From Symbiodinium natans (lineage: Eukaryota; Sar; Dinophyceae; Suessiales; Symbiodiniaceae): a DNA stretch of 64,000 bases. The notes under the pieces are model-generated. The model worked only from the letters and a program-made list of their open reading frames with translations, did no database searches and was not told the DNA's origin. The stretch spans positions 342,513-406,512 of the forward strand of contig CAJNDS010002057.1 of the NCBI GenBank assembly GCA_905221605.1, in the 5' to 3' direction. This document shows, piece after piece, positions 1-64,000 of this stretch. Position numbers and translations under genes: made by a program. Numbering within the stretch: position 1 is the stretch's first letter; each line of letters starts with the position of its first letter.

Positions 1-3000
1 AAACCCTAAACCCTAAACTGTCAGCCCACCAGAACGCTTGGGCTGAGGTCTGATCACGCGCGAGGAGGCCCGCGTCTCCAAGGATGTGGAGACGCGGCCG
101 CGTTGTTTGGGGTTTAGGGTTTAGGGCTAGGGTTTAGGGTTTAGGGTTTAGGGTTTAGGGTTTAGGGTTTAGCGTTTAGCGTTTAGCGTTTAGGGTTTGC
201 GGCATGGCATTCCCTAAGCTCAAGCCTACAATGTGGATTACACCCTCTTTTTTTTTTGGGGGGGGGGGGGGGGCATGATTCGGAGGACCCCTGCTTGGGG
301 AAACGCCCGTATGGGGGTTTAGGATTTGCGGTGAAGGGTCTCCTCTTGCCGGCAAGAGACCCCTACACCCGCTAAGGAGAAGCGACTGCTGAGAAGCAAG
401 GCGGGGGGGGGTCTTCCTAGTTGGGGTTTAGGCGTTTAGGGTTTGTGGGGGGGGGGGGGGGGTGATCCTTAATGTAAGGGAGTCAATGGTGCCTTTTCTA
501 AGAGACCCCTTTCTTTCTAAGGGTGTGTTGTTATTCTCAAAGCTGCCATCCATCTGGGACCTTCTAGCCAGGGGTACCTAGGTACCTACAAGGGCCCTGA
601 ACGAGGGGCATCTAGAGGTGCGTCCGATGTACAGAGAGACCCTCAAGAAGACATGATATCCTTTAGGGGGGGTTCTCTATCTTGCAGTCCTTGTGTGCTG
701 TCGATGATAATACGGAGGCTTCTTGGGGTACTCCAAAAGGGCCCATAGTTTCCCGAATGCCCCACAGGGGTTCAGGATTTGGGGGTTATCTTGTCCTTGA
801 AGGCTCTAGAAAGCTTTAACAGGGACGTTTTGGGTCTCTTTGGGGTTTTCAGGGTATCTAGGCGTTTATAGCGTCTTCGGGGTTATAGGGTTTACAGGGC
901 TTATCGGGTTATAGGGTTTCTCGGGCTTTGTAGGCGTTATAGGGCTTAGAGGGCACACTGGGAGGGTAAGGCCTGCCTGTAGCTCTACATGAAGCAGGGT
1001 TTATATTACCGTTATTGGTGAGTGTATGTAAGGTTCCTTTTTAATATTCCTGAGTGTATATGCCGGGTGTCCTTTTGGGGGTACAAGAAAAATATACCCT
1101 ACCTCACCTGCAGGGCAGAGGACGAACCCGTGGGCTGTCACAACTTTATGAGCTTCACCTACGAAACTGCAGGAGAAAAAAAAGCTACACGTAGACCTTA
1201 GTTTGGTGCACAGGGTCGGCTTCTGGGGTTTAACCTTCAAGCCTCACCCCAAACCTTAAGCCCTAAACCCTAAGCCCTAAACCCCAAGCCCTAATTAAAC
1301 CCTAAACCCTAAACCCTAAACCCTAAACCCTAAACTCTAAACTCTAAACTCTAAACTCTAAACTCTAAACTCTAAACTCTAAACTCTAAACTCTAAACTC
1401 TAAACTCTAAACTCTAAACTCTAAACCCTAACCCACGACCTGCGCAAGTCGGCCTTCATGCAGGTAGAGCTGGATTGGGTGCAGCGCAAAGTGCGCCCCA
1501 TCCAGAAGGTCATCAAGCATCTGATCAAGGACAAGGCAAAGCGCCGAAGTTCAAAGAATTTCGGGTTTGGGGTTTTGGGTTTTGGGTTTAGGGTGTAGGG
1601 TGTAGGGTTTAGGGTTTAGGGAAAACGTGTTATGGAAGGCTGAGAGATTGGATCCGAGGCGGTTGACAAGGCTCCCCTTGGCCCTCAACCCCAAATTCCA
1701 ACCCCCAAACCGTAGTTGCCTTCAGTTCCCTGCTCAGGCTGCTAGAGCCGTGCTTCTTTTAGGGGTTAGGGTTTAGGGTTTATTAGAGTTTAGGGTTCAG
1801 GGTTGGCTCTGTCTCTGCATGTGCCTTCGGATGGTACAGACGGCAAGTAAACCAACGTCTGAGACCTGACAGCACGCTTGACTCTGAGAGCTTCACAATT
1901 CGGGTTTAGGGTTTAGGGTTTAGGGTTTAGGGTCTTAACCCAGTATACATAAACAAAAAAAACCGCAACCCCCAACAAGGTACCCTGCAAGTTGTCGTCA
2001 CTTGAAACCTGCTGGGAATTCGTACAAAAAGCAAGCAAACAACACGAAACGCCAAGCCGTATGCCTCCTTGCGCCGTGGCAAGGCCATTGATCCAGACGT
2101 GACCCGATATCTCGAAGACGTCGAGGATCACCTCAACCTTTTCCTAGAGGAGGCAGCTGTTGTTGAGGTTTTGATGCGACGTGCTTTCTGTAGGGTGCCT
2201 GGAAGCCCTTTTGACTTAGTAAGTAAGGTTAGTAAGGTGGGCTATGATTGTGAGGATGATAATAGGGTTTCCAGGGATGCTCAGTGGGGCTTCGTACCCC
2301 TGAAGGTTGTACCTTTGGGTTTGGGAACCCTTGTGACAAATCCTCCAGCGGCATGCAAGGGCCATATTAGGAGGGAACCTTGTGGGGGTACATCCTGGAA
2401 CCTCTTAGGGCTACATCCTTAGGGTTCCGATTATGACTCCCCTGATACATGGCAACTCTCTTCATGTGACAATCTTCTTCTCCGTAGGAAATTCAGGGAT
2501 TCGGTTCCCTTGCACAAAATGGGGTTGACCTAAGTAGTGGGCCTCCATCATGATCATAGCCTACGCCACTCCCCCACAACAAAAAGGGGGATGCGAGGTA
2601 CCTAGTGCTCCACGAAACCCTAAGCCCACAACCACTTGGGTTTTCACAGGTTCCGGACTTTGGGCTTCGGGTTTGAGGTTTAGAGGTTTAGGCTTATGCC
2701 GTGGCTCATAGGGTTTATTTCGGGTTCATCAGCTTTAAGCAGGCTACCAGAGCTCAATCAGGCTGAAGGGTCCAATCTCAAGTCCTGTAGATCTGATGAG
2801 TGGTTTAGGGTTTAGGGTTTAGGGTTTAGGGTTTAGGGTTTAGGGTTTAGGGTTTAGGGTGCAGGTAAGCCGCATCATTGGAGTGTGTAACTCCTTGCGG
2901 GATGAGGTGACTTGGCAGCCCAGTGGCACCCTTTTGCCTGTTTTGCTTCACGGTTCCCTAAACCCTAAACCCTAAACCCTAAACCCTAAACCCTAAACCC

Positions 3001-5127
3001 TAAACCCTAAACCCTAAACCCTAAACCCTAAACCCTAAACCCCTCCAAAACGGTATCCTTCTTGTAGTATGGTTACTGGGCTACCAAGGTGAACTCTTAC
3101 AGAGACCGGCAACAGCAGAAGGCGAGTCTTAGGTCTTCCTTTGGGGGCTTCATGGCGTCCATCCCTAAACCCTAAACCATAAACCCTAAACCCTAAACCC
3201 TAAACCCTAAACCCTAAACCCTAAACCCTCTGAGTCAAGGGGAGCTGGGGTTGGGGCTGGGGTTGGGGTGGGGCTGGGGCTGGGACGCGAAGATTCCGAA
3301 ACCCGAAACCTTCTCTCGTCCTGTTTTCAAAGCAGCAACCCCAAACCCTAAACCCTCAACCCTACAGTAAACCCTGTAGGGTCCCTCATCCCATCCTTTC
3401 GCTGCGTTGGGGGGGGGGGGGGGAGGGCGGGTGATTGGTGGCCAGGGGCGCAGGAAGCAGACAGTCAAGTCCTAAAACCTTTCTATGCTCTAAGCACTCT
3501 CGGGTGTCGACAGTATGTGATCCTTTCTTAGGTTTGGGTGTCTTTCATGTAGAGCCCTAGAAGCAGACAGTAGTTTAGAGAAACCAGTTGGGCATGTTTT
3601 GCGCAGCTCGTTGGCAGCTGAACCTTGCAGGAACTAGGGCAGGTTGGGGTTTCGGGTTGAGGGGCTTGACTTGCAGCTTCATGAGAGTAGGTACAATGAT
3701 ACATATATGTATATATGCGTACATATATATATATATGTGTGTGTGTATGTATTTACATATATATATATATATATATACATGTATATGTATATGTGTATGT
3801 GTATATGTGCATATGTATACATGTATGTGTATATATATATATATATATATGTATGTCTGTATATTGGTGCCTCGAGTATGGTGTAACAGCTGCCCCGGCT
3901 GCAACTTACTTAGAAATACATGTGCGCCGTGATATCAAGCTTCTACCCAGGTTCCCTGAATCCAGGTTCTCTACGTCCTCACCTTGGTGACAACGTTGGT
4001 GATGCCGACGCACCTACTGACGGGCATCTTCGGCATGAACTGGCAAGACGAGGCCAGCTTTTCTCTGTTGTTTCTCTCTCTCTCTCTCCCTCCCTCTCTC
4101 TCTCACACACTCTCTCTCTCTGTCTGTGAGAGGGAGAGAGAGATCATGTTTTGGGATGTTACCCTGAACCTTGAACCCTAAACCCTCAACCAAAACCAAT
4201 CCCCTCCTGAATCCCAAATCAGAGCATCCTCCATGCTGGAAGCCCTCAAGCCTAAGCGCCTTCAACGACAAACCGCACCCTCATCCCTCACAAGCCACAT
4301 ACGGCCAAAAAACCTACAAATCCCCAGACCCTTGTCTGGGATGCCCAAAACCGTGGGTCTAGGGTTTAGGGTTTAGGGTTTAGGGTTTACACCCGAAACC
4401 CCGAAGCCAACTTCACAGAGGCTGGGCAGCCAGTGGTACCGGGGTTCGGCGTGATGGCGGAGAGCCGGGGCTACTACCAATTCTGGGGTCTGCCCGTCGT
4501 GGTTTTGGGTTTAGAGTTTTAGGGGGTTAGGCTTCGATGTCGCGATCTAAGTGTACGGTGTATGGGGTTTAGGGTTTAGGTTTCTGACGGCTCGCGGAGT
4601 CAGAGTTTGCCTGGTTTACCCGCGTTTTGCCGGCTGGTGGAAGGGATTTCTGAGGTTGGGAGCTCGGAGGGGTGAGTTGTCGAATGATGGTTTAGGGTGT
4701 AGGGCTTAGGATGTGGGTTTTAGGGTTTAGGGTGTAGAGTCTAGAGTTTGGGGTTCAGGGTGTAGAGTCTAGAGTCTAGAGTTTAGGGTTTAGGGTGTAG
4801 AGTCTAGAGTTTCGGGTTTAGGGTAGAGACCCCTCCCTTGCTGATCTCTTTCACGGCAGGGCATGGAGGTTCTTTTTTTAAGGGGGGAGGGGTGTCCTGC
4901 ATGAGGGGACATAAAGTCCTACATCCTAAACCCGAAAAGGGGTTGAGGGGTGGTTTACGGGGTTTAGGGGTTTAGGGTTTAGGGGTTTAGGGTTTACGTG
5001 GGGTTTAGGGTGTAGGGTTTAGGGTTTAGTTTTCCACCGTGTCACTGTTGCAACTTCGCCAGGTGCGTCCATCACGCTCACGCTTCTGATCTGGACGACC
5101 TTCCGACGGATCCTAAAATGGATCTAG
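1..5127 (+). CDS. CorA/Mrs2-type Mg2+ transporter gene, 5' end outside window
   Basis: Multi-exon gene for a divalent-cation (Mg2+) channel of the CorA family, which acts as a membrane oligomer. Exons read: about 43-105 ([17 protein letters not shown]), a tentative one near 1114-1175 ([16 protein letters not shown]), about 1450-1540 ([15 protein letters not shown]), 2057-2167 ([19 protein letters not shown]), 2865-2906, 3089-3121 ([10 protein letters not shown]), 3966-4052, 4421-4508 and 5063-5127. From 2057 onward the phases join without a break. Exon 3966-4052 carries helix 1 and the family signature [10 protein letters not shown]; exons 4421-4508 and 5063-5127 give [12 protein letters not shown] and helix 2 ([12 protein letters not shown]), then TAG. 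The N-terminal part lies left of the window. Donors at 3122 and 4053 are GC. The GMN motif after helix 1 makes the family call secure; substrate is inferred from the family. Confidence 0.9.
991..1104 (+). mobile_element. Family C element, copy 1
   Basis: About 114 bases beginning GAAGCAGGGTTTATATTAC and ending GGGGGTACAAGAAAAATATA. The same sequence with small changes recurs near 23828 and 56772. It lies between the first and second recognisable CorA exons. No coding capacity. Confidence 0.65.
1294..1431 (+). repeat. Telomere-type array with homogenised CTCTAAA variant
   Basis: Regular CCCTAAA units pass abruptly into about 13 tandem CTCTAAA units. The uniform variant block implies local copying of one mutated unit rather than independent decay. 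It sits directly 5' of the CorA exon near 1450. Confidence 0.9.
2907..3088 (+). mobile_element. Family A inverted-repeat element acting as a CorA intron
   Basis: 182-base intron between LRDE and VNSYRD. Its ends are the family A inverted repeat (GGCAGCCCAGTGG at left, TTACTGGGCTACC at right), and it holds an 11-unit CCCTAAA array in the middle. Exon sequence at the left edge (AGGTGACT) is nearly repeated at the right edge (AGGTGAACT), as expected of a target-site duplication. The left copy supplies GT and the right copy supplies AG. Confidence 0.75.
3715..3862. repeat. TA/TG dinucleotide microsatellite
   Basis: Alternating TATATA and TGTGTG stretch inside the CorA intron 3122-3965. Overlapping ORFs with Tyr/Ile/Cys/Val runs are artefacts of it. 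A TC-rich stretch follows at about 4070-4143. Confidence 0.9.
3966..4052 (+). CDS. CorA exon with TM1 and GMN motif
   Basis: Exon of 87 bases, phase 0 at both ends. It encodes a hydrophobic helix ([16 protein letters not shown]) running into [10 protein letters not shown]. Gly-Met-Asn at the end of the first helix forms the ion-selecting mouth in CorA proteins. The acceptor is ccag|GTT; the donor is GAG|GC, a non-canonical type. Confidence 0.92.
4421..5127 (+). CDS. CorA last two exons with TM2 and stop
   Basis: Exon 4421-4508 ends in phase 1 at TTGG|GTTTAG, and exon 5063-5127 starts GTGCGTCC and ends TGG ATC TAG. The join gives an unbroken second helix ([10 protein letters not shown] then [13 protein letters not shown]), a short basic tail and a stop. 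This phase agreement identifies the telomere-type heptamer as the actual 5' splice site of the 554-base intron. Confidence 0.85.
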
Positions 5128-7505
5128 CATCTAGGCTCTGGCCGCAGTTAGCCAGGGAACCCTAAACCCTAGCCCTAAACCCTAAACCCGAAAACCCCGA
5201 GCCCTAAACCCTAAGCCCTAAACCCTGAAATCTTATACCTCAGTCCAACATTTCTGCTTCCGGTTGGCTGCCTCGCAGGCTTCTTGGAACTGCGTAAGGG
5301 GGTTTTGTGCACGTGCCGGAATGTCATTGGGCCTTTCGGGTTTATGTGGCCGTTCTGGGTTGCGTAAAGTGGTACTGCAGTTTTGCCGGAAAGAATTGGC
5401 TGCAGTATCACGATCCCCAAATGTGCATGAAGTGGCTTGAATTGCTCAAACCCAGATTCAAGGGGGGTAACTTCGAAGCCTCAGGGACGATCATAAGCAG
5501 TGGAATGTTGGGTTACGTCCTATGCTTGGACCCGGCTCCCTCGCCAACTGTGCTAAAGTCACATGAGTGAGTTTGGGGTTTATAGGGTTTATATTGTTTA
5601 CAGGGCTATAGGGTTTAAAGGGATTTTTGGGTTTTTTGGGCTTTTTAGGGTTGAGGGTTTAGGATTACGGGTTCGGATTGCTATCCTTAGGGCTTCTGGT
5701 TGCCCTGAACTGCGGCGAGAGACGCGGCAGGCAGTCCGACGGAAGCAACCACTGCAATCCCACAGACCTGCCAACAAGTAGGGTTGAGAGGCTCCCGAAA
5801 CCCTAAACCCTAAACCCTAAACCCTAGACCCTAAACCCTAAACAGGGCTTGAGGGTTTAGGCAACAGTGTAGGGTTCCAGGCTGAGTGTTTACGGCTTAG
5901 GGCTTGCCAAAGCCAAGTTGTCTTCCCCCTCATGACAACGCAGGTTTTTTGAGCATATATGGGCTGTTTCGGAAACCGCCAGACCCTAAACCCTATGAAC
6001 CCTATAAACCCTATAAACCCTATAAACCCTATAAACCCTATAAACCCTATAAACCCTAAACCCCATATTGGAATAGCTCAGGTTTGTTTACAGCGCAGCG
6101 TAGGGGCCGTATGGGCAACAAAGCCCTTCTGGAGCTCTGAATGTCGGAAGGTTTGGGGTGTGGGATTTCCGGGGTTTAGGGTTTGGGGTTTAGGGTTCCG
6201 GGAAGACGATTATGGGAGAAGGTATTCGCCGACGATCTCTCAACCCTCTGTCCCGAAGCCCGTCTGCGCCTCCGCGCAGCCAGACGCTGCTTCGAGCCAG
6301 ATGACCCAGAGCCCTAAACCCTAAACCCTAAACCCTAAACCCTAAACCCTAGACCAGCCCAAAACCCCGAGACCTCGCTCTGAAGCTTCGAGCCTCTCTT
6401 GCTCACAGAAATGGGGCCCGAGTCTCCCGAGGGTTGAGGGTATGTAGGGTTTGGGGTTTAGGGTTTAGGGTTTAGGGTTTAGGGGTTTGGGGTTTAGGGT
6501 TTGGGGTAGTTTAGGATTTTGAGTTTAGGGTCTAGGTTAGTTCAGGGTTTAGGGTTTAGGATTTCGGGTGTAGGTTTGGATGTTCGCCCTTATAAGGACT
6601 CTTAGTGCACGGGGGAACATCCCAAGGCTTAGGGTTTGAGGCTTGCAGCTGAGGGTTTGGGGTTTTAAGCGGTTGAGGTTTGGAGGTTGGACCTCGGGAG
6701 TGCCCTTACTCTGTTTGTGGTAGGGTCAGGCTCGACTTTGAAAGCTCAATTCAGCTACACAGGGTGCTCTCTTTCTCCTGGGGTAGTCTGGAACCCAGTA
6801 TTGGAGCGTAAGGAGTCTTCAGCATCTTCCGGGGGTTTGCTTTCAGCTGTGGGGCATGCCTATCGGCGGGTATTTGACAAACAAATGTGTCGGAGTACAC
6901 GAAATTTGCCTGCGTCTTAAGCAGTAGATAGGGCCCATCACCCTCAGTCACCCATGCGCAACCCAAAGCACAAATCCCGAGATCCCACACTGCTAGAAGG
7001 TGCTTGCGCCAACCCTGAACTCCAACTGCCAGTTATGAGCCACACCCTAAACTCCAAACTCTCCCCACAGCCCCTTGTGAACCCGAAACTCTTACACCCG
7101 AAAAGCTTCAACCCTAAGCCCTGAGCCCATTGAATAGGAATAGTGTGCTACTGTCTGATGTGTGCCAGTGGCTCGTCACTGACTTCAGAGCAAGGTTGTG
7201 GATCCACTGTTAGCAATTGGTTTGGGTTTAGGGCTTGGGGGTTTCGGGTCAACCTTATCTGCACCCAATACGCACGATTACACTACAGTAAAAAATATCC
7301 TTGGAGTTTTCGGTACCAAAAGGGTTTGGAATTTCCGTGTCTGGATACAATGCTCCAAGTCTTGAATTCCCTCCAACCCCCCTCCCCCCACCCCCTAAAC
7401 CCTAAACCCTAAAACCTAAACCCCCCCCACCCCCCCACATGTTCCTTCTGCGGACATGGCTCCTTTGGGCCATTTGCGCTTGGGCAGGCTGCCTGGTAGG
7501 ATTCG

Positions 7506-7608
7506 GTAACCCAGTGGTACCCTTTACCCTTTTTTCGGTTCTGGATTCCCTTATAAAGTAACCAACCGAAAAAATTGGTGCCCGTACTATGCCAAGGTAC
7601 CGGCTAAA
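7506..7608 (+). mobile_element. Family A element, copy 2
   Basis: Starts near CCCAGTGGTACCCTTTACC and contains the family core GGATTCCCTTATAAAGTAAC followed by an AAAAA-ggtgcccg segment. The right terminus is degenerate (AAGGTACCGGCTAAAG). Lies outside any recognised exon. Confidence 0.6.
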
Positions 7609-7796
7609 GTGGCCCAAACAATTACCCTTGAAAAGGTTACCAAACCCCCCTTACTTCTGCACTCTAGAAGGGTAGAGGTTCCGTTTCATAGTGAGCCCAA
7701 GTTCCTTCACTTCAGGAATAGACCTTCTCAAAGTATCAGGATTTTGGGCTAGGGTTTGGAATGCAATGGCCCTTGGGGGGGGGGGGGGTTACTTCT

Positions 7797-7972
7797 AAAC
7801 CCCAAACTATACCCTAAACTCTAAACCCTAAACCCTAAACCCTAAATCCTAAACCCTAAACCCTAGACCCCAGACCCTAAACCCCAAACCCCAAACCCTA
7901 AACCCTAAACCCTAAACCCTAAACCCTAAACCCTAAACCCTAAACCCTAAACCCTAAACCCTAAACCCTAGC
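7797..7972 (+). repeat. CCCTAAA array upstream of exon 7987
   Basis: Roughly 25 mostly perfect CCCTAAA units. The exon at 7987-8046 follows, and a TTTAGGG array at 8076-8190 follows that exon. This is the standard bracket seen around exons in this window. Confidence 0.9.
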
Positions 7973-7986
7973 CTCGGGAAGCTGAG

Positions 7987-8604
7987 GCTCTGCCCAATGT
8001 GCAGCACCCAACGTCTCCCATTCTGGCGACCCCAGCTGTATCGAAGGCCGGGTTATTAGCGTTTTTGGGGTATAGGCATAGGGTTTAGGGTTTAGGGTTT
8101 AGGGTTTAGGGTTTAGGGTTTAGGGTTAGGGTTTAGGGTTTAGGGTTTAGGGTTTAGGGTTTAGGGTTTAGGGTTTAGGGTTTAGGGTTGGTTGTTGGTC
8201 TCTTTAAGTAGGGTTCCTGTTTTGTAGGGGGTAAGGTTTGGGGTTCGAGGGTTAAGGTATCAGGGTAACAGATCAAAAGAGAGCCCCGGCCTTCATAAGT
8301 TATAGGGCTGAGGGGAGCGGACCCCTGAATCTCCTTAGGATCCCAACATATTCCTCACATATACAAATATAAGCGAATATGAAATGAATAGATATATGTG
8401 TGTATATATATATAACATACATACATGTTATACATTTATGTATATCGATAGTTTGATTGGTGAGATGCTGAGGTCACATCATTGCCGAAGGAGGAAGATG
8501 CACGCCGAGCTGCAGCAACGGCACCCTCCCAGTCGCTCGCGGCTTCGACACCTTGGTCTGCCAATTTGGCCGCCTTTTCCCAGCCACTGGGTGGGAACTA
8601 CAGG
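7987..8604 (+). CDS. Exons of an unrecognised Ser/Ala/Pro-rich protein
   Basis: Exon 7987-8046 (LPNVQHPTSPILATPAVSK; AG|G acceptor, AAG|GC donor, phase 0) and exon 8473-8604 (SLPKEEDARRAAATAPSQS, then WSANLAAFSQPLGGNYR). Both stay open in phase 0 and lie between inverted telomere-type arrays. Composition suggests a disordered segment. No domain recognised. The 8473 exon shares its last third with the next exon. Confidence 0.6.
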
Positions 8605-8660
8605 GTTGAGGGTTTAGGGTTTAGGGTTTAGGTTTTAGGGTTTAGGGTTTAGGGCTTCAG

Positions 8661-8748
8661 CACATTGCTTCGCCAATTTGGCCGCCTTTTCCCAGCGACT
8701 GGGTCCGAATATGGCATCTTCAAGTGTCCGTAGCTCTGTCCCCTGTAG
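8661..8748 (+). CDS. Exon repeating the NLAAFSQ segment
   Basis: Reads FANLAAFSQRLGPNMASSSV in the frame that matches NLAAFSQPLG of the previous exon. The underlying bases are nearly identical over about 31 positions, so one exon end was duplicated across an intron made of TTTAGGG units. Immediately followed by a family A-like element. Confidence 0.5.
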
Positions 8749-8750
8749 AC

Positions 8751-8865
8751 CAGGACCCAGCGTGGGCCCCTTTAGTCCCTTTTTTTGAAGGGTTTAGGTT
8801 CCCTGACAAACCCTTTAAAACCAGGAGGGGTGCCCGTTTTGAATGCTAGCTTCTTCCTGGGTAGC
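8751..8865 (+). mobile_element. Family A-like element, subtype with CTTAGGTTCCC core
   Basis: Starts CAGGACCCAGCGTGGGCCCC, contains GGGTTTAGGTTCCCTGACAA and ends CTTCCTGGGTAGCCC. Related copies lie at 21545-21650 and about 58777-58909, and partly at 27819. The inverted ACCCAG/CTGGGT termini are visible. Confidence 0.55.
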
Positions 8866-9063
8866 CCTAAACCCTAAACCCCAAACCCAAAACCCTGCTT
8901 CTGTGATTTCGGTGTTGGTCTGAAGCTCGTCTCCTGACCCAAGGCTTTGACCTAAGCGTTCATCCATCATTCCTCAACAAAACCCCAACTCTTAGACCCT
9001 TAACCTTAAACCCTAAACCCTCGACCTCCTAAACCCTCAACAATAAACCTTGCAATGTCCTAG

Positions 9064-9185
9064 AGATCCAGTCGCTTTGCGCCACCCTCAGACGTAGTGG
9101 TAGGCTCGTGTTGTGCCGCCCTTGGAAGTAATTGTAGGCCGGTCGTGAGCTACAAGCCCTACATGAACCCCAAACTGCAGACCAA
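9064..9185 (+). CDS. Exon of an unrecognised gene
   Basis: Open reading RSSRFAPPSDVVVGSCCAAL followed by SNCRPVVSYKPYMNPKLQTK. Acceptor CCTAG|AG; the 3' boundary is not fixed. Product unknown. Confidence 0.45.
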
Positions 9186-10076
9186 GTCTTCCAAGTCTTT
9201 AATCCTCCCCAAACCCTAAACCCTCAACTGATGTTTGCTGCGTTGTGTATTTGAGCCAACCGTTGTGAGTTACCTTATAGGTTTTGTAGGATTGTGCAGG
9301 GTATAATCGGAGTTCAATAGGGATAAGCACCAGTATGTTTGGGTCTCAGGAGACGTTCTCCTGTCGCCCAGTGGAGTGCCGCCATCCACCCAGCCGCTGG
9401 GACTGACCCGCGGTATTTCGGGGGCGAAGAAAGCCTTAGGTCTAAACCCTAAACCCTAAACCCTAAACCCTAAAACCCTAAAACCCTAGAACCCTAAAAC
9501 CCTAAAACCCTAAAACCCTAAAACCCTAAACCCCAAACTCCGCCCAAAGCCTCGAACAGCCTGAAAGGACCACGACAAGCCCAAAGGCCCCAAAGCCATC
9601 TACAGCCCTGGAGCCTGAAGACCTCCGACAAAATCTCTAAGCCTTCTATTTGTTTGGTGCGTGGGGGTTGGCGGATGCTTGGGAGTTGGTGTCTCTCCGT
9701 TGCTTTCCGGCCCGTCTCCTATTCGGACTGAGCCACAAGTTCGGGGCCGACTCACTAAACCCTAAACCCTAAACCCTAAACCCTAAACCCTAAACCTGAA
9801 GCAGAAATGAAAAGCCCGCGCGCAGAGGAGCTCGTGAAACCCAGGTACCGATAACTGCGGGCCAAAGGAGGAAGGGGTTGCACGTATACTAGATACATTA
9901 AAATTCACATACCTACACACACACATATATATATATATATATGTACAGACATCTATATATATATATATATATATATAATATGTGTGTATGTATATACGTT
10001 CATGTATTCTGAATGTCCATATGCACATACAAAACCCTGATCAAAACCCTACACCCCAAGCCGGCACCTGTAAGAG

Positions 10077-10169
10077 GTCTCTTCACCGCAACTCCTGCGC
10101 AGCGAACACCTTTCGAGGGCGTCCGCGGGGCCATCGTTGTCTGGAACGACACCTTCCCGAAGAACCTGG
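10077..10169 (+). CDS. Exon of an unrecognised gene
   Basis: Reads LFTATPAQRTPFEGVRGAIV then VWNDTFPKNL. Acceptor AAGAG|GT, donor CTGG|GT. Compact, protein-like composition with the other frames less plausible. Two further weak exons precede it (about 9372-9428 and 9690-9745). Confidence 0.55.
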
Positions 10170-10845
10170 GTTGCCACAGAGAGTTGTCCAGGGCTTAAAG
10201 GGTTTTCCCTTCAATCCAAAATCCCTATATAAAGAGCTTCGGCGCTTAGAGAATGTATGTACATATATATATATATATATTATACACACACACACACACT
10301 CTCTCTATATATATATATATACTATATATGCAGAGAGAGAGAGAGAGAGAGTTAGAGAGCGAGAGGCCTTGGGGTGCGGATGCTTCAGAGCCTGTCGATT
10401 TGTGATTGTAGTTTGAGAGTTGCCGAGTTGGAGCTTCGGGAGTCGGAGATCCTCAGCAAACATGTCCGCTGTTTAGGGTTTAGGGTTAGGGTTTAGGGTT
10501 AGGGTGTAGGGTTTAGGGTGTAGGGTTCAGGGTTTAGGGTTCAGGGTTCAGGGTTTAGGGTTTAGGGTGTAGGGTTTAGGGTTCAGGGTTTAGGGTTCAG
10601 GGTAGTTGCTGTCTCTCTCTTCGCAACTTGTAAGGAATCCTGGTAGGAAGGCCTCCATCGAAGGCTTCTAGCCGGCATCTCGAGAGCCTACCCCCAAGGA
10701 ATGGACCAACAAAATCCCTAAACCCTCACCGGCCCTAACCCTAAACTCTGAGACATCTACCAAGCATTATTAGGGTCCCCCCCCCCCCCCCCCGAAAAAC
10801 GCTCAACCCCAAACCCTTGACCCTTATAAATCAAGGAATGGGCTC

Positions 10846-11091
10846 GAGTACGCAGCGGAAACCGACTGCGACTCGGCCTCGCCCCTCACCACGGACGGCA
10901 AGGGATGCCACTGGGTCCTGGTCAGAGGTTTGAGGGGCCTGGGGGGCTTGGGGGTTTAGGGTCTACTTTGGGTTTAGGGTTGATGTTGGGATTTAGAGGC
11001 TCTAGGGGTGCCAAAAGGCCCACGCTGTAGATGAACTGCCGCTCCCTCAGCCGCGAAATGCCCTTCTGTGTCTACGCGAGAGTCTGTTGAG
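10846..11091 (+). CDS. Two exons of an unrecognised gene
   Basis: About 10846-10927 (YAAETDCDSASPLTTDGKGC) and 11018-11091 (AHAVDELPLPQPRNALLCLR). Both start after AG|G or GAG and end before GT. No family recognised. Confidence 0.5.
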
Positions 11092-11454
11092 GTTTCGATG
11101 GGCTGTTGGCTTTGGCCAGGGCTGGGGGATGCTCTGTTATGTTTCCGTAAGGGTCCGTGTATCTAAGAAACATTCAGCATACCTCTAGGGCATACCCCTT
11201 AAAAGAAATGAAGGGGTTTGGTGAAATCCTCCCTTAGACTCCCTTATGTTATCCTTTCATGTAGGTTAAGGGGTATGGGTTTGGGGTATGGTGAATGTTT
11301 CTTAGAGTGTACCGAAGCAGGGAATACTTGGTGCTTAAAGTGGGGGACTTTGGGGTATAAGAATGAACGTAGACCCTTAGGGTTTGGGTTTCCGGGTTCA
11401 AGCTTGGCCCTCAACCTTGAACCCTCCATGTGGGGTGGGGGGGCTTGCTTTGGG

Positions 11455-11553
11455 GTTTAGGGTTTAGGGTTTAGGGTTTAGGGTTTAGGGTTTAGGGTTT
11501 AGGGTTTAGGGTTTAGGGTTTAGGGTTTAGGGTTTAGGGTTTAGGGTTTAGGG
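11455..11553 (+). repeat. TTTAGGG array
   Basis: About 14 perfect units, lying downstream of exon 11018-11091 in the standard 5'-intron orientation. Confidence 0.9.
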
Positions 11554-11561
11554 CTTGCAAG

Positions 11562-11639
11562 CCGGGCCTTCTGGCCATGAGGTGGAACGTGCTTCAGCCC
11601 CCTGGTGGAGGTGCACCAGTGGGCTTTGATATACTTTAG
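11562..11639 (+). CDS. Possible last exon with in-frame stop
   Basis: Reads PGLLAMRWNVLQPPGGGAPV then GFDIL and TAG. Acceptor GCAAG|C. It may be the 3' end of a gene, or an exon whose donor lies just before the stop. Product unknown. Confidence 0.4.
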   Translation, partial: PGLLAMRWNVLQPPGGGAPVGFDIL

Positions 11640-11683
11640 GGCTCGAATAAGGTTTAGGGTTTCGGGTTTCGGGTTTAGGGCTA

Positions 11684-11764
11684 CTGATGGCATTCCCTTA
11701 GGGTCCCTTTGCAATGGCCCCCCCAAACCCTATTCTGATTATTCAGGCCCCTATATTCTGTGGT
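11684..11764 (+). mobile_element. Family D element, copy 1
   Basis: ATGGCATTCCCTTAGGGTCC, then GCAATGGCCCCCCCAAACC and TATTCTGATTATTCAGGCCC. A close relative is at 47238-47332. Short, non-coding, no clear long inverted repeat. Confidence 0.5.
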
Positions 11765-12026
11765 TTGGTGGGTGCCAGTGGTGCCGTGGTGCCAGGGGGT
11801 TCTTTAAGGATTCGGAGCATAAACCTTAGGGTTTGGGGTTTAGGGTTTCAAATGGCCGGAGGCCTTGGGGATTTAGGGTAAGTGGCGAGGGGTCTCGCGG
11901 CAGCATGCCCCGGTATTTGACTCCGACAAACATCTGCCCCCCTGTCCTGTGTAGCCAGAGCCAGAGTGTTCCCCAGACCCCAAACCCCAAAACGACCCCA
12001 AGGCCCCAATTTAAAGCGCTTGGCAG

Positions 12027-12203
12027 GTGGATGCAGCTTTGGGGCAGCATTCCGTACATGGTCTGGTCCGTTTCCTGCTGGCGTTTCATGCGCAGCAAGG
12101 CCGTCGGTTGGCTCTGGTCTTTGAGGAGGAGACCGGGGAAAAGGGGAAATGGGAGTTTACGATCTTTAGGTCGTTTGGAATGTGTACCTGTCCTCTTGGG
12201 TAG
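12027..12203 (+). CDS. Exon of an unrecognised gene, open to a TAG
   Basis: 58 codons from GGCAG|GTGGAT: GLVRFLLAFHAQQGRRLALV followed by FEEETGEKGKWEFTIFRSFG and a stop. The acidic/hydrophobic alternation suggests a beta-rich domain, but nothing was recognised. The true 3' boundary could precede the stop. Confidence 0.55.
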   Translation: MDAALGQHSVHGLVRFLLAFHAQQGRRLALVFEEETGEKGKWEFTIFRSFGMCTCPLG

Positions 12204-12380
12204 ACCCCGATAACCTACCTAAGCCTACACATCCACGCATGAACATGCCAGTCAACTCGTTGTGAGCCAATAAAATGCTATGAGTAGCTTCAGCCGTAGA
12301 GCTTGAACTTAACCTTCGAACCCTGGGCTTACAGCTTGAAGTTCAAAGGCCCTCGAGTCCTGCGTTGCGATTCGTGTAAG

Positions 12381-12706
12381 GTACCAGAAACGGGTCCCAA
12401 TGGTCCCATGGTGCAATCCTCAAGCCCCCACGAGAACCCTGAAACTCGGAATTTCCCAACGGATCGCAAACTCGGCGGGCATGGACACCGTGAGACCATA
12501 CTGCTGTATAACCATGGCGTGGCGTTGCGAACGAGCACCCTGAACCTTGAACCCTGAACCCTAGGGGGCTTGGGACATGCCTGCTTCCACTCGGAGGAGA
12601 TCCTGCTGACCTGGGCTTTGGACATCGGCGGCACCACCCAGGCACCTGTGTCTCCGCACACGGCTTCGGCTTCCCCGAACTCCAGCCCCTGCATGCGGTT
12701 GCAAGT
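12381..12706 (+). CDS. Two exons of an unrecognised gene
   Basis: About 12381-12535 (HENPETRNFPTDRKLGGHGH, then RETILLYNHGVALRTS) and about 12566-12706 (ACFHSEEILLTWALDIGGTT). The opposite strand is also open here, so strand rests on agreement with neighbours and on the AG|GT acceptor at 12380. Confidence 0.45.
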
Positions 12707-12890
12707 AGCCCCCAAACCATTCGCAGATTGTATTGTGTATTTGTTAGGACCGAATTTCCCTAAGTACCCTAAACCCTGAATCGCTTCACCATAAATACCC
12801 TATTTACCCCAAACCCTCAAACGTTTAAGCCTAGATGCCCAAGCCTAATCCTACATGTTGCTGCATATCTTGTGACGGTGGGGACTCCAG

Positions 12891-12948
12891 CGGCATGAAG
12901 GTCTCAGTGGCTGCTTCCCCTTCGGAGTTCGAAGCTCTGGATGACGAG
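12891..12948 (+). CDS. Small exon of an unrecognised gene
   Basis: Reads MKVSVAASPSEFEALDDE and ends GACGAG|GT. Coding may extend left to about 12844 (CCCISCDGGDSSG). A long 9-mer TTTTTAGGG-type array follows in the intron. Confidence 0.5.
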
Positions 12949-12961
12949 GTCTGTGGTTTTG

Positions 12962-13106
12962 GGTTAGGGTTTTTAGGGTTTTTAGGGTTTTTAGGGTTTT
13001 TAGGGTTTTTAGGGTTTTTAGGGTGTTTAGGGTGTTTAGGGTGTTTAGGGTGTTTAGGGTGTTTAGGGTTTTTAGGGTTTTTAGGGTTTAGGGTTCAGGG
13101 TTTAGG
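12962..13106 (+). repeat. Nonamer GGGTTTTTA / GGGTGTTTA array
   Basis: A variant of the telomere unit with two extra bases. Blocks of GGGTTTTTA and GGGTGTTTA units alternate and the array closes with normal GGGTTTA. The frame-matched ORF of FLGFLGCLG repeats is an artefact. Confidence 0.9.
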
Positions 13107-13223
13107 GGGTTGAGGGTCTGTAGGGCTCAGGCTTTGGAGGGCGTGTACAGGCTTTGTAGGATTGAGAGGCCTGTGAACTCCAAAACAAGGAGGCTTTCAG
13201 CATCTTGCCATCCACCTATACAG

Positions 13224-13754
13224 GTGATGTTCAACATCTGAGACGTATTGCTAGGCATCTTTCGTTTCTGCAGGGCGTTTCAAGTGGCCACGGTACCTTA
13301 AACCCGAAAGCCCTAGCGACCCCAAACCAATGAAGCTAAACCAAGCACCAGTCGCTGACTGCCTGTTTTGATGCATTCTGGCAGGGCAGGTGGCGGCGTG
13401 TGAGGTTGCTGAGGAACAGACCTCAAAACGCTGAAGCTTCATCTCAAGGTTGAACTCCGAACTGTGACAAACCTAAAGCCCCAAATCCTGAACCTTAAGC
13501 CCTAAGATGCTGTAAGACCCTGAAGCCCTAAGCCTTGAAGCCCTACAACCCCAAAACCCCCGCAGCCATCAAAACCTGAACCCACAAGCCCCCAAACACT
13601 AAGCCTAAACCCTAAACCCTCAACCCTCAACCCTAAACCCTAAACCCTAAACCCTAAACCCTAAACCCTTGCCAGGTCACCGGATCTGACGAGTCGCTTC
13701 CTCAAGGCGTTGGCAGTCACGGATATGGGCATTCCCATAGTTCCTGTGTTGTAG
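13224..13754 (+). CDS. Three small exons, last with in-frame stop
   Basis: 13224 to about 13271 (DVQHLRRIARHLSFLQG), 13390-13448 (RRVRLLRNRPQNAEASSQ) and 13676-13754 (SPDLTSRFLKALAVTDMGIP then IVPVL and TAG). All have AG|G acceptors. Helical, leucine/arginine-rich; no family recognised. Confidence 0.5.
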
Positions 13755-14051
13755 GACTGTAAAGCCGAACCCCTACAGCATTCCCATAATTCCTGGATTT
13801 TCGGACCCTAACACCGAAGCCCTAAAGCCTAAACCCACATTGGGTCAATTCTCCAGGTTGTTGTCCCTTCGAGGACTGTGGGCGTCCTTTTGCCAATACA
13901 GTCCAGTGTTCACGAACGAACCCTATAAACCTTTCTTGGATTAGTATGAACCTTCTCAGCTCCCTAAGGCTACGACCATTCCCCTAAACCCTAAATACCC
14001 TAAACCCTCAACCCTAAACCTTATAAACCCTAAACCCTAAACCCGTGAGAG

Positions 14052-14150
14052 CAGTACTGCGAAGGAACCCGGCTGGTCGCGCCTTTCGTCAACGACCTCA
14101 ACCAGCTTCCTGAAAGCCCTTACGCTTTGGCTCAGACCGGTTATACTTTC
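14052..14150 (+). CDS. Exon of an unrecognised gene
   Basis: Reads QYCEGTRLVAPFVNDLNQLP then ESPYALAQTGYTF. Strongly protein-like and open throughout. It abuts the family B element that begins at 14151, which probably supplies the following intron. Confidence 0.6.
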
Positions 14151-14290
14151 GGATGTTCCCCCTTGGTAGTGTTTCGGGTTTAGGGTTCAGGGTTTAGGGC
14201 AGCGATTATCGTACCCCCCCCCCCCCCCCCAATTATAATCCCTCTTAAGGACTGGTTTTTTTACAGGGGGGAGGGGGGGCAACATCCCAA
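14151..14290 (+). mobile_element. Family B element with internal telomere-type units and poly-C
   Basis: Left end GGATGTTCCCCCTTGGTAG, right end CTTAAGGACTGG followed by GGGCAACATCCCAAG. Between them lie GGGTTTAGGG-type units and a run of 16 C. The ends match other family B copies. Confidence 0.6.
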
Positions 14291-14639
14291 GTTACACGCC
14301 CCCCAAGCATCGAAGGCGTTTGTTCCTGGAGACCACACGGGTGCGGGCGTGAAGCTAATCCCTTGAGGCTCCATGTGCCTATATTGTATATACTTAGGCG
14401 TTAAAGCGTTAAAGGGGTTCCTATGCAGTAGCTTTAGGGCCCAAGTCTATACTATAATTGGGGGGGGGGGGGTACGATAATCCCTACCCTAAACCCTAAA
14501 CCCTAAACCCTAAACCCTAAACCCTAAACACTGGTAGTATAAGGGGAGCCTTCATGATCGTGTCTAGACACCCGTCAGCCACTCTGCACCCCGGGATCCG
14601 AGGCCTCCTTATCCTGAGAGGCTTGTGCACCCCACCTCG

Positions 14640-15383
14640 GGGGTCGAGTTGCTATTAGGGTTTAGGGTTTAGGGGGTTAGGGTTTAGGGTTTAGGGGGTT
14701 AGGGTTTAGGGTTAGGGTTTAGGGTTTAGGGTTGAGGGTTTAGGGTTTAGGGTTTAGGGTTTAGGGTTTGATACTGTAATATGGAACTAAGGTGCCCCCT
14801 CCACCCTGCCTCCCTCCTCCCTCCCCCCCCCCCCCCCCCCCCTTCCTCTTCCAAAGAAAAATCAGGGGGTAGGGGGTAGCCTTTGCGTCAGCCCTTCAGA
14901 CCCTGCACCCGACACCCTCAGCTGTTCCCTTTCTTAGATACCTTCTTTGTCACAGGCACTTAGTATAGGGGCCTTAAGAATTTGGATAGGGCTTGGGGGG
15001 GGCTCTTATAGCATCATCACTTCGGGACCACAAGGGAACGCCAGTAAACAATTAGTAATTCTTCCGACCCCTATTTGGATCTTTGGGTGCCTACGACCAC
15101 CTCAAAGCCTCTGCCAACTAAGGCTGGATTCGGGTCCCGTCCCACAGCTGCATCAAGGTTTGGTTGAGGGTCTTGGGGTTTGGGGTTTAGGGTTTGGGGT
15201 TTAGGGTTTCGGGTTTGGGGTTTGGGGTTATGGGGCTTGGGGCTGGGGGTGCTCCCGGGTTTAGTGGTTTAGGGGTTTACGGGTTGAAAGGGGGTGAGGG
15301 TTTGAAGGGTTCAGGGTGTAGGGTCAGTTGGTGCAGCTGATTCATTGGCTCGAGCCCTACCAGTGACTTAGTTCAGCACTGAG
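14640..15383. other. Non-coding stretch before the TIR-like gene
   Basis: TTTAGGG array (14656-14770), C-run (about 14823-14842), then G-rich degenerate telomere units (15165-15330). I see no convincing exon. The last 50 bases before 15384 are ordinary sequence and presumably hold the 5' untranslated region. Confidence 0.5.
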
Positions 15384-17136
15384 ATGGAGACCAGAGGCGA
15401 AATGTATTATGCCGGTGAGGCCGAGGCAGATAGTCCCTTCGAGCCAACGACGCTGGGGAAGCCGCTGGCAGAGCAGAGCGCCGTGTCGGACCAGGTTTCG
15501 GAAGAAGACGTCGCTCTTGAGCTAGGGGGACCATCTTTGGAAGATGGAGATCGCCAGGCACTCGTAGATACCCTCACCCGTCTGCAGCCGGTACTGCCGG
15601 ATGTGGTGCGTGGGACCCCTGCATATGTGCCGCTCCGAAGGGGTGGGCGCATTCTGCGAGGCGTCGGCGTCAAGAATAAGGACAAGTTGTATAGCCTCAG
15701 CTACCCCACCACGAGGATTAAGCAGTTCTGGAGCCACAGCTGGCACGGGGCGACGTTCTCAAAGGTGCTGATGCTTCTCGTCATGAACAATGGCCTTCCC
15801 AGCATTTGCATGGGCACTTTGGGGGGAGTCTCCTTCTTCTTCCTCTGGTGGTCCGTTGGCACATCACAGCAGCCAATGTATGCTTATCATGCTTGGGACC
15901 TGATGATCTGCACCACTCTCTTCTCCGTGTGCTGCTGCGCTGCGACCTTGTTCTTCTGGCGCCCACGCCACGCGGTCTTCGTGGACCTGATTTGCATCCA
16001 TCAAGCAGACGAAAGCAAGAAAGTTGCGGGGTTGATCAGCATGCCTGCCATTCTCAAGTCTTGCAGCTCCATTGTCGTTTGTTGGGATTCAAGCTACATG
16101 CGAAGGGCCTGGTGTGTCTGGGTTCGCATAGGAATTTGTGATGTTGAGAAGTCTATGAAGGTGCCTTAGCCGAAGCTCCGAACCCTCCCCACAAGCTCCG
16201 AGCTGAGGCGTTTTCGAGATGGCGGCCTTCATGAAAGCGCATGGAGAGGATGCGAAGCTTCTGATACGACCGACGTTCTTTGGACCTTGCAGCGTTGCCA
16301 CCGTTGCAGGACTGGCAGGTGTTCTGGTGGTGAACATCGCTACCTTCTACTTGACCGAAGGAGCCAGTCCTGATCAAAATGTCGCAGCCACAAACCTCAG
16401 ACTGGCCCTCATACTGCTGGCAGTAACCAGCTTCATGTTTGCTGCAGTGTCTTCTTTTCGCAGGTACTACGTTTCAGTTCAGGAGATGCAGATGCAATTG
16501 AAGGATTTCGCCATTGAGGAGACCTTGGCCCATTGCTGCACTATGAAGCACCAGGACGAAGAAGGAAATCCGATTACGATTTGCGACAAGCAAATCATCA
16601 TCGATTGTATTGTCCATTGGTTCGGATCGACGGACGCCTTCAATCAGAGGGTGAGGGAGAGAATGCAGGTTGCCCTGCTGCCACAGTTGTTGGGCTATCT
16701 CTCTTTCTCGTACTCTTGGATGGTCGCTTGCTGCACTCCTTATGTGTGGGGTTCCATGGTCCCGATCTTGCTCACCGCGCTCGCTGAAGACTGGACTTAC
16801 AGTGCTGACGCAGCATTGCGCGCCATCGCTTGGTGGCTAGGAGGCTTTCCCATTATGGGCATGAGCGTAGTTGCAGTCTCGAAAGTGCTAAGTCGGCCGT
16901 GCTCACGCTCCATCAGCTTCCTGGTCAACTTGATGGCTTCGTCGGTTGTCATGCCCGTCTACATCGGCATTGAGTGGTGGATGGTTATGTGGGAGCGCAT
17001 GTATCCGCTCCCGACAGGGCAAGCTGTGTACGTCGGCTCTTTAGTGTTCGTCGCACTGCTGCTCAACTTCGTGACGTCACGCTGCCAGACTTCGTTTTTA
17101 TTAAAGAATAGACGACCGGCAGAATCCCCTCACTAG
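15384..17136 (+). CDS. Multi-pass membrane protein with TIR/HET-like segment
   Basis: Two exons, 15384-16113 and 16208-17136, split by a 94-base GT-AG intron. They restore a 552-residue protein. Order: acidic N-terminus, two hydrophobic segments (about residues 125-155 and 170-193), a soluble segment with VFVDLICIHQADESKK, SSIVVCWDSSYMRRAWCVFE and MAAFMKAHG, then about seven more hydrophobic segments to the C-terminus. D-x-x-C-I-H-Q resembles the HET-domain core, and S-x-Y-x-R-x-W-C-x-x-E resembles the TIR-domain motif that carries the catalytic glutamate in TIR NADases. Unspliced reading destroys this motif. Start: first ATG of the open frame. Function unproven; membrane location is clear from hydrophobicity. 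No telomere-type repeats interrupt it. Confidence 0.8.
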
Positions 17137-17237
17137 TTCGAGGTATCACACAAATTTACCGCTCAGTTTCAGGGAATCCTCTGCGATGATGACTGCTGAG
17201 TTCTGATATCTCCCAACATCTCGCAACTTCCTTGCAG

Positions 17238-17304
17238 GCACATCAAAACTGATTGTGCGGAGGAGCCAGGAGGTTCATGGGACGGTTGTCCTGCAGGCTT
17301 CGCT
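17238..17304 (+). CDS. Cysteine-rich exon
   Basis: Reads DCAEEPGGSWDGCPAGF. Acceptor TTGCAG|G, donor GCT|GTTTAG from a telomere-type unit; length fits phase 2 in, phase 0 out. First of a long run of Cys-rich exons on this strand. Confidence 0.5.
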
Positions 17305-17402
17305 GTTTAGGGTTCAGGGTTCAGGGTTCAGGGTTTAGCGTTTAGGGTTTAGGGTTCAGGGAAGCCAAAGCAACCTCTTTTGTCCTCGGCGCCGAAATTG
17401 AC

Positions 17403-17514
17403 TTGCCAGACGTGTGGCGTGTTGACTGCGGTTATCTGCGGTGCATCCGTTTTAAGCGTTGCCAGACCTTTGGCATGCTGACTGCGGTGATCTGCGGTGC
17501 ATCCGTTTTAAGCG
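17403..17514 (+). repeat. 56-bp tandem duplication
   Basis: TTGCCAGACNTNTGGC... followed by GACTGCGGT and CTGCGGTGCATCCGTTTTAA occurs twice, starting at 17403 and 17459. The two copies differ at a few positions. The period is not a multiple of three, so it is unlikely to be a coding repeat. Confidence 0.7.
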
Positions 17515-17998
17515 TGGCAAAAGCACTGTGCAAGTCCAAATGTCTAACCCTGAACCCTAAACCTTTGAGCCCCTCCGGGGCAACTTCGAGTATCGCGTCT
17601 TGCGAATCCTTACCCTGGAACCCTTGCCGCCCAAACCTCCAGGACCCGCCTGCTTCTGGCTGTCCTGTGTGTCTTCTGCACCCCCGGTTACCTTAAGTCC
17701 CGAAACCCTTTCCTCCCTTAGCCCTTAGAGCCCTACTAGGATGAGCGATGATGCCCTATAACCCCTTAGAAAGGCCCTTTCTAGGGTTGATGATAGGGAT
17801 GACAAGGCCGAATGACCCATCCTCATAAGCCCTGCTAAGATTCGAGTGTGAATGGGTGCGGGGGTTCTGGGTTTCCGCCAATTGAATCGAACCCCCTGAA
17901 CCTTTCACCCCAACAACCCCCCCCAGGGCATGTTGGTTACAAGGTGCAGTGTTTTGTGTTTAGGAGCTGAGGATCTCTAAAACCGAAACCCGACAGAG

Positions 17999-18068
17999 GA
18001 TGTGAGCAGCACTTACGGTGGTGGGAGCGGCATGGAGGACGTCTTCTCCATCGCAGCGATGCGTCTTG
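17999..18068 (+). CDS. Exon of the Cys-rich gene region
   Basis: Reads DVSSTYGGGSGMEDVFSIAA then MRL. Acceptor ACAGAG|G, donor CTTG|GC. Confidence 0.5.
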
Positions 18069-18311
18069 GCTTGTGGTTTAGTTTGTGGTTTTTGGGTTCA
18101 GGGTAACCCAACTTTGGATTCCTGGAAGTCTAGAGCGACGGAACAACAGAACATGGCAAAACATGGCAAGCTCCCAGGTGATGTGCACTCCGGAAAGGCC
18201 CGACAAACCTTCATGACACCCTCAACACCCCAAAAGCGGTATTAGTGTTTGTGGCCTAGGAGCCGATCCCCGAATTGTTGGGTTTAGGGATTAGGGCTTT
18301 TGGGCTTCGGG

Positions 18312-18413
18312 TTGGGATGTTCCCCCTTATACTAGCAGTAGTCCTGAATAGGGAGTATAGTATCGATTGTTTTCATCCCTCTTAAGGACTGCTAGTATAA
18401 GAGGGAACATCCT
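18312..18413 (+). mobile_element. Family B element, copy 2
   Basis: Left TTGGGATGTTCCCCCTTATA, right AAGGACTGCTAGTATAAGAG then GGAACATCC. Long imperfect terminal inverted repeats of about 35 bases. Confidence 0.8.
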
Positions 18414-18478
18414 GAGTGTAGCCCTAAACCCTAAACCCTAAATCCTAGACTCTAAACCCTAAACCCTATTAGGGTCAG

Positions 18479-18587
18479 CTTTGAATGATTTCTCCAAGCC
18501 ACGAGGACCGCGCGACGCCCTCCGGGAGGAGTGCGCATCGAAAGACTGCACCTGGCGGCCTGGCCCATGTCAACCCATCCTAAAGTT
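18479..18587 (+). CDS. Cysteine-rich exon
   Basis: Reads NDFSKPRGPRDALREECASK then DCTWRPGPCQP. Three Cys close together suit an extracellular disulphide module. The 3' edge is approximate. Confidence 0.5.
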
Positions 18588-18941
18588 GTAATTCGGGCTC
18601 TTCAGGGAGGGGTGTTCGTGGGGTTTTACGGGAGCCCTGGGGAGTATGGGGGAGTATTAGGGGACACCCTGCTTACTAACTGAAACGGGCTTCCAAGTAG
18701 AGCCTCTTAAAGGATCAGGGGACTTAGTAAGTGGGGTGATAATTTGCGGTAACTATGCTGATAAACTCTTGATAACCTCAATTACGGCACTGATATCCCT
18801 ACTTACTATAAGTACGCCCGAACTTCCAAGTAGCCCTAAACCCTAAACCCCAAACCTTAAACCCTAAACCCTAAACCCTGAACCCTAAACCCTAAACCCT
18901 AAACCCTAAACCCTAAACCCTAAACCCTCACCCCTGCGTAG

Positions 18942-19014
18942 GCTTTCCGATACGTCCTGCGGGGCTGCGACCCCGGACGAGAGGGCCTCGGAGCGGTGAC
19001 TCGGATGTTCAGTG
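18942..19014 (+). CDS. Exon between inverted telomere-type arrays
   Basis: Reads AFRYVLRGCDPGREGLGAVT then RMF. A CCCTAAA array (18836-18928) precedes it and a TTTAGGG array (19030-19190) follows. Acceptor GTAG|G, donor GTG|GT. Confidence 0.55.
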
Positions 19015-19029
19015 GTCTCCTTGTTAATG

Positions 19030-19190
19030 ATGTTTAGGGTTAGGGTTTAGGGTTTAGGGTTTAGGGTTTAGGGTTTAGGGTTTAGGGTTTAGGGTTTAGG
19101 GTTTAGGGTTTAGGGTTTAGGGTTTAGGGTTAAGGTTAAGGGTTAAGGGTTAAAGGTTAGGGTTTATAGGGTTTAGGGTTAGGGTTTGCG
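19030..19190 (+). repeat. TTTAGGG array
   Basis: About 20 units, the right end decaying into GGTTAAG variants; lies 3' of exon 18942-19014. Confidence 0.9.
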
Positions 19191-19574
19191 GTGGTTTGGG
19201 TAGTTACTGTTCTCCCGCTTAGGGTTTGCGGGTTGGGTAGTTTTAGGGTTCGGGTTTCATCGTTGAAGCTTTATGTAACAAAGAGCCCCTGAGCCCAAAA
19301 TCCTAAACCCCAAATGCGTTTTTCCCTAGGTTACTTGGGAGCCTAGGTGAAGATGTCGGTGGCGCTGCAGCGACTGGCCCTGTTTTTGCAAGTGTTGGTG
19401 CCTGCTTGGGGTGTTTGCTAGAGGCTTTTTTTTTGGGGGGAGGGGGGGGGGGGGTCGGGCAACCAAAGTACCCTAAACCCTAAACCCTAGCAAAAGTAAT
19501 GAGTTCTTGTCAATAGGTGCTTGGCCTTAAATTGGAAGGTTCGTGGGTTCTCATGGGAAGTTTATTCGCAGGGT

Positions 19575-19680
19575 TTTGGGATGTTGCCCCCCCTGATACG
19601 AACAGTCCTTAATAGGGATTAGAGTACCTGACCTATTGTAATCCCGATTAAGGACTGTGAGTATAAATGGGAGCATCCCA
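19575..19680 (+). mobile_element. Family B element, copy 3
   Basis: Left TTTGGGATGTTGCCCCCC with TACGAACAGTCCTTAATAGG; right CCGATTAAGGACTGTGAGTA with GGGAGCATCCCA. The two arms pair over more than 30 bases. Confidence 0.8.
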
Positions 19681-19773
19681 ACCCTAAACCCTAACCCTTA
19701 AACCCTAAACCCTAAACCCTAACCCTAAACCCTAAACCCCAGGTAGGGTGTCACAATACTGCCTTAATGCCAG

Positions 19774-19870
19774 GAGCATGGCCTACAACGTCTCGAACTG
19801 CTCTGCAGTGGGGCCAGCATCCGCATGCCACGTCAGCTGTGCCGAAGGGACACTCCGACGGCATCCTAGG
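19774..19870 (+). CDS. CCP/sushi-like exon
   Basis: Reads MAYNVSNCSAVGPASACHVS then CAEGTLRRHP. The C-x(9)-C-x(3)-C spacing with a following G matches the modules at 22004 and 60365, and resembles complement-control (sushi) repeats of extracellular proteins. N-x-S sites suggest glycosylation. Confidence 0.65.
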
Positions 19871-20187
19871 GTTTGGAGTGCTACACTAAAGAAGATCGTC
19901 TTTTGTTTTCTGATTCCTGACGGCGGCCCCTCCTCCATAGGGTCTCCCCAAATGGAAGCCCATATACCGGGTCCTCGCAGCTCGACGTACAAAGCAGGCC
20001 CAGGCTTGGCGTTCGAGATTCAGAACCTATCCCTTTGTGTTCAGCGAGCTTGTTTTAGGGTTTGGGGTTTTGGGTTAAGGGTTGAGGGTTTAGATTTCAG
20101 GGTATCCCAAACCTAAAAGAGCAGGTACCTTGAAGGGTAGAACTTAGAGCTGCGATGCCGACAGCCGTGAAGAAGCAAGGTCTCAAG

Positions 20188-20246
20188 GCGAGGCCGTGGC
20201 AGAGTGCCCGGAACCAGACGGCTACTTCGCCATAAGTGGCTGTCAG
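20188..20246 (+). CDS. Cysteine-rich exon
   Basis: Reads EAVAECPEPDGYFAISGCQ. Acceptor CAAG|GC, donor CAG|GC. Could supply the C-terminal half of the CCP-like module begun at 19774. Confidence 0.6.
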
Positions 20247-20294
20247 GCGCGTTTCGTTTTTTTGCTTGTTCCACGTGCCTAAATAGCAAAACTA

Positions 20295-20512
20295 CCCTAA
20301 ACCCTAAACCCTATAAACCCTATAAACCCTATAAACCCTACAAACCCTATAAACCCTATAAGCCCTATAAACCCTATAAACCCCATACACCCCATAAACC
20401 CTATAAACCCTATAAACCCCATAAACCCTATAAACCCTATAAACCCCATAAACCCTATAAACCCTATGAACCCCATAAACCCTGTAAACCCTATAAACCC
20501 TGTGAACCCTAA
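20295..20512 (+). repeat. CCCTATAAA nonamer array
   Basis: About 22 nine-base units with sporadic CCCCATAAA and CCCTGTAAA variants. The ORF of KPYKPY repeats over it is an artefact of the nine-base period. Confidence 0.9.
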
Positions 20513-20544
20513 ATGGGCCGATCGACCGGGAGTAGACGGGTTAG

Positions 20545-20617
20545 GGTGTACGGAGGCCTCCTACCGTCGAACCCGCTCATCTCCTGCGACTTCCGTAACA
20601 CCTCCCGAGCCTTCCCA
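20545..20617 (+). CDS. Exon of the Cys-rich gene region
   Basis: Reads VYGGLLPSNPLISCDFRNTS. One Cys, one N-glycosylation sequon. Splice edges approximate. Confidence 0.45.
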
Positions 20618-21160
20618 TTAGGGTTTAGGGTTTAGGGTTTGGGGTTTGGGGTTTAGGGTTGGAGAACACAACGGCCTCAACTTCAAGCCTCAACCTTTGA
20701 GCCTAACACAAGGAAATCCCTAAACCCTAAACACTACCTGCCCACACCCTAAACCCTAAACCCTAAACAAGCTCCAAGCTAGCCACCTCCAGTCTGTACC
20801 CTCGACTCCTTGCACCTTGAGACTACAACCCCTCCAAGCCCCAAACCCCAGACCCCAAACCCCAAACCCCAAACCCTAAACCCTAAACCCTGAACCCAAA
20901 GCCCAAACCTTCAACCTTGCAAGCAAAAACCCAAACCCGAAGCCTGAAAGCCTTGGAAGCCTTTATACTTCACGCCCTGCAAGCCCCAAGGCCCCAAGCT
21001 CTAAACCCCCAAACCCCTACACCCTAAACCTTAAACCCGAAACCTTAAACCCTAAAACCCTAAACCCTAAACCCTAAACCCTAAACCCTAAACCCTAAGC
21101 CCTAAGCCCTAAGCCCTAAACCCTAAACCCTAAACCCGATCCCAAGCTCCCTCTTGGGAG

Positions 21161-21250
21161 GCTCACTGCCTTGCCCTTCCGCGCTACAACCAGGCCACCG
21201 ACCCTGATGGCATCACTGGAGCTGCAGAGGCTCTTCGAGTTCCCGTAAAG
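21161..21250 (+). CDS. Exon of the Cys-rich gene region
   Basis: 30 codons, phase 0: AHCLALPRYNQATDPDGITG then AAEALRVPVK. Acceptor GGGAG|GC, donor AAAG|GG region. Preceded by CCCTAAA and followed by TTTAGGG units. Confidence 0.5.
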
Positions 21251-21544
21251 GGTCTGGGGGTTTGTGGGGTTTAGGGTTTAGGGTTTGGGGTTTAGGGTTT
21301 AGGGTTTAGGATTTGAGGTTTGGGGTTTGGGTCTTAAGCTTACTTATCGGGCATGTAGGAGTAGGATCTTACGGTGTTTTGCAGGGGCTTCGAGGGTTTA
21401 CGGGTCATACAGGGCTTTGTCGGGTCGCAAGGGGTCGTTCAGGGTCCCTAGGGTTGTTCTTGATCCATGGGCGACACGAATTTCTCATGTGGTCGGTCAA
21501 CATGACATTCGTGGGTCAACTTGGCATCTTCCCAAAAATTAACT

Positions 21545-21650
21545 AGGACCCAGAGTAGGCCCTTGTGCCCTTTTTGTTAGGGCTTAGGTTCCCTTACATG
21601 CCCCTTTACGACAACAAAATGCACCCTTTTCATTGCTAGGTTACTCTCGG
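21545..21650 (+). mobile_element. Family A-like element, second subtype copy
   Basis: AGGACCCAGAGTAGGCCC, core GGGCTTAGGTTCCCTTACAT, right part CTAGGTTACTCTCGG. Closest to 8751-8865. Confidence 0.55.
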
Positions 21651-21654
21651 ATCT

Positions 21655-21925
21655 AGTTAATACACTGTCAGTGGAAGGCGTTGGGTGTTGGGTTCAGTGC
21701 CTCATCTCGGCAGAACGCAACAGATCTCTTGCAATAGCAGAAATTGCACAATTACCAACACCGTCTCCTAGCCAGTGTGTAAATTAAAGTAAAAGCTCGA
21801 ACAAGCAGGCCCCCGTCTTTCCTTCCACGACTCTCTTGTTGTGGGCAGAAACGGCCCCAAGCCTGGAATTCTGAGCGCTCTGGAGCCGTGAGGCCTTAAG
21901 CTAAAGCCGCGAAACCGAGACCCTA
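21655..21925. other. No feature recognised
   Basis: Unique sequence without repeats. A few short open stretches, none with splice-like edges that I trust. Confidence 0.4.
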
Positions 21926-22003
21926 GACCCTAAACCCTAAACCCTCTACCCTATACCCTATACCCTAAACCCTAAACCCTAAACCCTAAACCCTAACCCA
22001 AAG

Positions 22004-22083
22004 GTGAGCTGCGCAGAGGGCCTCGTTATCCCCCACGGCGACTCATGCTCGCCGAGCTGCCGGGAGGCCTGTTTTTGTTCAGG
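22004..22083 (+). CDS. CCP/sushi-like exon
   Basis: Reads VSCAEGLVIPHGDSCSPSCR then EACFCSG. Six Cys in 27 residues, with G-x-S-C-x-P-x-C typical of the module repeated through this region. Acceptor AAAG|GT, donor in the telomere-type tract (CAGG|GT). Confidence 0.65.
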
Positions 22084-22395
22084 GTTTTTTTAGGGTTTAG
22101 GGTTTCAGGTTTGGGGTTCAGGGTTTAGGGTTTTGGGGTTTTAAGGGTTTAGGGTTTCAGGTTTGGGGTTTGGGGTTTAGGGTTTCGGGGTTTAGGGTGT
22201 TTAGGTTTTTAGGGTTCATAGGTTTGTAGGGTTTAAGGCCTCGCGTTTAGGTTTCTAGGGTTCAGGTTCAGGGTTTTCTCAACTGTGGTCCCTTTTGGGC
22301 GTCGTACCCGAACTTTAAGGCTCTGTATTTTCGGAACCCCAAGTCTGCGACCATAGTTGTGAAACGCCCATGGGTGTTGTTTGAGGTGTTGAGCT

Positions 22396-22495
22396 TGGTA
22401 GCTTTACCCTTTTTCTGGGTTCATGGTTTCCTTAGAAAGCAACCAACCCCCAAGAAAGGTGCCCTTGTCATAACATGGTTACTGGGCTACCAAGT
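22396..22495 (+). mobile_element. Family A element, copy 3
   Basis: TGGTAGCTTTACCCTTTTTC, GGTTTCCTTAGAAAGCAACC, GGTTACTGGGCTACCAAG. The left terminus has lost part of CCCAGTGG. Confidence 0.7.
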
Positions 22496-22772
22496 TAATT
22501 AGGGCTTAACTGGGGTAACCCGTCTGAGAAACGATGGAAACACAGCCAAGCATTAAGGCAACTTAGCTTCTCCTGCATGCAGTGCTCGCATTGCTACTGT
22601 TTGCTTAAGAACCCCAAAAACCTCTAAAATACCAATCCGCCATATTGCCCTTGGAAGAATGTTTCTTGCTTTTTTTTTGGGGGGGGTTCTGAAGAGCAAT
22701 GAGTAGATTACGACTCGCCCTAAACCCTAAACCCTAAACCCTAAACCCTAAACCCTAAACCCTAAACCAGAG

Positions 22773-22997
22773 GGCATGATTTCGGACTTCGCCACCATCC
22801 TGTGCAACGACTCCGTCTTTGAGCCTGACCCTGGGGTCTGCAAGTGGCCCACAGGGTTTCGGTCTGAAGTCTGAAGCTGTGTTTGTGCGCTATGTGCTCC
22901 TAAACCCTAAGCCCTAAACCCTAAACCCTGAAGCCTAGTTCGGGCACATGGTCCACGGCTTGTGAGAGCCTGCCTGCCAGTGTCAGGTGCCAGCCGC
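22773..22997 (+). CDS. Two cysteine-rich exons
   Basis: 22773-22855 (MISDFATILCNDSVFEPDPG then VCKWP) and about 22939-22997 (SGTWSTACESLPASVRCQP). C-N-x-x-x-F-x-P is the pattern expected of the C-terminal half of a CCP-like module. Confidence 0.55.
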
Positions 22998-22999
22998 TG

Positions 23000-23700
23000 C
23001 ATTCAATCAAGGGATTAAGACTCGTACACCCAAAGGTTGTATCCCTAAAGGTTCCCCTTAACATAATCTTTCACAATATAATATAGCCCTTAATATAATT
23101 ACTCCTAATATAATATTATACTACCTGAGGGATCTTGAAAAAAGGTCCCCAAAACCCGAAGAGTACAAGCCTATAGGGGTCCAAGCTACAGCGTCCCCAA
23201 AAAACGCACGCCTCTGAAGGGAGAGCTCCTGCAGGGAGTAGACTACACGACCTAGGGTGCCAAGCAACAAACAAGGGGGATTTAGGGTTTTGGGTTTAGG
23301 GGCTAGGGTTTAGGGTCTAGGGTTTAGGTACTTTGCCCTCAACCTTGTAAACTCTACACTTCACCCTAAGCCCTAAGCCCTATCCCTACAACAAGACCCA
23401 AAACATACCGCATGTGATGCTGCATTTGTTGGCTGCAGACAGAAAACCATCGACCTGTCGAGATCTAGCTCTTGCTAGCCTTGGGGCTGCGGCCTGCATC
23501 ATCTCTATGTACCCTCCCTATACAAACCCTAAGTCCTAAACCCTAAATCGTTAGGCTGCTGAAAAGCCTGAAATAACCTAGTAGTTGTGTAGGGTAACCT
23601 TTAACCTTTTTGGGGTAGCATAATCCCCCTTAGGATCCCAAAGGTTAGCCTTAATTCCCCCCCCCCCCCCCAAGGTTACTGGACAACTAGGATAAGCTGA
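23000..23700. other. Mostly non-coding interval
   Basis: Contains AT-rich short repeats (TAATATAAT, 23055-23120), degenerate telomere units and a run of 14 C (about 23657). One weak coding candidate near 23440-23510 (CRDLALASLGAAACIISM). Confidence 0.4.
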
Positions 23701-23827
23701 AGCCTTGAAGCGCGAACCCAGGAGCGGTTCTCCTGCCATCCAATCTGCGCAGCGCCGGACGGAGGGTTGCTTGCAACTTCCGCCGCAACATGGGGGGTGG
23801 GCCAGGCACCACATGACATCATGTCTG

Positions 23828-23935
23828 AGGCAGGGTTTATATAAATGTTTTTGGTGCGTGTAGACAAGGCTCCTTTTGAATATTGGCGAGTGTATATACC
23901 GGGCGTCCTTTTGGGGGTACAAGAAATGTAAGCCT
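23828..23935 (+). mobile_element. Family C element, copy 2
   Basis: AGGCAGGGTTTATATAAATG ... CGGGCGTCCTTTTGGGGGTA then CAAGAAATGTA. Same order of blocks as copies 1 and 3. Confidence 0.7.
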
Positions 23936-23973
23936 TACTTGGCATGAGCGAAAAGGAAAAGCCCTTGGCCTCT

Positions 23974-24090
23974 TGGCAGCCCAATTGTACCCTTTTGCCC
24001 TTGTTCTGGTTCCAGGTTCCCTTGTAAAGTAGTGGTCACCAACCCGAAAAAGGGCATCCCGTATTGTAATATCGCTACCGTGCTACTAAG
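23974..24090 (+). mobile_element. Family A element, copy 4
   Basis: TGGCAGCCCAATTGTACCC, core AGGTTCCCTTGTAAAGTAG, then CGAAAAAGGGCATCCCGTAT and a diverged right end (CTACCGTGCTACTAAG). Confidence 0.7.
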
Positions 24091-24445
24091 ACCTCAAGTG
24101 CCGGACACTCTGAACACAAAGACCCTGACTCTTCGAAGCCCTTGGCCTCTCCAGATTCGGGCTTGAAAAGGTTTACTGGGTACCAGCGCAGAAAAAAGTT
24201 TTAATGTCGTCATGGCATGATTATGGAAGACTATTTACAGACAAGCTCTGGGAGGCATCTGATGAGTTACCTCTGACTCAATGGTTCGGAATCGGAGGAT
24301 CACCCCATGGTTGAGGTCGATTTGCCTGCCATACCACTTACAAGCAATCCAGTCTGCATGCAGGAGCCTAAACATTAACCAACATTGTCCCCTGATACAC
24401 CTTCTATTGAAGTAGAAACAATGCCCCGATTACCGATTCTATTTG

Positions 24446-24605
24446 AACGGACCCTGCGGGCTGTTGGCTTCGCAGCTTGCCTGTCTTCCGGACACGTGGC
24501 CCCGGATTCCTCAGACTTCTGAAGATGGAAACAACGTGGCTCCGGCTACGACGGCCAGCTTGGCAAGGCGCGCTTTCCATGCGAATTCCGTGGTGGCAGC
24601 TACTG
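24446..24605 (+). CDS. Exon preceding a perfect hairpin element
   Basis: Reads LLASQLACLPDTWPRIPQTS then EDGNNVAPATTASLARRAFH and ANSVVAATG, with donor CTG|GTTGG at the left arm of the hairpin 24608-24701. Start approximate. Product unknown. Confidence 0.5.
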
Positions 24606-24607
24606 GT

Positions 24608-24701
24608 TGGTTCTTAGTAGGGAATGAGGGAATGGGGCCCTATAGAATCCCTTAAAGGGTATATATAGGGCCCTCATTCCCACATTCCCTACTAAGAACC
24701 A
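24608..24701. mobile_element. Perfect-armed hairpin element used as intron
   Basis: Left arm TGGTTCTTAGTAGGGAATG, right arm CATTCCCTACTAAGAACCA, with inner arms GGGCCCTATA/TATAGGGCCC. It separates two open exons (24446-24605 and 24723-24842), so it probably forms most of that intron. Only one copy seen. Confidence 0.75.
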
Positions 24702-24722
24702 GGGGGGCTATCTCTTTTGCAG

Positions 24723-24842
24723 ATCGGTCATGAGCAAGTGGCTCAGCTGCGCCGGGACCTGGCCAAGCTCACAGCGCAAGAAAGCTTACGACGCACTGAG
24801 GAGGAGATGCCAACATCAAGAGGAAGGGCCATCCTCATCTTA
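24723..24842 (+). CDS. Exon with coiled-coil-like sequence
   Basis: 40 codons, phase 0: EQVAQLRRDLAKLTAQESLR then RTEEEMPTSRGRAILIL. Acceptor TTGCAG|A, donor TTA|GTAG at the left end of a family A element. Heptad-like Leu spacing. Confidence 0.65.
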
Positions 24843-24931
24843 GTAGCCCAGTGGTACCCTTTACCCTTTTTTTGGTTATGGGTTCCCTTATAAAATAACC
24901 TGTATCGTAATATGTTTACTGGGCTACTAAG
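24842..24931 (+). mobile_element. Family A element, copy 5, at an exon end
   Basis: AGTAGCCCAGTGGTACCC at left, GTTTACTGGGCTACTAAG at right, core GGGTTCCCTTATAAAATAAC. It begins exactly where exon 24723-24842 stops. No clear target duplication is visible. Confidence 0.75.
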
Positions 24932-25165
24932 TCATGACATTCTGCCCCAGAGGCCGAGGTTGCGTTTTTTCTTGTGGTCTTCAGACCAACAGCAGACTCT
25001 GCCCTTGAAAGCCCTCCCTGAACCCTTCATCCCATAAACCCTTAAGACCTGAACCCTAAACCCGAAACCCTAAAAGCTAAAACCCGAAACCCCGAACCCA
25101 AAACCCTACACCCTAGACCCTACACCCTAAACCCCTCAGTCTCAAACCCACCGCTCAGTCTCCGA

Positions 25166-25219
25166 GGCAGCTAGCCCTGCCTGCGAGGCGCGGCTGGGGT
25201 TCGAAGGGTCCTGGTTGGG
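25166..25219 (+). CDS. Cysteine-containing exon ending on a telomere-type donor
   Basis: 18 codons: ASPACEARLGFEGSWLG. Acceptor CCGAG|G, donor TGGG|GTTTAG. Length is a whole number of codons. Confidence 0.5.
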
Positions 25220-25878
25220 GTTTAGGGTTTAGGGTTCAGGGTCTAGGGTTTAGGGTTGGGGTCTTTGGGGGCTTGTAGGGTTTACAGGGTTTTTGGGGTT
25301 TATAGTGCTTTTAGGGCTTAGAGGATAGAAGAGAGTGTATAGGATTTATGTCGGGTTTGTAGGGTTTACAGGGTTGACAGGATCTACTGGGCTTACGGGG
25401 TTCGGGGCTTCGTGGTCATGGTTCAGGGCGCAGGGCTTTCAGTTCAGGGTGAGTGGTTGGAATTTAGGGTTAGGAGTTTAGCGCGACACGCGGTTGCGGC
25501 TATGGATTGAAGAGTTCTCGGTCATGGTTTAGTGTCTTGAGCTTCGGGGTTATGCGTGGCTGTATGAAGCTACCCTCCCCATATACGAGGCAGCTGGATC
25601 CTGTTTAATTAAGAATCCTAAATACCCCTAAACCCGAAGCCCCCTAACAACCCTAAACCCTAAACCCTAAGTGCCCCTAAACCCTACGCCCCTAATAAAC
25701 CCTATACCCCTAAACCCTAAACCCTTAACCCTAATAGCCCTAAACCCTAAACCCTACCACCCTAGTATCTCTAAACCCCAAACCCTAAACCCTAAACCCC
25801 AAACCCTAAACCCTGCACCCCTAAACCCGTCACCCTAAACCCTAAACCCCCCTAGAAAGCCCAACTCGAAGAAGACAG

Positions 25879-25957
25879 GAGCTCCTCACCTCCCCGGGAC
25901 TCCGCCCCGGCCCCTGCACAGCTCAGTGCCAGTTGGGCGCCTTGGAGGCATCTGGAG
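25879..25957 (+). CDS. Cysteine-rich exon
   Basis: Reads ELLTSPGLRPGPCTAQCQLG then ALEASG. G-P-C-x(3)-C-x-x-G agrees with CCP-like modules. Acceptor ACAG|GA, donor GGAG|GT. Confidence 0.55.
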
Positions 25958-26261
25958 GTTAGGGTTTAGGGTTTAGGGTTTAGGGAGTTTAGGGAGCTTA
26001 GGGAGCTTAGGGAGTTCTGGAGTCTGGGGGGTTTGGGGAGTCTTGGGAGTTTAGGGAGGTTTTTGGCAGTTTAGGGAGTTGAGCGAGTTCAGGGGGTTAA
26101 GGGAGTTCAGGGGGTGGAGGGTTTAGGGTTTAGGGTTTAGGGTTTAGGGAGTTAAGGGGGCTGGAGGGTCGAGGGTGGATCGCAGGGTCTTTGCAGGTGG
26201 TTGTGGGTCGTCTGGGAGCTCTTGCCCTGATGTGTCCTCTCACCTGTTTTCGTCTCCCTAG

Positions 26262-26303
26262 CGGTTCTTAAATTTCGGAGACATGCGGTACCTAAAGCAA
26301 CTA
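26262..26303 (+). CDS. Small exon with canonical splice sites
   Basis: Reads RFLNFGDMRYLKQL. The acceptor has a pyrimidine tract (TTTTCGTCTCCCTAG) and the donor is GTAAGT, the most canonical pair in the window. Confidence 0.55.
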
Positions 26304-26454
26304 GTAAGTCGCGCATTATCCCTCTTTCGCTCTGTCTCGCTTCGTTTATCTTGTTGTTCAATTTCTCCTTATCTTTCTCGTTCTCTTTCTCTTTCTGACT
26401 CTCTCTTCTTTCCGCTGCCTGCTGATCCTGGTGCCTCTACTTGTCTGCAAGATA

Positions 26455-26609
26455 TCTAAACCCTAAACCCTAACCCTAAACCCTAAACCCTAAACCCTAA
26501 ACCCTAAACCCTAACCCTAAACCCTAAACCCTAAACCCTAAACCCTAAACCCTAAACCCTAAACCCTAAACCCTAAACCCTAAACCCTAAACCCTAAACC
26601 CTAACCCTA
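26455..26609 (+). repeat. CCCTAAA array with interspersed CCCTAA hexamers
   Basis: About 22 units directly upstream of exon 26615-26698. Several units are the six-base CCCTAA form. Confidence 0.9.
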
Positions 26610-26614
26610 TGAAG

Positions 26615-26698
26615 CATGAGCGGCTCGCCAAGGCTACCGGCCTCGTTGGATTACACCTCCGGAGGGGGCCATGGCACCATGTCGGCAATGTGAAGCTC
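26615..26698 (+). CDS. Exon ending on a telomere-type donor
   Basis: 28 codons, phase 0: HERLAKATGLVGLHLRRGPW then HHVGNVKL. Acceptor GAAG|C, donor CTC|GTTTAG. No family recognised. Confidence 0.55.
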
Positions 26699-27015
26699 GT
26701 TTAGGGTGTAGGGTGTAGGGTGTAGGGTTCAAGGAAATTGGGCGCCATGCGCCCATCGCTCTCTCAGAGAAGAGCTTCTGAGTTGCCGGCCCTCCGACAT
26801 TCAGTGCCATGCTTTCCGGTCCAGTGCTCATGCGCACGTAAGGCTGACGTACATAAACCATATAGGTCCGCGTACCCATGTAGAATATATTTGGGCCCGA
26901 AAGCTACTGAGAAGGAACCCCTGTAAGGCCCAGGTATATACTATGCTACATTGGACAGTTCGGGAGAAACCCTAAACCCTAACTACCCAATCAGGTATCC
27001 CCGCCATTCCTGCAG

Positions 27016-27136
27016 CTAAACTGCAGCGGCGGGAAGCTGAGTCCGACCACCAGCTTTGACTGCCAGCCCCTTTGGCTGCCCATCGCGGACTTTGTGGCTG
27101 GAGGCAGGGCCACAGTCTTCTCGGTCGGCCCTTGGG
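27016..27136 (+). CDS. Exon of the Cys-rich gene region
   Basis: Reads LNCSGGKLSPTTSFDCQPLW then LPIADFVAGGRATVFSVGPW. Two Cys and an N-glycosylation sequon. Followed by CCCTAAA units rather than TTTAGGG, an exception to the usual polarity. Confidence 0.6.
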
Positions 27137-27501
27137 ACCCTAAACCCCTAAACCCTAAACCCTAAACCCTAACCCTAAACCCTAAACCCTAAACCTATGT
27201 TCCCTTTTTTGGTTTAAGGGGGTCACAATTTAGGAATAAAATTCCGAGGGTTTTAAGGGCCATCCTCGTCGTCTTGGGTTTAGGTTTAGGGCTTCAGGGT
27301 TTATGCATGTTTTTTTTCAGTATCTTAGGGCTTAGGGATGTTTAGGATGCTTGAAGGTTTAGGGTTTAGGTTGCATGTGTAGTACGTTTAGTGATCAAGG
27401 CACATACATCCATCATCCCCCATTCTGATGACTTCGGACCTATAGCAGGACGAAGCACCCAGCAGCTAGCACCGGCTTCAAGACGTCGAGGCTTGATGCC
27501 C

Positions 27502-27680
27502 TAAACCCTATACCCTATATACCCTATATACCCTATATACCCTATATACCCTATATACCCTATATACCCTATATACCCTATATACCCTATATACCCTATA
27601 TACCCTATATACCCTATATACCCTATACACCCTATATACCCTATACCTATACACCCTATATACCCTATACCCTATAAACC
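27502..27680 (-). repeat. CCCTATATA nonamer array
   Basis: About 17 units of a nine-base variant of the telomere unit. On the minus strand it reads as a Tyr-Arg-Val repeat, which is an artefact. Confidence 0.9.
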
Positions 27681-27818
27681 CCAAACCGCAGAAAGCACGG
27701 ACAACGGCAGCACCATGTGCGCACGGCATGTCGAGGTGCAGCTCGCAGTCGGCCGCTAAGCCGCCAAGCTCTATGACTCTATAAAACTCTAAGAGTATGG
27801 CAAGTTTCCTGCACTGCT

Positions 27819-27933
27819 TACTAGGATGCCCAGTAGTACCCTTATTCCCTTTTTGGTAGGTTTAGGTTCCCTTATCAACCCCTTTAAGCAAAAAAGGGCA
27901 CGCCTTTTCATCCTAGGTTACTGGGCAACCTAG
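27819..27933 (+). mobile_element. Family A element, copy 6, with 28-bp flanking direct repeat
   Basis: Left TAGGATGCCCAGTAGTACCC, right GGTTACTGGGCAACCTAG. Identical 28-base segments (beginning AAGAGTATGGCAAG) lie at 27791-27818 and 27934-27961. Confidence 0.8.
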
Positions 27934-28157
27934 AAGAGTATGGCAAGTTTCCTGCACTGCTAGTCTGTAAGTCTTAAGTCGAACGCACAGCCAACATCTG
28001 CGCGGAGTCCGGGCTTGAGATGCGCAAGCTGCTCGGGCATGGAGAGCAAGAAGCCAGCCGAAAAGCAGGTCACCACGATCACGCAGAGGTTTAGGGTTTA
28101 GGGTTTAGGGTCTAGGGTTTAGGGTTTAGGGTTTAGGGGTTTTGCGGCCCTTAGAGC

Positions 28158-28388
28158 GCTGGCATGCCTGAGGGCTGCACACAGACCTTCGACGTGAAGC
28201 GTGCCTACGGCTCAGATGCCCGAGCTGCCAGCTCGGACGATGTGGGTCCCGAAACCCTAAACCCTAAACCCTAAGCCCTGCAGCAAGTTTTCGACTCGGC
28301 TGTTTGCAGGACCACACACCCTGAGCTCCTTCAATGCGGAGCTGGGTCATCACCTCCTCCTCAGCAGCGCCGATCAGGAGCCGGGTTA
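28158..28388 (+). CDS. Two exons, second with in-frame stop
   Basis: About 28158-28240 (MPEGCTQTFDVKRAYGSDAR) and 28310-28384 (PHTLSSFNAELGHHLLLSSA then DQEP, followed by GGT TAA). The second could be a terminal exon of the Cys-rich gene region or an internal exon with donor G|GTTAAG. Product unknown. Confidence 0.5.
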
Positions 28389-28685
28389 AGGGGGAGCTAA
28401 ATGAAACATCTTGATTTTCGGGAACCCTAAACCTAAACCCTAAAACCCTAAGACCCTAAGGCCCTAAAACCCTAAAACCCTAAATCCCTAAACCTGTCGG
28501 GCACACCAGCATCCTCATCGGCCTCAACCCCTATCCCCCAGCTCTAAGCACATCATCTTGAAACCCCCAGCCCTAAACCCTAAACCCCAAGGAGTGAACC
28601 TCAAACCCTAAACCCTCTCCCCGTTAAAGCTTCGGCCCTTCTGCGACTCCCTAAGCCCAAAACCTCAAACCCTGAACCCTAAACC

Positions 28686-28720
28686 GCCGCCCCCCCCCCC
28701 CCCCCCCCCCCCCCCCCCCT
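28686..28720. repeat. Poly-C run of over 30
   Basis: Longest homopolymer in the window; a strong candidate for length instability and assembly error. Confidence 0.9.
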
Positions 28721-29092
28721 TCTAATCAGGAAAGCCGGACAGTGAGCAGCTTGGAGCTCCATCGCTTGGAGCGCCATGGACACATGACTCAAATGACTCT
28801 TTATACGTCTCAGAGTTTTTGGATACCCTGTACACTAAACCCTAAATCCTAAACCCTAAACCCTAAACCGATGTTGGGAATCACTGGAAAGTTCACTGGC
28901 AGGCCAAGGGAGCGGTTTCGGGGGTGCAGGTGTAGGGTTTGGGGCTTAGGGGTTGAGGGGTTTGGGCCTTACGGTTTAGGGTCGTTTAGGGTTGAAAGGT
29001 TATTTTGGGTGCAGGGTTTAGGGGTTAGGGTTTAGGGTTTAGGGTTTAGGGTGTAGGGTTTAGGGTTTATAGGGTACCTAAGAACTCAGCGC

Positions 29093-29160
29093 GCCAAGGA
29101 CAGGAGATGGAGCTGATCCAGCTGACACAGGTCCAGGCGCTTGATGCCCTGGCATTGGAG
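29093..29160 (+). CDS. Exon of an unrecognised gene
   Basis: Reads QGQEMELIQLTQVQALDALA. Acceptor CTAAG|A, donor GGAG|GC. It opens a run of exons to about 35340 whose product I do not recognise. Confidence 0.55.
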
Positions 29161-29379
29161 GCTTCCGAACTCCCCCATTTCAACCTCCTCTCCCCCTTTC
29201 TCTAGGTAGGTTTATGGTTTGGGGTTGAGGGTTTAGGGTTTAGGGTTTATAGGGCTTAGGGTTTAGAGAAACCCAGCAAGTACCACATACAGCGCCCTTT
29301 TTTGGTGCCCCTCCACTCTCACCCTCAATATCCACCCTAAACCAGAAACCCTAAACCCTAAACCCTCCAAGCCACGGAG

Positions 29380-29659
29380 GCCTTGCCGGTCTACTTGGGC
29401 GACGGCCTCTATGTGGTCACATCTTCCCTCAGGGGTACCTCCCTGTGCTCACCGGCCCGGACCTCATAAGTGGGTCGCCTCGAACCCTGTACGTCCGGGA
29501 TCGGACGAAACCCCTAAACCCTAAGCCCTACACCCCAAGCCCTAAACCCTAAACCCTACACTCTACACCCTAAGCCCCTAAGCTCCTAAACCCTAAACCC
29601 TAAACCCTAAGGTTCTTGCCCTGGTCCCCAACGCCACGCAGAGCTTCGAGGCCAGCGAG
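29380..29659 (+). CDS. Two exons of an unrecognised gene
   Basis: 29380 to about 29434 (LPVYLGDGLYVVTSSLR) and 29612-29659 (VLALVPNATQSFEASE, 16 codons, AG|GT acceptor and GAG|GT donor). Both have beta-strand-like hydrophobic alternation. Confidence 0.6.
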
Positions 29660-30129
29660 GTGCCGAGCCTCCCGAGGGTTTAGGCTTTAGGGTTGAGGGT
29701 TAAGGGTTAAGGGTTTAGGGTTTAGGGTCTAGAGGTTTTCAGGGTTTTACAGGCCTTAAAGGATGCAAGGGTTTAGGGTTTAGGATTTAGGGTGTATATT
29801 TCATACAGGCTTGATTCTGAGTTGGGCCCAGACGTCTTTTTTTTGTTGGGGGGGGGGGGGGGGGGTCGGCTTTTGCTTGGGGTTTGAAGGGCTGATGATT
29901 GGGGTTTAGGGTGGGTTTAGGGTTGAGGGTTCATGGTCTAGGAATTTGGGTTTTAGGGTTCGGGGTTCCTATGTAGGCTTGGCGGGCTTCAGAAGGTTTG
30001 TTGAACACGTAGTGGATTGTAGCATTTACGGGGCTGCTTGGGTTTCGAAAGGGTTCGTTGGTAGTAGGAGTTATGGAGCCCTTCAGACAGTTTGCAGGTG
30101 GTATGAGGGTTTGGGGGTCCCTCAACCCT

Positions 30130-30304
30130 AAACCCTTGTAAACCCTAAGCCCGAAACCCTAAACCAGGAACCCTGAACCCTGAACCCTAAACCCTAAACC
30201 CTAAACCCTAAACCCTAAACCCTAAACCCTAAACCCTAAACCCTAAACCCTAAACCCTAAACCCTAAACCCTAAACCCTAAACCCTAAACCCTAAACCCT
30301 AAAC
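30130..30304 (+). repeat. CCCTAAA array
   Basis: About 20 consecutive units, immediately upstream of exon 30315. Confidence 0.9.
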
Positions 30305-30314
30305 CAAACCTCAG

Positions 30315-30385
30315 GGGCTTCAAAGCGTTCGGGCGCGAGGTGCAGCAGCTTCCCTTCGCGGAGCTCCCGGGGCCCCTGCGACTTG
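30315..30385 (+). CDS. Exon of an unrecognised gene
   Basis: Reads GFKAFGREVQQLPFAELPGP then LRL. Acceptor CTCAG|G, donor CTTG|GC. Bracketed by CCCTAAA (left) and TTTAGGG (right). Confidence 0.6.
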
Positions 30386-30480
30386 GCTCTTGCCTTTTGT
30401 GTTGGTCTTCTCTTTGGGTGCTTGCAGGGTTTAGGGTTTAGGGTTTAGGGTTTTGGGTTTAGGGGTTTTAGGTGGCTTGT

Positions 30481-30534
30481 AGGTATGTATGTATGTATGT
30501 ATGTATGTATGTATGTATGTATGTATGTATGTAT
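30481..30534. repeat. GTAT tetranucleotide microsatellite
   Basis: About 13 GTAT units inside an intron. Confidence 0.95.
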
Positions 30535-31276
30535 ATGTGAGTTTATGGGGTTTATAGCAGGGTTTGGGGCTTTTTGTTCTTGGCTTGTAGGGGTGGATGG
30601 GTTCAGCTTGTGGTTTTTCTTGGCTGGGAGTGTGGGTGTTAGGGCTTAGGCCTTTTGGGAAGTAGGGGGAAAATCTTCAAGACCTTATAAATGCTCAACA
30701 AGGGATCCGAGGATAGCACCCATGCTTTAGGTTTCTGAAAACCCTTAGGTCGATCCTGTACACGCCCTATAGACACCCTATACACCCCTAGGAGTCCCTT
30801 GAGCCATAGCCCGAAAGGACAGCAAGCCAAAACCTTAGATTCTACACCTTTAACGCCCCCAACCCCTAACCCGAATTCTTGTTGAACCCCCCAACCCTAA
30901 CCACCCCCCCCGCAACCCCAGCCCTAAACCATAACCCTACAGCAGCCATAAAGCAGCAAAGGAAAGTTCTCACCGTCGCGGAGGACAGTTCTTGTGAAGT
31001 TTGAGACCTCTAGGAGCCTCTCGACGTTTCGGGGCTTAGGACATAGAGTGCTTTGGGTAAAACCCAAACCCCAAACCCCAAACCCTAAACCCTAAACCCT
31101 GAACCCCAAACCCTAAACCCCAAACCCTAAACCCTAAACCCTAGACCCTAGACCCTAAACCCTAAACCCTAAACCCCAAACCCTAAACCCCAAACCCTAA
31201 CCTTAAACCCTAAACCCTAAACCCCAAACCCTAAATCCCAAACCCTAAACCCTAAACCCTAAACCCTAAACCCTAG

Positions 31277-31397
31277 AGCAGGACGGAGGTCCCCGGTCTT
31301 TGCTCTTCGCTCCCGGAATGCCTGGTTTCGGGGGCGCCGGGCCTCCATGTGCGGAGGACGCCCAGGCGGGGCTTAGCTCAGAGGGCCTAAAGGCTTC
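31277..31397 (+). CDS. Exon of an unrecognised gene
   Basis: Reads DGGPRSLLFAPGMPGFGGAG then PPCAEDAQAGLSSEGLKAS. Gly/Pro-rich. A small exon candidate KVLTVAEDSSCE lies upstream near 30976-31010. Confidence 0.5.
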
Positions 31398-31611
31398 GGG
31401 GGTTTAGGGTTTAGGGTTTAGGGTTTAGGGTTTAGGGTTTAGGGTTTAAGGTTTAGGGGGGCTTTGGGTGGGTTAGGTTTAGGGTCAAAGGTTACAGGGG
31501 GGAGAGCTTAGCATTCAGGGTTTAGGGTTTGCGGTTGAAGCTTGTAGGGCAGAAGCTTCGAGGGTTTAAAAAAAGGCTTTGATTTGAGCATTGCGCAGAT
31601 TTGGGGAGCGA

Positions 31612-31690
31612 GAGGGATCAGGACCGCCAACTGCTTCGGTTAGATTGGTGGCCCGGCAAGATTCCCGACAAGCACAACGAATCCTATAAC
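31612..31690 (+). CDS. Exon of an unrecognised gene
   Basis: Reads SERDQDRQLLRLDWWPGKIP then DKHNE. Edges approximate. Confidence 0.5.
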
Positions 31691-31954
31691 CCCGAATCCG
31701 CTGAGCCCACGAAACCCTTGGAACCCTGCAACCCACAACCTTAAACCGAAGAGCCTACAACCCAAACCCTGAAACAACCCGAACAACCCGAACCCTAAGA
31801 CTCTTACTAACCCCTAAACCCCAAACCCCAAAACGTCCCCAACCCTAAGTACCCTAAAGCCCCAACCCTAAACCCTAAACCCTAAAACCCTAAACCCTAA
31901 ACCCTAAACCCTAAACCCCCTAAAGCCCTAAATCACTCAAAGCCCGAATTCCAG

Positions 31955-32037
31955 GCTTCGAATGCCACCGACTGGTTGGAGCTTCCGGCCATCTTCCAGT
32001 GGAACGGCACACACTTTCAGGCTGCGGGCCCAGCGGC
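31955..32037 (+). CDS. Exon of an unrecognised, probably extracellular protein
   Basis: Reads ASNATDWLELPAIFQWNGTH then FQAAGPAA. Two N-glycosylation sequons. Acceptor CCAG|GC; followed at once by a long G-run. Confidence 0.6.
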
Positions 32038-32729
32038 GGGGGGGGGGGGGGGGGGGGGGGCGAGAGTCCCAGAGTCTCAGTGCTTAGGGGTTATGTGCTT
32101 TAGGGTTTAGGGTTTAGGGTTTAGGGTTATGTGCTTTAGGGGGTTTCCGGTTAGGGTGGCCTTACAACTCCAGAATGCGCGGGGGGGGGGGGGGGGGGGG
32201 GGGTTCTGACATTCAAGGTCCCATGTTTTGTAGACATCCCTTCAATGGGGATTCGGCTGGGGGGTGGGGGAGCACGGGGGAGAGTAAAAGCTGCCAGAAC
32301 GCTTCCATCCATCCAATAATAAGCTAAGCTGAAGGTTTTAGGTGTAGCGGAGGCCAATGGGTACTGTGAGGCTCCGCTATGTTTGGCGGGTTGGGAGGAT
32401 TTGGCTCAAGGTTGAAGCTTGTAGAGTGGTCTTGGGGGTGGGTCAAGGCTTCCGAAGTTTGTGACATCTCGGTGCCAAGAAGAGCATGCTCGTGTTCCAT
32501 ATTTCCACGTTGACGACATGTCTGCGTTGCATCCCCCACCCGATCTTCCCCTACCAGCATCCTCGTCGGGTAGCAGCCCAACGCTCTAAAGCCAAGACCC
32601 TCATAGCCCTTCACTGTCACACCCTGAAAGCCCTTGAAACCCATAAAGGTTTAGGGTTTAGGGTTTAGGGTTCTCAAACCCCTTAAAGGTTCTGGCCCTC
32701 GAGCCCCGCAAAGCCCTCAAGCCCCTTTC

Positions 32730-32838
32730 AGGGTTAGGGTTTAGGGTTTAGGGTTTAGGGTTTAGGGTTTAGGGTTTAGGGTTTAGGGTTTAGGGTTTAG
32801 GGTTTAGGGTTTAGGGTTTAGGGTTTAGGGTTTAGGGC
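32730..32838 (+). repeat. TTTAGGG array
   Basis: About 15 units, here upstream of an exon (32843), against the usual polarity. Confidence 0.9.
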
Positions 32839-32842
32839 CCAG

Positions 32843-32926
32843 TTCAGACCGACAGTCCACGTCCAGGAGACACATCGCCTGCCCTTCGGTGCCACGCACC
32901 TGGAGCCCTTTGCATGGCAGTCACAG
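32843..32926 (+). CDS. Exon of an unrecognised gene
   Basis: 28 codons, phase 0: FRPTVHVQETHRLPFGATHL then EPFAWQSQ. Acceptor CCAG|T, donor CAG|GC. Confidence 0.55.
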
Positions 32927-33436
32927 GCTCCTTTTTTTGGGGTTTAGGGTTTAGGGTTTAGGGTTTAGGGTTTATTTAGGGTTTAGGGTTCAGGGTTCAG
33001 GGTTTTGTCGGTTTCGGGTTTTGGGGGTTTAGGGATTTAGGGATTAGGGGCATGGTGGTTTCGGGCTTAGGGTTTAGGGTTTGGGGGTTGTGGCTTTGGG
33101 GTTTCGGGTTGTGGGTGTAGCATTGTGGGGGGGCTTAGGTTTTGCGTTGCTGGGTTTGCAGGGCTTATGCATGTTGTTTACAACTCCGACAGCCTCTGCT
33201 GTTCCATGTGGAACCTCCACGCCTGTAGTGTTTTGAGGACTGGAGATTTCGTGTTTTAGGGTTCTGGGTCCGAAAGGATGCACTTAACCATGCACGTCCA
33301 AGGCCTCCATAAGAGTACTCTTCTTTGGGTTGAAAAACGGGCCACAGTTTAGGGTTTAGGGTTCAGAGTTTGGGGTTTAGGGTTTAGGGTTTGGGGTTTC
33401 GGGTTTAGGGGCAACTGTTGTTTAAGGGCACAAAAG

Positions 33437-33667
33437 GTTGCTGCAGCCAAAGTGCCAACACCCTTCCGCTTCTCCCTGCGGACAGGTGCTGTTGTTCGCC
33501 GCGGCAGGCCTCTCAGGGTTGAGGGGGTTAGGGCTCAGGGTTGGGGTTTAGGGTCCAGGGTTTAGGGTCCATGGTGGAGTCGTTTAGGGTTTAGGAGGCA
33601 GGCTCGCAACACGCAGGCCATGTCTTTTGAGGCCGGGATTTTGCCAGTGGAAGCTGTACCACTGCAG
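33437..33667 (+). CDS. Two exons of an unrecognised gene
   Basis: 33437-33485 (VAAAKVPTPFRFSLRT, donor ACAG|GT) and 33602-33667 (ARNTQAMSFEAGILPVEAVP then LQ, donor CAG|GT). Confidence 0.55.
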
Positions 33668-34050
33668 GTTTCAAGGTTGAGTTTTTGCTGCTTTACGTAG
33701 GATTTAAGGATCGAAGTGGTTGAGGGCTTGGGGTTGAGGGCAGCTGGTTCAAAATGGCATTGAGAGTGTCGTTTAGGGCCTAACCCTAAACCCTAAACCC
33801 TAAACCCTAAACCCTAAACCCTAAACCCTAAACCCTAAACCCTTGACGGGAGATCAGATGCGGGGCACCAATTTCGGCTGGGGGTCTGGGCCATCATGGA
33901 GCCCAAGCGTCCCTAAGCCCTAAACTTGCCCTAAACCCTAAACGGCCCGAAATTTAGGGCATTTCGGGTTTAGGGTTTAGGGTTTAGGGTTTAGGGTTTA
34001 GGGTTTAGGGTTTAGGGTTTAGGGTTTAGGGTTCACGTTTGTAGTGCGAG

Positions 34051-34320
34051 GCCAGGGGCAGGCGCAGCTCTATGAAAGCAACGCCAGCGGCAGCGATGAG
34101 CTTGTGTTCCTTACCACCAACTTCTCTGCCACCAGGCCGACATTTCGGAGACTGCAGAAACCTTCAACCCTAAGCCCTAAAGTCCTAAACCCTACAACCC
34201 TAAATCCCGAGACCCCTCAAGCACAGAGTCAGAAACCCAAGGCTCAGGGAGCCTTGTCTTCTCTTTGGCTCGGCTGCCGCAACGACGCCGGCTACGTGGA
34301 TGTCGTGACCGGAACCTTGG
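34051..34320 (+). CDS. Two exons of an unrecognised, probably extracellular protein
   Basis: 34051-34135 (GQAQLYESNASGSDELVFLT then TNFSAT, donor CCAG|GC) and 34248-34320 (GALSSLWLGCRNDAGYVDVV then TGTL, donor TTGG|GT). Two N-glycosylation sequons in the first. Between them are only degenerate telomere units. Confidence 0.6.
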
Positions 34321-34920
34321 GTTGACTCAGAGGGGTTTAGGGTTTAGGGTTTAGGGTTTAGGGTTTAGGGTTTAGGGTTTACGGTTCAGGGGGTGTAGAG
34401 GGGTTAGGGTTTAAGGGTTGTGGGTGTTTAAGGGTTGTGGGGGTTTGGGGTTTGGGGGGGTTCAGGTTTAGGGTTTGAGGGGTTTTCAGGTTTAGGGTGG
34501 TTTGGGGGTTTAGGGTTAAGGGGTTTAGGGGGTTTATGGATTCCCGTAAGGGGGCCTAGGATTGTAGGGCTTCAGGGGAGTTACAAGTAGGTCTTTAGGA
34601 CTAAAGCCTGATCGGTATAAGCCCCAAATGTAAAACCATAAACTGCAGTCAGCAGATCAGCAGAGTGCCCTGCTGCGACACGGTCGCATCAGTTCACACC
34701 ATAAACGCCGCTGAGCCCTCAACCCTATGCCGATGCCTATAGCCGTCATCCTACAGGTAAACTTCGTAGCCGAAACCCTAAACCCTAAACCCTAAACCCT
34801 AACCCTAAGCCCTAAGCCCTAAGCCCTAAACCCTAAACCCTAAACCCTAAACCCTAAACCCTAAACCCTAAACAAACTAAACCCTAAGCCCAGGACTGCC
34901 TTGCTCGCATTTGGGTGCAG

Positions 34921-35004
34921 ATGCCTGTGATAGCAACGACGTGCAGCTTGCTTGTGGACTTCTCTGCGGCTGCGGCTGGGCATGCGTTCGTTTATGTGGC
35001 GAAG
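34921..35004 (+). CDS. Exon of an unrecognised gene
   Basis: 28 codons, phase 0: MPVIATTCSLLVDFSAAAAG then HAFVYVAK. Acceptor GTGCAG|A. CCCTAAA array on the left, TTTAGGG units on the right. Confidence 0.55.
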
Positions 35005-35260
35005 TTTAAAGGGCTTAGGGGGGTTTAGGGTTCAGGGTTCAGGGTTTAGGGTTTAGGGTTTAGGGTTCAGGCAGCAATTACGGGGTTCAAGCGGTTTAAT
35101 GAAGGGTTTAGGGTTTACTTGCTTCGAGATTTGGGATGGGTAGGGGGGGGGGGGGAAGGGTTTGCCCAAACGTCCTAAACCCTAAGCTCTAAACCCCAAA
35201 CCCTAAACCCTAGCCCTAAACCTTAAACCCTAAACCCTATGAACCCTTCATAACCTCCAG

Positions 35261-35340
35261 GCAACCACTCCGAGGGGTTCCTGGCGGTGGCCTTCGCTTA
35301 CCCGGAGAGTCGCCTCCAGGTTATGGAGGCATCATTGGGG
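35261..35340 (+). CDS. Exon of an unrecognised gene
   Basis: Reads NHSEGFLAVAFAYPESRLQV then MEASLG. Last exon seen before the BTB gene; the terminal exon of this gene is not identified. Confidence 0.55.
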
Positions 35341-35732
35341 AGTTTAGGGTTTAGGGTTTAGGGTTTACGGTTTAGGGTTTGGGGTTTGGGGGGGAGGGGG
35401 GTGAGGGTTCAGGGCTTGGCTTTACCAGGTTCAGGGCTTGTGATTTGTGGCATCAGTGGCACACCTGTTGACCTTGCTCCCCCTCATCTAGGTGTTTCAG
35501 GTGTCCCTGCAAAGCCCGTGAAGCAAAGAAGGCTGCCTTGGAATATTTTTTAGAAGCACCCTAACTATCCTGAAGCCCTAAAAGCCCAGAAGCTCTGGAA
35601 CGCCGGAGCCCTCAAGCCAAAGACGTACACCAATTCCTGAGCTGAGACAGTGGCTGCTTGCCCGGACAAGAGAAGCTAGGCTCGCAGCCCTGCACAGCTT
35701 CTCCTAGCCAGCGCCGCCCGCTCGTCTGGAAC

Positions 35733-37031
35733 ATGTCGAAGGATGCTCAGCAAAGGACTGACACTCACACATGCCAGAGGTCGGAGCGTACTGCCGACAG
35801 CATGGCCGGCACCAGCGACATAGAGCTGCACTTCGGCGTGGACTCGATGCGGGCCAGCTCCGCGTTGTTGCGCGCAGCATCCCCGGTGTTTGATGGCATG
35901 CTCGGAGCCGGCATGGCAGAGGCCCAGCAGCGTGTCATTAAGGTGGAAGTGGCCTCAAAGACAGACTTTGAGTTGTTCTACAGGTTGCTTTTTCCTGCAT
36001 CGAGAAAGGGCAAGGTCGGCAAGAAGAACGTCGACGCTCTCCTGGCCATCAGCGACTACTACCAAGTCGATTTCCTCAAGGAGGCCTGTGAGAAGAAGCT
36101 TCTTAGACTGCCAGCGACGGTGGACCGATTAATCCAAGCCCACAAGCATGGCCTTAAGCGCCAGTACCAGCGCTGCCTTTCTGCCTTGGCCTTGGAGAGT
36201 AAGGCAGAGGATATGGCAAGGATCCGTCACTTCTCAGCAGACATCTTGTTGGACTTGGTGGTGAGGGGTCAGGAGGTTCGCACCCAGAATCTGCAGATCC
36301 TGCGGTTGGAGATCACGAGCCTCCAGCGCACGGCTGTGGATAGCATCCTTGGTCGTCCCAGTGGTACCCTTTTTTTTTTTTGGGGGGGGGGGGGGGGGGA
36401 CGGGGTTCAAGGTTCCCTTTAAATGAAGTAAGCAACCCCCCCCCCCCCTAAAGCAAGCGCACCCCCTGGTTCGAACCATGGTTTTGCCGTGAGACCAAGG
36501 CATGAAGCCGGTCCCCTCCGACCTTGGACCTGCGAGCATCTGGAACCTGACCTTTGCCAAGGATCGATTGGGATGCTCCCCCCTAATACTAACAGTATAC
36601 TAACAGTATACTAACAGTATACTAACAGTATACTAACAGTATACTAACAGTATACTAACAGTATACTAACAGTATACTAACAGTCCTCCTTAGTAGGATT
36701 GTAGTACCCCCTATTATAATCCCTTTTAAGGGCTGTTAGTATAGGGGGGGAACATCCCGAAGGATCGGGATCGCGGGCAGCACTTTGACGATGCCACCGT
36801 CAGAGACTCGGTAGGCCATTGAGGGACATTGTACATGTTCCCAAATATGGGTTTAAGAGGACTATAGGGCCCAAAATTGTAGGATTCCCCTATAATAAGG
36901 ACCCCCAAAAGGCACCCCTACTTTCAGGAATATTATCTTAGAGGGCTCTAAGGGCCAGCCAAGGAGATCTCAGCAAGTTCAAGCGGGAGCTGAGCCAGAA
37001 GCTGTCGCATGTGTTGCAGCTGCTGCGGTGA
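35733..37031 (+). CDS. BTB/POZ domain protein, four exons
   Basis: Exons 35733-36351, 36500-36561, 36763-36814 and 36964-37031 join in phase to a 266-residue protein ending LQLLR and TGA. Residues about 28-125 form a BTB/POZ fold (DIELHFGVDSMRASSALLRA, SPVFDGMLGAGMAE, DFELFYRLLF, DALLAISDYYQVDFLKEACE), which mediates dimerisation and often links substrates to Cullin-3 ligases. A helical region and a short tail (NLTFAKDRDRGQHFDDATVR) follow. No Kelch or MATH domain is present, so partners are unknown. Start: ATG in GAACATGTC; the frame is open further upstream without an ATG. Introns 1 and 2 are inverted-repeat elements; intron 3 uses a GC donor. No telomere-type arrays lie inside the gene. 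Confidence 0.88.
36352..36499 (+). mobile_element. Family A element acting as BTB intron 1
   Basis: Begins GTCGTCCCAGTGGTACCC at the donor and ends GTGAGACCAAG at the acceptor. Its centre has grown into poly-T/poly-G and poly-C runs. Removing it joins ATC CTT G to GC ATG AAG in phase. Confidence 0.75.
36567..36759 (+). mobile_element. Family B element acting as BTB intron 2
   Basis: ATTGGGATGCTCCCCCC at left, GGGGAACATCCCG at right, flanked by AAGGATCG on both sides (36559-36566 and 36760-36767). The left arm has expanded into about nine copies of the 11-mer TACTAACAGTA. The intron runs 36562-36762, GA to AG. Confidence 0.9.
36584..36686 (+). repeat. 11-bp minisatellite TACTAACAGTA
   Basis: About nine tandem copies, all identical, derived from the family B arm sequence TACTAACAGTCC. 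Confidence 0.95.
36830..36958 (+). mobile_element. Family E-like element in BTB intron 3
   Basis: Blocks TTTAAGAGGACTATAGGGCC, TTTCAGGAATATTATCTTAG and AGAGGGCTCTAAGGGCCAGC. The latter two recur at 61334-61386, and the end block near 27240-27265. Confidence 0.5.
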
Positions 37032-37126
37032 GGCTGGCGCGGCCTCATTTCCTGCAACCACGACCGTTTAGGGTTTAGGGTTTAGGGTAAGGTTTCCCCG
37101 AGCCTAGACTAGCCCTATCTGCAGAG

Positions 37127-37183
37127 ACTTTTCAGGAGGCGACTCTGACAATTCGTGTTATCCGTTCCAAGGACGGCTGCAAG
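37127..37183 (+). CDS. Exon of the large mosaic gene region
   Basis: 19 codons: TFQEATLTIRVIRSKDGCK. Acceptor GCAGAG|A, donor AAG|GT. First exon seen after the BTB gene; membership in the downstream gene is inferred from strand and style only. Confidence 0.5.
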
Positions 37184-37913
37184 GTTTTAGCCTGCCTGGC
37201 GCGGCGAAAGAAGCGCTGTTGCTACTGTTGGGCTGCATCCATCCTAAATCCTAAACACGAAACCCCTACACCCCTAAGTCTTATACAGCTCCAAACGTTT
37301 TAAAGCCCTCCATCCAGGAACCTTTAACAGCCCTAAGCCCTAAACCCTAAAACCCTAAGCCCTAGAACCTTAGCCCCCTCTCTTGCTCGTCGTGCCAAGC
37401 CTTGAGCCGTTCATCTGCCCCCCCCTGCCAGCTGAGCATCGTTCCAACCCAAACTCCCCTGAATTGAGGAAATATACCTGAAACCGCTCTCATATTACTC
37501 ATATTAAGGATCCCCATGATACAAGTTAACCAATATTCCTTACCTCCCTTTCTATAATTTAGGGACTTACTGCCCAAAAACTCTTGAGCCCTCTCATGCC
37601 CGAGTGCGGGCTACCTTTTTTGTTCAAAGGTTCTGGTGCCCTAGGGTTTGGTCTGGGGTTTAGGGTTTCGGGTTTAGGGTTTCGGGTTTAGGGTTTAGGG
37701 TTTAGGGCCATGAACCCAGAGCCGGCCACCTGGGTAGTAGGGTGCACCATCGTCAAGCCTTATGGCCCTACAAGCCCTCAAGCCCTCACGCCCAGCAAAC
37801 CTAAACCCAATCATGAATCCCCAAACCCTCTAAGCCCTCTAGGCCCTCTAGGGCCCTCTAGACTCTAATCCCTCTACACCCTCCAAACCCTCAAGCCCAA
37901 AGCCCAAAAGCAG

Positions 37914-38012
37914 GTCCTTCCCGGGCCACACCTTCGCTTGGCCACGGTCGCCGTCCTTCCTGGGCCCGTCAGGCAGCTGGCGGCGCGGCTCCCGGGCTTC
38001 AGCTTCTGCGAG
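37914..38012 (+). CDS. Exon ending on a telomere-type donor
   Basis: 33 codons, phase 0: VLPGPHLRLATVAVLPGPVR then QLAARLPGFSFCE. Acceptor GCAG|GT, donor GAG|GTTTAG. Confidence 0.6.
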
Positions 38013-38541
38013 GTTTAGGGTTTAGGGCTTGGGGGTATCTTAGGGTTGCTTAGGGTTCATGGTTTGAGGGCTTGGGGCTGACTTTTTTTTTTTTGTTTTG
38101 TGGGGGGGGGGGGGGGGGGTTAGGAGGGTTTCGGTTTCAGGGTTTTAGGGTTTTGGGGTTTGGGGTATTGGGGTTTGCAGCTAGGCTTTAGGGGTTCGTG
38201 GTTTTGGGGCTAAGGCTGACGGTGGCGCTTGAATTGAAGGCAATTTTTAGTTGTTGGGAGTGTACAGCTTTTAGCGTTGAAGGTTAAACCTCAGGGTTGA
38301 GGTCTGCTGGACTCGCTAGCGGCTTTCGGTCTAACCCCTGTAAGCCGCTAAGCCGCTAAGCCCTACCCTGCACCCTGCACCCTAAACCCCAAACCCCAAA
38401 CCCCAAACTCCAAACCCCAAATCCCAAACCCCAAACCCCAAACCCCAGACCCCAGACCCCAAACCCCAAACCCTAAACCCTAAACCCTAAGCCCCTTCAA
38501 ACCCCAGAAGGCCGCGAGACCCCTCGAGCCCCTGAGCCGAG

Positions 38542-38592
38542 GTATGTGCCGGCCCTTCTGGATCTGCTCCTGGGCTGCCCTCGAAACTTAAG
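38542..38592 (+). CDS. Small exon
   Basis: Reads YVPALLDLLLGCPRNLR. Acceptor CGAG|GT. Edges otherwise approximate. Confidence 0.45.
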
Positions 38593-38967
38593 ACGTTTCC
38601 GAAAGTAAAATTTCAAGTTTACGATTTAGAGTTTCAAGTTTGGAGTTAAACATGTAAAATCTATTGGGGTCGTTATCATATGATGGAGTCCTACTATTCG
38701 CGGGGTTTATTTTGGGGGTCCCCTATTTTCGTAAACGCCCCTAAACGCTAAAACCACCAAACCCTGTACTGCGACCTGAACCCGAAACCCTAAACCCTGA
38801 ATCCCATGCGACTGTTCCTGCCATGCCTCCAATGGGAACTGTAAGGCCGAAGCCCACTACTCAAGTAGCTCATAAACTGCCCTGGTCAAGTCTTCTGGAC
38901 ACTGTACTACCGTGTCAAACATCAAACCCTTACGTCAACCCGGACAACTCATTCCTACTAGCATTTG

Positions 38968-39073
38968 TTAGCCTAGTGGTTCCCTTTACCCTTTGTTTGG
39001 TTCAAGGTCCCAAAAAAAGCAACCAACCCACAAAGGAATGCCCTCCTTAGACTGTGGTTCCTGGGTTACCAAG
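38968..39073 (+). mobile_element. Family A element, copy 8
   Basis: TTAGCCTAGTGGTTCCCTTT, AAGCAACCAACCCACAAAGG, GTGGTTCCTGGGTTACCAAG. Diverged but in the same block order. Confidence 0.7.
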
Positions 39074-39327
39074 TATACCTTGAAGAAGGGAAGCCCTAAA
39101 TGCAGGTGGGAGTTGACGAAAATAGGGGACCCTAAAACAGACTGCCCCCCAAATAGTGGGAGTCCCTTCTATTAAGCACCCCCAATAAGGTGTCCCTAAA
39201 CCCTAAACTCTAAACTCTAAACTCTAATCCCTGAACCCTAAACCCCAAACCCCAAACCCCAAACCCCAAACCCCAAACCCCAAACCCTAAACCCTAAACC
39301 CTAAACCCAAATTTCGGAAGTTCCCAG

Positions 39328-39415
39328 GTTCCTCCTGGCCTCATTCCAGCCGTTCACGGGCGCCGACACGGCCGTGTACCGCTGGCACGAGCCCGATGAC
39401 TTGAGGCCGACCGGG
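39328..39415 (+). CDS. Exon ending on a telomere-type donor
   Basis: Reads FLLASFQPFTGADTAVYRWH then EPDDLRPTG. Phase 2 in, phase 0 out; donor GGG|GTTTAG. CCCTAAA units left, TTTAGGG units right. Confidence 0.65.
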
Positions 39416-39849
39416 GTTTAGGGTTTAGGGTGTAGGGTTCAGGGTTTAGGGTTGAGGATTTAGGGTTCAGGGTTTAGGGTTGAGGGTTCAGGGTTGAGGG
39501 TTTAGGGTTCAGGGTTTCGTGTTTAGGGTTGAGGGTTTAGGGGGTGTTATGGTCTGTAGCTCTTAAGGCCTAGGGTCTTTTGGGGTCTGTAAGGGGTGCT
39601 CTAGATTCGGAGTCTAAGGTTTAACGTTTAGGTATACGTTTAGGCGTTGGGGTGTTGAGTATTTGCAAAGACGCTTCACCGAAGCCTTTCGGACATGCGG
39701 CCATGTTACGTGCTTGCCGAGAATCGCACTGGCCTGAAGCCCACATAGGGTTTGTTACCCAAAACCCCAAACCCCAAACCCTAAACCCTACACCTTACAC
39801 CCTACACCCGACGCCCTAAACCCTAAACCCTAAACCCTAAACTGTTCAG

Positions 39850-39922
39850 CTCTGGCCAGGCATGTGCAAAACCTGGCCTTGGAGGGCTCCTGGGATGGCA
39901 ACGGTACTTTTGGCGTTTGCAG
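39850..39922 (+). CDS. Exon of the large mosaic gene region
   Basis: Reads LARHVQNLALEGSWDGNGTF then GVC. Acceptor TTCAG|C, donor GCAG|GC. One N-glycosylation sequon. Confidence 0.55.
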
Positions 39923-40353
39923 GCTCTTGACCAAGTACGCACATGCATCTATTTTAATATATATATATATATGCATGTACATTTATTTTTTATCTGTTCA
40001 TGATTTCCGAAACCCTAGGCTTTGGGGTTTAGGGTTTAGGGTTTAGGCTCAGGCAAAAACCCTAAACCCTAAACCCTAAACCAACCCTTGAGTCTTCAGT
40101 GTTTCGGGCTTGCAGAGTCAAGGCTAGGGGGAGCTGAAGAGTGAAGGCTTCAGGTTTCTGCTTGAGGCTTCCGACGCTCCCCAATGCCGCCCTTAATCCG
40201 CTGGAGGTCTTTCAGAAGGGGCGGCTACGGGATCGGGTGTTGGGGCCAGGGGGTTTTCATATTTGGGGGGTATTAAAATAGCGGCGAAAGGGATTAGACT
40301 CCAAACCTGAAACCCTACACCGAAACCCTAAACCCCAAACCCCAAAAGCTGAG

Positions 40354-40436
40354 GCGCTGGTGCCGCCCTGCTTCCGGTGGACGACGGCGCCGGCGCTCGG
40401 CTGCTGGCGCTGAGCAGCTCTGGGCCACAAGGCGGG
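40354..40436 (+). CDS. Exon of the large mosaic gene region
   Basis: Reads AGAALLPVDDGAGARLLALS then SSGPQGG. Acceptor TGAG|GC, donor GGG|GT. Confidence 0.55.
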
Positions 40437-41192
40437 GTTGAGGGAGTTGGGGTTTTGGGGATTTAGGGATTTGGGGGTTTATAGGGTTTAGGGTTTAAGG
40501 GATTTAGGGTTTAGGGATTTGGGGTTTAGGGTTGCGGTCTCTGGAGCTTAGGGCTTGTTAGGGTCTGGGGAGCCCATATTTGTTTGATGGGAAGGGGGTT
40601 TTGGGTTTAGGGTCTAGGGTTTAGGGTTTAGGGTTTCAGGGGGTGTTGGAAGGCTTTTGGGGAAGTGGGGTTTGGGGTTCCCTGGTGCGACAGGAGTGTA
40701 TTTCTGTAGAGTTTGGTTACTTTGGCTTCTCCACAATGCGAAAAACAATGGCCCGGAACACTAAATCGTAGACTATCTCCCAGCCCACAGAGGGTGTTTA
40801 AGTCCTCTCCTTCATGCGAGGTCATGCGGGGTGTGAGCCACGGACTTAAAACGCATTCCATGTACCCCCTAAAACGCAGATGTGTCTCTCGGTCATCTTT
40901 CCGGTGTCTGGAAAGCACGCGTTCCTCTGTGGGAGCACTTGCAGGTGCTTCAGTATACAGCGGTTATATTCCGGCGCTAAAGTTGGACTTGGGCTTTTTT
41001 GGCCTCTTGTCTTCAGTTCTCCAGCTGCACCAGCTGCTCTTAACCTTACAAGCCTGAGCCCCTATACCCTGATCTGAACCCCTAACCGCAAACCCCCAAT
41101 CCCCCAACCCTAAACCCCAAACCCTAAGCCCCTAAACCCCTGAACCCCAAACCTAAACCCCCAAAGTCCCCAAAGCCCCCAAAGTCTTCCAG

Positions 41193-41794
41193 GTAGGATG
41201 ACACGGCTCTTCGCAACTGACGGCAGCTTCTCCTGGCAGACGGGGTCCTATGGGCCTTGCAATGCCAGCTGTAAAGGCAATGCCGGTGTTGCATCTCGTG
41301 TGCACGTGACCTAAACTTAAACCCCAAACCCCAAACCCTAAACCCTAACCCTAACCCTAAACCTCGGGTTTTTCGAGGAGACTGGGGATGGCTGAGGCTT
41401 AAGGTTCGGGGTTTTTTGGTTCTGGGTTGCCTTCTGAAGTAACCAACCGACGACAGGGTGCCCTTATTACAATGTGATATTGTTGACCAAGCAAAGTACC
41501 AGTGAATCCAAAGAGAGCCCCAAACCCCCTTCAGCCACAGCCCCAAAACCAGAGAACCCCTTGAACTTCGAAACCCTGAAGCCCTAAGACCCTCAAACTG
41601 ACAAACCCTCCCTAACCCGAACCCTAAACCCTAAACCCTAAACCCTAAACCCTAAACCCTAAACCCTAAACCCTAAACCCTAAACCCTAAACCCTAAACC
41701 CTAAACCCTAAACCCTAAACCCTAAACCCAGCCCAGGTCTACCGCGAACGGCAGGCCCTTCCTGCACCGCACGGCTTGAAGTCAGGGTCGTGTG
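41193..41794 (+). CDS. Thrombospondin type 1-like module, two exons
   Basis: Exons 41193-41305 and 41737-41794 join in phase 0. The product reads FSWQTGSYGPCNASCKGNAG, then VASRVHVYRERQALPAPHGL and KSGSC. W-x-x-G-x-Y-G-x-C-x-x-x-C and the following basic R-V-x-x-Y-R-x-R strand match thrombospondin type 1 repeats, extracellular adhesion modules. Intron 41306-41736 holds two telomere-type arrays. Confidence 0.75.
41620..41730 (+). repeat. CCCTAAA array
   Basis: About 16 units at the 3' end of the intron inside the thrombospondin-like module. Confidence 0.9.
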
Positions 41795-41799
41795 GTCTC

Positions 41800-43575
41800 G
41801 GGTTTAGGGTTTAGGATTCAGGGTTTAGGGTTTAAGGTTTCGGGCTTTAGGGTTTAGGGGTCAAAGGGTTTGAGGTTGAGGGTTTAAGGTTTCAGGTTTA
41901 GGGTTCAGGGGTTTCGGGTTTAGGGTTCAAGGTTTCGGGGTTCAGGGGTTTAGGGTTTAAAGTTTCGGGTTTAGGGGTCAAAGGGTGTAAGGTTTATGGT
42001 TTCGTGATTAGGGGTTTCGGGTTTAGGGATTTCGTGATTTGGGGCTTTAAGGTTTTGCAGGTTTGATTTCCAATGTCAGGGTTGCCAGGTGGCTTTCCGA
42101 GCATGGCGGCTGGGAGTTTGACCTGGGGGTTGTGGCTTTGATAGAGCAGCTTCTGCTTTTCCTTTTTACAAACAGAAAGCCTGAATTAGGCAAGATTAAG
42201 ATGTGAGGCAGCTTTAAACACTCGACGTCCTTGTGGGTGTATAAGACTTACTTTCACACCCATACCCTGGCACGTCAACCCAAGGAACCCAACAAAAAGG
42301 TGAATATTATCAGTTCTCCACTGACAACCCGGTAAACTTAGCAAAGGGGGGGGCTAGCACTAGCCGTCGCCACCCTGAAGCCTCACGAAGAAGCCTGAGC
42401 CCCAAACCCACACCCGAAAGACTCTTTCTGGTCTTCCGGGCGCAGGTGGTTTGCCGCGGCTTCCCTAGCAGACTTGGGCAACTCGACCTATATCCTCCTT
42501 GGGAATTGTTTTTATTTTGTTTAAACCCAAGAGGATATTAAACATATCATGTTTATTAAGGTTCTAAGGGAGTATAGCCCGACTTGAGGCTTCAGGGTTT
42601 AGCGGCTTCCAGGCTTATAGGGCTTAGGCAACATAGACGGTTCAGATGGTCCACTTCTGCTACGCTGCCTCACTAGCCAGACCCTGGGTATTAGGGATTG
42701 TCATTGTTTTTGTATAAAAGGACCTTGGAGTGAGGAATTTAGGAGTATGTTCAAGGGTGCAACCTAGAGTATGAATTTAGAATTAAGCATGCACAGCCCC
42801 ATTCGGTCATGGTTTTGGTTACCTACTGCCGCTAGCGCACTGAAAGTTAAACCCTCCTAAACCCTAAGCCCTAAGCCCGGGTCCTCACCCTTTGGCAGGC
42901 TTTTTTCAGGGGCCCACTCAATACAGGAGGCAGCAGCTGGAGTGAGGGTTTTGGGTTTGGGGTTGAGCTTGTTTCCTTCGTTCCTTCTTCCAGAGAAGGG
43001 CATCTCACGCGCAGCAAGACACGTAAACCCTAAACCCTACTTCGTAATCCTGCAACGCATAGAAGCAAGTCTGGGCCCAACTCTTCCCCATGCTTTTAAT
43101 CTCATTCCTACACGCAAAGCCCTGTGCAAACTGCCCAACCCCTTGACCCCAGACAATCCAGGTCCAACCTGCATGGGTGTTTTTTTTTTTTTTTTTGGGG
43201 GGGGGGGGGGCGGGGTTCCGTGTAGACCGTGCACCTGGATCCTAAGTCCTGGAACAAAGGACTACCTGACACCACGAGGGCTCTCGGAAGGGCCCTGCCC
43301 AATTTAGGGACAAATTCGGGAATTCCCTACATGCCTCAAAACCAACCAAAAGTCCCTACAGGGCCCTACACCTCCAAACGATAAACGATTGAAGCCCTCC
43401 TGCCCTTAGAATCATAAATAGCCCTGAACCCATCAGAAACTAAAAGCCTCAAGCCTCGACCCTCAACCCGCAATAGCCCAGAACCCATCAGAAACTCTCA
43501 ACCCCAAACCTCTCCATACTCCTAAACCCCAAACTCCAGCATCTTCGAAACCCTAAACCCTAAACCCTCAAAAGC
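41800..43575. other. Long intronic or spacer stretch
   Basis: TTTAGGG and CGGGTTTAGGG variants (41801-42060), a short hairpin (42489-42539), and a T-run/G-run tract (about 43181-43211). One weak exon candidate at about 42447-42500 (WFAAASLADLGNSTYILLG). Confidence 0.4.
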
Positions 43576-43579
43576 TTAG

Positions 43580-43681
43580 GCATGCGGCCCACGTCTGCGC
43601 TGGCGAGGCGCCAGGCAGCTTGGAACGCTGTGAGCTGGAGCCATGTCCCAAGGCGCCGCTGGGGAGCTGTGCTTTTGTAGG
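43580..43681 (+). CDS. Cysteine-rich exon, probable TSP1 C-terminal part
   Basis: Reads HVCAGEAPGSLERCELEPCP then KAPLGSCAFV. C-x-L-x-P-C-P is the usual closing motif of thrombospondin type 1 repeats. Acceptor TTAG|G, donor TAGG|GTTTAG. Confidence 0.65.
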
Positions 43682-43743
43682 GTTTAGGGTTTAGGGTGTA
43701 GGGTGTAGGGTTTAGGGTTTAGGGTTTAGGGTAGGGTGTCGGG

Positions 43744-43806
43744 TTGGGATGTTCCCCCTTATACTGGCAGTCCTGAAAATAATCCCCAGTAGGGGGAGCA
43801 TCCCAA
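43744..43806 (+). mobile_element. Family B element, short copy
   Basis: TTGGGATGTTCCCCCTTATA at left, GTAGGGGGAGCATCCCAA at right; only about 63 bases, with little between the arms. Confidence 0.75.
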
Positions 43807-44433
43807 GTGCTGGATTTAGGATTTTTGGGCTTTGGAGTTCCAGGGTTTAGGGTTTGTCAGGCTTCAGGGTTTGGCTTTCATGAGCAGGCTAAATTTGCTT
43901 ACAGCTTTTTTTCGTGCACCTCTACGTGCACCTTAGGTGCGGTGCATAGTTAACAAGTTTGAACTCTAGCTACCAACCTGAGTTTAAAAAAAAGCCTCCA
44001 GAAACCTTCAAAGTGGTGTCTGAGGCGAAGTTAGGGGATGAGATTAGGGTTGGGGTCATGAGGTGACTGTGCTGACATGAGTATGGTGTTGTATCGGCTT
44101 GAGAAGCTTAGAGTTCAGGGCTTAGGGCTTGTGTGTGGCTTTGGGCAGTTTAGATTTTGGGTGTGTTGGAGGTTCCGGGTCTCTGGGATTGCGGCCCTGT
44201 AAGTTTGCTTCAGACCCTGCCGCTACATCTTTCTGTGTGCATGGGTAGAAGCAGGTAAAACAGGTCTAAACCCTGCCTCGCGCAAGAGTTTTCATTCGGT
44301 GGAGCACTGATCAATGTCTTCTTCCCGTCCGCGGAGCGCCTGTCAATCCATAGACATATCCCATCCATCCCTAAACACAAGATACTTCAGGATTTCGGGC
44401 TATGAGCAAAACCCTCCAGGCTCAGCCCGAAAC

Positions 44434-44547
44434 TCTAAACCCTAAACCCTAAACCCAAAACCTTATACCCTAAACCCTAATAAACCCTAAACCCTAAACC
44501 CTAAACCCTAAACCCTAAACCCTAAACCCTAAACCCTAAACCCTAAC
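44434..44547 (+). repeat. CCCTAAA array before a TSP1 exon
   Basis: About 15 units ending eight bases before exon 44555. Confidence 0.9.
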
Positions 44548-44554
44548 CCGGAAG

Positions 44555-44647
44555 GACATTTTCGCCTGGTCCTTGGGGCCCTGGAGTAGCTGCGAAGGGG
44601 GCTGTGGAGCCGGCCGCCGTGTGCGCAGCGTGGCGACTGGGGCAGAG
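44555..44647 (+). CDS. Thrombospondin type 1 exon
   Basis: Reads FAWSLGPWSSCEGGCGAGRR then VRSVATGAE. W-x(4)-W-S-S-C-x-x-x-C-G-x-G-x-R-x-R is a clear thrombospondin type 1 start. Acceptor GGAAG|G; TTTAGGG units follow. Confidence 0.85.
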
Positions 44648-45171
44648 CTTTGTTCAGAGCTCTTTGGGTTGAGGTTTAGGGTGTAGGGTGTAAGGTTTAG
44701 GGTTTAGGGTTTAGGGTTTAGGGTTTTTGGGTTAGGGTTTAGGGTTTAGCCTTTAGGGTGCAAGCTTTAGTGCTTGGGATGTGGGGTTTGCAGACTTTTG
44801 GATGTAGTATTGTCAGCCCTTGGAGTTTGCACCTCTTCTTCTGGCGACTGTTGGCCTGATATCTTTCCTTTGCGGCTAGTAGTCTTAGTTCAGGCGAGGG
44901 TTTCGGGTTTAAGGTTCAGGGTTTGGGGTTTGGGGTTTAGGGTTTAGGGTTTAGGGGTTAAGACCGCAGCTTCCGTACCCTAACCCCCCAAGCCCCAAGC
45001 TCTGCATTCGGTCGGAAAATGCTAACAGAAAGGTTAAGGTGGGATCGTGGGATGGGATTGAGAGTCCGGGGTTCACAGGTTAGGGGTCTCTCCACAAATA
45101 AAAACACACAATGAATCAAATATCTCTATGTATTCGTACGTTTATGTGTATGTTCAGCTGTGGGGCTTAAG

Positions 45172-45270
45172 TTGGGATGTTCCCAGTTCTACTAACAGTC
45201 CTTGCGAGGGATCTAGTCGGGGATACTAGAATCCCTGTAAGGGCTGTTAGTATAAGGGGCAACAACCCAA
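45172..45270 (+). mobile_element. Family B element, copy 6
   Basis: TTGGGATGTTCCCAGTTCTA with CTAACAGTCCTT; right AAGGGCTGTTAGTATAAGGG with CAACAACCCAA. Confidence 0.8.
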
Positions 45271-45358
45271 GGCTAAAGGTTTAAGAGTTTAAGCCCTAAA
45301 CCCTAAACCCTAAACCCTAAACCCTAAACCCTAAACCCTAAACCCTCTAGACCAAAAG

Positions 45359-45440
45359 GCGCTGTGCTTGTGGTTCAAGGTCTGCTCGGGACAGCTGGTC
45401 GCTGCGAATGGCACTCAGCTCGGTCACTGGGCCACCTTTT
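45359..45440 (+). CDS. Probable exon, frame uncertain
   Basis: Open in all three frames; the reading LCLWFKVCSGQLVAANGTQL fits best. Bracketed by CCCTAAA (left) and TTTAGGG (right), as exons here are. Confidence 0.4.
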
Positions 45441-45841
45441 GGGGTTTAGGGTTCAGGGTTCAGGGTTTGGGGTTTAGGGTTTAGGGTTTGGGGTTTAGGG
45501 TTTAGGGTTTATTTAGGGTTTAGGGTTTAGGGTTACCAAAGAGCACCCAACCTCGCACACTGAATTCTCATAAGCCCTGTTCCTACCCAGAGGCTTATAC
45601 TGACCGGTGTCCGGTCAGGGCACTTTTGGTCAGAAGTTGCTGTAAGCGCACTCCCATCCCGCACCCACCCCAACCTTAATTGAAACATAAGCTTCCAAAG
45701 CAAACCCTTCAACCCCTGAAACCCAAAGCCTTAGAACAGAACCTCCAGCGTCTAAATAAGCGGTTTAGGCGTCTTTGGAAAGGGGGGAGGGTTTAAGGCT
45801 ACTATCGCCTTTACACACAAAAGCCCACGTCCAATGCCGAG

Positions 45842-45927
45842 GACCCCCCTTCGACGCCAATGCCTCAGCCTGCCGTGAGGAGCCCCCAGCGACGGAGGAG
45901 AGTTGCACTCTGAAGGCCACATGCTGG
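45842..45927 (+). CDS. Cysteine-rich exon of the TSP1 region
   Basis: Reads FDANASACREEPPATEESCT then LKATCW. Acceptor CGAG|G, donor TGG|GTTTAG; phase 1 in, 0 out. Sp. like the closing part of a thrombospondin-like module. Confidence 0.6.
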
Positions 45928-45981
45928 GTTTAGGGTTTAGGGTTTAGGGTTTAGGGTTTAAGCATAATTCTTCTGGTCTCG

Positions 45982-46055
45982 GTAGGCCAGTGGTACCCTT
46001 TACCCCTTTTTTTGATTCTGAATTCCCTTATAAAGTAACCAGCTGGGCTACCAAG
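45982..46055 (+). mobile_element. Family A element, short copy
   Basis: GTAGGCCAGTGGTACCCTTT, AATTCCCTTATAAAGTAACC, AGCTGGGCTACCAAG; the segment between core and right end is deleted. Confidence 0.75.
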
Positions 46056-46059
46056 TGTT

Positions 46060-47100
46060 TGTGTAGGTGTCTCTAGGAAGGAAGTAGGACTCTGAAGCCC
46101 TACACCAGTAGTAGGGTTTGTGGGAAAGGGGTTGTGGTTTCAACTCTGCTGCGCTGTCGTTCGTAAGGTTGTGGTGCTCTGGGTTCCGCTTGCATCTTTG
46201 TATTTGTTGGGCGGTTCTTGGTAGGGACTTAGGGAAGTGATCAGGGTCTACGGTTTGTTAGTAGGAAATTCGGGAATCAAGACGCGGGTTTAAAGGTTAA
46301 GGGTGCTAGCTCTACAATCGGGTTCTGAGAAGAGGCCGAGGTTCCTGAACTCCCCATTGAGAGCTGGCAAGTACGTGCCACTCCCGTTTAGGGTTTTAGG
46401 GTTTAGGGTCCAGGGTTTAGGGTTGTAAGTTGCAGGTTGCAGGGTTTAGTGCTCTAGGGTTGTGGGGTTTAATCGCTTCCCCCTTTTATTCAATGGACCC
46501 CTAATGAAAAAACACTTTCCGGAAAATCCTGCCGAAACCAACCCCGCCTCTAAAACCCTATTCCGAATTGGGGGGGGGGGGGGGTTCAGGCCTCCAAGAA
46601 ACCCCTCAACACCAATGAAACCCTCAGAGGGTTTAGGCTTGCGGGTCTCTCTTTCAGTTTACACCACACTTACTTAAGTTGATTACTTGAGTAGCCCTGA
46701 AGTCTAATGAATTATGACATTTCGATAAGAATGCCCCCCAAGAAGAAAAAACGCTTTTCGAGTTTTTAAAGGGGGGGGGGGGGGGGGGGGGGCCCGTTTA
46801 ACATTAGGGGGATGGGCTTACAGTCTAGGGCTCGATAGGCTGAAGCCGGCCTTGAGATCCCCGCCACCCCGAATTCCCAAAGCACCAAAGCCCCCTAAAA
46901 CCCTAAGGCCTAAACCCTAAGCCCTAAGCCCTGAGAAAGAAACCCTAAACCCTAAACCCTCTTAGTAGCTGGGTGAGCACACTTTACACTTTTGGGGATA
47001 CTATAATCCCCTATAGAACTGAAAGTGTACACTTTGGGGGGGCTTATGCAATCAGCAACTAAGCCCTAAACCCTAAACCCCATCCCTCCTTTCTTGCAAG
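46060..47100. other. Spacer or intron, no exon recognised
   Basis: Two long G-runs (about 46571 and 46771), a palindromic element with arms CACTTTACACTTTTGGGG / AAAGTGTACACTTTGGGG (about 46979-47042), and few telomere units. Confidence 0.4.
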
Positions 47101-47169
47101 GCCTGTGCTACCTTCCGGCTCCGCAACCGCGTAGAGCTGCAGTCTGGGTGGCACGCACCTTTACAGCAG
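47101..47169 (+). CDS. Exon of the mosaic gene region
   Basis: 23 codons, phase 0: ACATFRLRNRVELQSGWHAP then LQQ. Acceptor GCAAG|G. The C-x-x-x-F-R-x-R pattern may continue a thrombospondin-like module. Confidence 0.5.
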
Positions 47170-47237
47170 CTGGAAAGGGGTGCCAGGATTTTCGTGTAGG
47201 TCTCAGGGTCCATGTACTCTAGGGGTCGGAAGAATGG

Positions 47238-47332
47238 CTAATGGTATTCCCTTAGGGCCCCTTTATCGTTATACCATAAAGACCCCCCAAAAACCATGTT
47301 CTAATTATTCTGGCCCCTATAGGACCTAAATA
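47238..47332 (+). mobile_element. Family D element, copy 2
   Basis: ATGGTATTCCCTTAGGGCCC ... CCATGTTCTAATTATTCTGG; same block order as 11684-11764. Confidence 0.5.
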
Positions 47333-47339
47333 AGGAATC

Positions 47340-50280
47340 CTTGGGTAGGTCCTCTATAGTTCGTTGGGGCTTTAGGCTTTTAGGGTCTAGGGTCTAATCG
47401 TCTCGTCGTCTAATTAGGGGACTTAGGGAGGGCATGGAGTGCACGGGGTGGGGGGTGCGAAAGGCTGCGGGGCTTGTACGGATATTCTTGTAAGATGCCG
47501 AAGGCTGGGGTGTTGGTTCTTGAGTGGCATGTAACAGGGTTGTTGCCAAGTGACTAGGGTGCTGTCTTCGGTGATGGTGTGGGATTCTGGAGCTGTATAA
47601 GATCTATGGTTTGGGCTATGAGCTTAAATTCCTAGCCGCATATCACAAACCACACGATCATGAGGTCATTGCGGTGGCGTTCTTCGTGGACATTGCCTGC
47701 CAGCAAAAGGCCTGGCAGGATCCTAAACCCCTGATGTTGACCCCTGATTTGTCCCCTCTCCCCTCCCCCGCGCTCAAAAGAAGCTTTCTTCCCCTCAGTC
47801 CCCCCAACCCCTAACTTCAGCTTTTTGCGCCCCTCAGGCTTGTCAGGGGCTCAGAGCACCCCCAGTAAAAAGGGGAGGGAGGAAGGCCATCGGGTAGGGC
47901 TTTGTGGCTTTGGTGTGCTCGGGAGTGGGGGGTGTAGATGTAAAGACGGCCGCGGCCTGCTTCCCTGATGTTTGGAGGTTTTGCCATGACAAGGGTTTCG
48001 AGTTCAGCCTGCACACAAGGCACAAGGACCCAGCGTATTGGGGCCAAGACAGGTAGGGCTAAGACAGGATGACATGGGACTTTCCTTACTTTGTTGGTGG
48101 TTAGCTTTCCTATGTCAAAGGCTGAAAGGGTTAAACCCCTAAACCCCCAAATCCCAAAAAGCCCTAAATCCTAAACCCTAAACCCCTAATACCCTCAACC
48201 CCAAGAAGCCCTAAACCCTAAACCCCCAAAAACCCTAAACCCTAAACCCCTAGTACCCTAAACCCCAAAAAGCCCTAAGTCCCAAACCTTCACGCCGACC
48301 AGAGACAGGTCCTGGGTCTGCCTGTGTCTTCTGGCCACTGCTCGGGCCACCTGACGCAGGGCTTGAAAGGTATCTGGGTTAAGGGTTTAGGGTTAGGGTA
48401 TCTGGCATTCGGGGCTCCAGTTTCGGACTCGCGCGCGCCTGTGTGGTGATTGGCATTTCCTGTGAAGTGCGGTTTAAGAGTCTAGGCGCGAGAGTCGCAG
48501 ATGTGGGTCCACTCCCTCAACTGGCTGTTGTAATCACTTTCTGTTTTGGCTAGAAATATGGGCCAGCACGGAAAGATGGTCCCGAACATGGGTCCCTCCT
48601 CTAGCCCCTTGATTCCAGGGCCGAGGGGCGGGCTCTTGGGGCTTGAGAAAGTTTAGGCTTCTAGTAGGGAGTTCTGGGCTTGGTAGGAGGTTCTGGGGCT
48701 GGGGGCATCATGAGTGGTTATGCCAACGGATTCAAGCTCGCACTCTCAAATGGTGGGGTTCCCCACACCCTGAATCCTCAATCCTAAACCCTCAACCCTA
48801 AACCCAGGTGTGCCGCAAGCCTTAACAGTCCCGAAGCCCCAGGAGAGTTCAAGGAAGAGCTTTTGACCTAGAGCCTCAACCCTAGACACTCCCAGAACCC
48901 GAGAAACCCGAAATCCCTTAGAATCCAAAAATCATCCCTAAACCTAAGCTCCATAAAGCCCCCGAAGAAGGGTACCCCCCCCTATTGTAATCTCTGTGCA
49001 GGACTGTTAGTATTAGTATAAGGGGGAACATTCCAAAACTAAAGCCCCAAAAAGCCCCTTAAAAACTGAGCATATCGAGGCTGCGCCTGCCGCGATTCCA
49101 TGGGCAACCAGCAGTCATGTAGCGCAGACCCATGGCGTGAATTTCTGTGGTTTTGGGCTGTTCCGGGCTGAAGTGGTTCAGGGATCCATGGTGCGAATTT
49201 CGGTGGTTTTTTGGGGGGGCTTAGGGTTTTGGCGGGTTTGGGGGTTGCGGGTTCTGGTTGAAGGGTTGAGGGCTGAGGGTTTGGGGTGAAACATGCATTG
49301 GGAGTTCTGCAGGGTTTATTAAGCTGATACTGGGAAGCTCACTCACTCACACTCACTCACTCTCTCTCTCTGTCTCTCTCTGTCGTTTTTTGTTTTGTAC
49401 TCCCCTTGCCTCTGCCTCTGCCTCTTCCTCTCCCTCTCTCTCCATACACACACACACATGCGCACACCTCATACTTCTGTAGCCACGGCGACTCCAGCGA
49501 CCCATCACAACCCTAAGACCCGAAATCCTGAGCCCCAAGCTAAGTAGGCTTGTGGGATCATACTTCGGGTTTAGGGTTTTGGGCTGTTTCGTGGCCTGAC
49601 AGATTCAGAATCCTAAGCCATTCTAAGCGTCGGTACCCGGAGGTACCTCTAGGAGGGACCCGTAGTCCTGCTACCCTATATACCCTCACCCCCTCGACAG
49701 TGACATACCATGAAATCCCTTATAACAAAGTAGCCCCAAAGTAGCTTTTGTTGCCTAGCCAGACCCTGTGGAAGGGTGTGTCCTGTCGCCCCAGAATCAG
49801 CTGGGTTCCAAGGACCTAGCTTTCGATGGCTACATGGTTCAGGATCGCCTCTCCGCGAGCTCATGGATTGCCCAGTGCGACGCATGTCAGCATACAGCAG
49901 CTTGTGAGATTTGAAAAGAGGAACCTGCAACACGTCGGCCAAAGCACGACCCAGGGACCCTCTCCGCACTCCCCACACTATCTCTACAGCCCTAAGTCCT
50001 TAATCATAACCCAAAATCCTCCTGAGATTCATTTAGGGTTTAGGGTTTAGGGTTTCGAGCTGTGATGCCCCCAAGGCTCCCCAAGTCCCTTAAGCCCCTC
50101 AAGCCCCAAACCTGAAACCTGAACATTATAGTAATATTGTTATATATATATATATGTGTGTATATTGTCCGCTTATTTGTCTATTTATTACCTTTATAAA
50201 AAGCACATCATCACATCTTTTTGAACCTTTAGTCTCATGCTATTATAGACTTTTACGGTTCGAATACCTCCTGAAACTAC
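47340..50280. other. Low-density stretch with weak exon candidates
   Basis: Candidates, none secure: about 48308-48360 (VLGLPVSSGHCSGHLTQ), 48493-48530 and 49080-49145 (open in several frames). Also a partial family B element (48971-49036) and TC-rich sequence (49340-49465). Confidence 0.35.
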
Positions 50281-50284
50281 CAAG

Positions 50285-50371
50285 GTCTCGGTGAGCAGCG
50301 GGTCTGTTGCTTGCGCTCCTGGCGATGCGTGGATCGGGCTTCAGGCGCGGCCCGAAGATTCGCACCTCGAG
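50285..50371 (+). CDS. Discoidin (F5/8C)-like domain exon
   Basis: 29 codons, phase 0: VSVSSGSVACAPGDAWIGLQ then ARPEDSHLE. The A-W-I-G-L core recurs as P-W-V-G-V at 56183. Acceptor CAAG|GT, donor CGAG|GA. Confidence 0.6.
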
Positions 50372-50734
50372 GATTTGAAGGGTTTACATGGACATGGGGT
50401 TTCCGGAAATAGGGGTACGCTTCTTTGGGGTTCTTTTTAAGGGGGTTCTCTTCTATTTGGGGTATAAAAAGGGTACCCCTTAGGGTTTTTAGTGTGTTTA
50501 GGGCTTGGGGTTTAGGGTTTAAGGTTAGCGTTCAGGGTTTAGCGTTCAGGGTTTAGGTAGGATTCAGGATTTGATGTCGAGGCTTGGGAGGCTAAAGCTT
50601 TATATGATTGCGGGAAGTTTTGGGTGTTCAGGGTTTACGGTCCCATAAACCCGTTTAGGGTTTAGGGCTTGGGGTTTCGGGTTTACGAGGACCCTTAGGG
50701 TGGGCCCTGACTGTTGGAGCCCAGCTACTTACAA

Positions 50735-50920
50735 GGGTTTAGGGTTTAGGGTTTAGGGTTAGGGTTTAGGGTTTAGGGTTTAGGGTTTAGGGTTTAGGGT
50801 TTAGGGTTTAGGGTTTAGGGTTTAGGGTTAAGGGTTTAGGGTTTAGGGTTTAGGGTTTAGGGTTTAGGGTTTAGGGTTTAGGGTTTAGGGTTTAGGGTTT
50901 AGGGTTTAGGGTTTAGGGGG
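50735..50920 (+). repeat. Longest TTTAGGG array in the window
   Basis: About 26 units, interrupted by single TTAGGG and TTAAGGG units. Confidence 0.95.
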
Positions 50921-51710
50921 TATCTTGGGTAGCTGTGCTGTTTATTCGACTGACCCATGATCTCCCTTCTAAATGTAAACATATCTCAGACAACCTCAGG
51001 TGAGTCGTTCCCCCATATACCTTTTCCGTAGCCTGTCAGCCCTAAAGCCTAAGCCTAAACCCTAAACCCTAGAAATAAGGTTCTAGGGCTTATTCGAGGG
51101 TAGAGGGTGTACAGTGTTTAGAGGGTCACAGCTTCATCATCATCATCGACTGCACTGCGCCCGAAGTCAGAATGGCGTCATTCGCAACAAAGCCGAGCAC
51201 AGCTTGAGGATTTAGATCGAGCCTTCTCCGAGCTCGAGTCACGAAGAAGTGTTGCACACTGTGGGCCTCGCGGTTGGCCGCTCTTGCTTTGGCCCGTGCT
51301 ACTGCGCACCTGACTGTACACACTGCCCTAACCCCTAGACCTTAAACCCTAAACCCTAAACCCTAAACCTAAACCCTAAACCCTAAACCCTAAATCCTAA
51401 GCCCAAGCTTTGGCAAACGTCGGTCGTGCATCCAGCGGCTGCCGAACCGCCAAGCAGAGGCCACAAACCTGCCGATGGGCTGAAGCTCCTATGGCGCACG
51501 GGGGTTTAGGGTTTAGGGTTTAGGGTTTAGGGTTTAGGGTTAGGGTTTGACACACGGTTTCCATTCTTCGTGACAAGTGCGCAGAGTTTGAAAGCCCCTA
51601 GACCCTAAAAACTCTCTAAGCCTAAGCCCCTATAAACCCTAAGCTCTTAAACTCTCAGCTCCAACCGCCCTAAAGCTTCAACTCAGAAACACCACCCTCT
51701 ATAAGCCCAG

Positions 51711-52198
51711 GTGCAAACCAACACCGAAGTCCGTTGTGTGCACATCCTACAGTCGGCGGATCCTGCCTACATGTCCCGGGAGGCGGGTTTACAGGGTTTA
51801 TCGGGTTTAGGGTACAGGGCTCTTGAGCTTTGAAGTAGTTGCGGCGGCCACAGTTCGCCTCGCAACATGCTGTGGCAGCAGTGTGGTACCTGCTGTGACC
51901 AGTTGTACTTGAAGGTCCCTGGCGAGAACTACGTATCTGTACAATCTTCTCGTAGTCCTTGTAGGTGGCACCATCGAGTGCCGCCAGCAACGATACTCTA
52001 CCCCGTCAACCCCTCTTCACGATCCTGCCTGTGAGCCGCAAAATAGTTCCTGAGCCCTATAAGCTCGAAAGCCGAAGCCCGAAACGCTTAAAATTCCCTA
52101 AGCCTTTCTGGGCAGGTGGCGCTGGAAAGCATCAACGAAGACATGGGAGTTTGGCAAGTCATGGCGGAGCACTTCCGCAGACAACATAACAAACCTAG
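51711..52198 (+). CDS. Discoidin-like domain, C-terminal exons
   Basis: 51711-51782 (VQTNTEVRCVHILQSADPAY then MSRE) and 52116-52198 (VALESINEDMGVWQVMAEHF then RRQHNKP). The join at SRE|VALES is in phase through an AG|GC donor. V-R-C-V-x-x-L-Q-S followed by V-x-L-E is the closing pattern of discoidin-like galactose-binding folds, extracellular adhesion modules. It completes the domain begun at 50285; one or two middle exons are not identified. Confidence 0.65.
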
Positions 52199-52613
52199 GA
52201 TATGAGTCAGGGTTTCAGTGGTTCAGGGTTTAGTTTTATTCGTATTTGAGGGAGTGCGCAACCGCTTTTGCGGCCCTTCTTCAAATCGGATTCACAGCCC
52301 TCCCATTGATTTTTTCTAAGGTTTATGGTTTAGAGTTTCGTGTAAAGGGCTCAGGGCTTTTTGTTTGGGATGCTTTGCGTCGGGGCTTGGCGTGCCCCTA
52401 GAAGGATTTAGGATTCGGGCTTGGAGGGCTTGCAACGGTGCTCATGGCATTTACAAGGCGTATAGCTTATAGGGCTCATAGGGTTCAGGAAAATGAGTGC
52501 CAAGCAGCTCTTAACCCTCAACCCTGAACCCGCATTAAATCCCGGCGCCCTTTGCTGAAAACCTGAAACCCCAGAACCCTAAACTGAAACCTTAAACCCT
52601 AAACCCGATCCAG

Positions 52614-52700
52614 GTATTCGAATCTCAAGGGTGCGATCATCAACGGAAATGGCAGCTATTCCTGGGATGTCTTGCTGGTGCCGCAGGCCCGCGAAGCTGT
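52614..52700 (+). CDS. Exon of the mosaic gene
   Basis: Phase 2 in, matching the previous exon: YSNLKGAIINGNGSYSWDVL then LVPQAREAVG. A further possible exon lies at 52780-52890 (VVLDCLRGLRSRTWISLDYN). Function unknown. Confidence 0.6.
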
Positions 52701-53117
52701 AGGGCCCAGAGCGTTCTTCGGGCTTAGCTAAACCCTAAACCCTAAACCCTAAACCCTAAACCCTAAACCCCATTGTCGATGGCTTGCGCTGTGCCCCTGT
52801 TATTGGCTTTCAGCGGGTCGTTCTGGACTGCCTCAGAGGGCTTAGGAGTAGGACGTGGATTTCTCTAGATTACAACAGGCCCGTGATGACGGAACTCCAG
52901 GCCTAAGCTACCTAGGAAGCTTGCTACATAGCCCTAGAAAGCCCAGAAACATGTAGTCGAACCAAACCAAACAAACCAGACCAAGCCAAACCAGACCAGA
53001 CCAAGCCAAACCCTAGACCCTAGCCCCCCAATAACCCTAAACCCTAAACCCTAACAGCCTAAACCCTAAACCCTAAAACCAAACCAAACAAGCAAACCGA
53101 AAGTCCCTTGGGCCCAG

Positions 53118-53804
53118 TCCTGCATCGGCGCCATCCACTGCAGCGGACACGGCAACGCCGTGGGCCTGCCGGGCAGCTGCCGCTGTACCTGTGGGGGCGC
53201 CTAGGGTGTAGGGTATTGGGGTTTGGGGTTTAGGGTTTAGGGTTTAGGGTCAGGGTGTTGTATAGGGTTTAGAGTCTAGGGTTAGAGTTTATGATTCGGG
53301 GTTAAGTCTAGGGCCTTATCCAACTTCCCGGTACCGTAGCAAGACTTTAAACCTCAATGGAAACCCTTCTCGCCCTAAACCCCACACCCTGCCGAGCTTC
53401 AAACTCATATTAGCCCAGCCTAGCACTCAAGCTCAAGAACCGGGCGCAGACAGAAGTCCTCGGCTTCCGCGCAGAGCCACGGTTTAGGGTTTTGGGTTTT
53501 GGGTTTAGGGTTAAGTGCCCCTACAAGCTTCTGCCTGGTCTTAAACACCCTCTCAAGTACCCTAAAGCCGTTTGTTGCCCTAGAGCCCGAAGATCCTTTC
53601 ACCTCAATTTCCCTGTACCGCTGTTAGCCCTAAACCCCAAAACCCTAAACCAAAAAAAAGTCCGAATCCTTAGTGCCCTAAACCCTCAACCCTAAACCCT
53701 AGACCTTAAAAACGCTTTAAATGCCCCAGCGAGGCTTCGAGGGCTACGCCGGGCCCAGCTGTGAGATCTGCGCCACAGGCTACCTCCAGCGACCTGGCTA
53801 TGGG
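53118..53804 (+). CDS. EGF-like domain, two exons
   Basis: 53118-53196 and 53734-53804 join through a GC donor to read SCIGAIHCSGHGNAVGLPGS, CRCTCGGFEGYAGPSCEICA and TGYLQRPGYG. C-x(4-7)-C-x-G-H-G, C-x-C-x-C, G-F-x-G-x-x-C-E-x-C is an EGF/laminin-type module. Phase is 1 in the middle and 0 at the end, where the donor is GGG|GTTTAG. Confidence 0.8.
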
Positions 53805-53885
53805 GTTTAGGGTTTAGGGTTTAGGGTTTAGGGTTTAGGGTTTAGGGTTTAGGGTTTAGGGTTTAGGGTTTAGGGTTTAGGTTTG
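53805..53885 (+). repeat. TTTAGGG array starting at an exon boundary
   Basis: Eleven units start directly at the EGF exon end, so the first unit is the splice donor. Confidence 0.9.
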
Positions 53886-54004
53886 GGGTTTAGGGTTTAG
53901 GGTTTACGGTTTACGGTTTCGTGTTTTGGCGACGACTTTAGGGCTTCAGGGCAGCTTGCACATGAAAACGCATCATAGCTGCAGTTGCCGGTTCTTTAAA
54001 ATCT

Positions 54005-54153
54005 TAGGGTAGTTTCCTGGTCCCTAGTATGGACCCTTAAAAGGGTACCCCTTATATACCTCTGATATACCCCATACAAATAAGGGCACATACATCAGAA
54101 CCCTTTAAAGGAGGCAAGGGACCTTATTAAGGGCCCACGAAACTACCCTCAGA
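54005..54153. mobile_element. Palindromic element, single copy
   Basis: Arms AGGGTAGTTTCCTGGTCCCT and GGGACC...GAAACTACCCT, in the intron 53805-54548. Confidence 0.6.
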
Positions 54154-54278
54154 TTAAACCGACTACCCGACCTCCCCAGTGAAGCACCCTGCCCGATTTT
54201 TTAAAGGCTGGGGTTCTTCACATACCACTCCAGACACATAGGGATTATACATACATATGTATATGTATGTATATATAT

Positions 54279-54330
54279 TTATATATATATATATATGTAT
54301 ATGTTTTTTTTTTGGGGGGGGGGGTTCTTA
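54279..54330. repeat. TA microsatellite with T-run/G-run tract
   Basis: TATATA stretch followed by ten T and eleven G. Confidence 0.85.
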
Positions 54331-54548
54331 AGCAAATGGTAGAAACAGCATCCTCCAGAACTCTCCGTAAACATTACAACTACACTCGCTCCATTCACAG
54401 CAAGCAAGCTTCTGTCTGTAACCCCGATAAGGGTTGAGGAATCGCAGTGTATGGACCAGTTATAGAGTCTCACCCTATAAACCCTAAATCTTCAACCCTA
54501 AACCCTAAACCCTAAACCCTAAACCCTCAGTTGCTCTGCCCCTCCCAG

Positions 54549-55257
54549 GTATCCCCAGTGCAGCCGAGCTCCTTCGGCGAGTGCTGCGTGGCGACTCCGG
54601 AGCTTGGGGACGGCGGTGTGGCACGTGCAGGAGTGCAGGGTTTAGGGTTTAGGGTTTAGGGTTTAGGGTTTAGGGTTTAGGGTTTAGGGTTTAGGGTTTA
54701 GGGTTTAGGGTTTAGCGTATCGGGTTTAGGGTTTAGGGTCTAGGGAGGGGTGAGGGTAGCTACCTCTTCTTTCTGGGATTCGCCGCCCCCCCCCCCCCCC
54801 CCCCCTCCAAACCCTCAACTACCTATTGCAAAATGTTCACATGATGCTACGATTTTCCGTCATGGATGTTAACCCTATACCTTAAACCCTAAACCTGGAT
54901 ACTAGGAGACGGGATGGGGTTCTCGGACAAGCCACTAAGCCTTCTAAACCCTATTATTATCCTGAGAAGGCACCATTCAGTCTCAGAAAACACTTAAAGG
55001 GCTTGGGTTTAGGCTTTCCTATCACCCTTAACCTTAAACTCTAAACCCTAAACCCTCAACTGCAAACCGCACACCCGGCCAGAAGTCCTCGTCTATGACC
55101 CGAGCCGAATCCTTGCCAAGCTTGTTTATTCAGGTGCTGAGTATAAAATGCAACCGTTGAGCTTTTTGGTTTTGGGGTTTAGGGTTTAGTGTTCACAACC
55201 CTCTGCGCCCGCGATCTTCCCAGGTCTTCGGAAGGCTTTTCAACTTCTCTTCGTTGG
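54549..55257 (+). CDS. Linker and discoidin-like start, three exons
   Basis: 54549-54639 (VSPVQPSSFGECCVATPELG), 55083-55176 (VLVYDPSRILAKLVYSGAEY) and 55224-55257 (SSEGFSTSLRW). Phases 0/1/2/0 chain without a break from the EGF exon. Two of the donors are G|GTTTAG from telomere-type units. Confidence 0.7.
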
Positions 55258-55681
55258 GTCGAGTTACCTGGGCACTTAATTAAATCCCTTACCTCCTTTA
55301 ACGGGTTCTGATGTATGGGCCCTGAATGTGTGTAATTCGGATATATATGGCGTAGATAAGGGGAGAGGTGGGGTGCCGATGGCATGGTCTGTCGAGCCCC
55401 TAAGGTTTGCTCCTCGCAACAAAAAAAGAAGGTTTTTTCCTTGACAGTTGAACTGCAGCGGCACACGCCCCGAAACCAGAGAACTTGGCACTTTGAAACC
55501 CTAAACCCTAAACCCTAAACCCTAAACCCTAAACCCTAAACCCTAAACCCTAAACCCTAAACCCCTCGTGAACTTTCTGGAGTATGCAGGATCAAGATGA
55601 CGTACAGTTTGAACGCCCTGCTCAAGAGTTTATATTTCGCATTCTGGGTTTAGGGTTTAGGGTTTAGGGCTTAGGGTGTAG

Positions 55682-56304
55682 GAATTGGTGACGACTGTGC
55701 CGTTTGCATGCTTCCATTGGCCAGATTCGAGTCCTGTGCAGGACATCATTTTCTTCCAGGACTTGCAGTGCAATCCGGCGAGCCAAGTCAGCACAGCTGC
55801 CGCCGAGTCGAAGTACCTTGTTAGCCCAGTGGTACCCTTTACCCTCTTTTTGGTTCTGGGTTCCCTGATAAAGTAAGCAACCAAAAAAAGGCTCCCTTTT
55901 TGGAATTGCTGGGCTACGAAGACACCCTAAACCACAAACCCTAAACCCTAAACCCTAAACCCTAAACCCTAAACCCTAAACCCTAAACCCCCGGGCTACT
56001 GAGGTACATTGCCTCCAACTGGCCACTTGAATCCGGGGACGAGGCTTCGGCAGTCAACCCAGCTCGTGCCTTCGATCCCTCTGGCGAAGCCACCGCTTGG
56101 ATGCTAGGTAGGCCCCTTGGGATATTCTTTGATTTTCTCCTAAACCCTAAACCATAAACCCTAAACCTTAAACCCTACAGAGGGTCTTTTTTGGGTTCTA
56201 TTGGCCATCCGAGGATAGGCAGCTGTGGTGGTGTGGCGGCCTGCGATGGGCCCTGGGTGGGTGTGATCCTCCCGCAGGAGACCTCCATCCAGTGCGTGGA
56301 CTTG
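55682..56304 (+). CDS. Second discoidin (F5/8C)-like domain, three exons
   Basis: 55682-55812 (QDIIFFQDLQCNPASQVSTA), 56004-56107 (YIASNWPLESGDEASAVNPA then RAFDPSGEATAWML) and 56183-56304 (ACDGPWVGVILPQETSIQCV). The order strand-F-x-D, I-A-S-N, A-F-D-x-x-x-x-T-A-W, W-V-G-V, Q-C-V is that of discoidin-like domains. Phases 0/2/1/0 are consistent. The first intron is a family A element. Confidence 0.72.
55813..56003 (+). mobile_element. Family A element plus telomere-type array acting as intron
   Basis: GTACCTTGTTAGCCCAGTGG at the donor. The first right end (GCTGGGCTACGAAG) is at 55908-55921, then a CCCTAAA array, then a second right-end-like motif (CGGGCTACTGAG) at the true acceptor. GTAC-TTG at the donor is echoed by GTACATTG after the acceptor. 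Splicing restores K-Y-I-A. Confidence 0.75.
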
Positions 56305-56660
56305 GTTCCTTTCTTGACCAACACTCTCTCATTTGGGGGGGGGGGGGGTAACATTTTACTTGTTGACGGGTACTTAAACTCAAGGAATAGACATGTAACT
56401 TTTGATAGTATCCCAATCATGAACTAGAGCAACAGGTTTAGGCTTCAAACTTTCTTGGCCAGCAGTTTGGCTTCGAACTCAGTTTGGGCTTCCTTATTTT
56501 GTAGGGACAGGTTAAACTTTCCCTTAAGGCTCAACATAGCCCAAAGACCCGAAGGTGTTTGGGCCCAACAACCCTAACACAAGAGCCTTTGGAGCCAGCT
56601 CGACTTAACCTGCTGCTTCTTGCTTTTTCTCGCCGGGTTGTTGGAGACGTAAGGTTCAAG

Positions 56661-56771
56661 GTCAGGCAAGCTTTGCGGCGGACGAAGTTGCTCTTGAGCT
56701 TTGGCAGGGCCCGCTCGATGACCTCGCCCCTGTGCCCCCTGGCGACATGCACCCCAAGATTGTGGTCATAG
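56661..56771 (+). CDS. Discoidin-like domain end exon
   Basis: Reads QASFAADEVALELWQGPLDD then LAPVPPGDMHPKIVVI. A-D-E-V-A-L-E-x-W matches the closing strand seen at 52116 (V-A-L-E). Acceptor TCAAG|GT, donor ATAG|GA at the start of a family C element. Phase with 56304 does not fit directly, so a small exon may be missing. Confidence 0.6.
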   Translation, partial: VRQALRRTKLLLSFGRARSMTSPLCPLATCTPRLWS

Positions 56772-56887
56772 GAAGCAGGGTTTATATTACTGTTCTTGGT
56801 GAGTGTATATAAGGTTCCTTTTGAACCTTGGTGAGTGCATATTTTGGGTGTCCTTTTTTGGGGGTACAAGAAATATAGACCCCACTT
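56772..56887 (+). mobile_element. Family C element, copy 3, at an exon end
   Basis: GAAGCAGGGTTTATATTACT ... GGGGGTACAAGAAATATAGA. It starts exactly at the donor of exon 56661-56771, so it is probably an intron. Confidence 0.7.
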
Positions 56888-56906
56888 CATATACCCTACC
56901 TATGCT

Positions 56907-57010
56907 TTGGGACGTTCCCCTTTATACCAACAGTCCTTAATCGGGATGATGATAGGGGGTATATACCATAAACCCTTTTGAGGACTGTTAGTATAAGGGG
57001 GAACATCCCA
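56907..57010 (+). mobile_element. Family B element, copy 8
   Basis: TTGGGACGTTCCCCTTTATA with CCAACAGTCCTTAA; right GAGGACTGTTAGTATAAGGG with GGAACATCCCA. Follows the family C copy after 20 bases. Confidence 0.8.
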
Positions 57011-57319
57011 CCCTGGGCCACGAGAATCCCTACTAAGGTTCATGAACCATAAACCCCCTCAGGGTTCATGTAGTCCCCAAAGGCCCGAGCCTGCTGATGC
57101 GTCTCGCAATGGCACAAACCAGACGAACATCACTGAGGACAGACAGGGCCAGGGTCTTCACAGCATGACGACTGTAACTTGCAGTCAGGTGCACTGACCT
57201 CGAGAAAAAAAGCCCAAAACCCCGAGTAAAACCCTAAACCCCGAAGCGCCCAAAGACCCAAAACCCCAAAACTCCCAACCCCAAAAACCCCAATCCCCCA
57301 AACCCCCCAAACCTCTAAA

Positions 57320-57435
57320 CCCTAAAAAACCTATAAACCCTATCAACCCTATAAGCCCTATAAACCCTGTAAACCCTCTAAACCCTATAAACCCTATGAA
57401 CCCCATAAACCTATAAACCCTGAACCGTAAACCCT
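57320..57435 (+). repeat. CCCTATAAA nonamer array
   Basis: About 11 units with variants. A TG/TA microsatellite follows (57440-57525). Confidence 0.85.
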
Positions 57436-57774
57436 GACGATAGACTACATGCGTATATACATATGTATACACATGTATGCATGTGTGTGTGTGTATGTGT
57501 ATATATATATATATATATATGTACTCACGTAGTTTTACCCGTTATACTTCGTATACCTTTGTCCACTTACTTAGTTGTTGATATTCCTAAGAATTCCTCC
57601 GCGAACTTGGGAAAAGACGTCTTTTCTAGGGTTCTTAAGGGATGGGGGGTCAAAGGGGGGGTATGTAACCCAAGGTTCCCTAATACTCCCTACTACTCCC
57701 TAAGCTTCCCTAAGGTTGCCTAGGTACCTACCGCCCATGAACCCCGCTCCCTTAAGAACGCGACAATCTTTGCG

Positions 57775-57900
57775 AGGACACTGCCTCGGCTGACCCGGTT
57801 TCTGGCTGGTGGATGATCCGCTCTTGGCCCAACCTCCGAGTACGTGAGGCGCCGACGCGTCTACAGTTGCGCTGCAGCTCGGTTGCTTCAACGGTCAACT
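57775..57900 (+). CDS. Possible exon
   Basis: Reads TASADPVSGWWMIRSWPNLR then VREAPTRLQLRCSSVAST before a TGA. The minus strand is open too, so confidence is low. Confidence 0.35.
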
Positions 57901-57954
57901 GAGCAGCGTTTTTTTTCTACAAGCAAGGCTACGTAGAGACGCGATCATTGAAAG

Positions 57955-58155
57955 TCGGCCGCGTAGCATTTGGCCTGCAGGGCGTAGGTTTGCGTAGGGT
58001 CCGCGTAGGCAAGTCTATGCAGTATGGGCGCGTAGGTCCGCGTAGGTTGTCTATGCTTGCCGCGTAGGTCCGCGTAGGCACACGTCAACAACATACTCCG
58101 CTCGTAGGCCGCGCGCCTACTAAACATGAGCTGACGCGTAGGCCCGTGTAGGATA
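57955..58155. repeat. Cluster of CGCGTAGG-type motifs
   Basis: More than ten copies of GCGTAGG / CCGCGTAGG with irregular spacing, unrelated to the telomere unit. Confidence 0.8.
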
Positions 58156-58609
58156 CCCATGCCATTACAACACCCCACACAATGAAAACAAAAAATGCTC
58201 AACTGGGCTTCGGGTTTATAGGGCGTGCATAGACAGGCATGAGGGGTTGCCGAACTTTAGCCGTTCTCTTTTGTGGGGGGAGAAAAGGTCGGGGCGGGAG
58301 GGGTGTCCTTTGAAGAGAAGTTCTGCTATGTTGTGGGTCTAATTTCGGGCTGACAACTGCTTTTCCCTTCCCCTAGCGGCCTTAGCAGATTCGGGCTTCA
58401 TGATTCACTAAACCCCCAAACCCTAAACCTTACCTTGGGGACTAAATGACCCAAAACCGTTTGTGGTTCATATACCTCAATAGGGGATACTAGTAGCAAA
58501 ATTCGGGTACATGACCCCAATTTTGGGATTCATGTGGCCCCCAAAAAAACCTTAACCTTCCAAAGTAGATCCGAAGCCCAGGTGACGTGGGCATGCCCGG
58601 CGGGGTTGC

Positions 58610-58909
58610 TTGGTAGCCCAGCCGTACCCTTTTTCCCATTTTTTTGTGGGTTCTGGGTTGGCTTATAAGTAAGAACCCTAAACCCTAAACCCTAAACCCT
58701 CAACCCCAAACCCTAAACCCTAAACCCTAAAAAAAGGGGTGCCCTTCTTGTTCGGCTCCCTGAGGTTCCCGAAGGTTCCCTGGGGCCTTCTTCCCCTCGT
58801 TGTCTAGGGCTTGGGTTGCTTTTATCAACCCCCTTTGAACCACAAAGGGGCACCCCTGTTATTCCTAGGTTGCTCCAGGGTCTAGAATCTGGTTGCTGGG
58901 CTACCCAGG
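58610..58909 (+). mobile_element. Two neighbouring family A copies, one split by a CCCTAAA array
   Basis: TTGGTAGCCCAGCCGTACCC, core GGCTTATAAGTAAG, then a CCCTAAA array (58675-58731), then AAAAAAGGGGTGCCCTTC. A second copy (about 58777-58909) has core GCTTGGGTTGCTTTTATCAA and ends GGTTGCTGGGCTACCCAG. Confidence 0.65.
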
Positions 58910-58926
58910 TTGGGAGGGGGGCGCAT

Positions 58927-59043
58927 CCCCTAAACCCTAAGCCCTAAACCCTAAGCCCTAACCCTAAACCCTAAACCCTAAACCCCTAACCCCTAAACCC
59001 TAAACCCTAAACCCTAAACCCTAAACCCTAAACCCTAAACCCT
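58927..59043 (+). repeat. CCCTAAA array
   Basis: About 15 units ending six bases before exon 59050. Confidence 0.9.
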
Positions 59044-59049
59044 ACCAAG

Positions 59050-59165
59050 GTTGGGAATGTCCTGCACGACTGCGACGACTTCAAGCAGCCCTGGCAGCAA
59101 TGTACGGCCTGGTGTGAGCCTGGCTACTCGGGGCCTACAGCTACGTTCCTCTGCCTCGATCCTGG
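59050..59165 (+). CDS. CCP/sushi-like exon
   Basis: Reads HDCDDFKQPWQQCTAWCEPG then YSGPTATFLCLDPG. C-x-x-x-C-x-x-G-Y-x-G and a final C fit a complement-control-type module. Acceptor CCAAG|GT; GC donor likely. Confidence 0.7.
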
Positions 59166-59452
59166 GCCTAAAGCCCTAAGCCCCAAGCCCTAAACCCTAA
59201 ACCCTAAACCCTAGCCTCAGGATGTATTCAGAAGTTAGGGGCCTGGTAGCTCGGTGCTTGCAAAATACCATGGGTGTGCCAAAATGTTTGGCCCATTTGG
59301 CCGGGGGGGGGGGGGGGTTCTCTCTGTTTAAGTGCCCAAATGCGAGGCACTCTTTTCAAGTACCCAAATTCGAGGCAACCCCTGGTGAGCACCTAACGCG
59401 AAGGCGCTTGCTGGAAGATCTGGTTCGAAGACTACTGAGAGCAACTTAAACC

Positions 59453-59547
59453 AAACAGGAAGCATGCACCCAACAATTAGGAAACAAACAGGAAGCATGC
59501 ACCCAACATTAGGAAGCAAACAGGAAGCATGCACCCAACAATTAGGA
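59453..59547. repeat. Three-copy repeat of about 33 bp
   Basis: AAACAGGAAGCATGCACCCA occurs at about 59453, 59487 and 59518 with short variable spacers. Confidence 0.85.
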
Positions 59548-59693
59548 CCATCCCTTTTTTGGTTCTGGGGTCGGAGGGTTTAGCGCTGACGGCTTTAGAA
59601 GCTGAATAGGTGTAGGGTTCCAGTCGATCCCTGCAACCCCTGAACCCTAAACCCCAAAGTCCTACACCCGAAACCCTAAACCCTAAACCCCAG

Positions 59694-59765
59694 GACGACT
59701 ACACCTTCAGGGGCATCTCACCCGCATGCGTTCCCAACGAATGCCGCATGGGAATTCCTCTGAAG
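59694..59765 (+). CDS. Cysteine-containing exon
   Basis: 24 codons, phase 0: DDYTFRGISPACVPNECRMG then IPLK. Acceptor CCAG|GA, donor GAAG|GT. C-x-P-N-E-C suits a CCP-like linker. Confidence 0.6.
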
Positions 59766-60069
59766 GTGGGACTGACGCCTGGAGTGTTTAGGGTTTGGGG
59801 TTTAGGTTTTCGGTTAAAGGTGGTAGGGCCGATTTCCTGGTATGGCATTCAGGGGGTGAGGGAATTGGGGAGGTTTTAGGGTTTAGGTTTTTAAAGCTTC
59901 AGGACTATGTTGGGGTCGTTTAGGGTTGGAGGGCTTTCATGGTTTAGGCTCGGGCTGTTGACTCTTAACGCCGGAGCTACGGAGACAAGGCTTGAAGGAC
60001 CCACATGCTATAGGTCTTAGAGGATCATACCTAGGGCTTTAGAGGCTTTGCTGGGGGCCTCTTGAGCTT

Positions 60070-60153
60070 AATTGGATTATAGTACCCCCCCCCCCCCCAT
60101 CCCCGGTTCTAATCCCTATGAAGGACGGTCAGTATAAGGGGCAACATCCCAAG
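60070..60153 (+). mobile_element. Family B element, partial copy
   Basis: ATTATAGTACC with a C-run at left; TCTAATCCCTATGAAGGACG, CAGTATAAGGGGCAACATCC at right. The left arm is missing. Confidence 0.65.
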
Positions 60154-60364
60154 CTCTAGGGTTTTGAGGGAGATCCTAGCTTCTTAGTAGGTATCCTGAT
60201 GAGGCCTCAGACTTAAAATCTCGAAGCTGGTGTTTGGCCCAGGAGGTCTAGGGGTTGCAAGGATTCGAAGTTTCGAGGTTTCGAGGTTTAGGGCTTCGGG
60301 TTTGGGGTTTGGGGTTTAGGGTTTAGGGTTTAGGGTTTAGGGTTCAGGGTTTGGAGAACCTGAG

Positions 60365-60459
60365 GATTATTGCGGACGGCTGCAGTGGCCTGCGAACTGG
60401 TGGCACGTGCTTCGCGCGCTGCGCCAGTGGCTTCACGGGCACAGAGCGCCTGAGCCAGA
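60365..60459 (+). CDS. CCP/sushi-like exon
   Basis: Reads IIADGCSGLRTGGTCFARCA then SGFTGTERLSQ. C-x(8)-C-x-x-x-C-x-x-G-F-x-G is the same module as at 19774 and 59050. A second frame is open but lacks the Cys pattern. Confidence 0.7.
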
Positions 60460-61190
60460 TTTGGGAGTTTCGGGGTTTAGGTTTAGGGTTCAGGGTTCAA
60501 GGTTTAGGGTTTAGGGTTCTAGGGTTTAGGGATTAGGGTTTAGGGTTCAGGGGCTCAGTAACTTTAGTATGGGTAATCTGCTCACTGCATAGTTTTGGGG
60601 GGGTGGAAAGGGTTCTGAAAAGGCGCATCCATTCGACCATTCGCCTGGTGCCCTAAACCCTGACCTAAACCCTAAACAACCGCCCCATATTGTAGAAGAA
60701 CCCAATTTCGCTTAAATTTCAGGGTTCTGGGTTGCCTCTTGAAACCTACAGGTTAGGGTTTAGGATGTTGGGTTTCGGGTTTAAGGTTGAAGGTGTAAAA
60801 GAAGAAGCGCCTTCTTTGTTGCTCTGAAAGGGAACAGCGGGGACCTTCAAATCCTGAAGCCCGAGACCCTCAAGCAACTCCGCCAAGGGAGCGATCACCA
60901 ACCCACACCCGGGTGTTTAGAGTTTAGGGTTTAGGGTTTAGGGATTCAACCCATAAAGCCAGAGTGCATGCATCAAGGGTTGAGGGTTTAGGGTCTACAA
61001 GGTTGGTTGTGGGGTTTACAGACAAGGGGTGGAAGAGGGTTCAGGGGGTTTGGGTTGAGGGCTCAGAATTTGGATTTCAGAGTGGTCTGGTTCATACCTT
61101 CCGGGTTCTGCGGAATGGTCAGTTTAGGGTTCAGGGCTTGGGGTTTATCAGGTTCTAAAATGGCATGCTGAGGTTGGAGTACGTTTGCAG

Positions 61191-61275
61191 AGCCGATGGG
61201 TACTTGCGAGAGAAAAGCAGTGATCAGGCTGGGCAAGCAAGTGTCGCATCTGGCATCGGTGCAGCAGTCGCTCGC
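61191..61275 (+). CDS. Exon of the mosaic gene
   Basis: Reads ADGYLREKSSDQAGQASVAS. Acceptor TTGCAG|A. A family E-like block follows at 61334-61386. Confidence 0.45.
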
Positions 61276-61550
61276 CGCGACACAAAAAAAACCTCGGTAG
61301 GCTTTTGGGACAGTTTGTGCTTTCCATTTTCGGGTTTAAGAGGATCATATTCAGGAATATGTTTCAGAGGGTTTAAGGGCCATCCTAGAAACACACAAAA
61401 CAATTTGCGAGTCATGGTCGTCTGGTTTCCATCGTCTCGTGTTCGCAGCAGGAGTAGGAGCAGGAGTAGGGGTCGTGCCAGTAAGGAGTAGTAGTGAGAG
61501 TATAGTAGAAGTATCTGTACCGGAGGTAAAGCTGGAAGTGGTTGAGTGGT

Positions 61551-61645
61551 TCACCACCACCACCACCACCACCACCACCACCACCACCACCACCACCACC
61601 ACCACCACCACCACCACCACCACCACCACCACCACCACCACCACC
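61551..61645. repeat. CAC trinucleotide repeat
   Basis: About 31 uninterrupted CAC units. The poly-Thr and poly-Val ORFs over it are artefacts. Confidence 0.95.
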
Positions 61646-61739
61646 TTAATCGTTATAAATAGCACCGCCTTACGCTTTCAGCCCTCACCCAGCGCCCTTA
61701 CAAACAAATAGCACGAGTTGGTATTTTCCCGCTGCGCAG

Positions 61740-61812
61740 GTTGGCGTCCTCCCCTCCTGTGAGTCGACCGACATCTTCTACGAGCTCACTGGCCATGCTG
61801 GGCCTGTTCTAG
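61740..61812 (+). CDS. Exon of the mosaic gene
   Basis: Reads VGVLPSCESTDIFYELTGHA then GPVL. Acceptor GCAG|GT, donor CTAG|GA. Confidence 0.6.
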
Positions 61813-61819
61813 GAGGCTT

Positions 61820-61980
61820 TTGGGGGGGTTTATAGGGTTTGATAGGGCTTTATAGGGTTTTATAGGGTTTATAGGGTTTGTAGGGTCTATAGGGTTTGTA
61901 GGGTTTTATAGGGTTTTCAGGGTTTATAGGGCTTATAGGGTTTAGTAGGGTTGATTAGGGTTTATAGGGTTTGGGGTTTA
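61820..61980 (+). repeat. GGGTTTATA-type nonamer array
   Basis: About 14 units, irregular, in the usual downstream orientation for this strand. Confidence 0.85.
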
Positions 61981-62262
61981 GGGTATGGCTTCTGCCAGGA
62001 GGCTTCGAGTTTGTAGGGTTGAGGTTTTGGCGCTTGGGTTTCAGAGTTTCATCGCGAGAGCAGCCGACAAGGCCTCGGGAATACGGAAGTTGCCACAGTT
62101 TCTTGTGCACAGTTTTCTTGCTGGCTATATCTTGCCCCAGTTGTTTTTGTCTGGTGTTTGGAGGGTTTGGGCCAGCGTGTCTGGGCCGCATATCTAAACC
62201 CTAAACCCTAAACCCTAAACCCTAAACCTAAACCCTAAACCCTAAACCCTAAATCGAAGGCT

Positions 62263-62322
62263 CTTGCTGGGAGCTTACCAAGCAACTTGCGACCCCCAGC
62301 AGAGTGGAGCTGGTTGGAGGGT
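62263..62322 (+). CDS. Probable exon, frame uncertain
   Basis: Bracketed island open in three frames; SCWELTKQLATPSRVELVGG is the most protein-like. Acceptor GAAG|GC. Confidence 0.35.
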
Positions 62323-62340
62323 TTAAGGTAGAGAAATGTC

Positions 62341-62448
62341 CCCAAAGAGCCCATAATACCCCTCAATTAAGGAATAGTCCTTAAATTATATAGGGATCCT
62401 GAATTGGATTTAAAGGTAGATTCCTTAAGGGCTGTTGGGCTCTTTGGG
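62341..62448. mobile_element. Palindromic element, single copy
   Basis: Arms CCCAAAGAGCCCA and TGGGCTCTTTGGG with further inner pairing (TTAAGGAATAGTCCTTAA). Confidence 0.65.
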
Positions 62449-62604
62449 TCTACATCCTGTATACCTATTCCGTCGATTGTTTCTGTCGTAAATGCTGCTG
62501 AATGCCCACCTGTTCCATGTGCCGATTTCTGTTCATATATATATATATATATGTACGTATTGTTCGTCTAAGGCTCATTATGAGGGTTTATGAGTAGGGT
62601 TCAG

Positions 62605-62945
62605 GTGTCTACTTGTCGATACATGTTCGGCAGCGTGGCCCTGGCCGGAGCCGTGTGTACTCGAGCTGCGCAAAGCTTCTTCGTCTTCGGACACGCCCTA
62701 TGGGAGCTGTTTGAACCCCCAATCACCTTAACAAACTTTGCAACTCCAAGCAACTTCGAAGAATGAATCCCTAACCCCGCAACCTCGACTGTTGACCAGG
62801 TGCCAGCTCGATGCTGGTGGTCTTTGTGCTGGTGGTGGGCCACGTCACTTGAGAGTGGCACTGGACGAGGCTTCAGCACGCACTCCGAGGTATCGCCATG
62901 ATCAGACCCGAAGCCCGGAGGAAGAGGCGTGGACGTTGACACCTC
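62605..62945 (+). CDS. Exon candidates near the right part of the mosaic gene
   Basis: 62605 to about 62711 (CRYMFGSVALAGAVCTRAAQ then SFFVFGHALWELFE), hydrophobic enough for a membrane segment. A second island from 62802 reads either SSMLVVFVLVVGHVT and TGA (a membrane anchor) or a longer polar peptide; phase does not decide. A minus-strand ORF also covers this stretch, disfavoured by gene direction. Confidence 0.4.
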
Positions 62946-63327
62946 AACTAGGATGACCAGTGCCCGCACACCCTCTTTTTCGGAGTTAGGATCCTGTTAA
63001 TCCAACAAGGAGGCAGCAGTCATGATTGGCCGAGGGTGTTCGGCTTGAGGGTCCTAATCGTTTACAAGCGTAGAACACAATCCCTAAACCATAGTTCTAA
63101 ACCTCAAAAGTTGAGAACCCCAAGCTCACTTTCCTTGTCAGGCCTTTCAGACAGAGGCGCGAGCGTCGCCAGACTGAGGAGGCGGGCGCGAAGATTAGGG
63201 TTCTTACTTATTGGCAGCTCTCTAAGTTACAGTCCCATTTAAAGAGTACTGTAACTTCTGTCGTGCCTTAAGCCCTAGGCCCTACGCCCCCCTTAAACGG
63301 CTGGGTCGTTGAAGGCTTGGGGCGAAG

Positions 63328-63375
63328 GCCAGCATCGCAGCCCCGCTCATCACGAACCTCACCAAGGAGCAGCAA
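63328..63375 (+). CDS. Small exon
   Basis: 16 codons: ASIAAPLITNLTKEQQ. Acceptor GAAG|GC, donor CAA|GTATCT. Confidence 0.5.
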
Positions 63376-63396
63376 GTATCTGGAGTAGGAGCTTTG

Positions 63397-63480
63397 GATA
63401 GGGTTTAGGGTTTAGGGTTTAGGGTTTAGGGTTTAGGGTTTAGGGTTTAGGGTTTAGGGTTTAGGGTTTAGGGTTTAGGG
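63397..63480 (+). repeat. TTTAGGG array
   Basis: Twelve units downstream of exon 63328-63375. Confidence 0.95.
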
Positions 63481-63849
63481 ATGTTCTGGGGTGCATCAAG
63501 GCTTATAGGTTTAGAAGGCTTACAGGGCTGGTACAGTCGGGGCGAATCCCGTAGAGCATATCGGGATTGAGTGTACTCTGTTGGGGATTGGTTAGGGTTT
63601 GGGGTTTGGGGTTTAGGGTTAGCACAAACCTCAGCTACCCCCAGCCCGAAAAAGGCTTAAGTACGGCGACGATTGAGGTTCACCAGGCTCCGCCTCAGGG
63701 CCACCAGCACCGTTAACTGGGGGGTGTAGCTCCAGATTCCGCACTTATCACCCTGCCTTAACAAACTACCCCTTAGAGCTACAACCCTAAACCCCTGAAC
63801 CCTAGAAACCCTAAACCCCAAACTGGCCCTAAACCCTACACATGATTCT

Positions 63850-64000
63850 CAAGCAACGGCTTGCTTGCTGGCTCAAGAAGGCGCAAGCCTGCCAAAACCA
63901 CGACGTTTTCCAGGGTGGTCCGTCACTCCGTTCGGGCAGACGCTCGGCGCCGTCCTCCTCTTATAAGCCTTCTGGAGACGGAGCGAGCTACTCGACGACT
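63850..64000 (+). CDS. Probable exon cut by the window end
   Basis: Reads LKQRLACWLKKAQACQNHDV then FQGGPSLRSGRRSAPSSSYK to the last base. Basic and serine-rich. Acceptor not fixed; the gene continues beyond the window. Confidence 0.4.

What the first reader, a model, noticed from the sequence alone, without database searches (positions are those of the whole stretch)
1..64000. Introns bracketed by inverted telomere-type arrays
Exon islands tend to be preceded by (CCCTAAA)n and followed by (TTTAGGG)n on the coding strand (examples: 7987, 18942, 30315, 34921, 39328, 44555, 53734, 54549). Each intron so begins with UUUAGGG and ends with CCCUAAA repeats, which can pair and bring its two splice sites together. 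Random interstitial telomere insertions would show no polarity relative to exons. Exceptions (27136, 32843, 34051, 59165) show it is a strong tendency, not a rule. Intron folding by telomere-type inverted repeats is, to my knowledge, not an established feature.
Basis: partly seen in the sequence, partly recalled or inferred. Interest (0 to 1): 0.92.

Follow-up and report, generated by a model that had tools for sequence, protein, structure and literature searches.

The report
Telomere-type repeats bracketing algal exons
In a stretch of DNA from an alga (a Symbiodinium dinoflagellate), repeats of the kind that cap chromosomes sit just outside many exons and mostly point away from them, so their place and direction follow the splicing layout; why is not yet known.

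Summary
The window is a Symbiodinium genome, probably S. natans, with two plus-strand genes: a CorA transporter (8 exons found) and a very large extracellular-domain gene (63 exons found). I fixed 71 exons, 61 of them by protein homology, and retested 69 introns. Within 30 nt of a splice site the nearest array is TTTAGGG after 17 of 18 donors and CCCTAAA before 23 of 27 acceptors (40/45 concordant; shuffled mean 22.4). Arrays are also concentrated there: up to about 31% coverage 30-60 nt from splice sites, against 2-7% in interiors. CorA alone shows no tendency.

Folding of each intron by its own two arrays is not supported: the two ends are uncoupled, and own arms pair no better than swapped arms. 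Array amounts are instead coupled across the exon, and predicted folds favour exon-bridging stems on average. My best explanation is separate, orientation-dependent splicing compatibility at each exon edge, acting on arrays that arise near splice junctions; that step is inferred. Introns with inverted simple repeats at both ends are already reported in dinoflagellates; my searches found no report of telomere-type arrays in this role.

The parts
47..5127 (+). CorA-type Mg transporter gene, 8 exons located here (47-97, 1464-1535, 2084-2152, 2865-2906, 3089-3121, 3966-4052, 4421-4487, 5063 to about 5127 with stop)
   Evidence: tblastn of 12 homologs incl. Symbiodinium necroappetens corA; boundaries, first donor set by hand
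7439..62849 (+). Very large extracellular-domain gene (cysteine-rich, one TSP1-type and one EGF-like stretch), 63 exons located here, median exon 69 nt, median intron 677 nt
   Evidence: tblastn of P0013 (Symbiodinium natans), P0014 (Symbiodinium sp. CCMP2592) and P0015 for 53 of the 63; ten by eye or Pfam (listed); boundaries; TSP1 match; EGF matches are below Pfam's cut-off
7821..8189 (+). Bracketed exon: CCCTAAA array 7821-7970, exon 7987-8046, TTTAGGG array 8079-8189
18834..19131 (+). Bracketed exon: CCCTAAA array 18834-18928, exon 18942-18995, TTTAGGG array 19032-19131
39282..39542 (+). Bracketed exon: CCCTAAA array 39282-39308, exon 39328-39405, TTTAGGG array 39414-39542
44435..44749 (+). 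Bracketed TSP1 exon: CCCTAAA array 44435-44546, exon 44555 to about 44656 (end set by hand), TTTAGGG array 44673-44749
   Evidence: exon supported by Pfam TSP1, not by the orthologs; dropped in the strict test
53628..53906 (+). Bracketed exon: CCCTAAA array 53628-53701, exon 53734-53788, TTTAGGG array 53803-53906
54478..54739 (+). Bracketed exon: CCCTAAA array 54478-54527, exon 54549 to about 54630, TTTAGGG array 54637-54739
2911..3088 (+). Introner (intron 2907-3088): terminal inverted repeats CTTGGCAGCCC/GGGCTACCAAG, 4-bp duplication GTGA, CCCTAAA array inside
55817..56003 (+). Introner with 4-bp duplication GTAC; a CCCTAAA array lies between two copies of its 3' terminal repeat (GGGCTACGAAG ending 55921 and GGGCTACTGAG ending 56003)
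   Evidence: read from the printed sequence and the list of terminal repeats
58609..59049 (+). Introner 58609-58908 with 4-bp duplication GTTG; CCCTAAA array 58928-59044 lies between a copy of the acceptor region and the acceptor in use
8549..8704 (+). TTTAGGG array 8609-8654 flanked by two near-identical 44-bp copies (8549-8592 and 8661-8704) of the exon end plus donor region
   Evidence: the second copy also seen by tblastn at 8653-8700

Best explanation
Telomere-type heptamer arrays have arisen many times in the introns of these Symbiodinium genes, mostly 20-100 nt outside exon edges, and they persist in the orientation that each splice site tolerates or profits from. After the 5' splice site UUUAGGG is kept: it is G-rich, could form an RNA G-quadruplex, and resembles UAGGG-type splicing-factor sites. 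Before the 3' splice site CCCUAAA is kept: it contains no AG, GT, GC or GA, so it offers no decoy splice sites. The two preferences act separately at each exon edge, and amounts co-vary across an exon, as expected if exons of about 70 nt are recognised as units (exon definition). Shown here: position, polarity, no detectable coupling of the two intron ends, coupling of amounts across the exon. Inferred: that splicing selection is the cause, which factors act, and how the arrays arise (introner activity or break repair with target duplication).
For: Polarity near splice sites: 17/18 and 23/27 within 30 nt; 31/36 in the strict set. Exact-array coverage: T 31.5% against C 10.2% at 40-60 nt after donors, C 31.2% against T 7.5% at 30-40 nt before acceptors, 2-7% for either type beyond 200 nt. 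Arrays near sites are longer: medians 46 (donor-near T) and 51 (acceptor-near C) against 17-23 in interiors. After masking degenerate arrays (a loose mask; 13% chance coverage per type in the reversed control) the remaining GC skew within 100 nt is -0.20 to +0.15, so the polarity is mostly a property of the arrays. The ends of one intron are not detectably coupled. Amounts are coupled across the exon: rho 0.34-0.45, p 0.001-0.007 for exact arrays, n = 67. Presence across the exon: 24 both, 12 C only, 10 T only, 21 neither, odds ratio 4.2, p = 0.007; strict set rho 0.47, Fisher p = 0.02, n = 58. RNA-strand G4 motifs cover 34% at 30-60 nt after donors against 8% before acceptors. [quoted passage not shown] UAGGGA(U) is the selected hnRNP A1 RNA motif (PMC3794818, passages).
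Against: Arrays of the disfavoured type near sites are long too (acceptor-near T median 59, n = 9; donor-near C median 33, n = 14), so length goes with exon proximity rather than with orientation. Four T arrays end within 30 nt of an acceptor, two of them within 4 nt (before 2865 and 60348). AG is only mildly depleted before acceptors: 0.044-0.057 in the last 200 nt against about 0.07. Weaker donors do not carry more T array (rho +0.22, p = 0.08, the wrong sign for compensation), whereas published G4s favour weak sites. In that paper coding-strand G4s are enriched before 3' splice sites too, and one passage puts the largest strand difference there, unlike here. At 30-60 nt after donors the nearest array is C in 11 of 24, so the 5' preference by nearest array is sharp only in the first 30 nt. 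T array after an exon also rises with exon GC (rho 0.41, p = 0.0006), which I cannot explain. CorA alone shows no tendency. There are no RNA data; selection is inferred from position.
Confidence: 0.45

Rival explanations
1. Intron folding: UUUAGGG at the start and CCCUAAA at the end of an intron pair and bring its splice sites together, as complementary AC/GU repeats do in fish introns.
For: The polarity allows it: 24 of 64 array-bearing introns have first array T and last array C, against 3 with the reverse, and 5' and 3' ends are on average the most complementary pairing tested. Own-intron bridge above 20 expected pairs in 12 of 48 folds. Fish precedent: PMC9198270 and PMC7404189, passages; the primary paper PMC4691745 was not looked up.
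Against: No detectable coupling of orientation, presence or amount between the two ends. Arms of the same intron pair no better than swapped arms. Exon-bridging pairs are more numerous on average.
Confidence: 0.15
2. Exon bridging: the CCCUAAA array before an exon pairs with the UUUAGGG array after it and encloses the exon in a loop, marking it for exon definition or promoting exon skipping or circular RNA.
For: Array amounts are coupled across exons and not detectably within introns. Across-exon pairs are about 21 per fold against 12 across the intron.
Against: Orientation is not coupled across exons beyond the separate preferences (CT 21, CC 9, TT 2, TC 1 within 60 nt, p = 1). Paired repeats on both sides of an exon are linked to skipping and back-splicing in other organisms (PMC9198270, passages), which would harm a gene of more than 60 exons. 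The difference between across-exon and within-intron coupling is barely significant (0.34, bootstrap 95% interval 0.01-0.65), and some regional effect exists (T5(i)-T5(i+1) 0.22-0.26, p 0.03-0.07).
Confidence: 0.15
3. Exon-polar insertion: the polarity is mutational. Breaks or introner insertions at exon edges receive telomere repeats on the exon-side end, so every array points away from the exon like the cap of a small chromosome; splicing plays no part.
For: Outward-pointing repeats on both sides are what telomerase addition to an exon-side DNA end would give (inference). A T array at 8609-8654 is flanked by 44-bp copies of the exon end and donor region. C arrays at 55.9-56.0 kb and 58.9-59.0 kb lie between copies of an acceptor region. 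Introners with 4-bp duplications are present, and 8 of 69 introns have identical first 4 nt of intron and of next exon (permuted mean 1.5, p = 0.0002). Arrays near sites are long in either orientation.
Against: A break has two ends; the intron-side end should give the opposite polarity equally often, and close T-C neighbours are rare (gap under 60: 3 of 54). Flank repeats scoring at least 9 were found for 1 of 32 donor-side and 4 of 32 acceptor-side arrays, some of low complexity; mean scores only slightly exceed swapped flanks (6.95 against 6.13 +/- 0.32; 6.33 against 5.85 +/- 0.17).
Confidence: 0.2
4. Chance or annotation artefact: exons were noticed because of the arrays, and the bias is a selection effect.
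For: ORF-score exon sets gave a weaker bias that vanished for the highest-scoring ORFs. At least one of 500 shifted tables reached concordance 0.82.
Against: Homology-placed exons give the strongest bias, also in the strict set. Shifted tables average 0.50 and never reach the observed number of array-bearing ends (maximum 45 against 79).
Confidence: 0.05

Closest known systems
Dinoflagellate introner elements in the sense of introns with simple inverted repeats at both ends: Amoebophrya (PMC7789003) and Prorocentrum cordatum with comparison species (PMC10666404)
   Same: Dinoflagellate introns with complementary sequence near both ends and short direct repeats at the junctions; the Amoebophrya authors note that the inverted repeats could join exon boundaries. 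The rule used for P. cordatum (inverted repeats of 8-20 nt and direct repeats of 3-5 nt within 30 bases of each intron end) could count TTTAGGG...CCCTAAA introns (my inference).
   Different: Here the complementary sequence is a telomere-type tandem array, usually 10-100 nt inside the intron, often at one end only, and coupled across the exon rather than the intron. No telomere-type repeat in this role was named in the passages I saw.
Symbiodinium microadriaticum introner family 1 (TIRs, 4-bp target duplication; PMC9860276, Fig. 2B legend)
   Same: Elements at 2911-3088, 55817-56003 and 58609-58908 have terminal inverted repeats and 4-bp duplications; where the element ends at the exon, the donor lies in the duplication and the acceptor in the element.
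   Different: Three introns carry it; most array-bearing introns do not. I did not compare sequences with the published family.
Fish introns with AC and GU repeats at opposite ends (Lin et al. 2016, seen only through PMC9198270 and PMC7404189)
   Same: Complementary simple repeats at opposite intron boundaries.
   Different: In fish, minigenes support an effect on splicing (PMC7404189); here the two ends are statistically independent and there is no experiment.
Interstitial telomeric sequences inserted during double-strand break repair (PMC7215372, start of abstract in the listing)
   Same: Telomere-unit arrays at internal sites.
   Different: Density, exon proximity and polarity relative to exons; insertion into an array-free site could not be tested here.
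Plant telo boxes, short interstitial telomere motifs (PMC3022908, passages)
   Same: Same heptamer family, non-random position in genes (5' UTR, first two introns).
   Different: Telo boxes are single 8-mers near promoters; here longer arrays flank internal exons throughout a gene.

Membership tests
Introner elements (TIR type) | Terminal inverted repeats at the element ends | tested here: inconclusive
   Met for 3 intron elements and one intron-internal copy; not general: best 12-nt terminal match of own ends 7.44 against 7.48 permuted, 68 introns
Introner elements (TIR type) | Short target-site duplication at the junctions | tested here: met
   8 of 69 introns share the first 4 nt with the next exon, permuted mean 1.5, p = 0.0002; junction direct repeat 3.19 against 2.76 permuted, p = 0.001, 68 introns. 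A minority of introns; several boundaries are inferred
Introner elements (TIR type) | Many copies of one family across genes of the genome | not testable with these tools
   Own genome could not be searched; 9 copies of the 5' motif (up to 5 substitutions) in the window, all on the + strand
Introns folded by complementary end repeats (fish AC/GU type) | Complementary repeats at opposite ends of the same intron more often than expected from each end alone (my statistical reading of the type) | tested here: not met
   Odds ratio 1.4, p = 1, 26 introns; own against swapped arm energy p = 0.48, 61 introns
Introns folded by complementary end repeats (fish AC/GU type) | Splicing depends on pairing (minigene mutagenesis) | not testable with these tools
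   Experiment
Interstitial telomeric sequences | Tandem telomere units at non-terminal sites | tested here: met
   960 exact units, 176 exact arrays of 2 or more units, between exons of two genes; TTTAGGG is the dinoflagellate telomere unit (PMC11453091, passages)
Interstitial telomeric sequences | Inserted at a break, with an array-free ortholog | not testable with these tools
   I obtained no genomic DNA of another Symbiodinium
Symbiodinium natans gene structure | Donors mostly GC, then GT and GA; acceptor AG followed by G | tested here: met
   GC 46, GT 15, GA 7, CC 1 of 69; first exon base G in 64 of 69. My site model favoured GT and GC donors and a first exon G, so this is not independent. 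Published S. natans: GC 58%, GT 23.6%, GA 18.4%, AGG acceptors 97.1% (PMC10666404 table)

The most novel reading that the evidence does not exclude
Outward-pointing telomere-type arrays are a general exon-marking layer of the Symbiodinium natans genome: TTTAGGG after and CCCTAAA before exons act as a repeat-made splicing code that defines tiny exons in long introns, recruited from telomere repeats and spread exon by exon.
Probability: 0.3. Interest if true: 0.88.

Novelty: new variant of a known kind. Interest (0 to 1): 0.72.

Why it matters
The large gene here has more than 60 exons of about 70 nt in introns of about 680 nt, with mostly GC donors. A repeat whose position and strand are tied to splice sites is a directly testable candidate for part of how such exons are recognised. 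It also bears on introner counts: rules that call introners by inverted repeats near both intron ends could count these arrays although the two ends behave independently. And it would show telomere-type DNA being placed inside genes in a way that follows gene structure.

Tried and rejected
Exon-free look: neighbouring C then T blocks have a gap peak at 90-150 nt (29 of 54), more than T then C (15 of 54). A lead only; some C-T gaps are intronic, for example 4187-4359, in CorA intron 4053-4420.

ORF-scored exons: concordance 65-69% within 60-150 nt for scores above 8 and above 9, but 38-55% for scores above 13 and above 14. On short exons the ORF score hardly separates the strands, so it was replaced by homology.

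AG exclusion as the sole cause: rejected (mild AG depletion, four T arrays within 30 nt of acceptors). Head-to-head telomere fusion scars as the origin of introns: rejected, because the T and C arrays of an intron are mostly far apart and uncoupled. Arrays as the splice sites themselves: mostly rejected. In the boundary list one chosen donor starts inside an array (54640), where a donor 9 nt upstream with a junction repeat is likelier, and one acceptor (29612) is the edge of an array unit. Ancestral short introns made wholly of arrays: not supported; 2 of 15 introns under 400 nt show T then C. Compensation for weak splice sites: not seen.

Scans for similar DNA elsewhere: viral contigs gave 6 loci with one to three arrays each and no relative of P0013. 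Rfam (gathering threshold) and tRNA searches found nothing in the window.
Full report
WHAT THE WINDOW IS. The window is 64 kb, 51% GC, with 476 TTTAGGG and 484 CCCTAAA units. A CorA-type peptide read from the first 5 kb finds Symbiodinium and other dinoflagellate proteins. Pieces of a second gene find P0013, an S. natans protein named ACT1 for which the database lists no Pfam domain. Of the 17 best tblastn matches of P0013, 6 are 100% identical; the others are 62-96%, with the differences mostly at alignment ends or where a match runs into an intron. P0014 and P0015 come from other Symbiodinium records (P0015's record names no species, and I infer the genus from its likeness to P0014). I take the genome to be S. 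natans or a very near relative. P0002 (CorA) and P0015 (second gene) bear names of one scaffold (s4810), which agrees with the two genes being neighbours. Telomere unit (TTTAGGG)n in dinoflagellates: PMC11453091, passages.

EXON TABLE. tblastn of the homologs located 61 of the 71 exons in frame on the plus strand: 8 for CorA and 53 for the large gene. Several short ones are weak alone (E up to 3.3) and were kept because they are colinear with the protein. Ten exons were added by eye or by Pfam and are dropped in the strict test. Boundaries were chosen, with reading phase matched, by a site model that uses only AG, G[TCA] and neighbouring bases at the junction, not the arrays. The first CorA donor (97) and the exons at 44555, 45824 and 50286 were then adjusted by hand. 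This gives 69 introns. Donors are GC 46, GT 15, GA 7, CC 1; the first exon base is G in 64 of 69, in line with published S. natans figures (PMC10666404 table), though my model favours such sites. Some boundaries are uncertain by several nt, and exons may be missing.

THE POLARITY TEST. Array blocks are exact 10-mers of either strand merged over gaps of up to 25 nt. Nearest block within 30 nt: donor T/C 17/1, acceptor C/T 23/4. Within 60 nt: 30/12 and 35/7. Within 100 nt: 33/16 and 36/9. Any distance: 40/24 and 45/19. Label shuffles reached the observed value in 0 of 1000 at each cut-off. Strict set, 59 donors and 60 acceptors: within 30 nt 12/1 and 19/4, 31 of 36 concordant, shuffled mean 17.9 and maximum 27; within 60 nt 53 of 72, mean 35.9, maximum 48. 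Only consensus boundaries, 26 donors and 45 acceptors: 23 of 24 within 30 nt. 500 shifted exon tables give concordance 0.50 +/- 0.09, maximum 0.82, against 0.76 observed at 60 nt. Where the nearest array lies beyond 100 nt its orientation is random: 16 of 34 (by subtraction). Against: CorA alone shows nothing (7 of 14 ends), and 5 introns have no array.

THE POSITION EFFECT. Coverage by the favoured type rises from 2-6% in the first 10 nt to about 25-31% at 30-60 nt and falls to 2-7% for either type beyond 200 nt. In shifted tables 30.7 +/- 4.9 ends (maximum 45) have an array within 60 nt, against 79 observed. Arrays near splice sites are longer than interior ones, in either orientation. After masking degenerate arrays too, the remaining skew near intron ends is small. 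So the feature is an array preference for exon edges as well as a polarity.

IS IT INTRON FOLDING? Four tests show no coupling within introns: orientation, amount (rho 0.08-0.13 for exact arrays), presence (20 both, 15 T only, 16 C only, 18 neither; odds ratio 1.5, p = 0.47; strict odds ratio 1.8, p = 0.41, 54 introns), and duplex energy of own against swapped arms (61 introns of at least 300 nt). Across exons the amounts are coupled: rho 0.34-0.45 for exact arrays and 0.25-0.44 for degenerate ones, while C3(i)-T5(i+2) is 0.13-0.29 and T5(i)-T5(i+1) 0.12-0.26. Across-exon presence odds ratio is 4.2, p = 0.007; strict 3.8, p = 0.02. This was found among seven pairings at four widths and two array definitions, so it needs an independent test. 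Windows 150-300 nt into the same intron are not significantly coupled to the end windows (0.21 and -0.01, 36 introns), so plain proximity does not explain it. Orientation is not coupled across exons. Folding 48 of the introns (300-1150 nt, with flanks) gives 21.1 and 21.5 expected pairs across the exons and 11.9 across the intron; the numbers of folds above 20 pairs are 14, 17 and 12.

HOW THE ARRAYS MAY ARISE. Three introns carry an introner with terminal inverted repeats (CTTGG.AGCCC / GGGCTAC..AG type) and a perfect 4-bp duplication, and a fourth copy lies inside an intron. This is the arrangement described for an S. microadriaticum family (PMC9860276 legend). At 55.9 kb and 58.9 kb the CCCTAAA array lies between two copies of the element's 3' end or the acceptor region, and at 8.6 kb a TTTAGGG array lies between two 44-bp copies of an exon end with its donor region. 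These are consistent with array insertion that duplicates a splice junction, but they are a minority: flank repeats of score at least 9 in 5 of 64 arrays tested, some of low complexity.

MECHANISM. The simplest account of polarity without end-to-end coupling is separate compatibility at each splice site. CCCTAAA holds no AG, GT, GC or GA and is favoured before acceptors. TTTAGGG is G-rich and fits the G4 motif in RNA: RNA-strand motifs lie within 150 nt of 35 of 69 donors and 14 of 69 acceptors, template-strand motifs of 15 and 36. In a published study the enrichment of G4 motifs is 5.56-fold (coding strand) against 2.38-fold (template) at the 5' splice site and 3.01 against 2.78 at the 3' splice site (PMC9065059, passages). 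UAGGG also resembles the hnRNP A1 motif (PMC3794818, passages); no such protein was sought here. Across-exon coupling fits exon definition. The step from position to function is inference, and the length of disfavoured arrays near sites leaves room for an insertion bias.

NOVELTY. Introns with inverted simple repeats at both ends are reported in dinoflagellates (PMC7789003 and PMC10666404, passages). Complementary end repeats are reported in fish (through two reviews, passages). I found no report of exon-bracketing telomere-type arrays in the listings of searches, which cover an open-licence library only. Roy et al. 2023 (Curr Biol), known to me from the reference lists, was not looked up.

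LIMITS. One window, two genes, no RNA, no second genome. The genome search service did not answer (seven identical requests).

Noticed in passing
2911-3088, 55817-56003, 58609-58908, 24839-24931: Introner family with terminal inverted repeats and 4-bp target duplications (GTGA, GTAC, GTTG, TCAT); nine copies of its 5' motif (up to 5 substitutions), all on the + strand.
   Followed up: partly
35646-36422: BTB/POZ single-exon ORF (Pfam E = 2.8e-11) inside the intron 35329-37913 of the large gene, same strand; may be a nested retrogene.
   Followed up: no
15372-17136: Two adjoining long ORFs (265 and 309 codons) that read as a membrane protein, inside intron 14130-17998, same strand; only a weak FtsX match below Pfam's cut-off.
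   Followed up: no
7439-62849: Orthologs of the large gene are named ACT1 in public records (P0013, P0014): P0014 and P0015 are listed with PF00022 (actin, name recalled) besides the ectodomain part, P0013 with no Pfam domain, so the gene models appear fused or mis-split.
   Followed up: partly
8549-8592 and 8661-8704: 44-bp duplication of an exon end and donor region on the two sides of a TTTAGGG array.
   Followed up: partly
27509-27681, 20305-20511, 12964-13089, 1331-1420: Arrays of variant units (TATACCCTA, TAAACCCTA and TTAGGGTTT 9-mers; CTCTAAA 7-mers), i.e. local homogenisation of telomere-like variants.
   Followed up: no
window exons of both genes: The amount of TTTAGGG array after an exon rises with the exon's GC content (rho 0.41, p = 0.0006, 67 exons); CCCTAAA before it does not (rho 0.16).
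   Followed up: no
L034 1211-1302: A contig filed in a bacterial bin has a CCCTAAA array followed after about 20 bp by TTTAGGG arrays, downstream of a coding-looking stretch; it may be eukaryotic.
   Followed up: no
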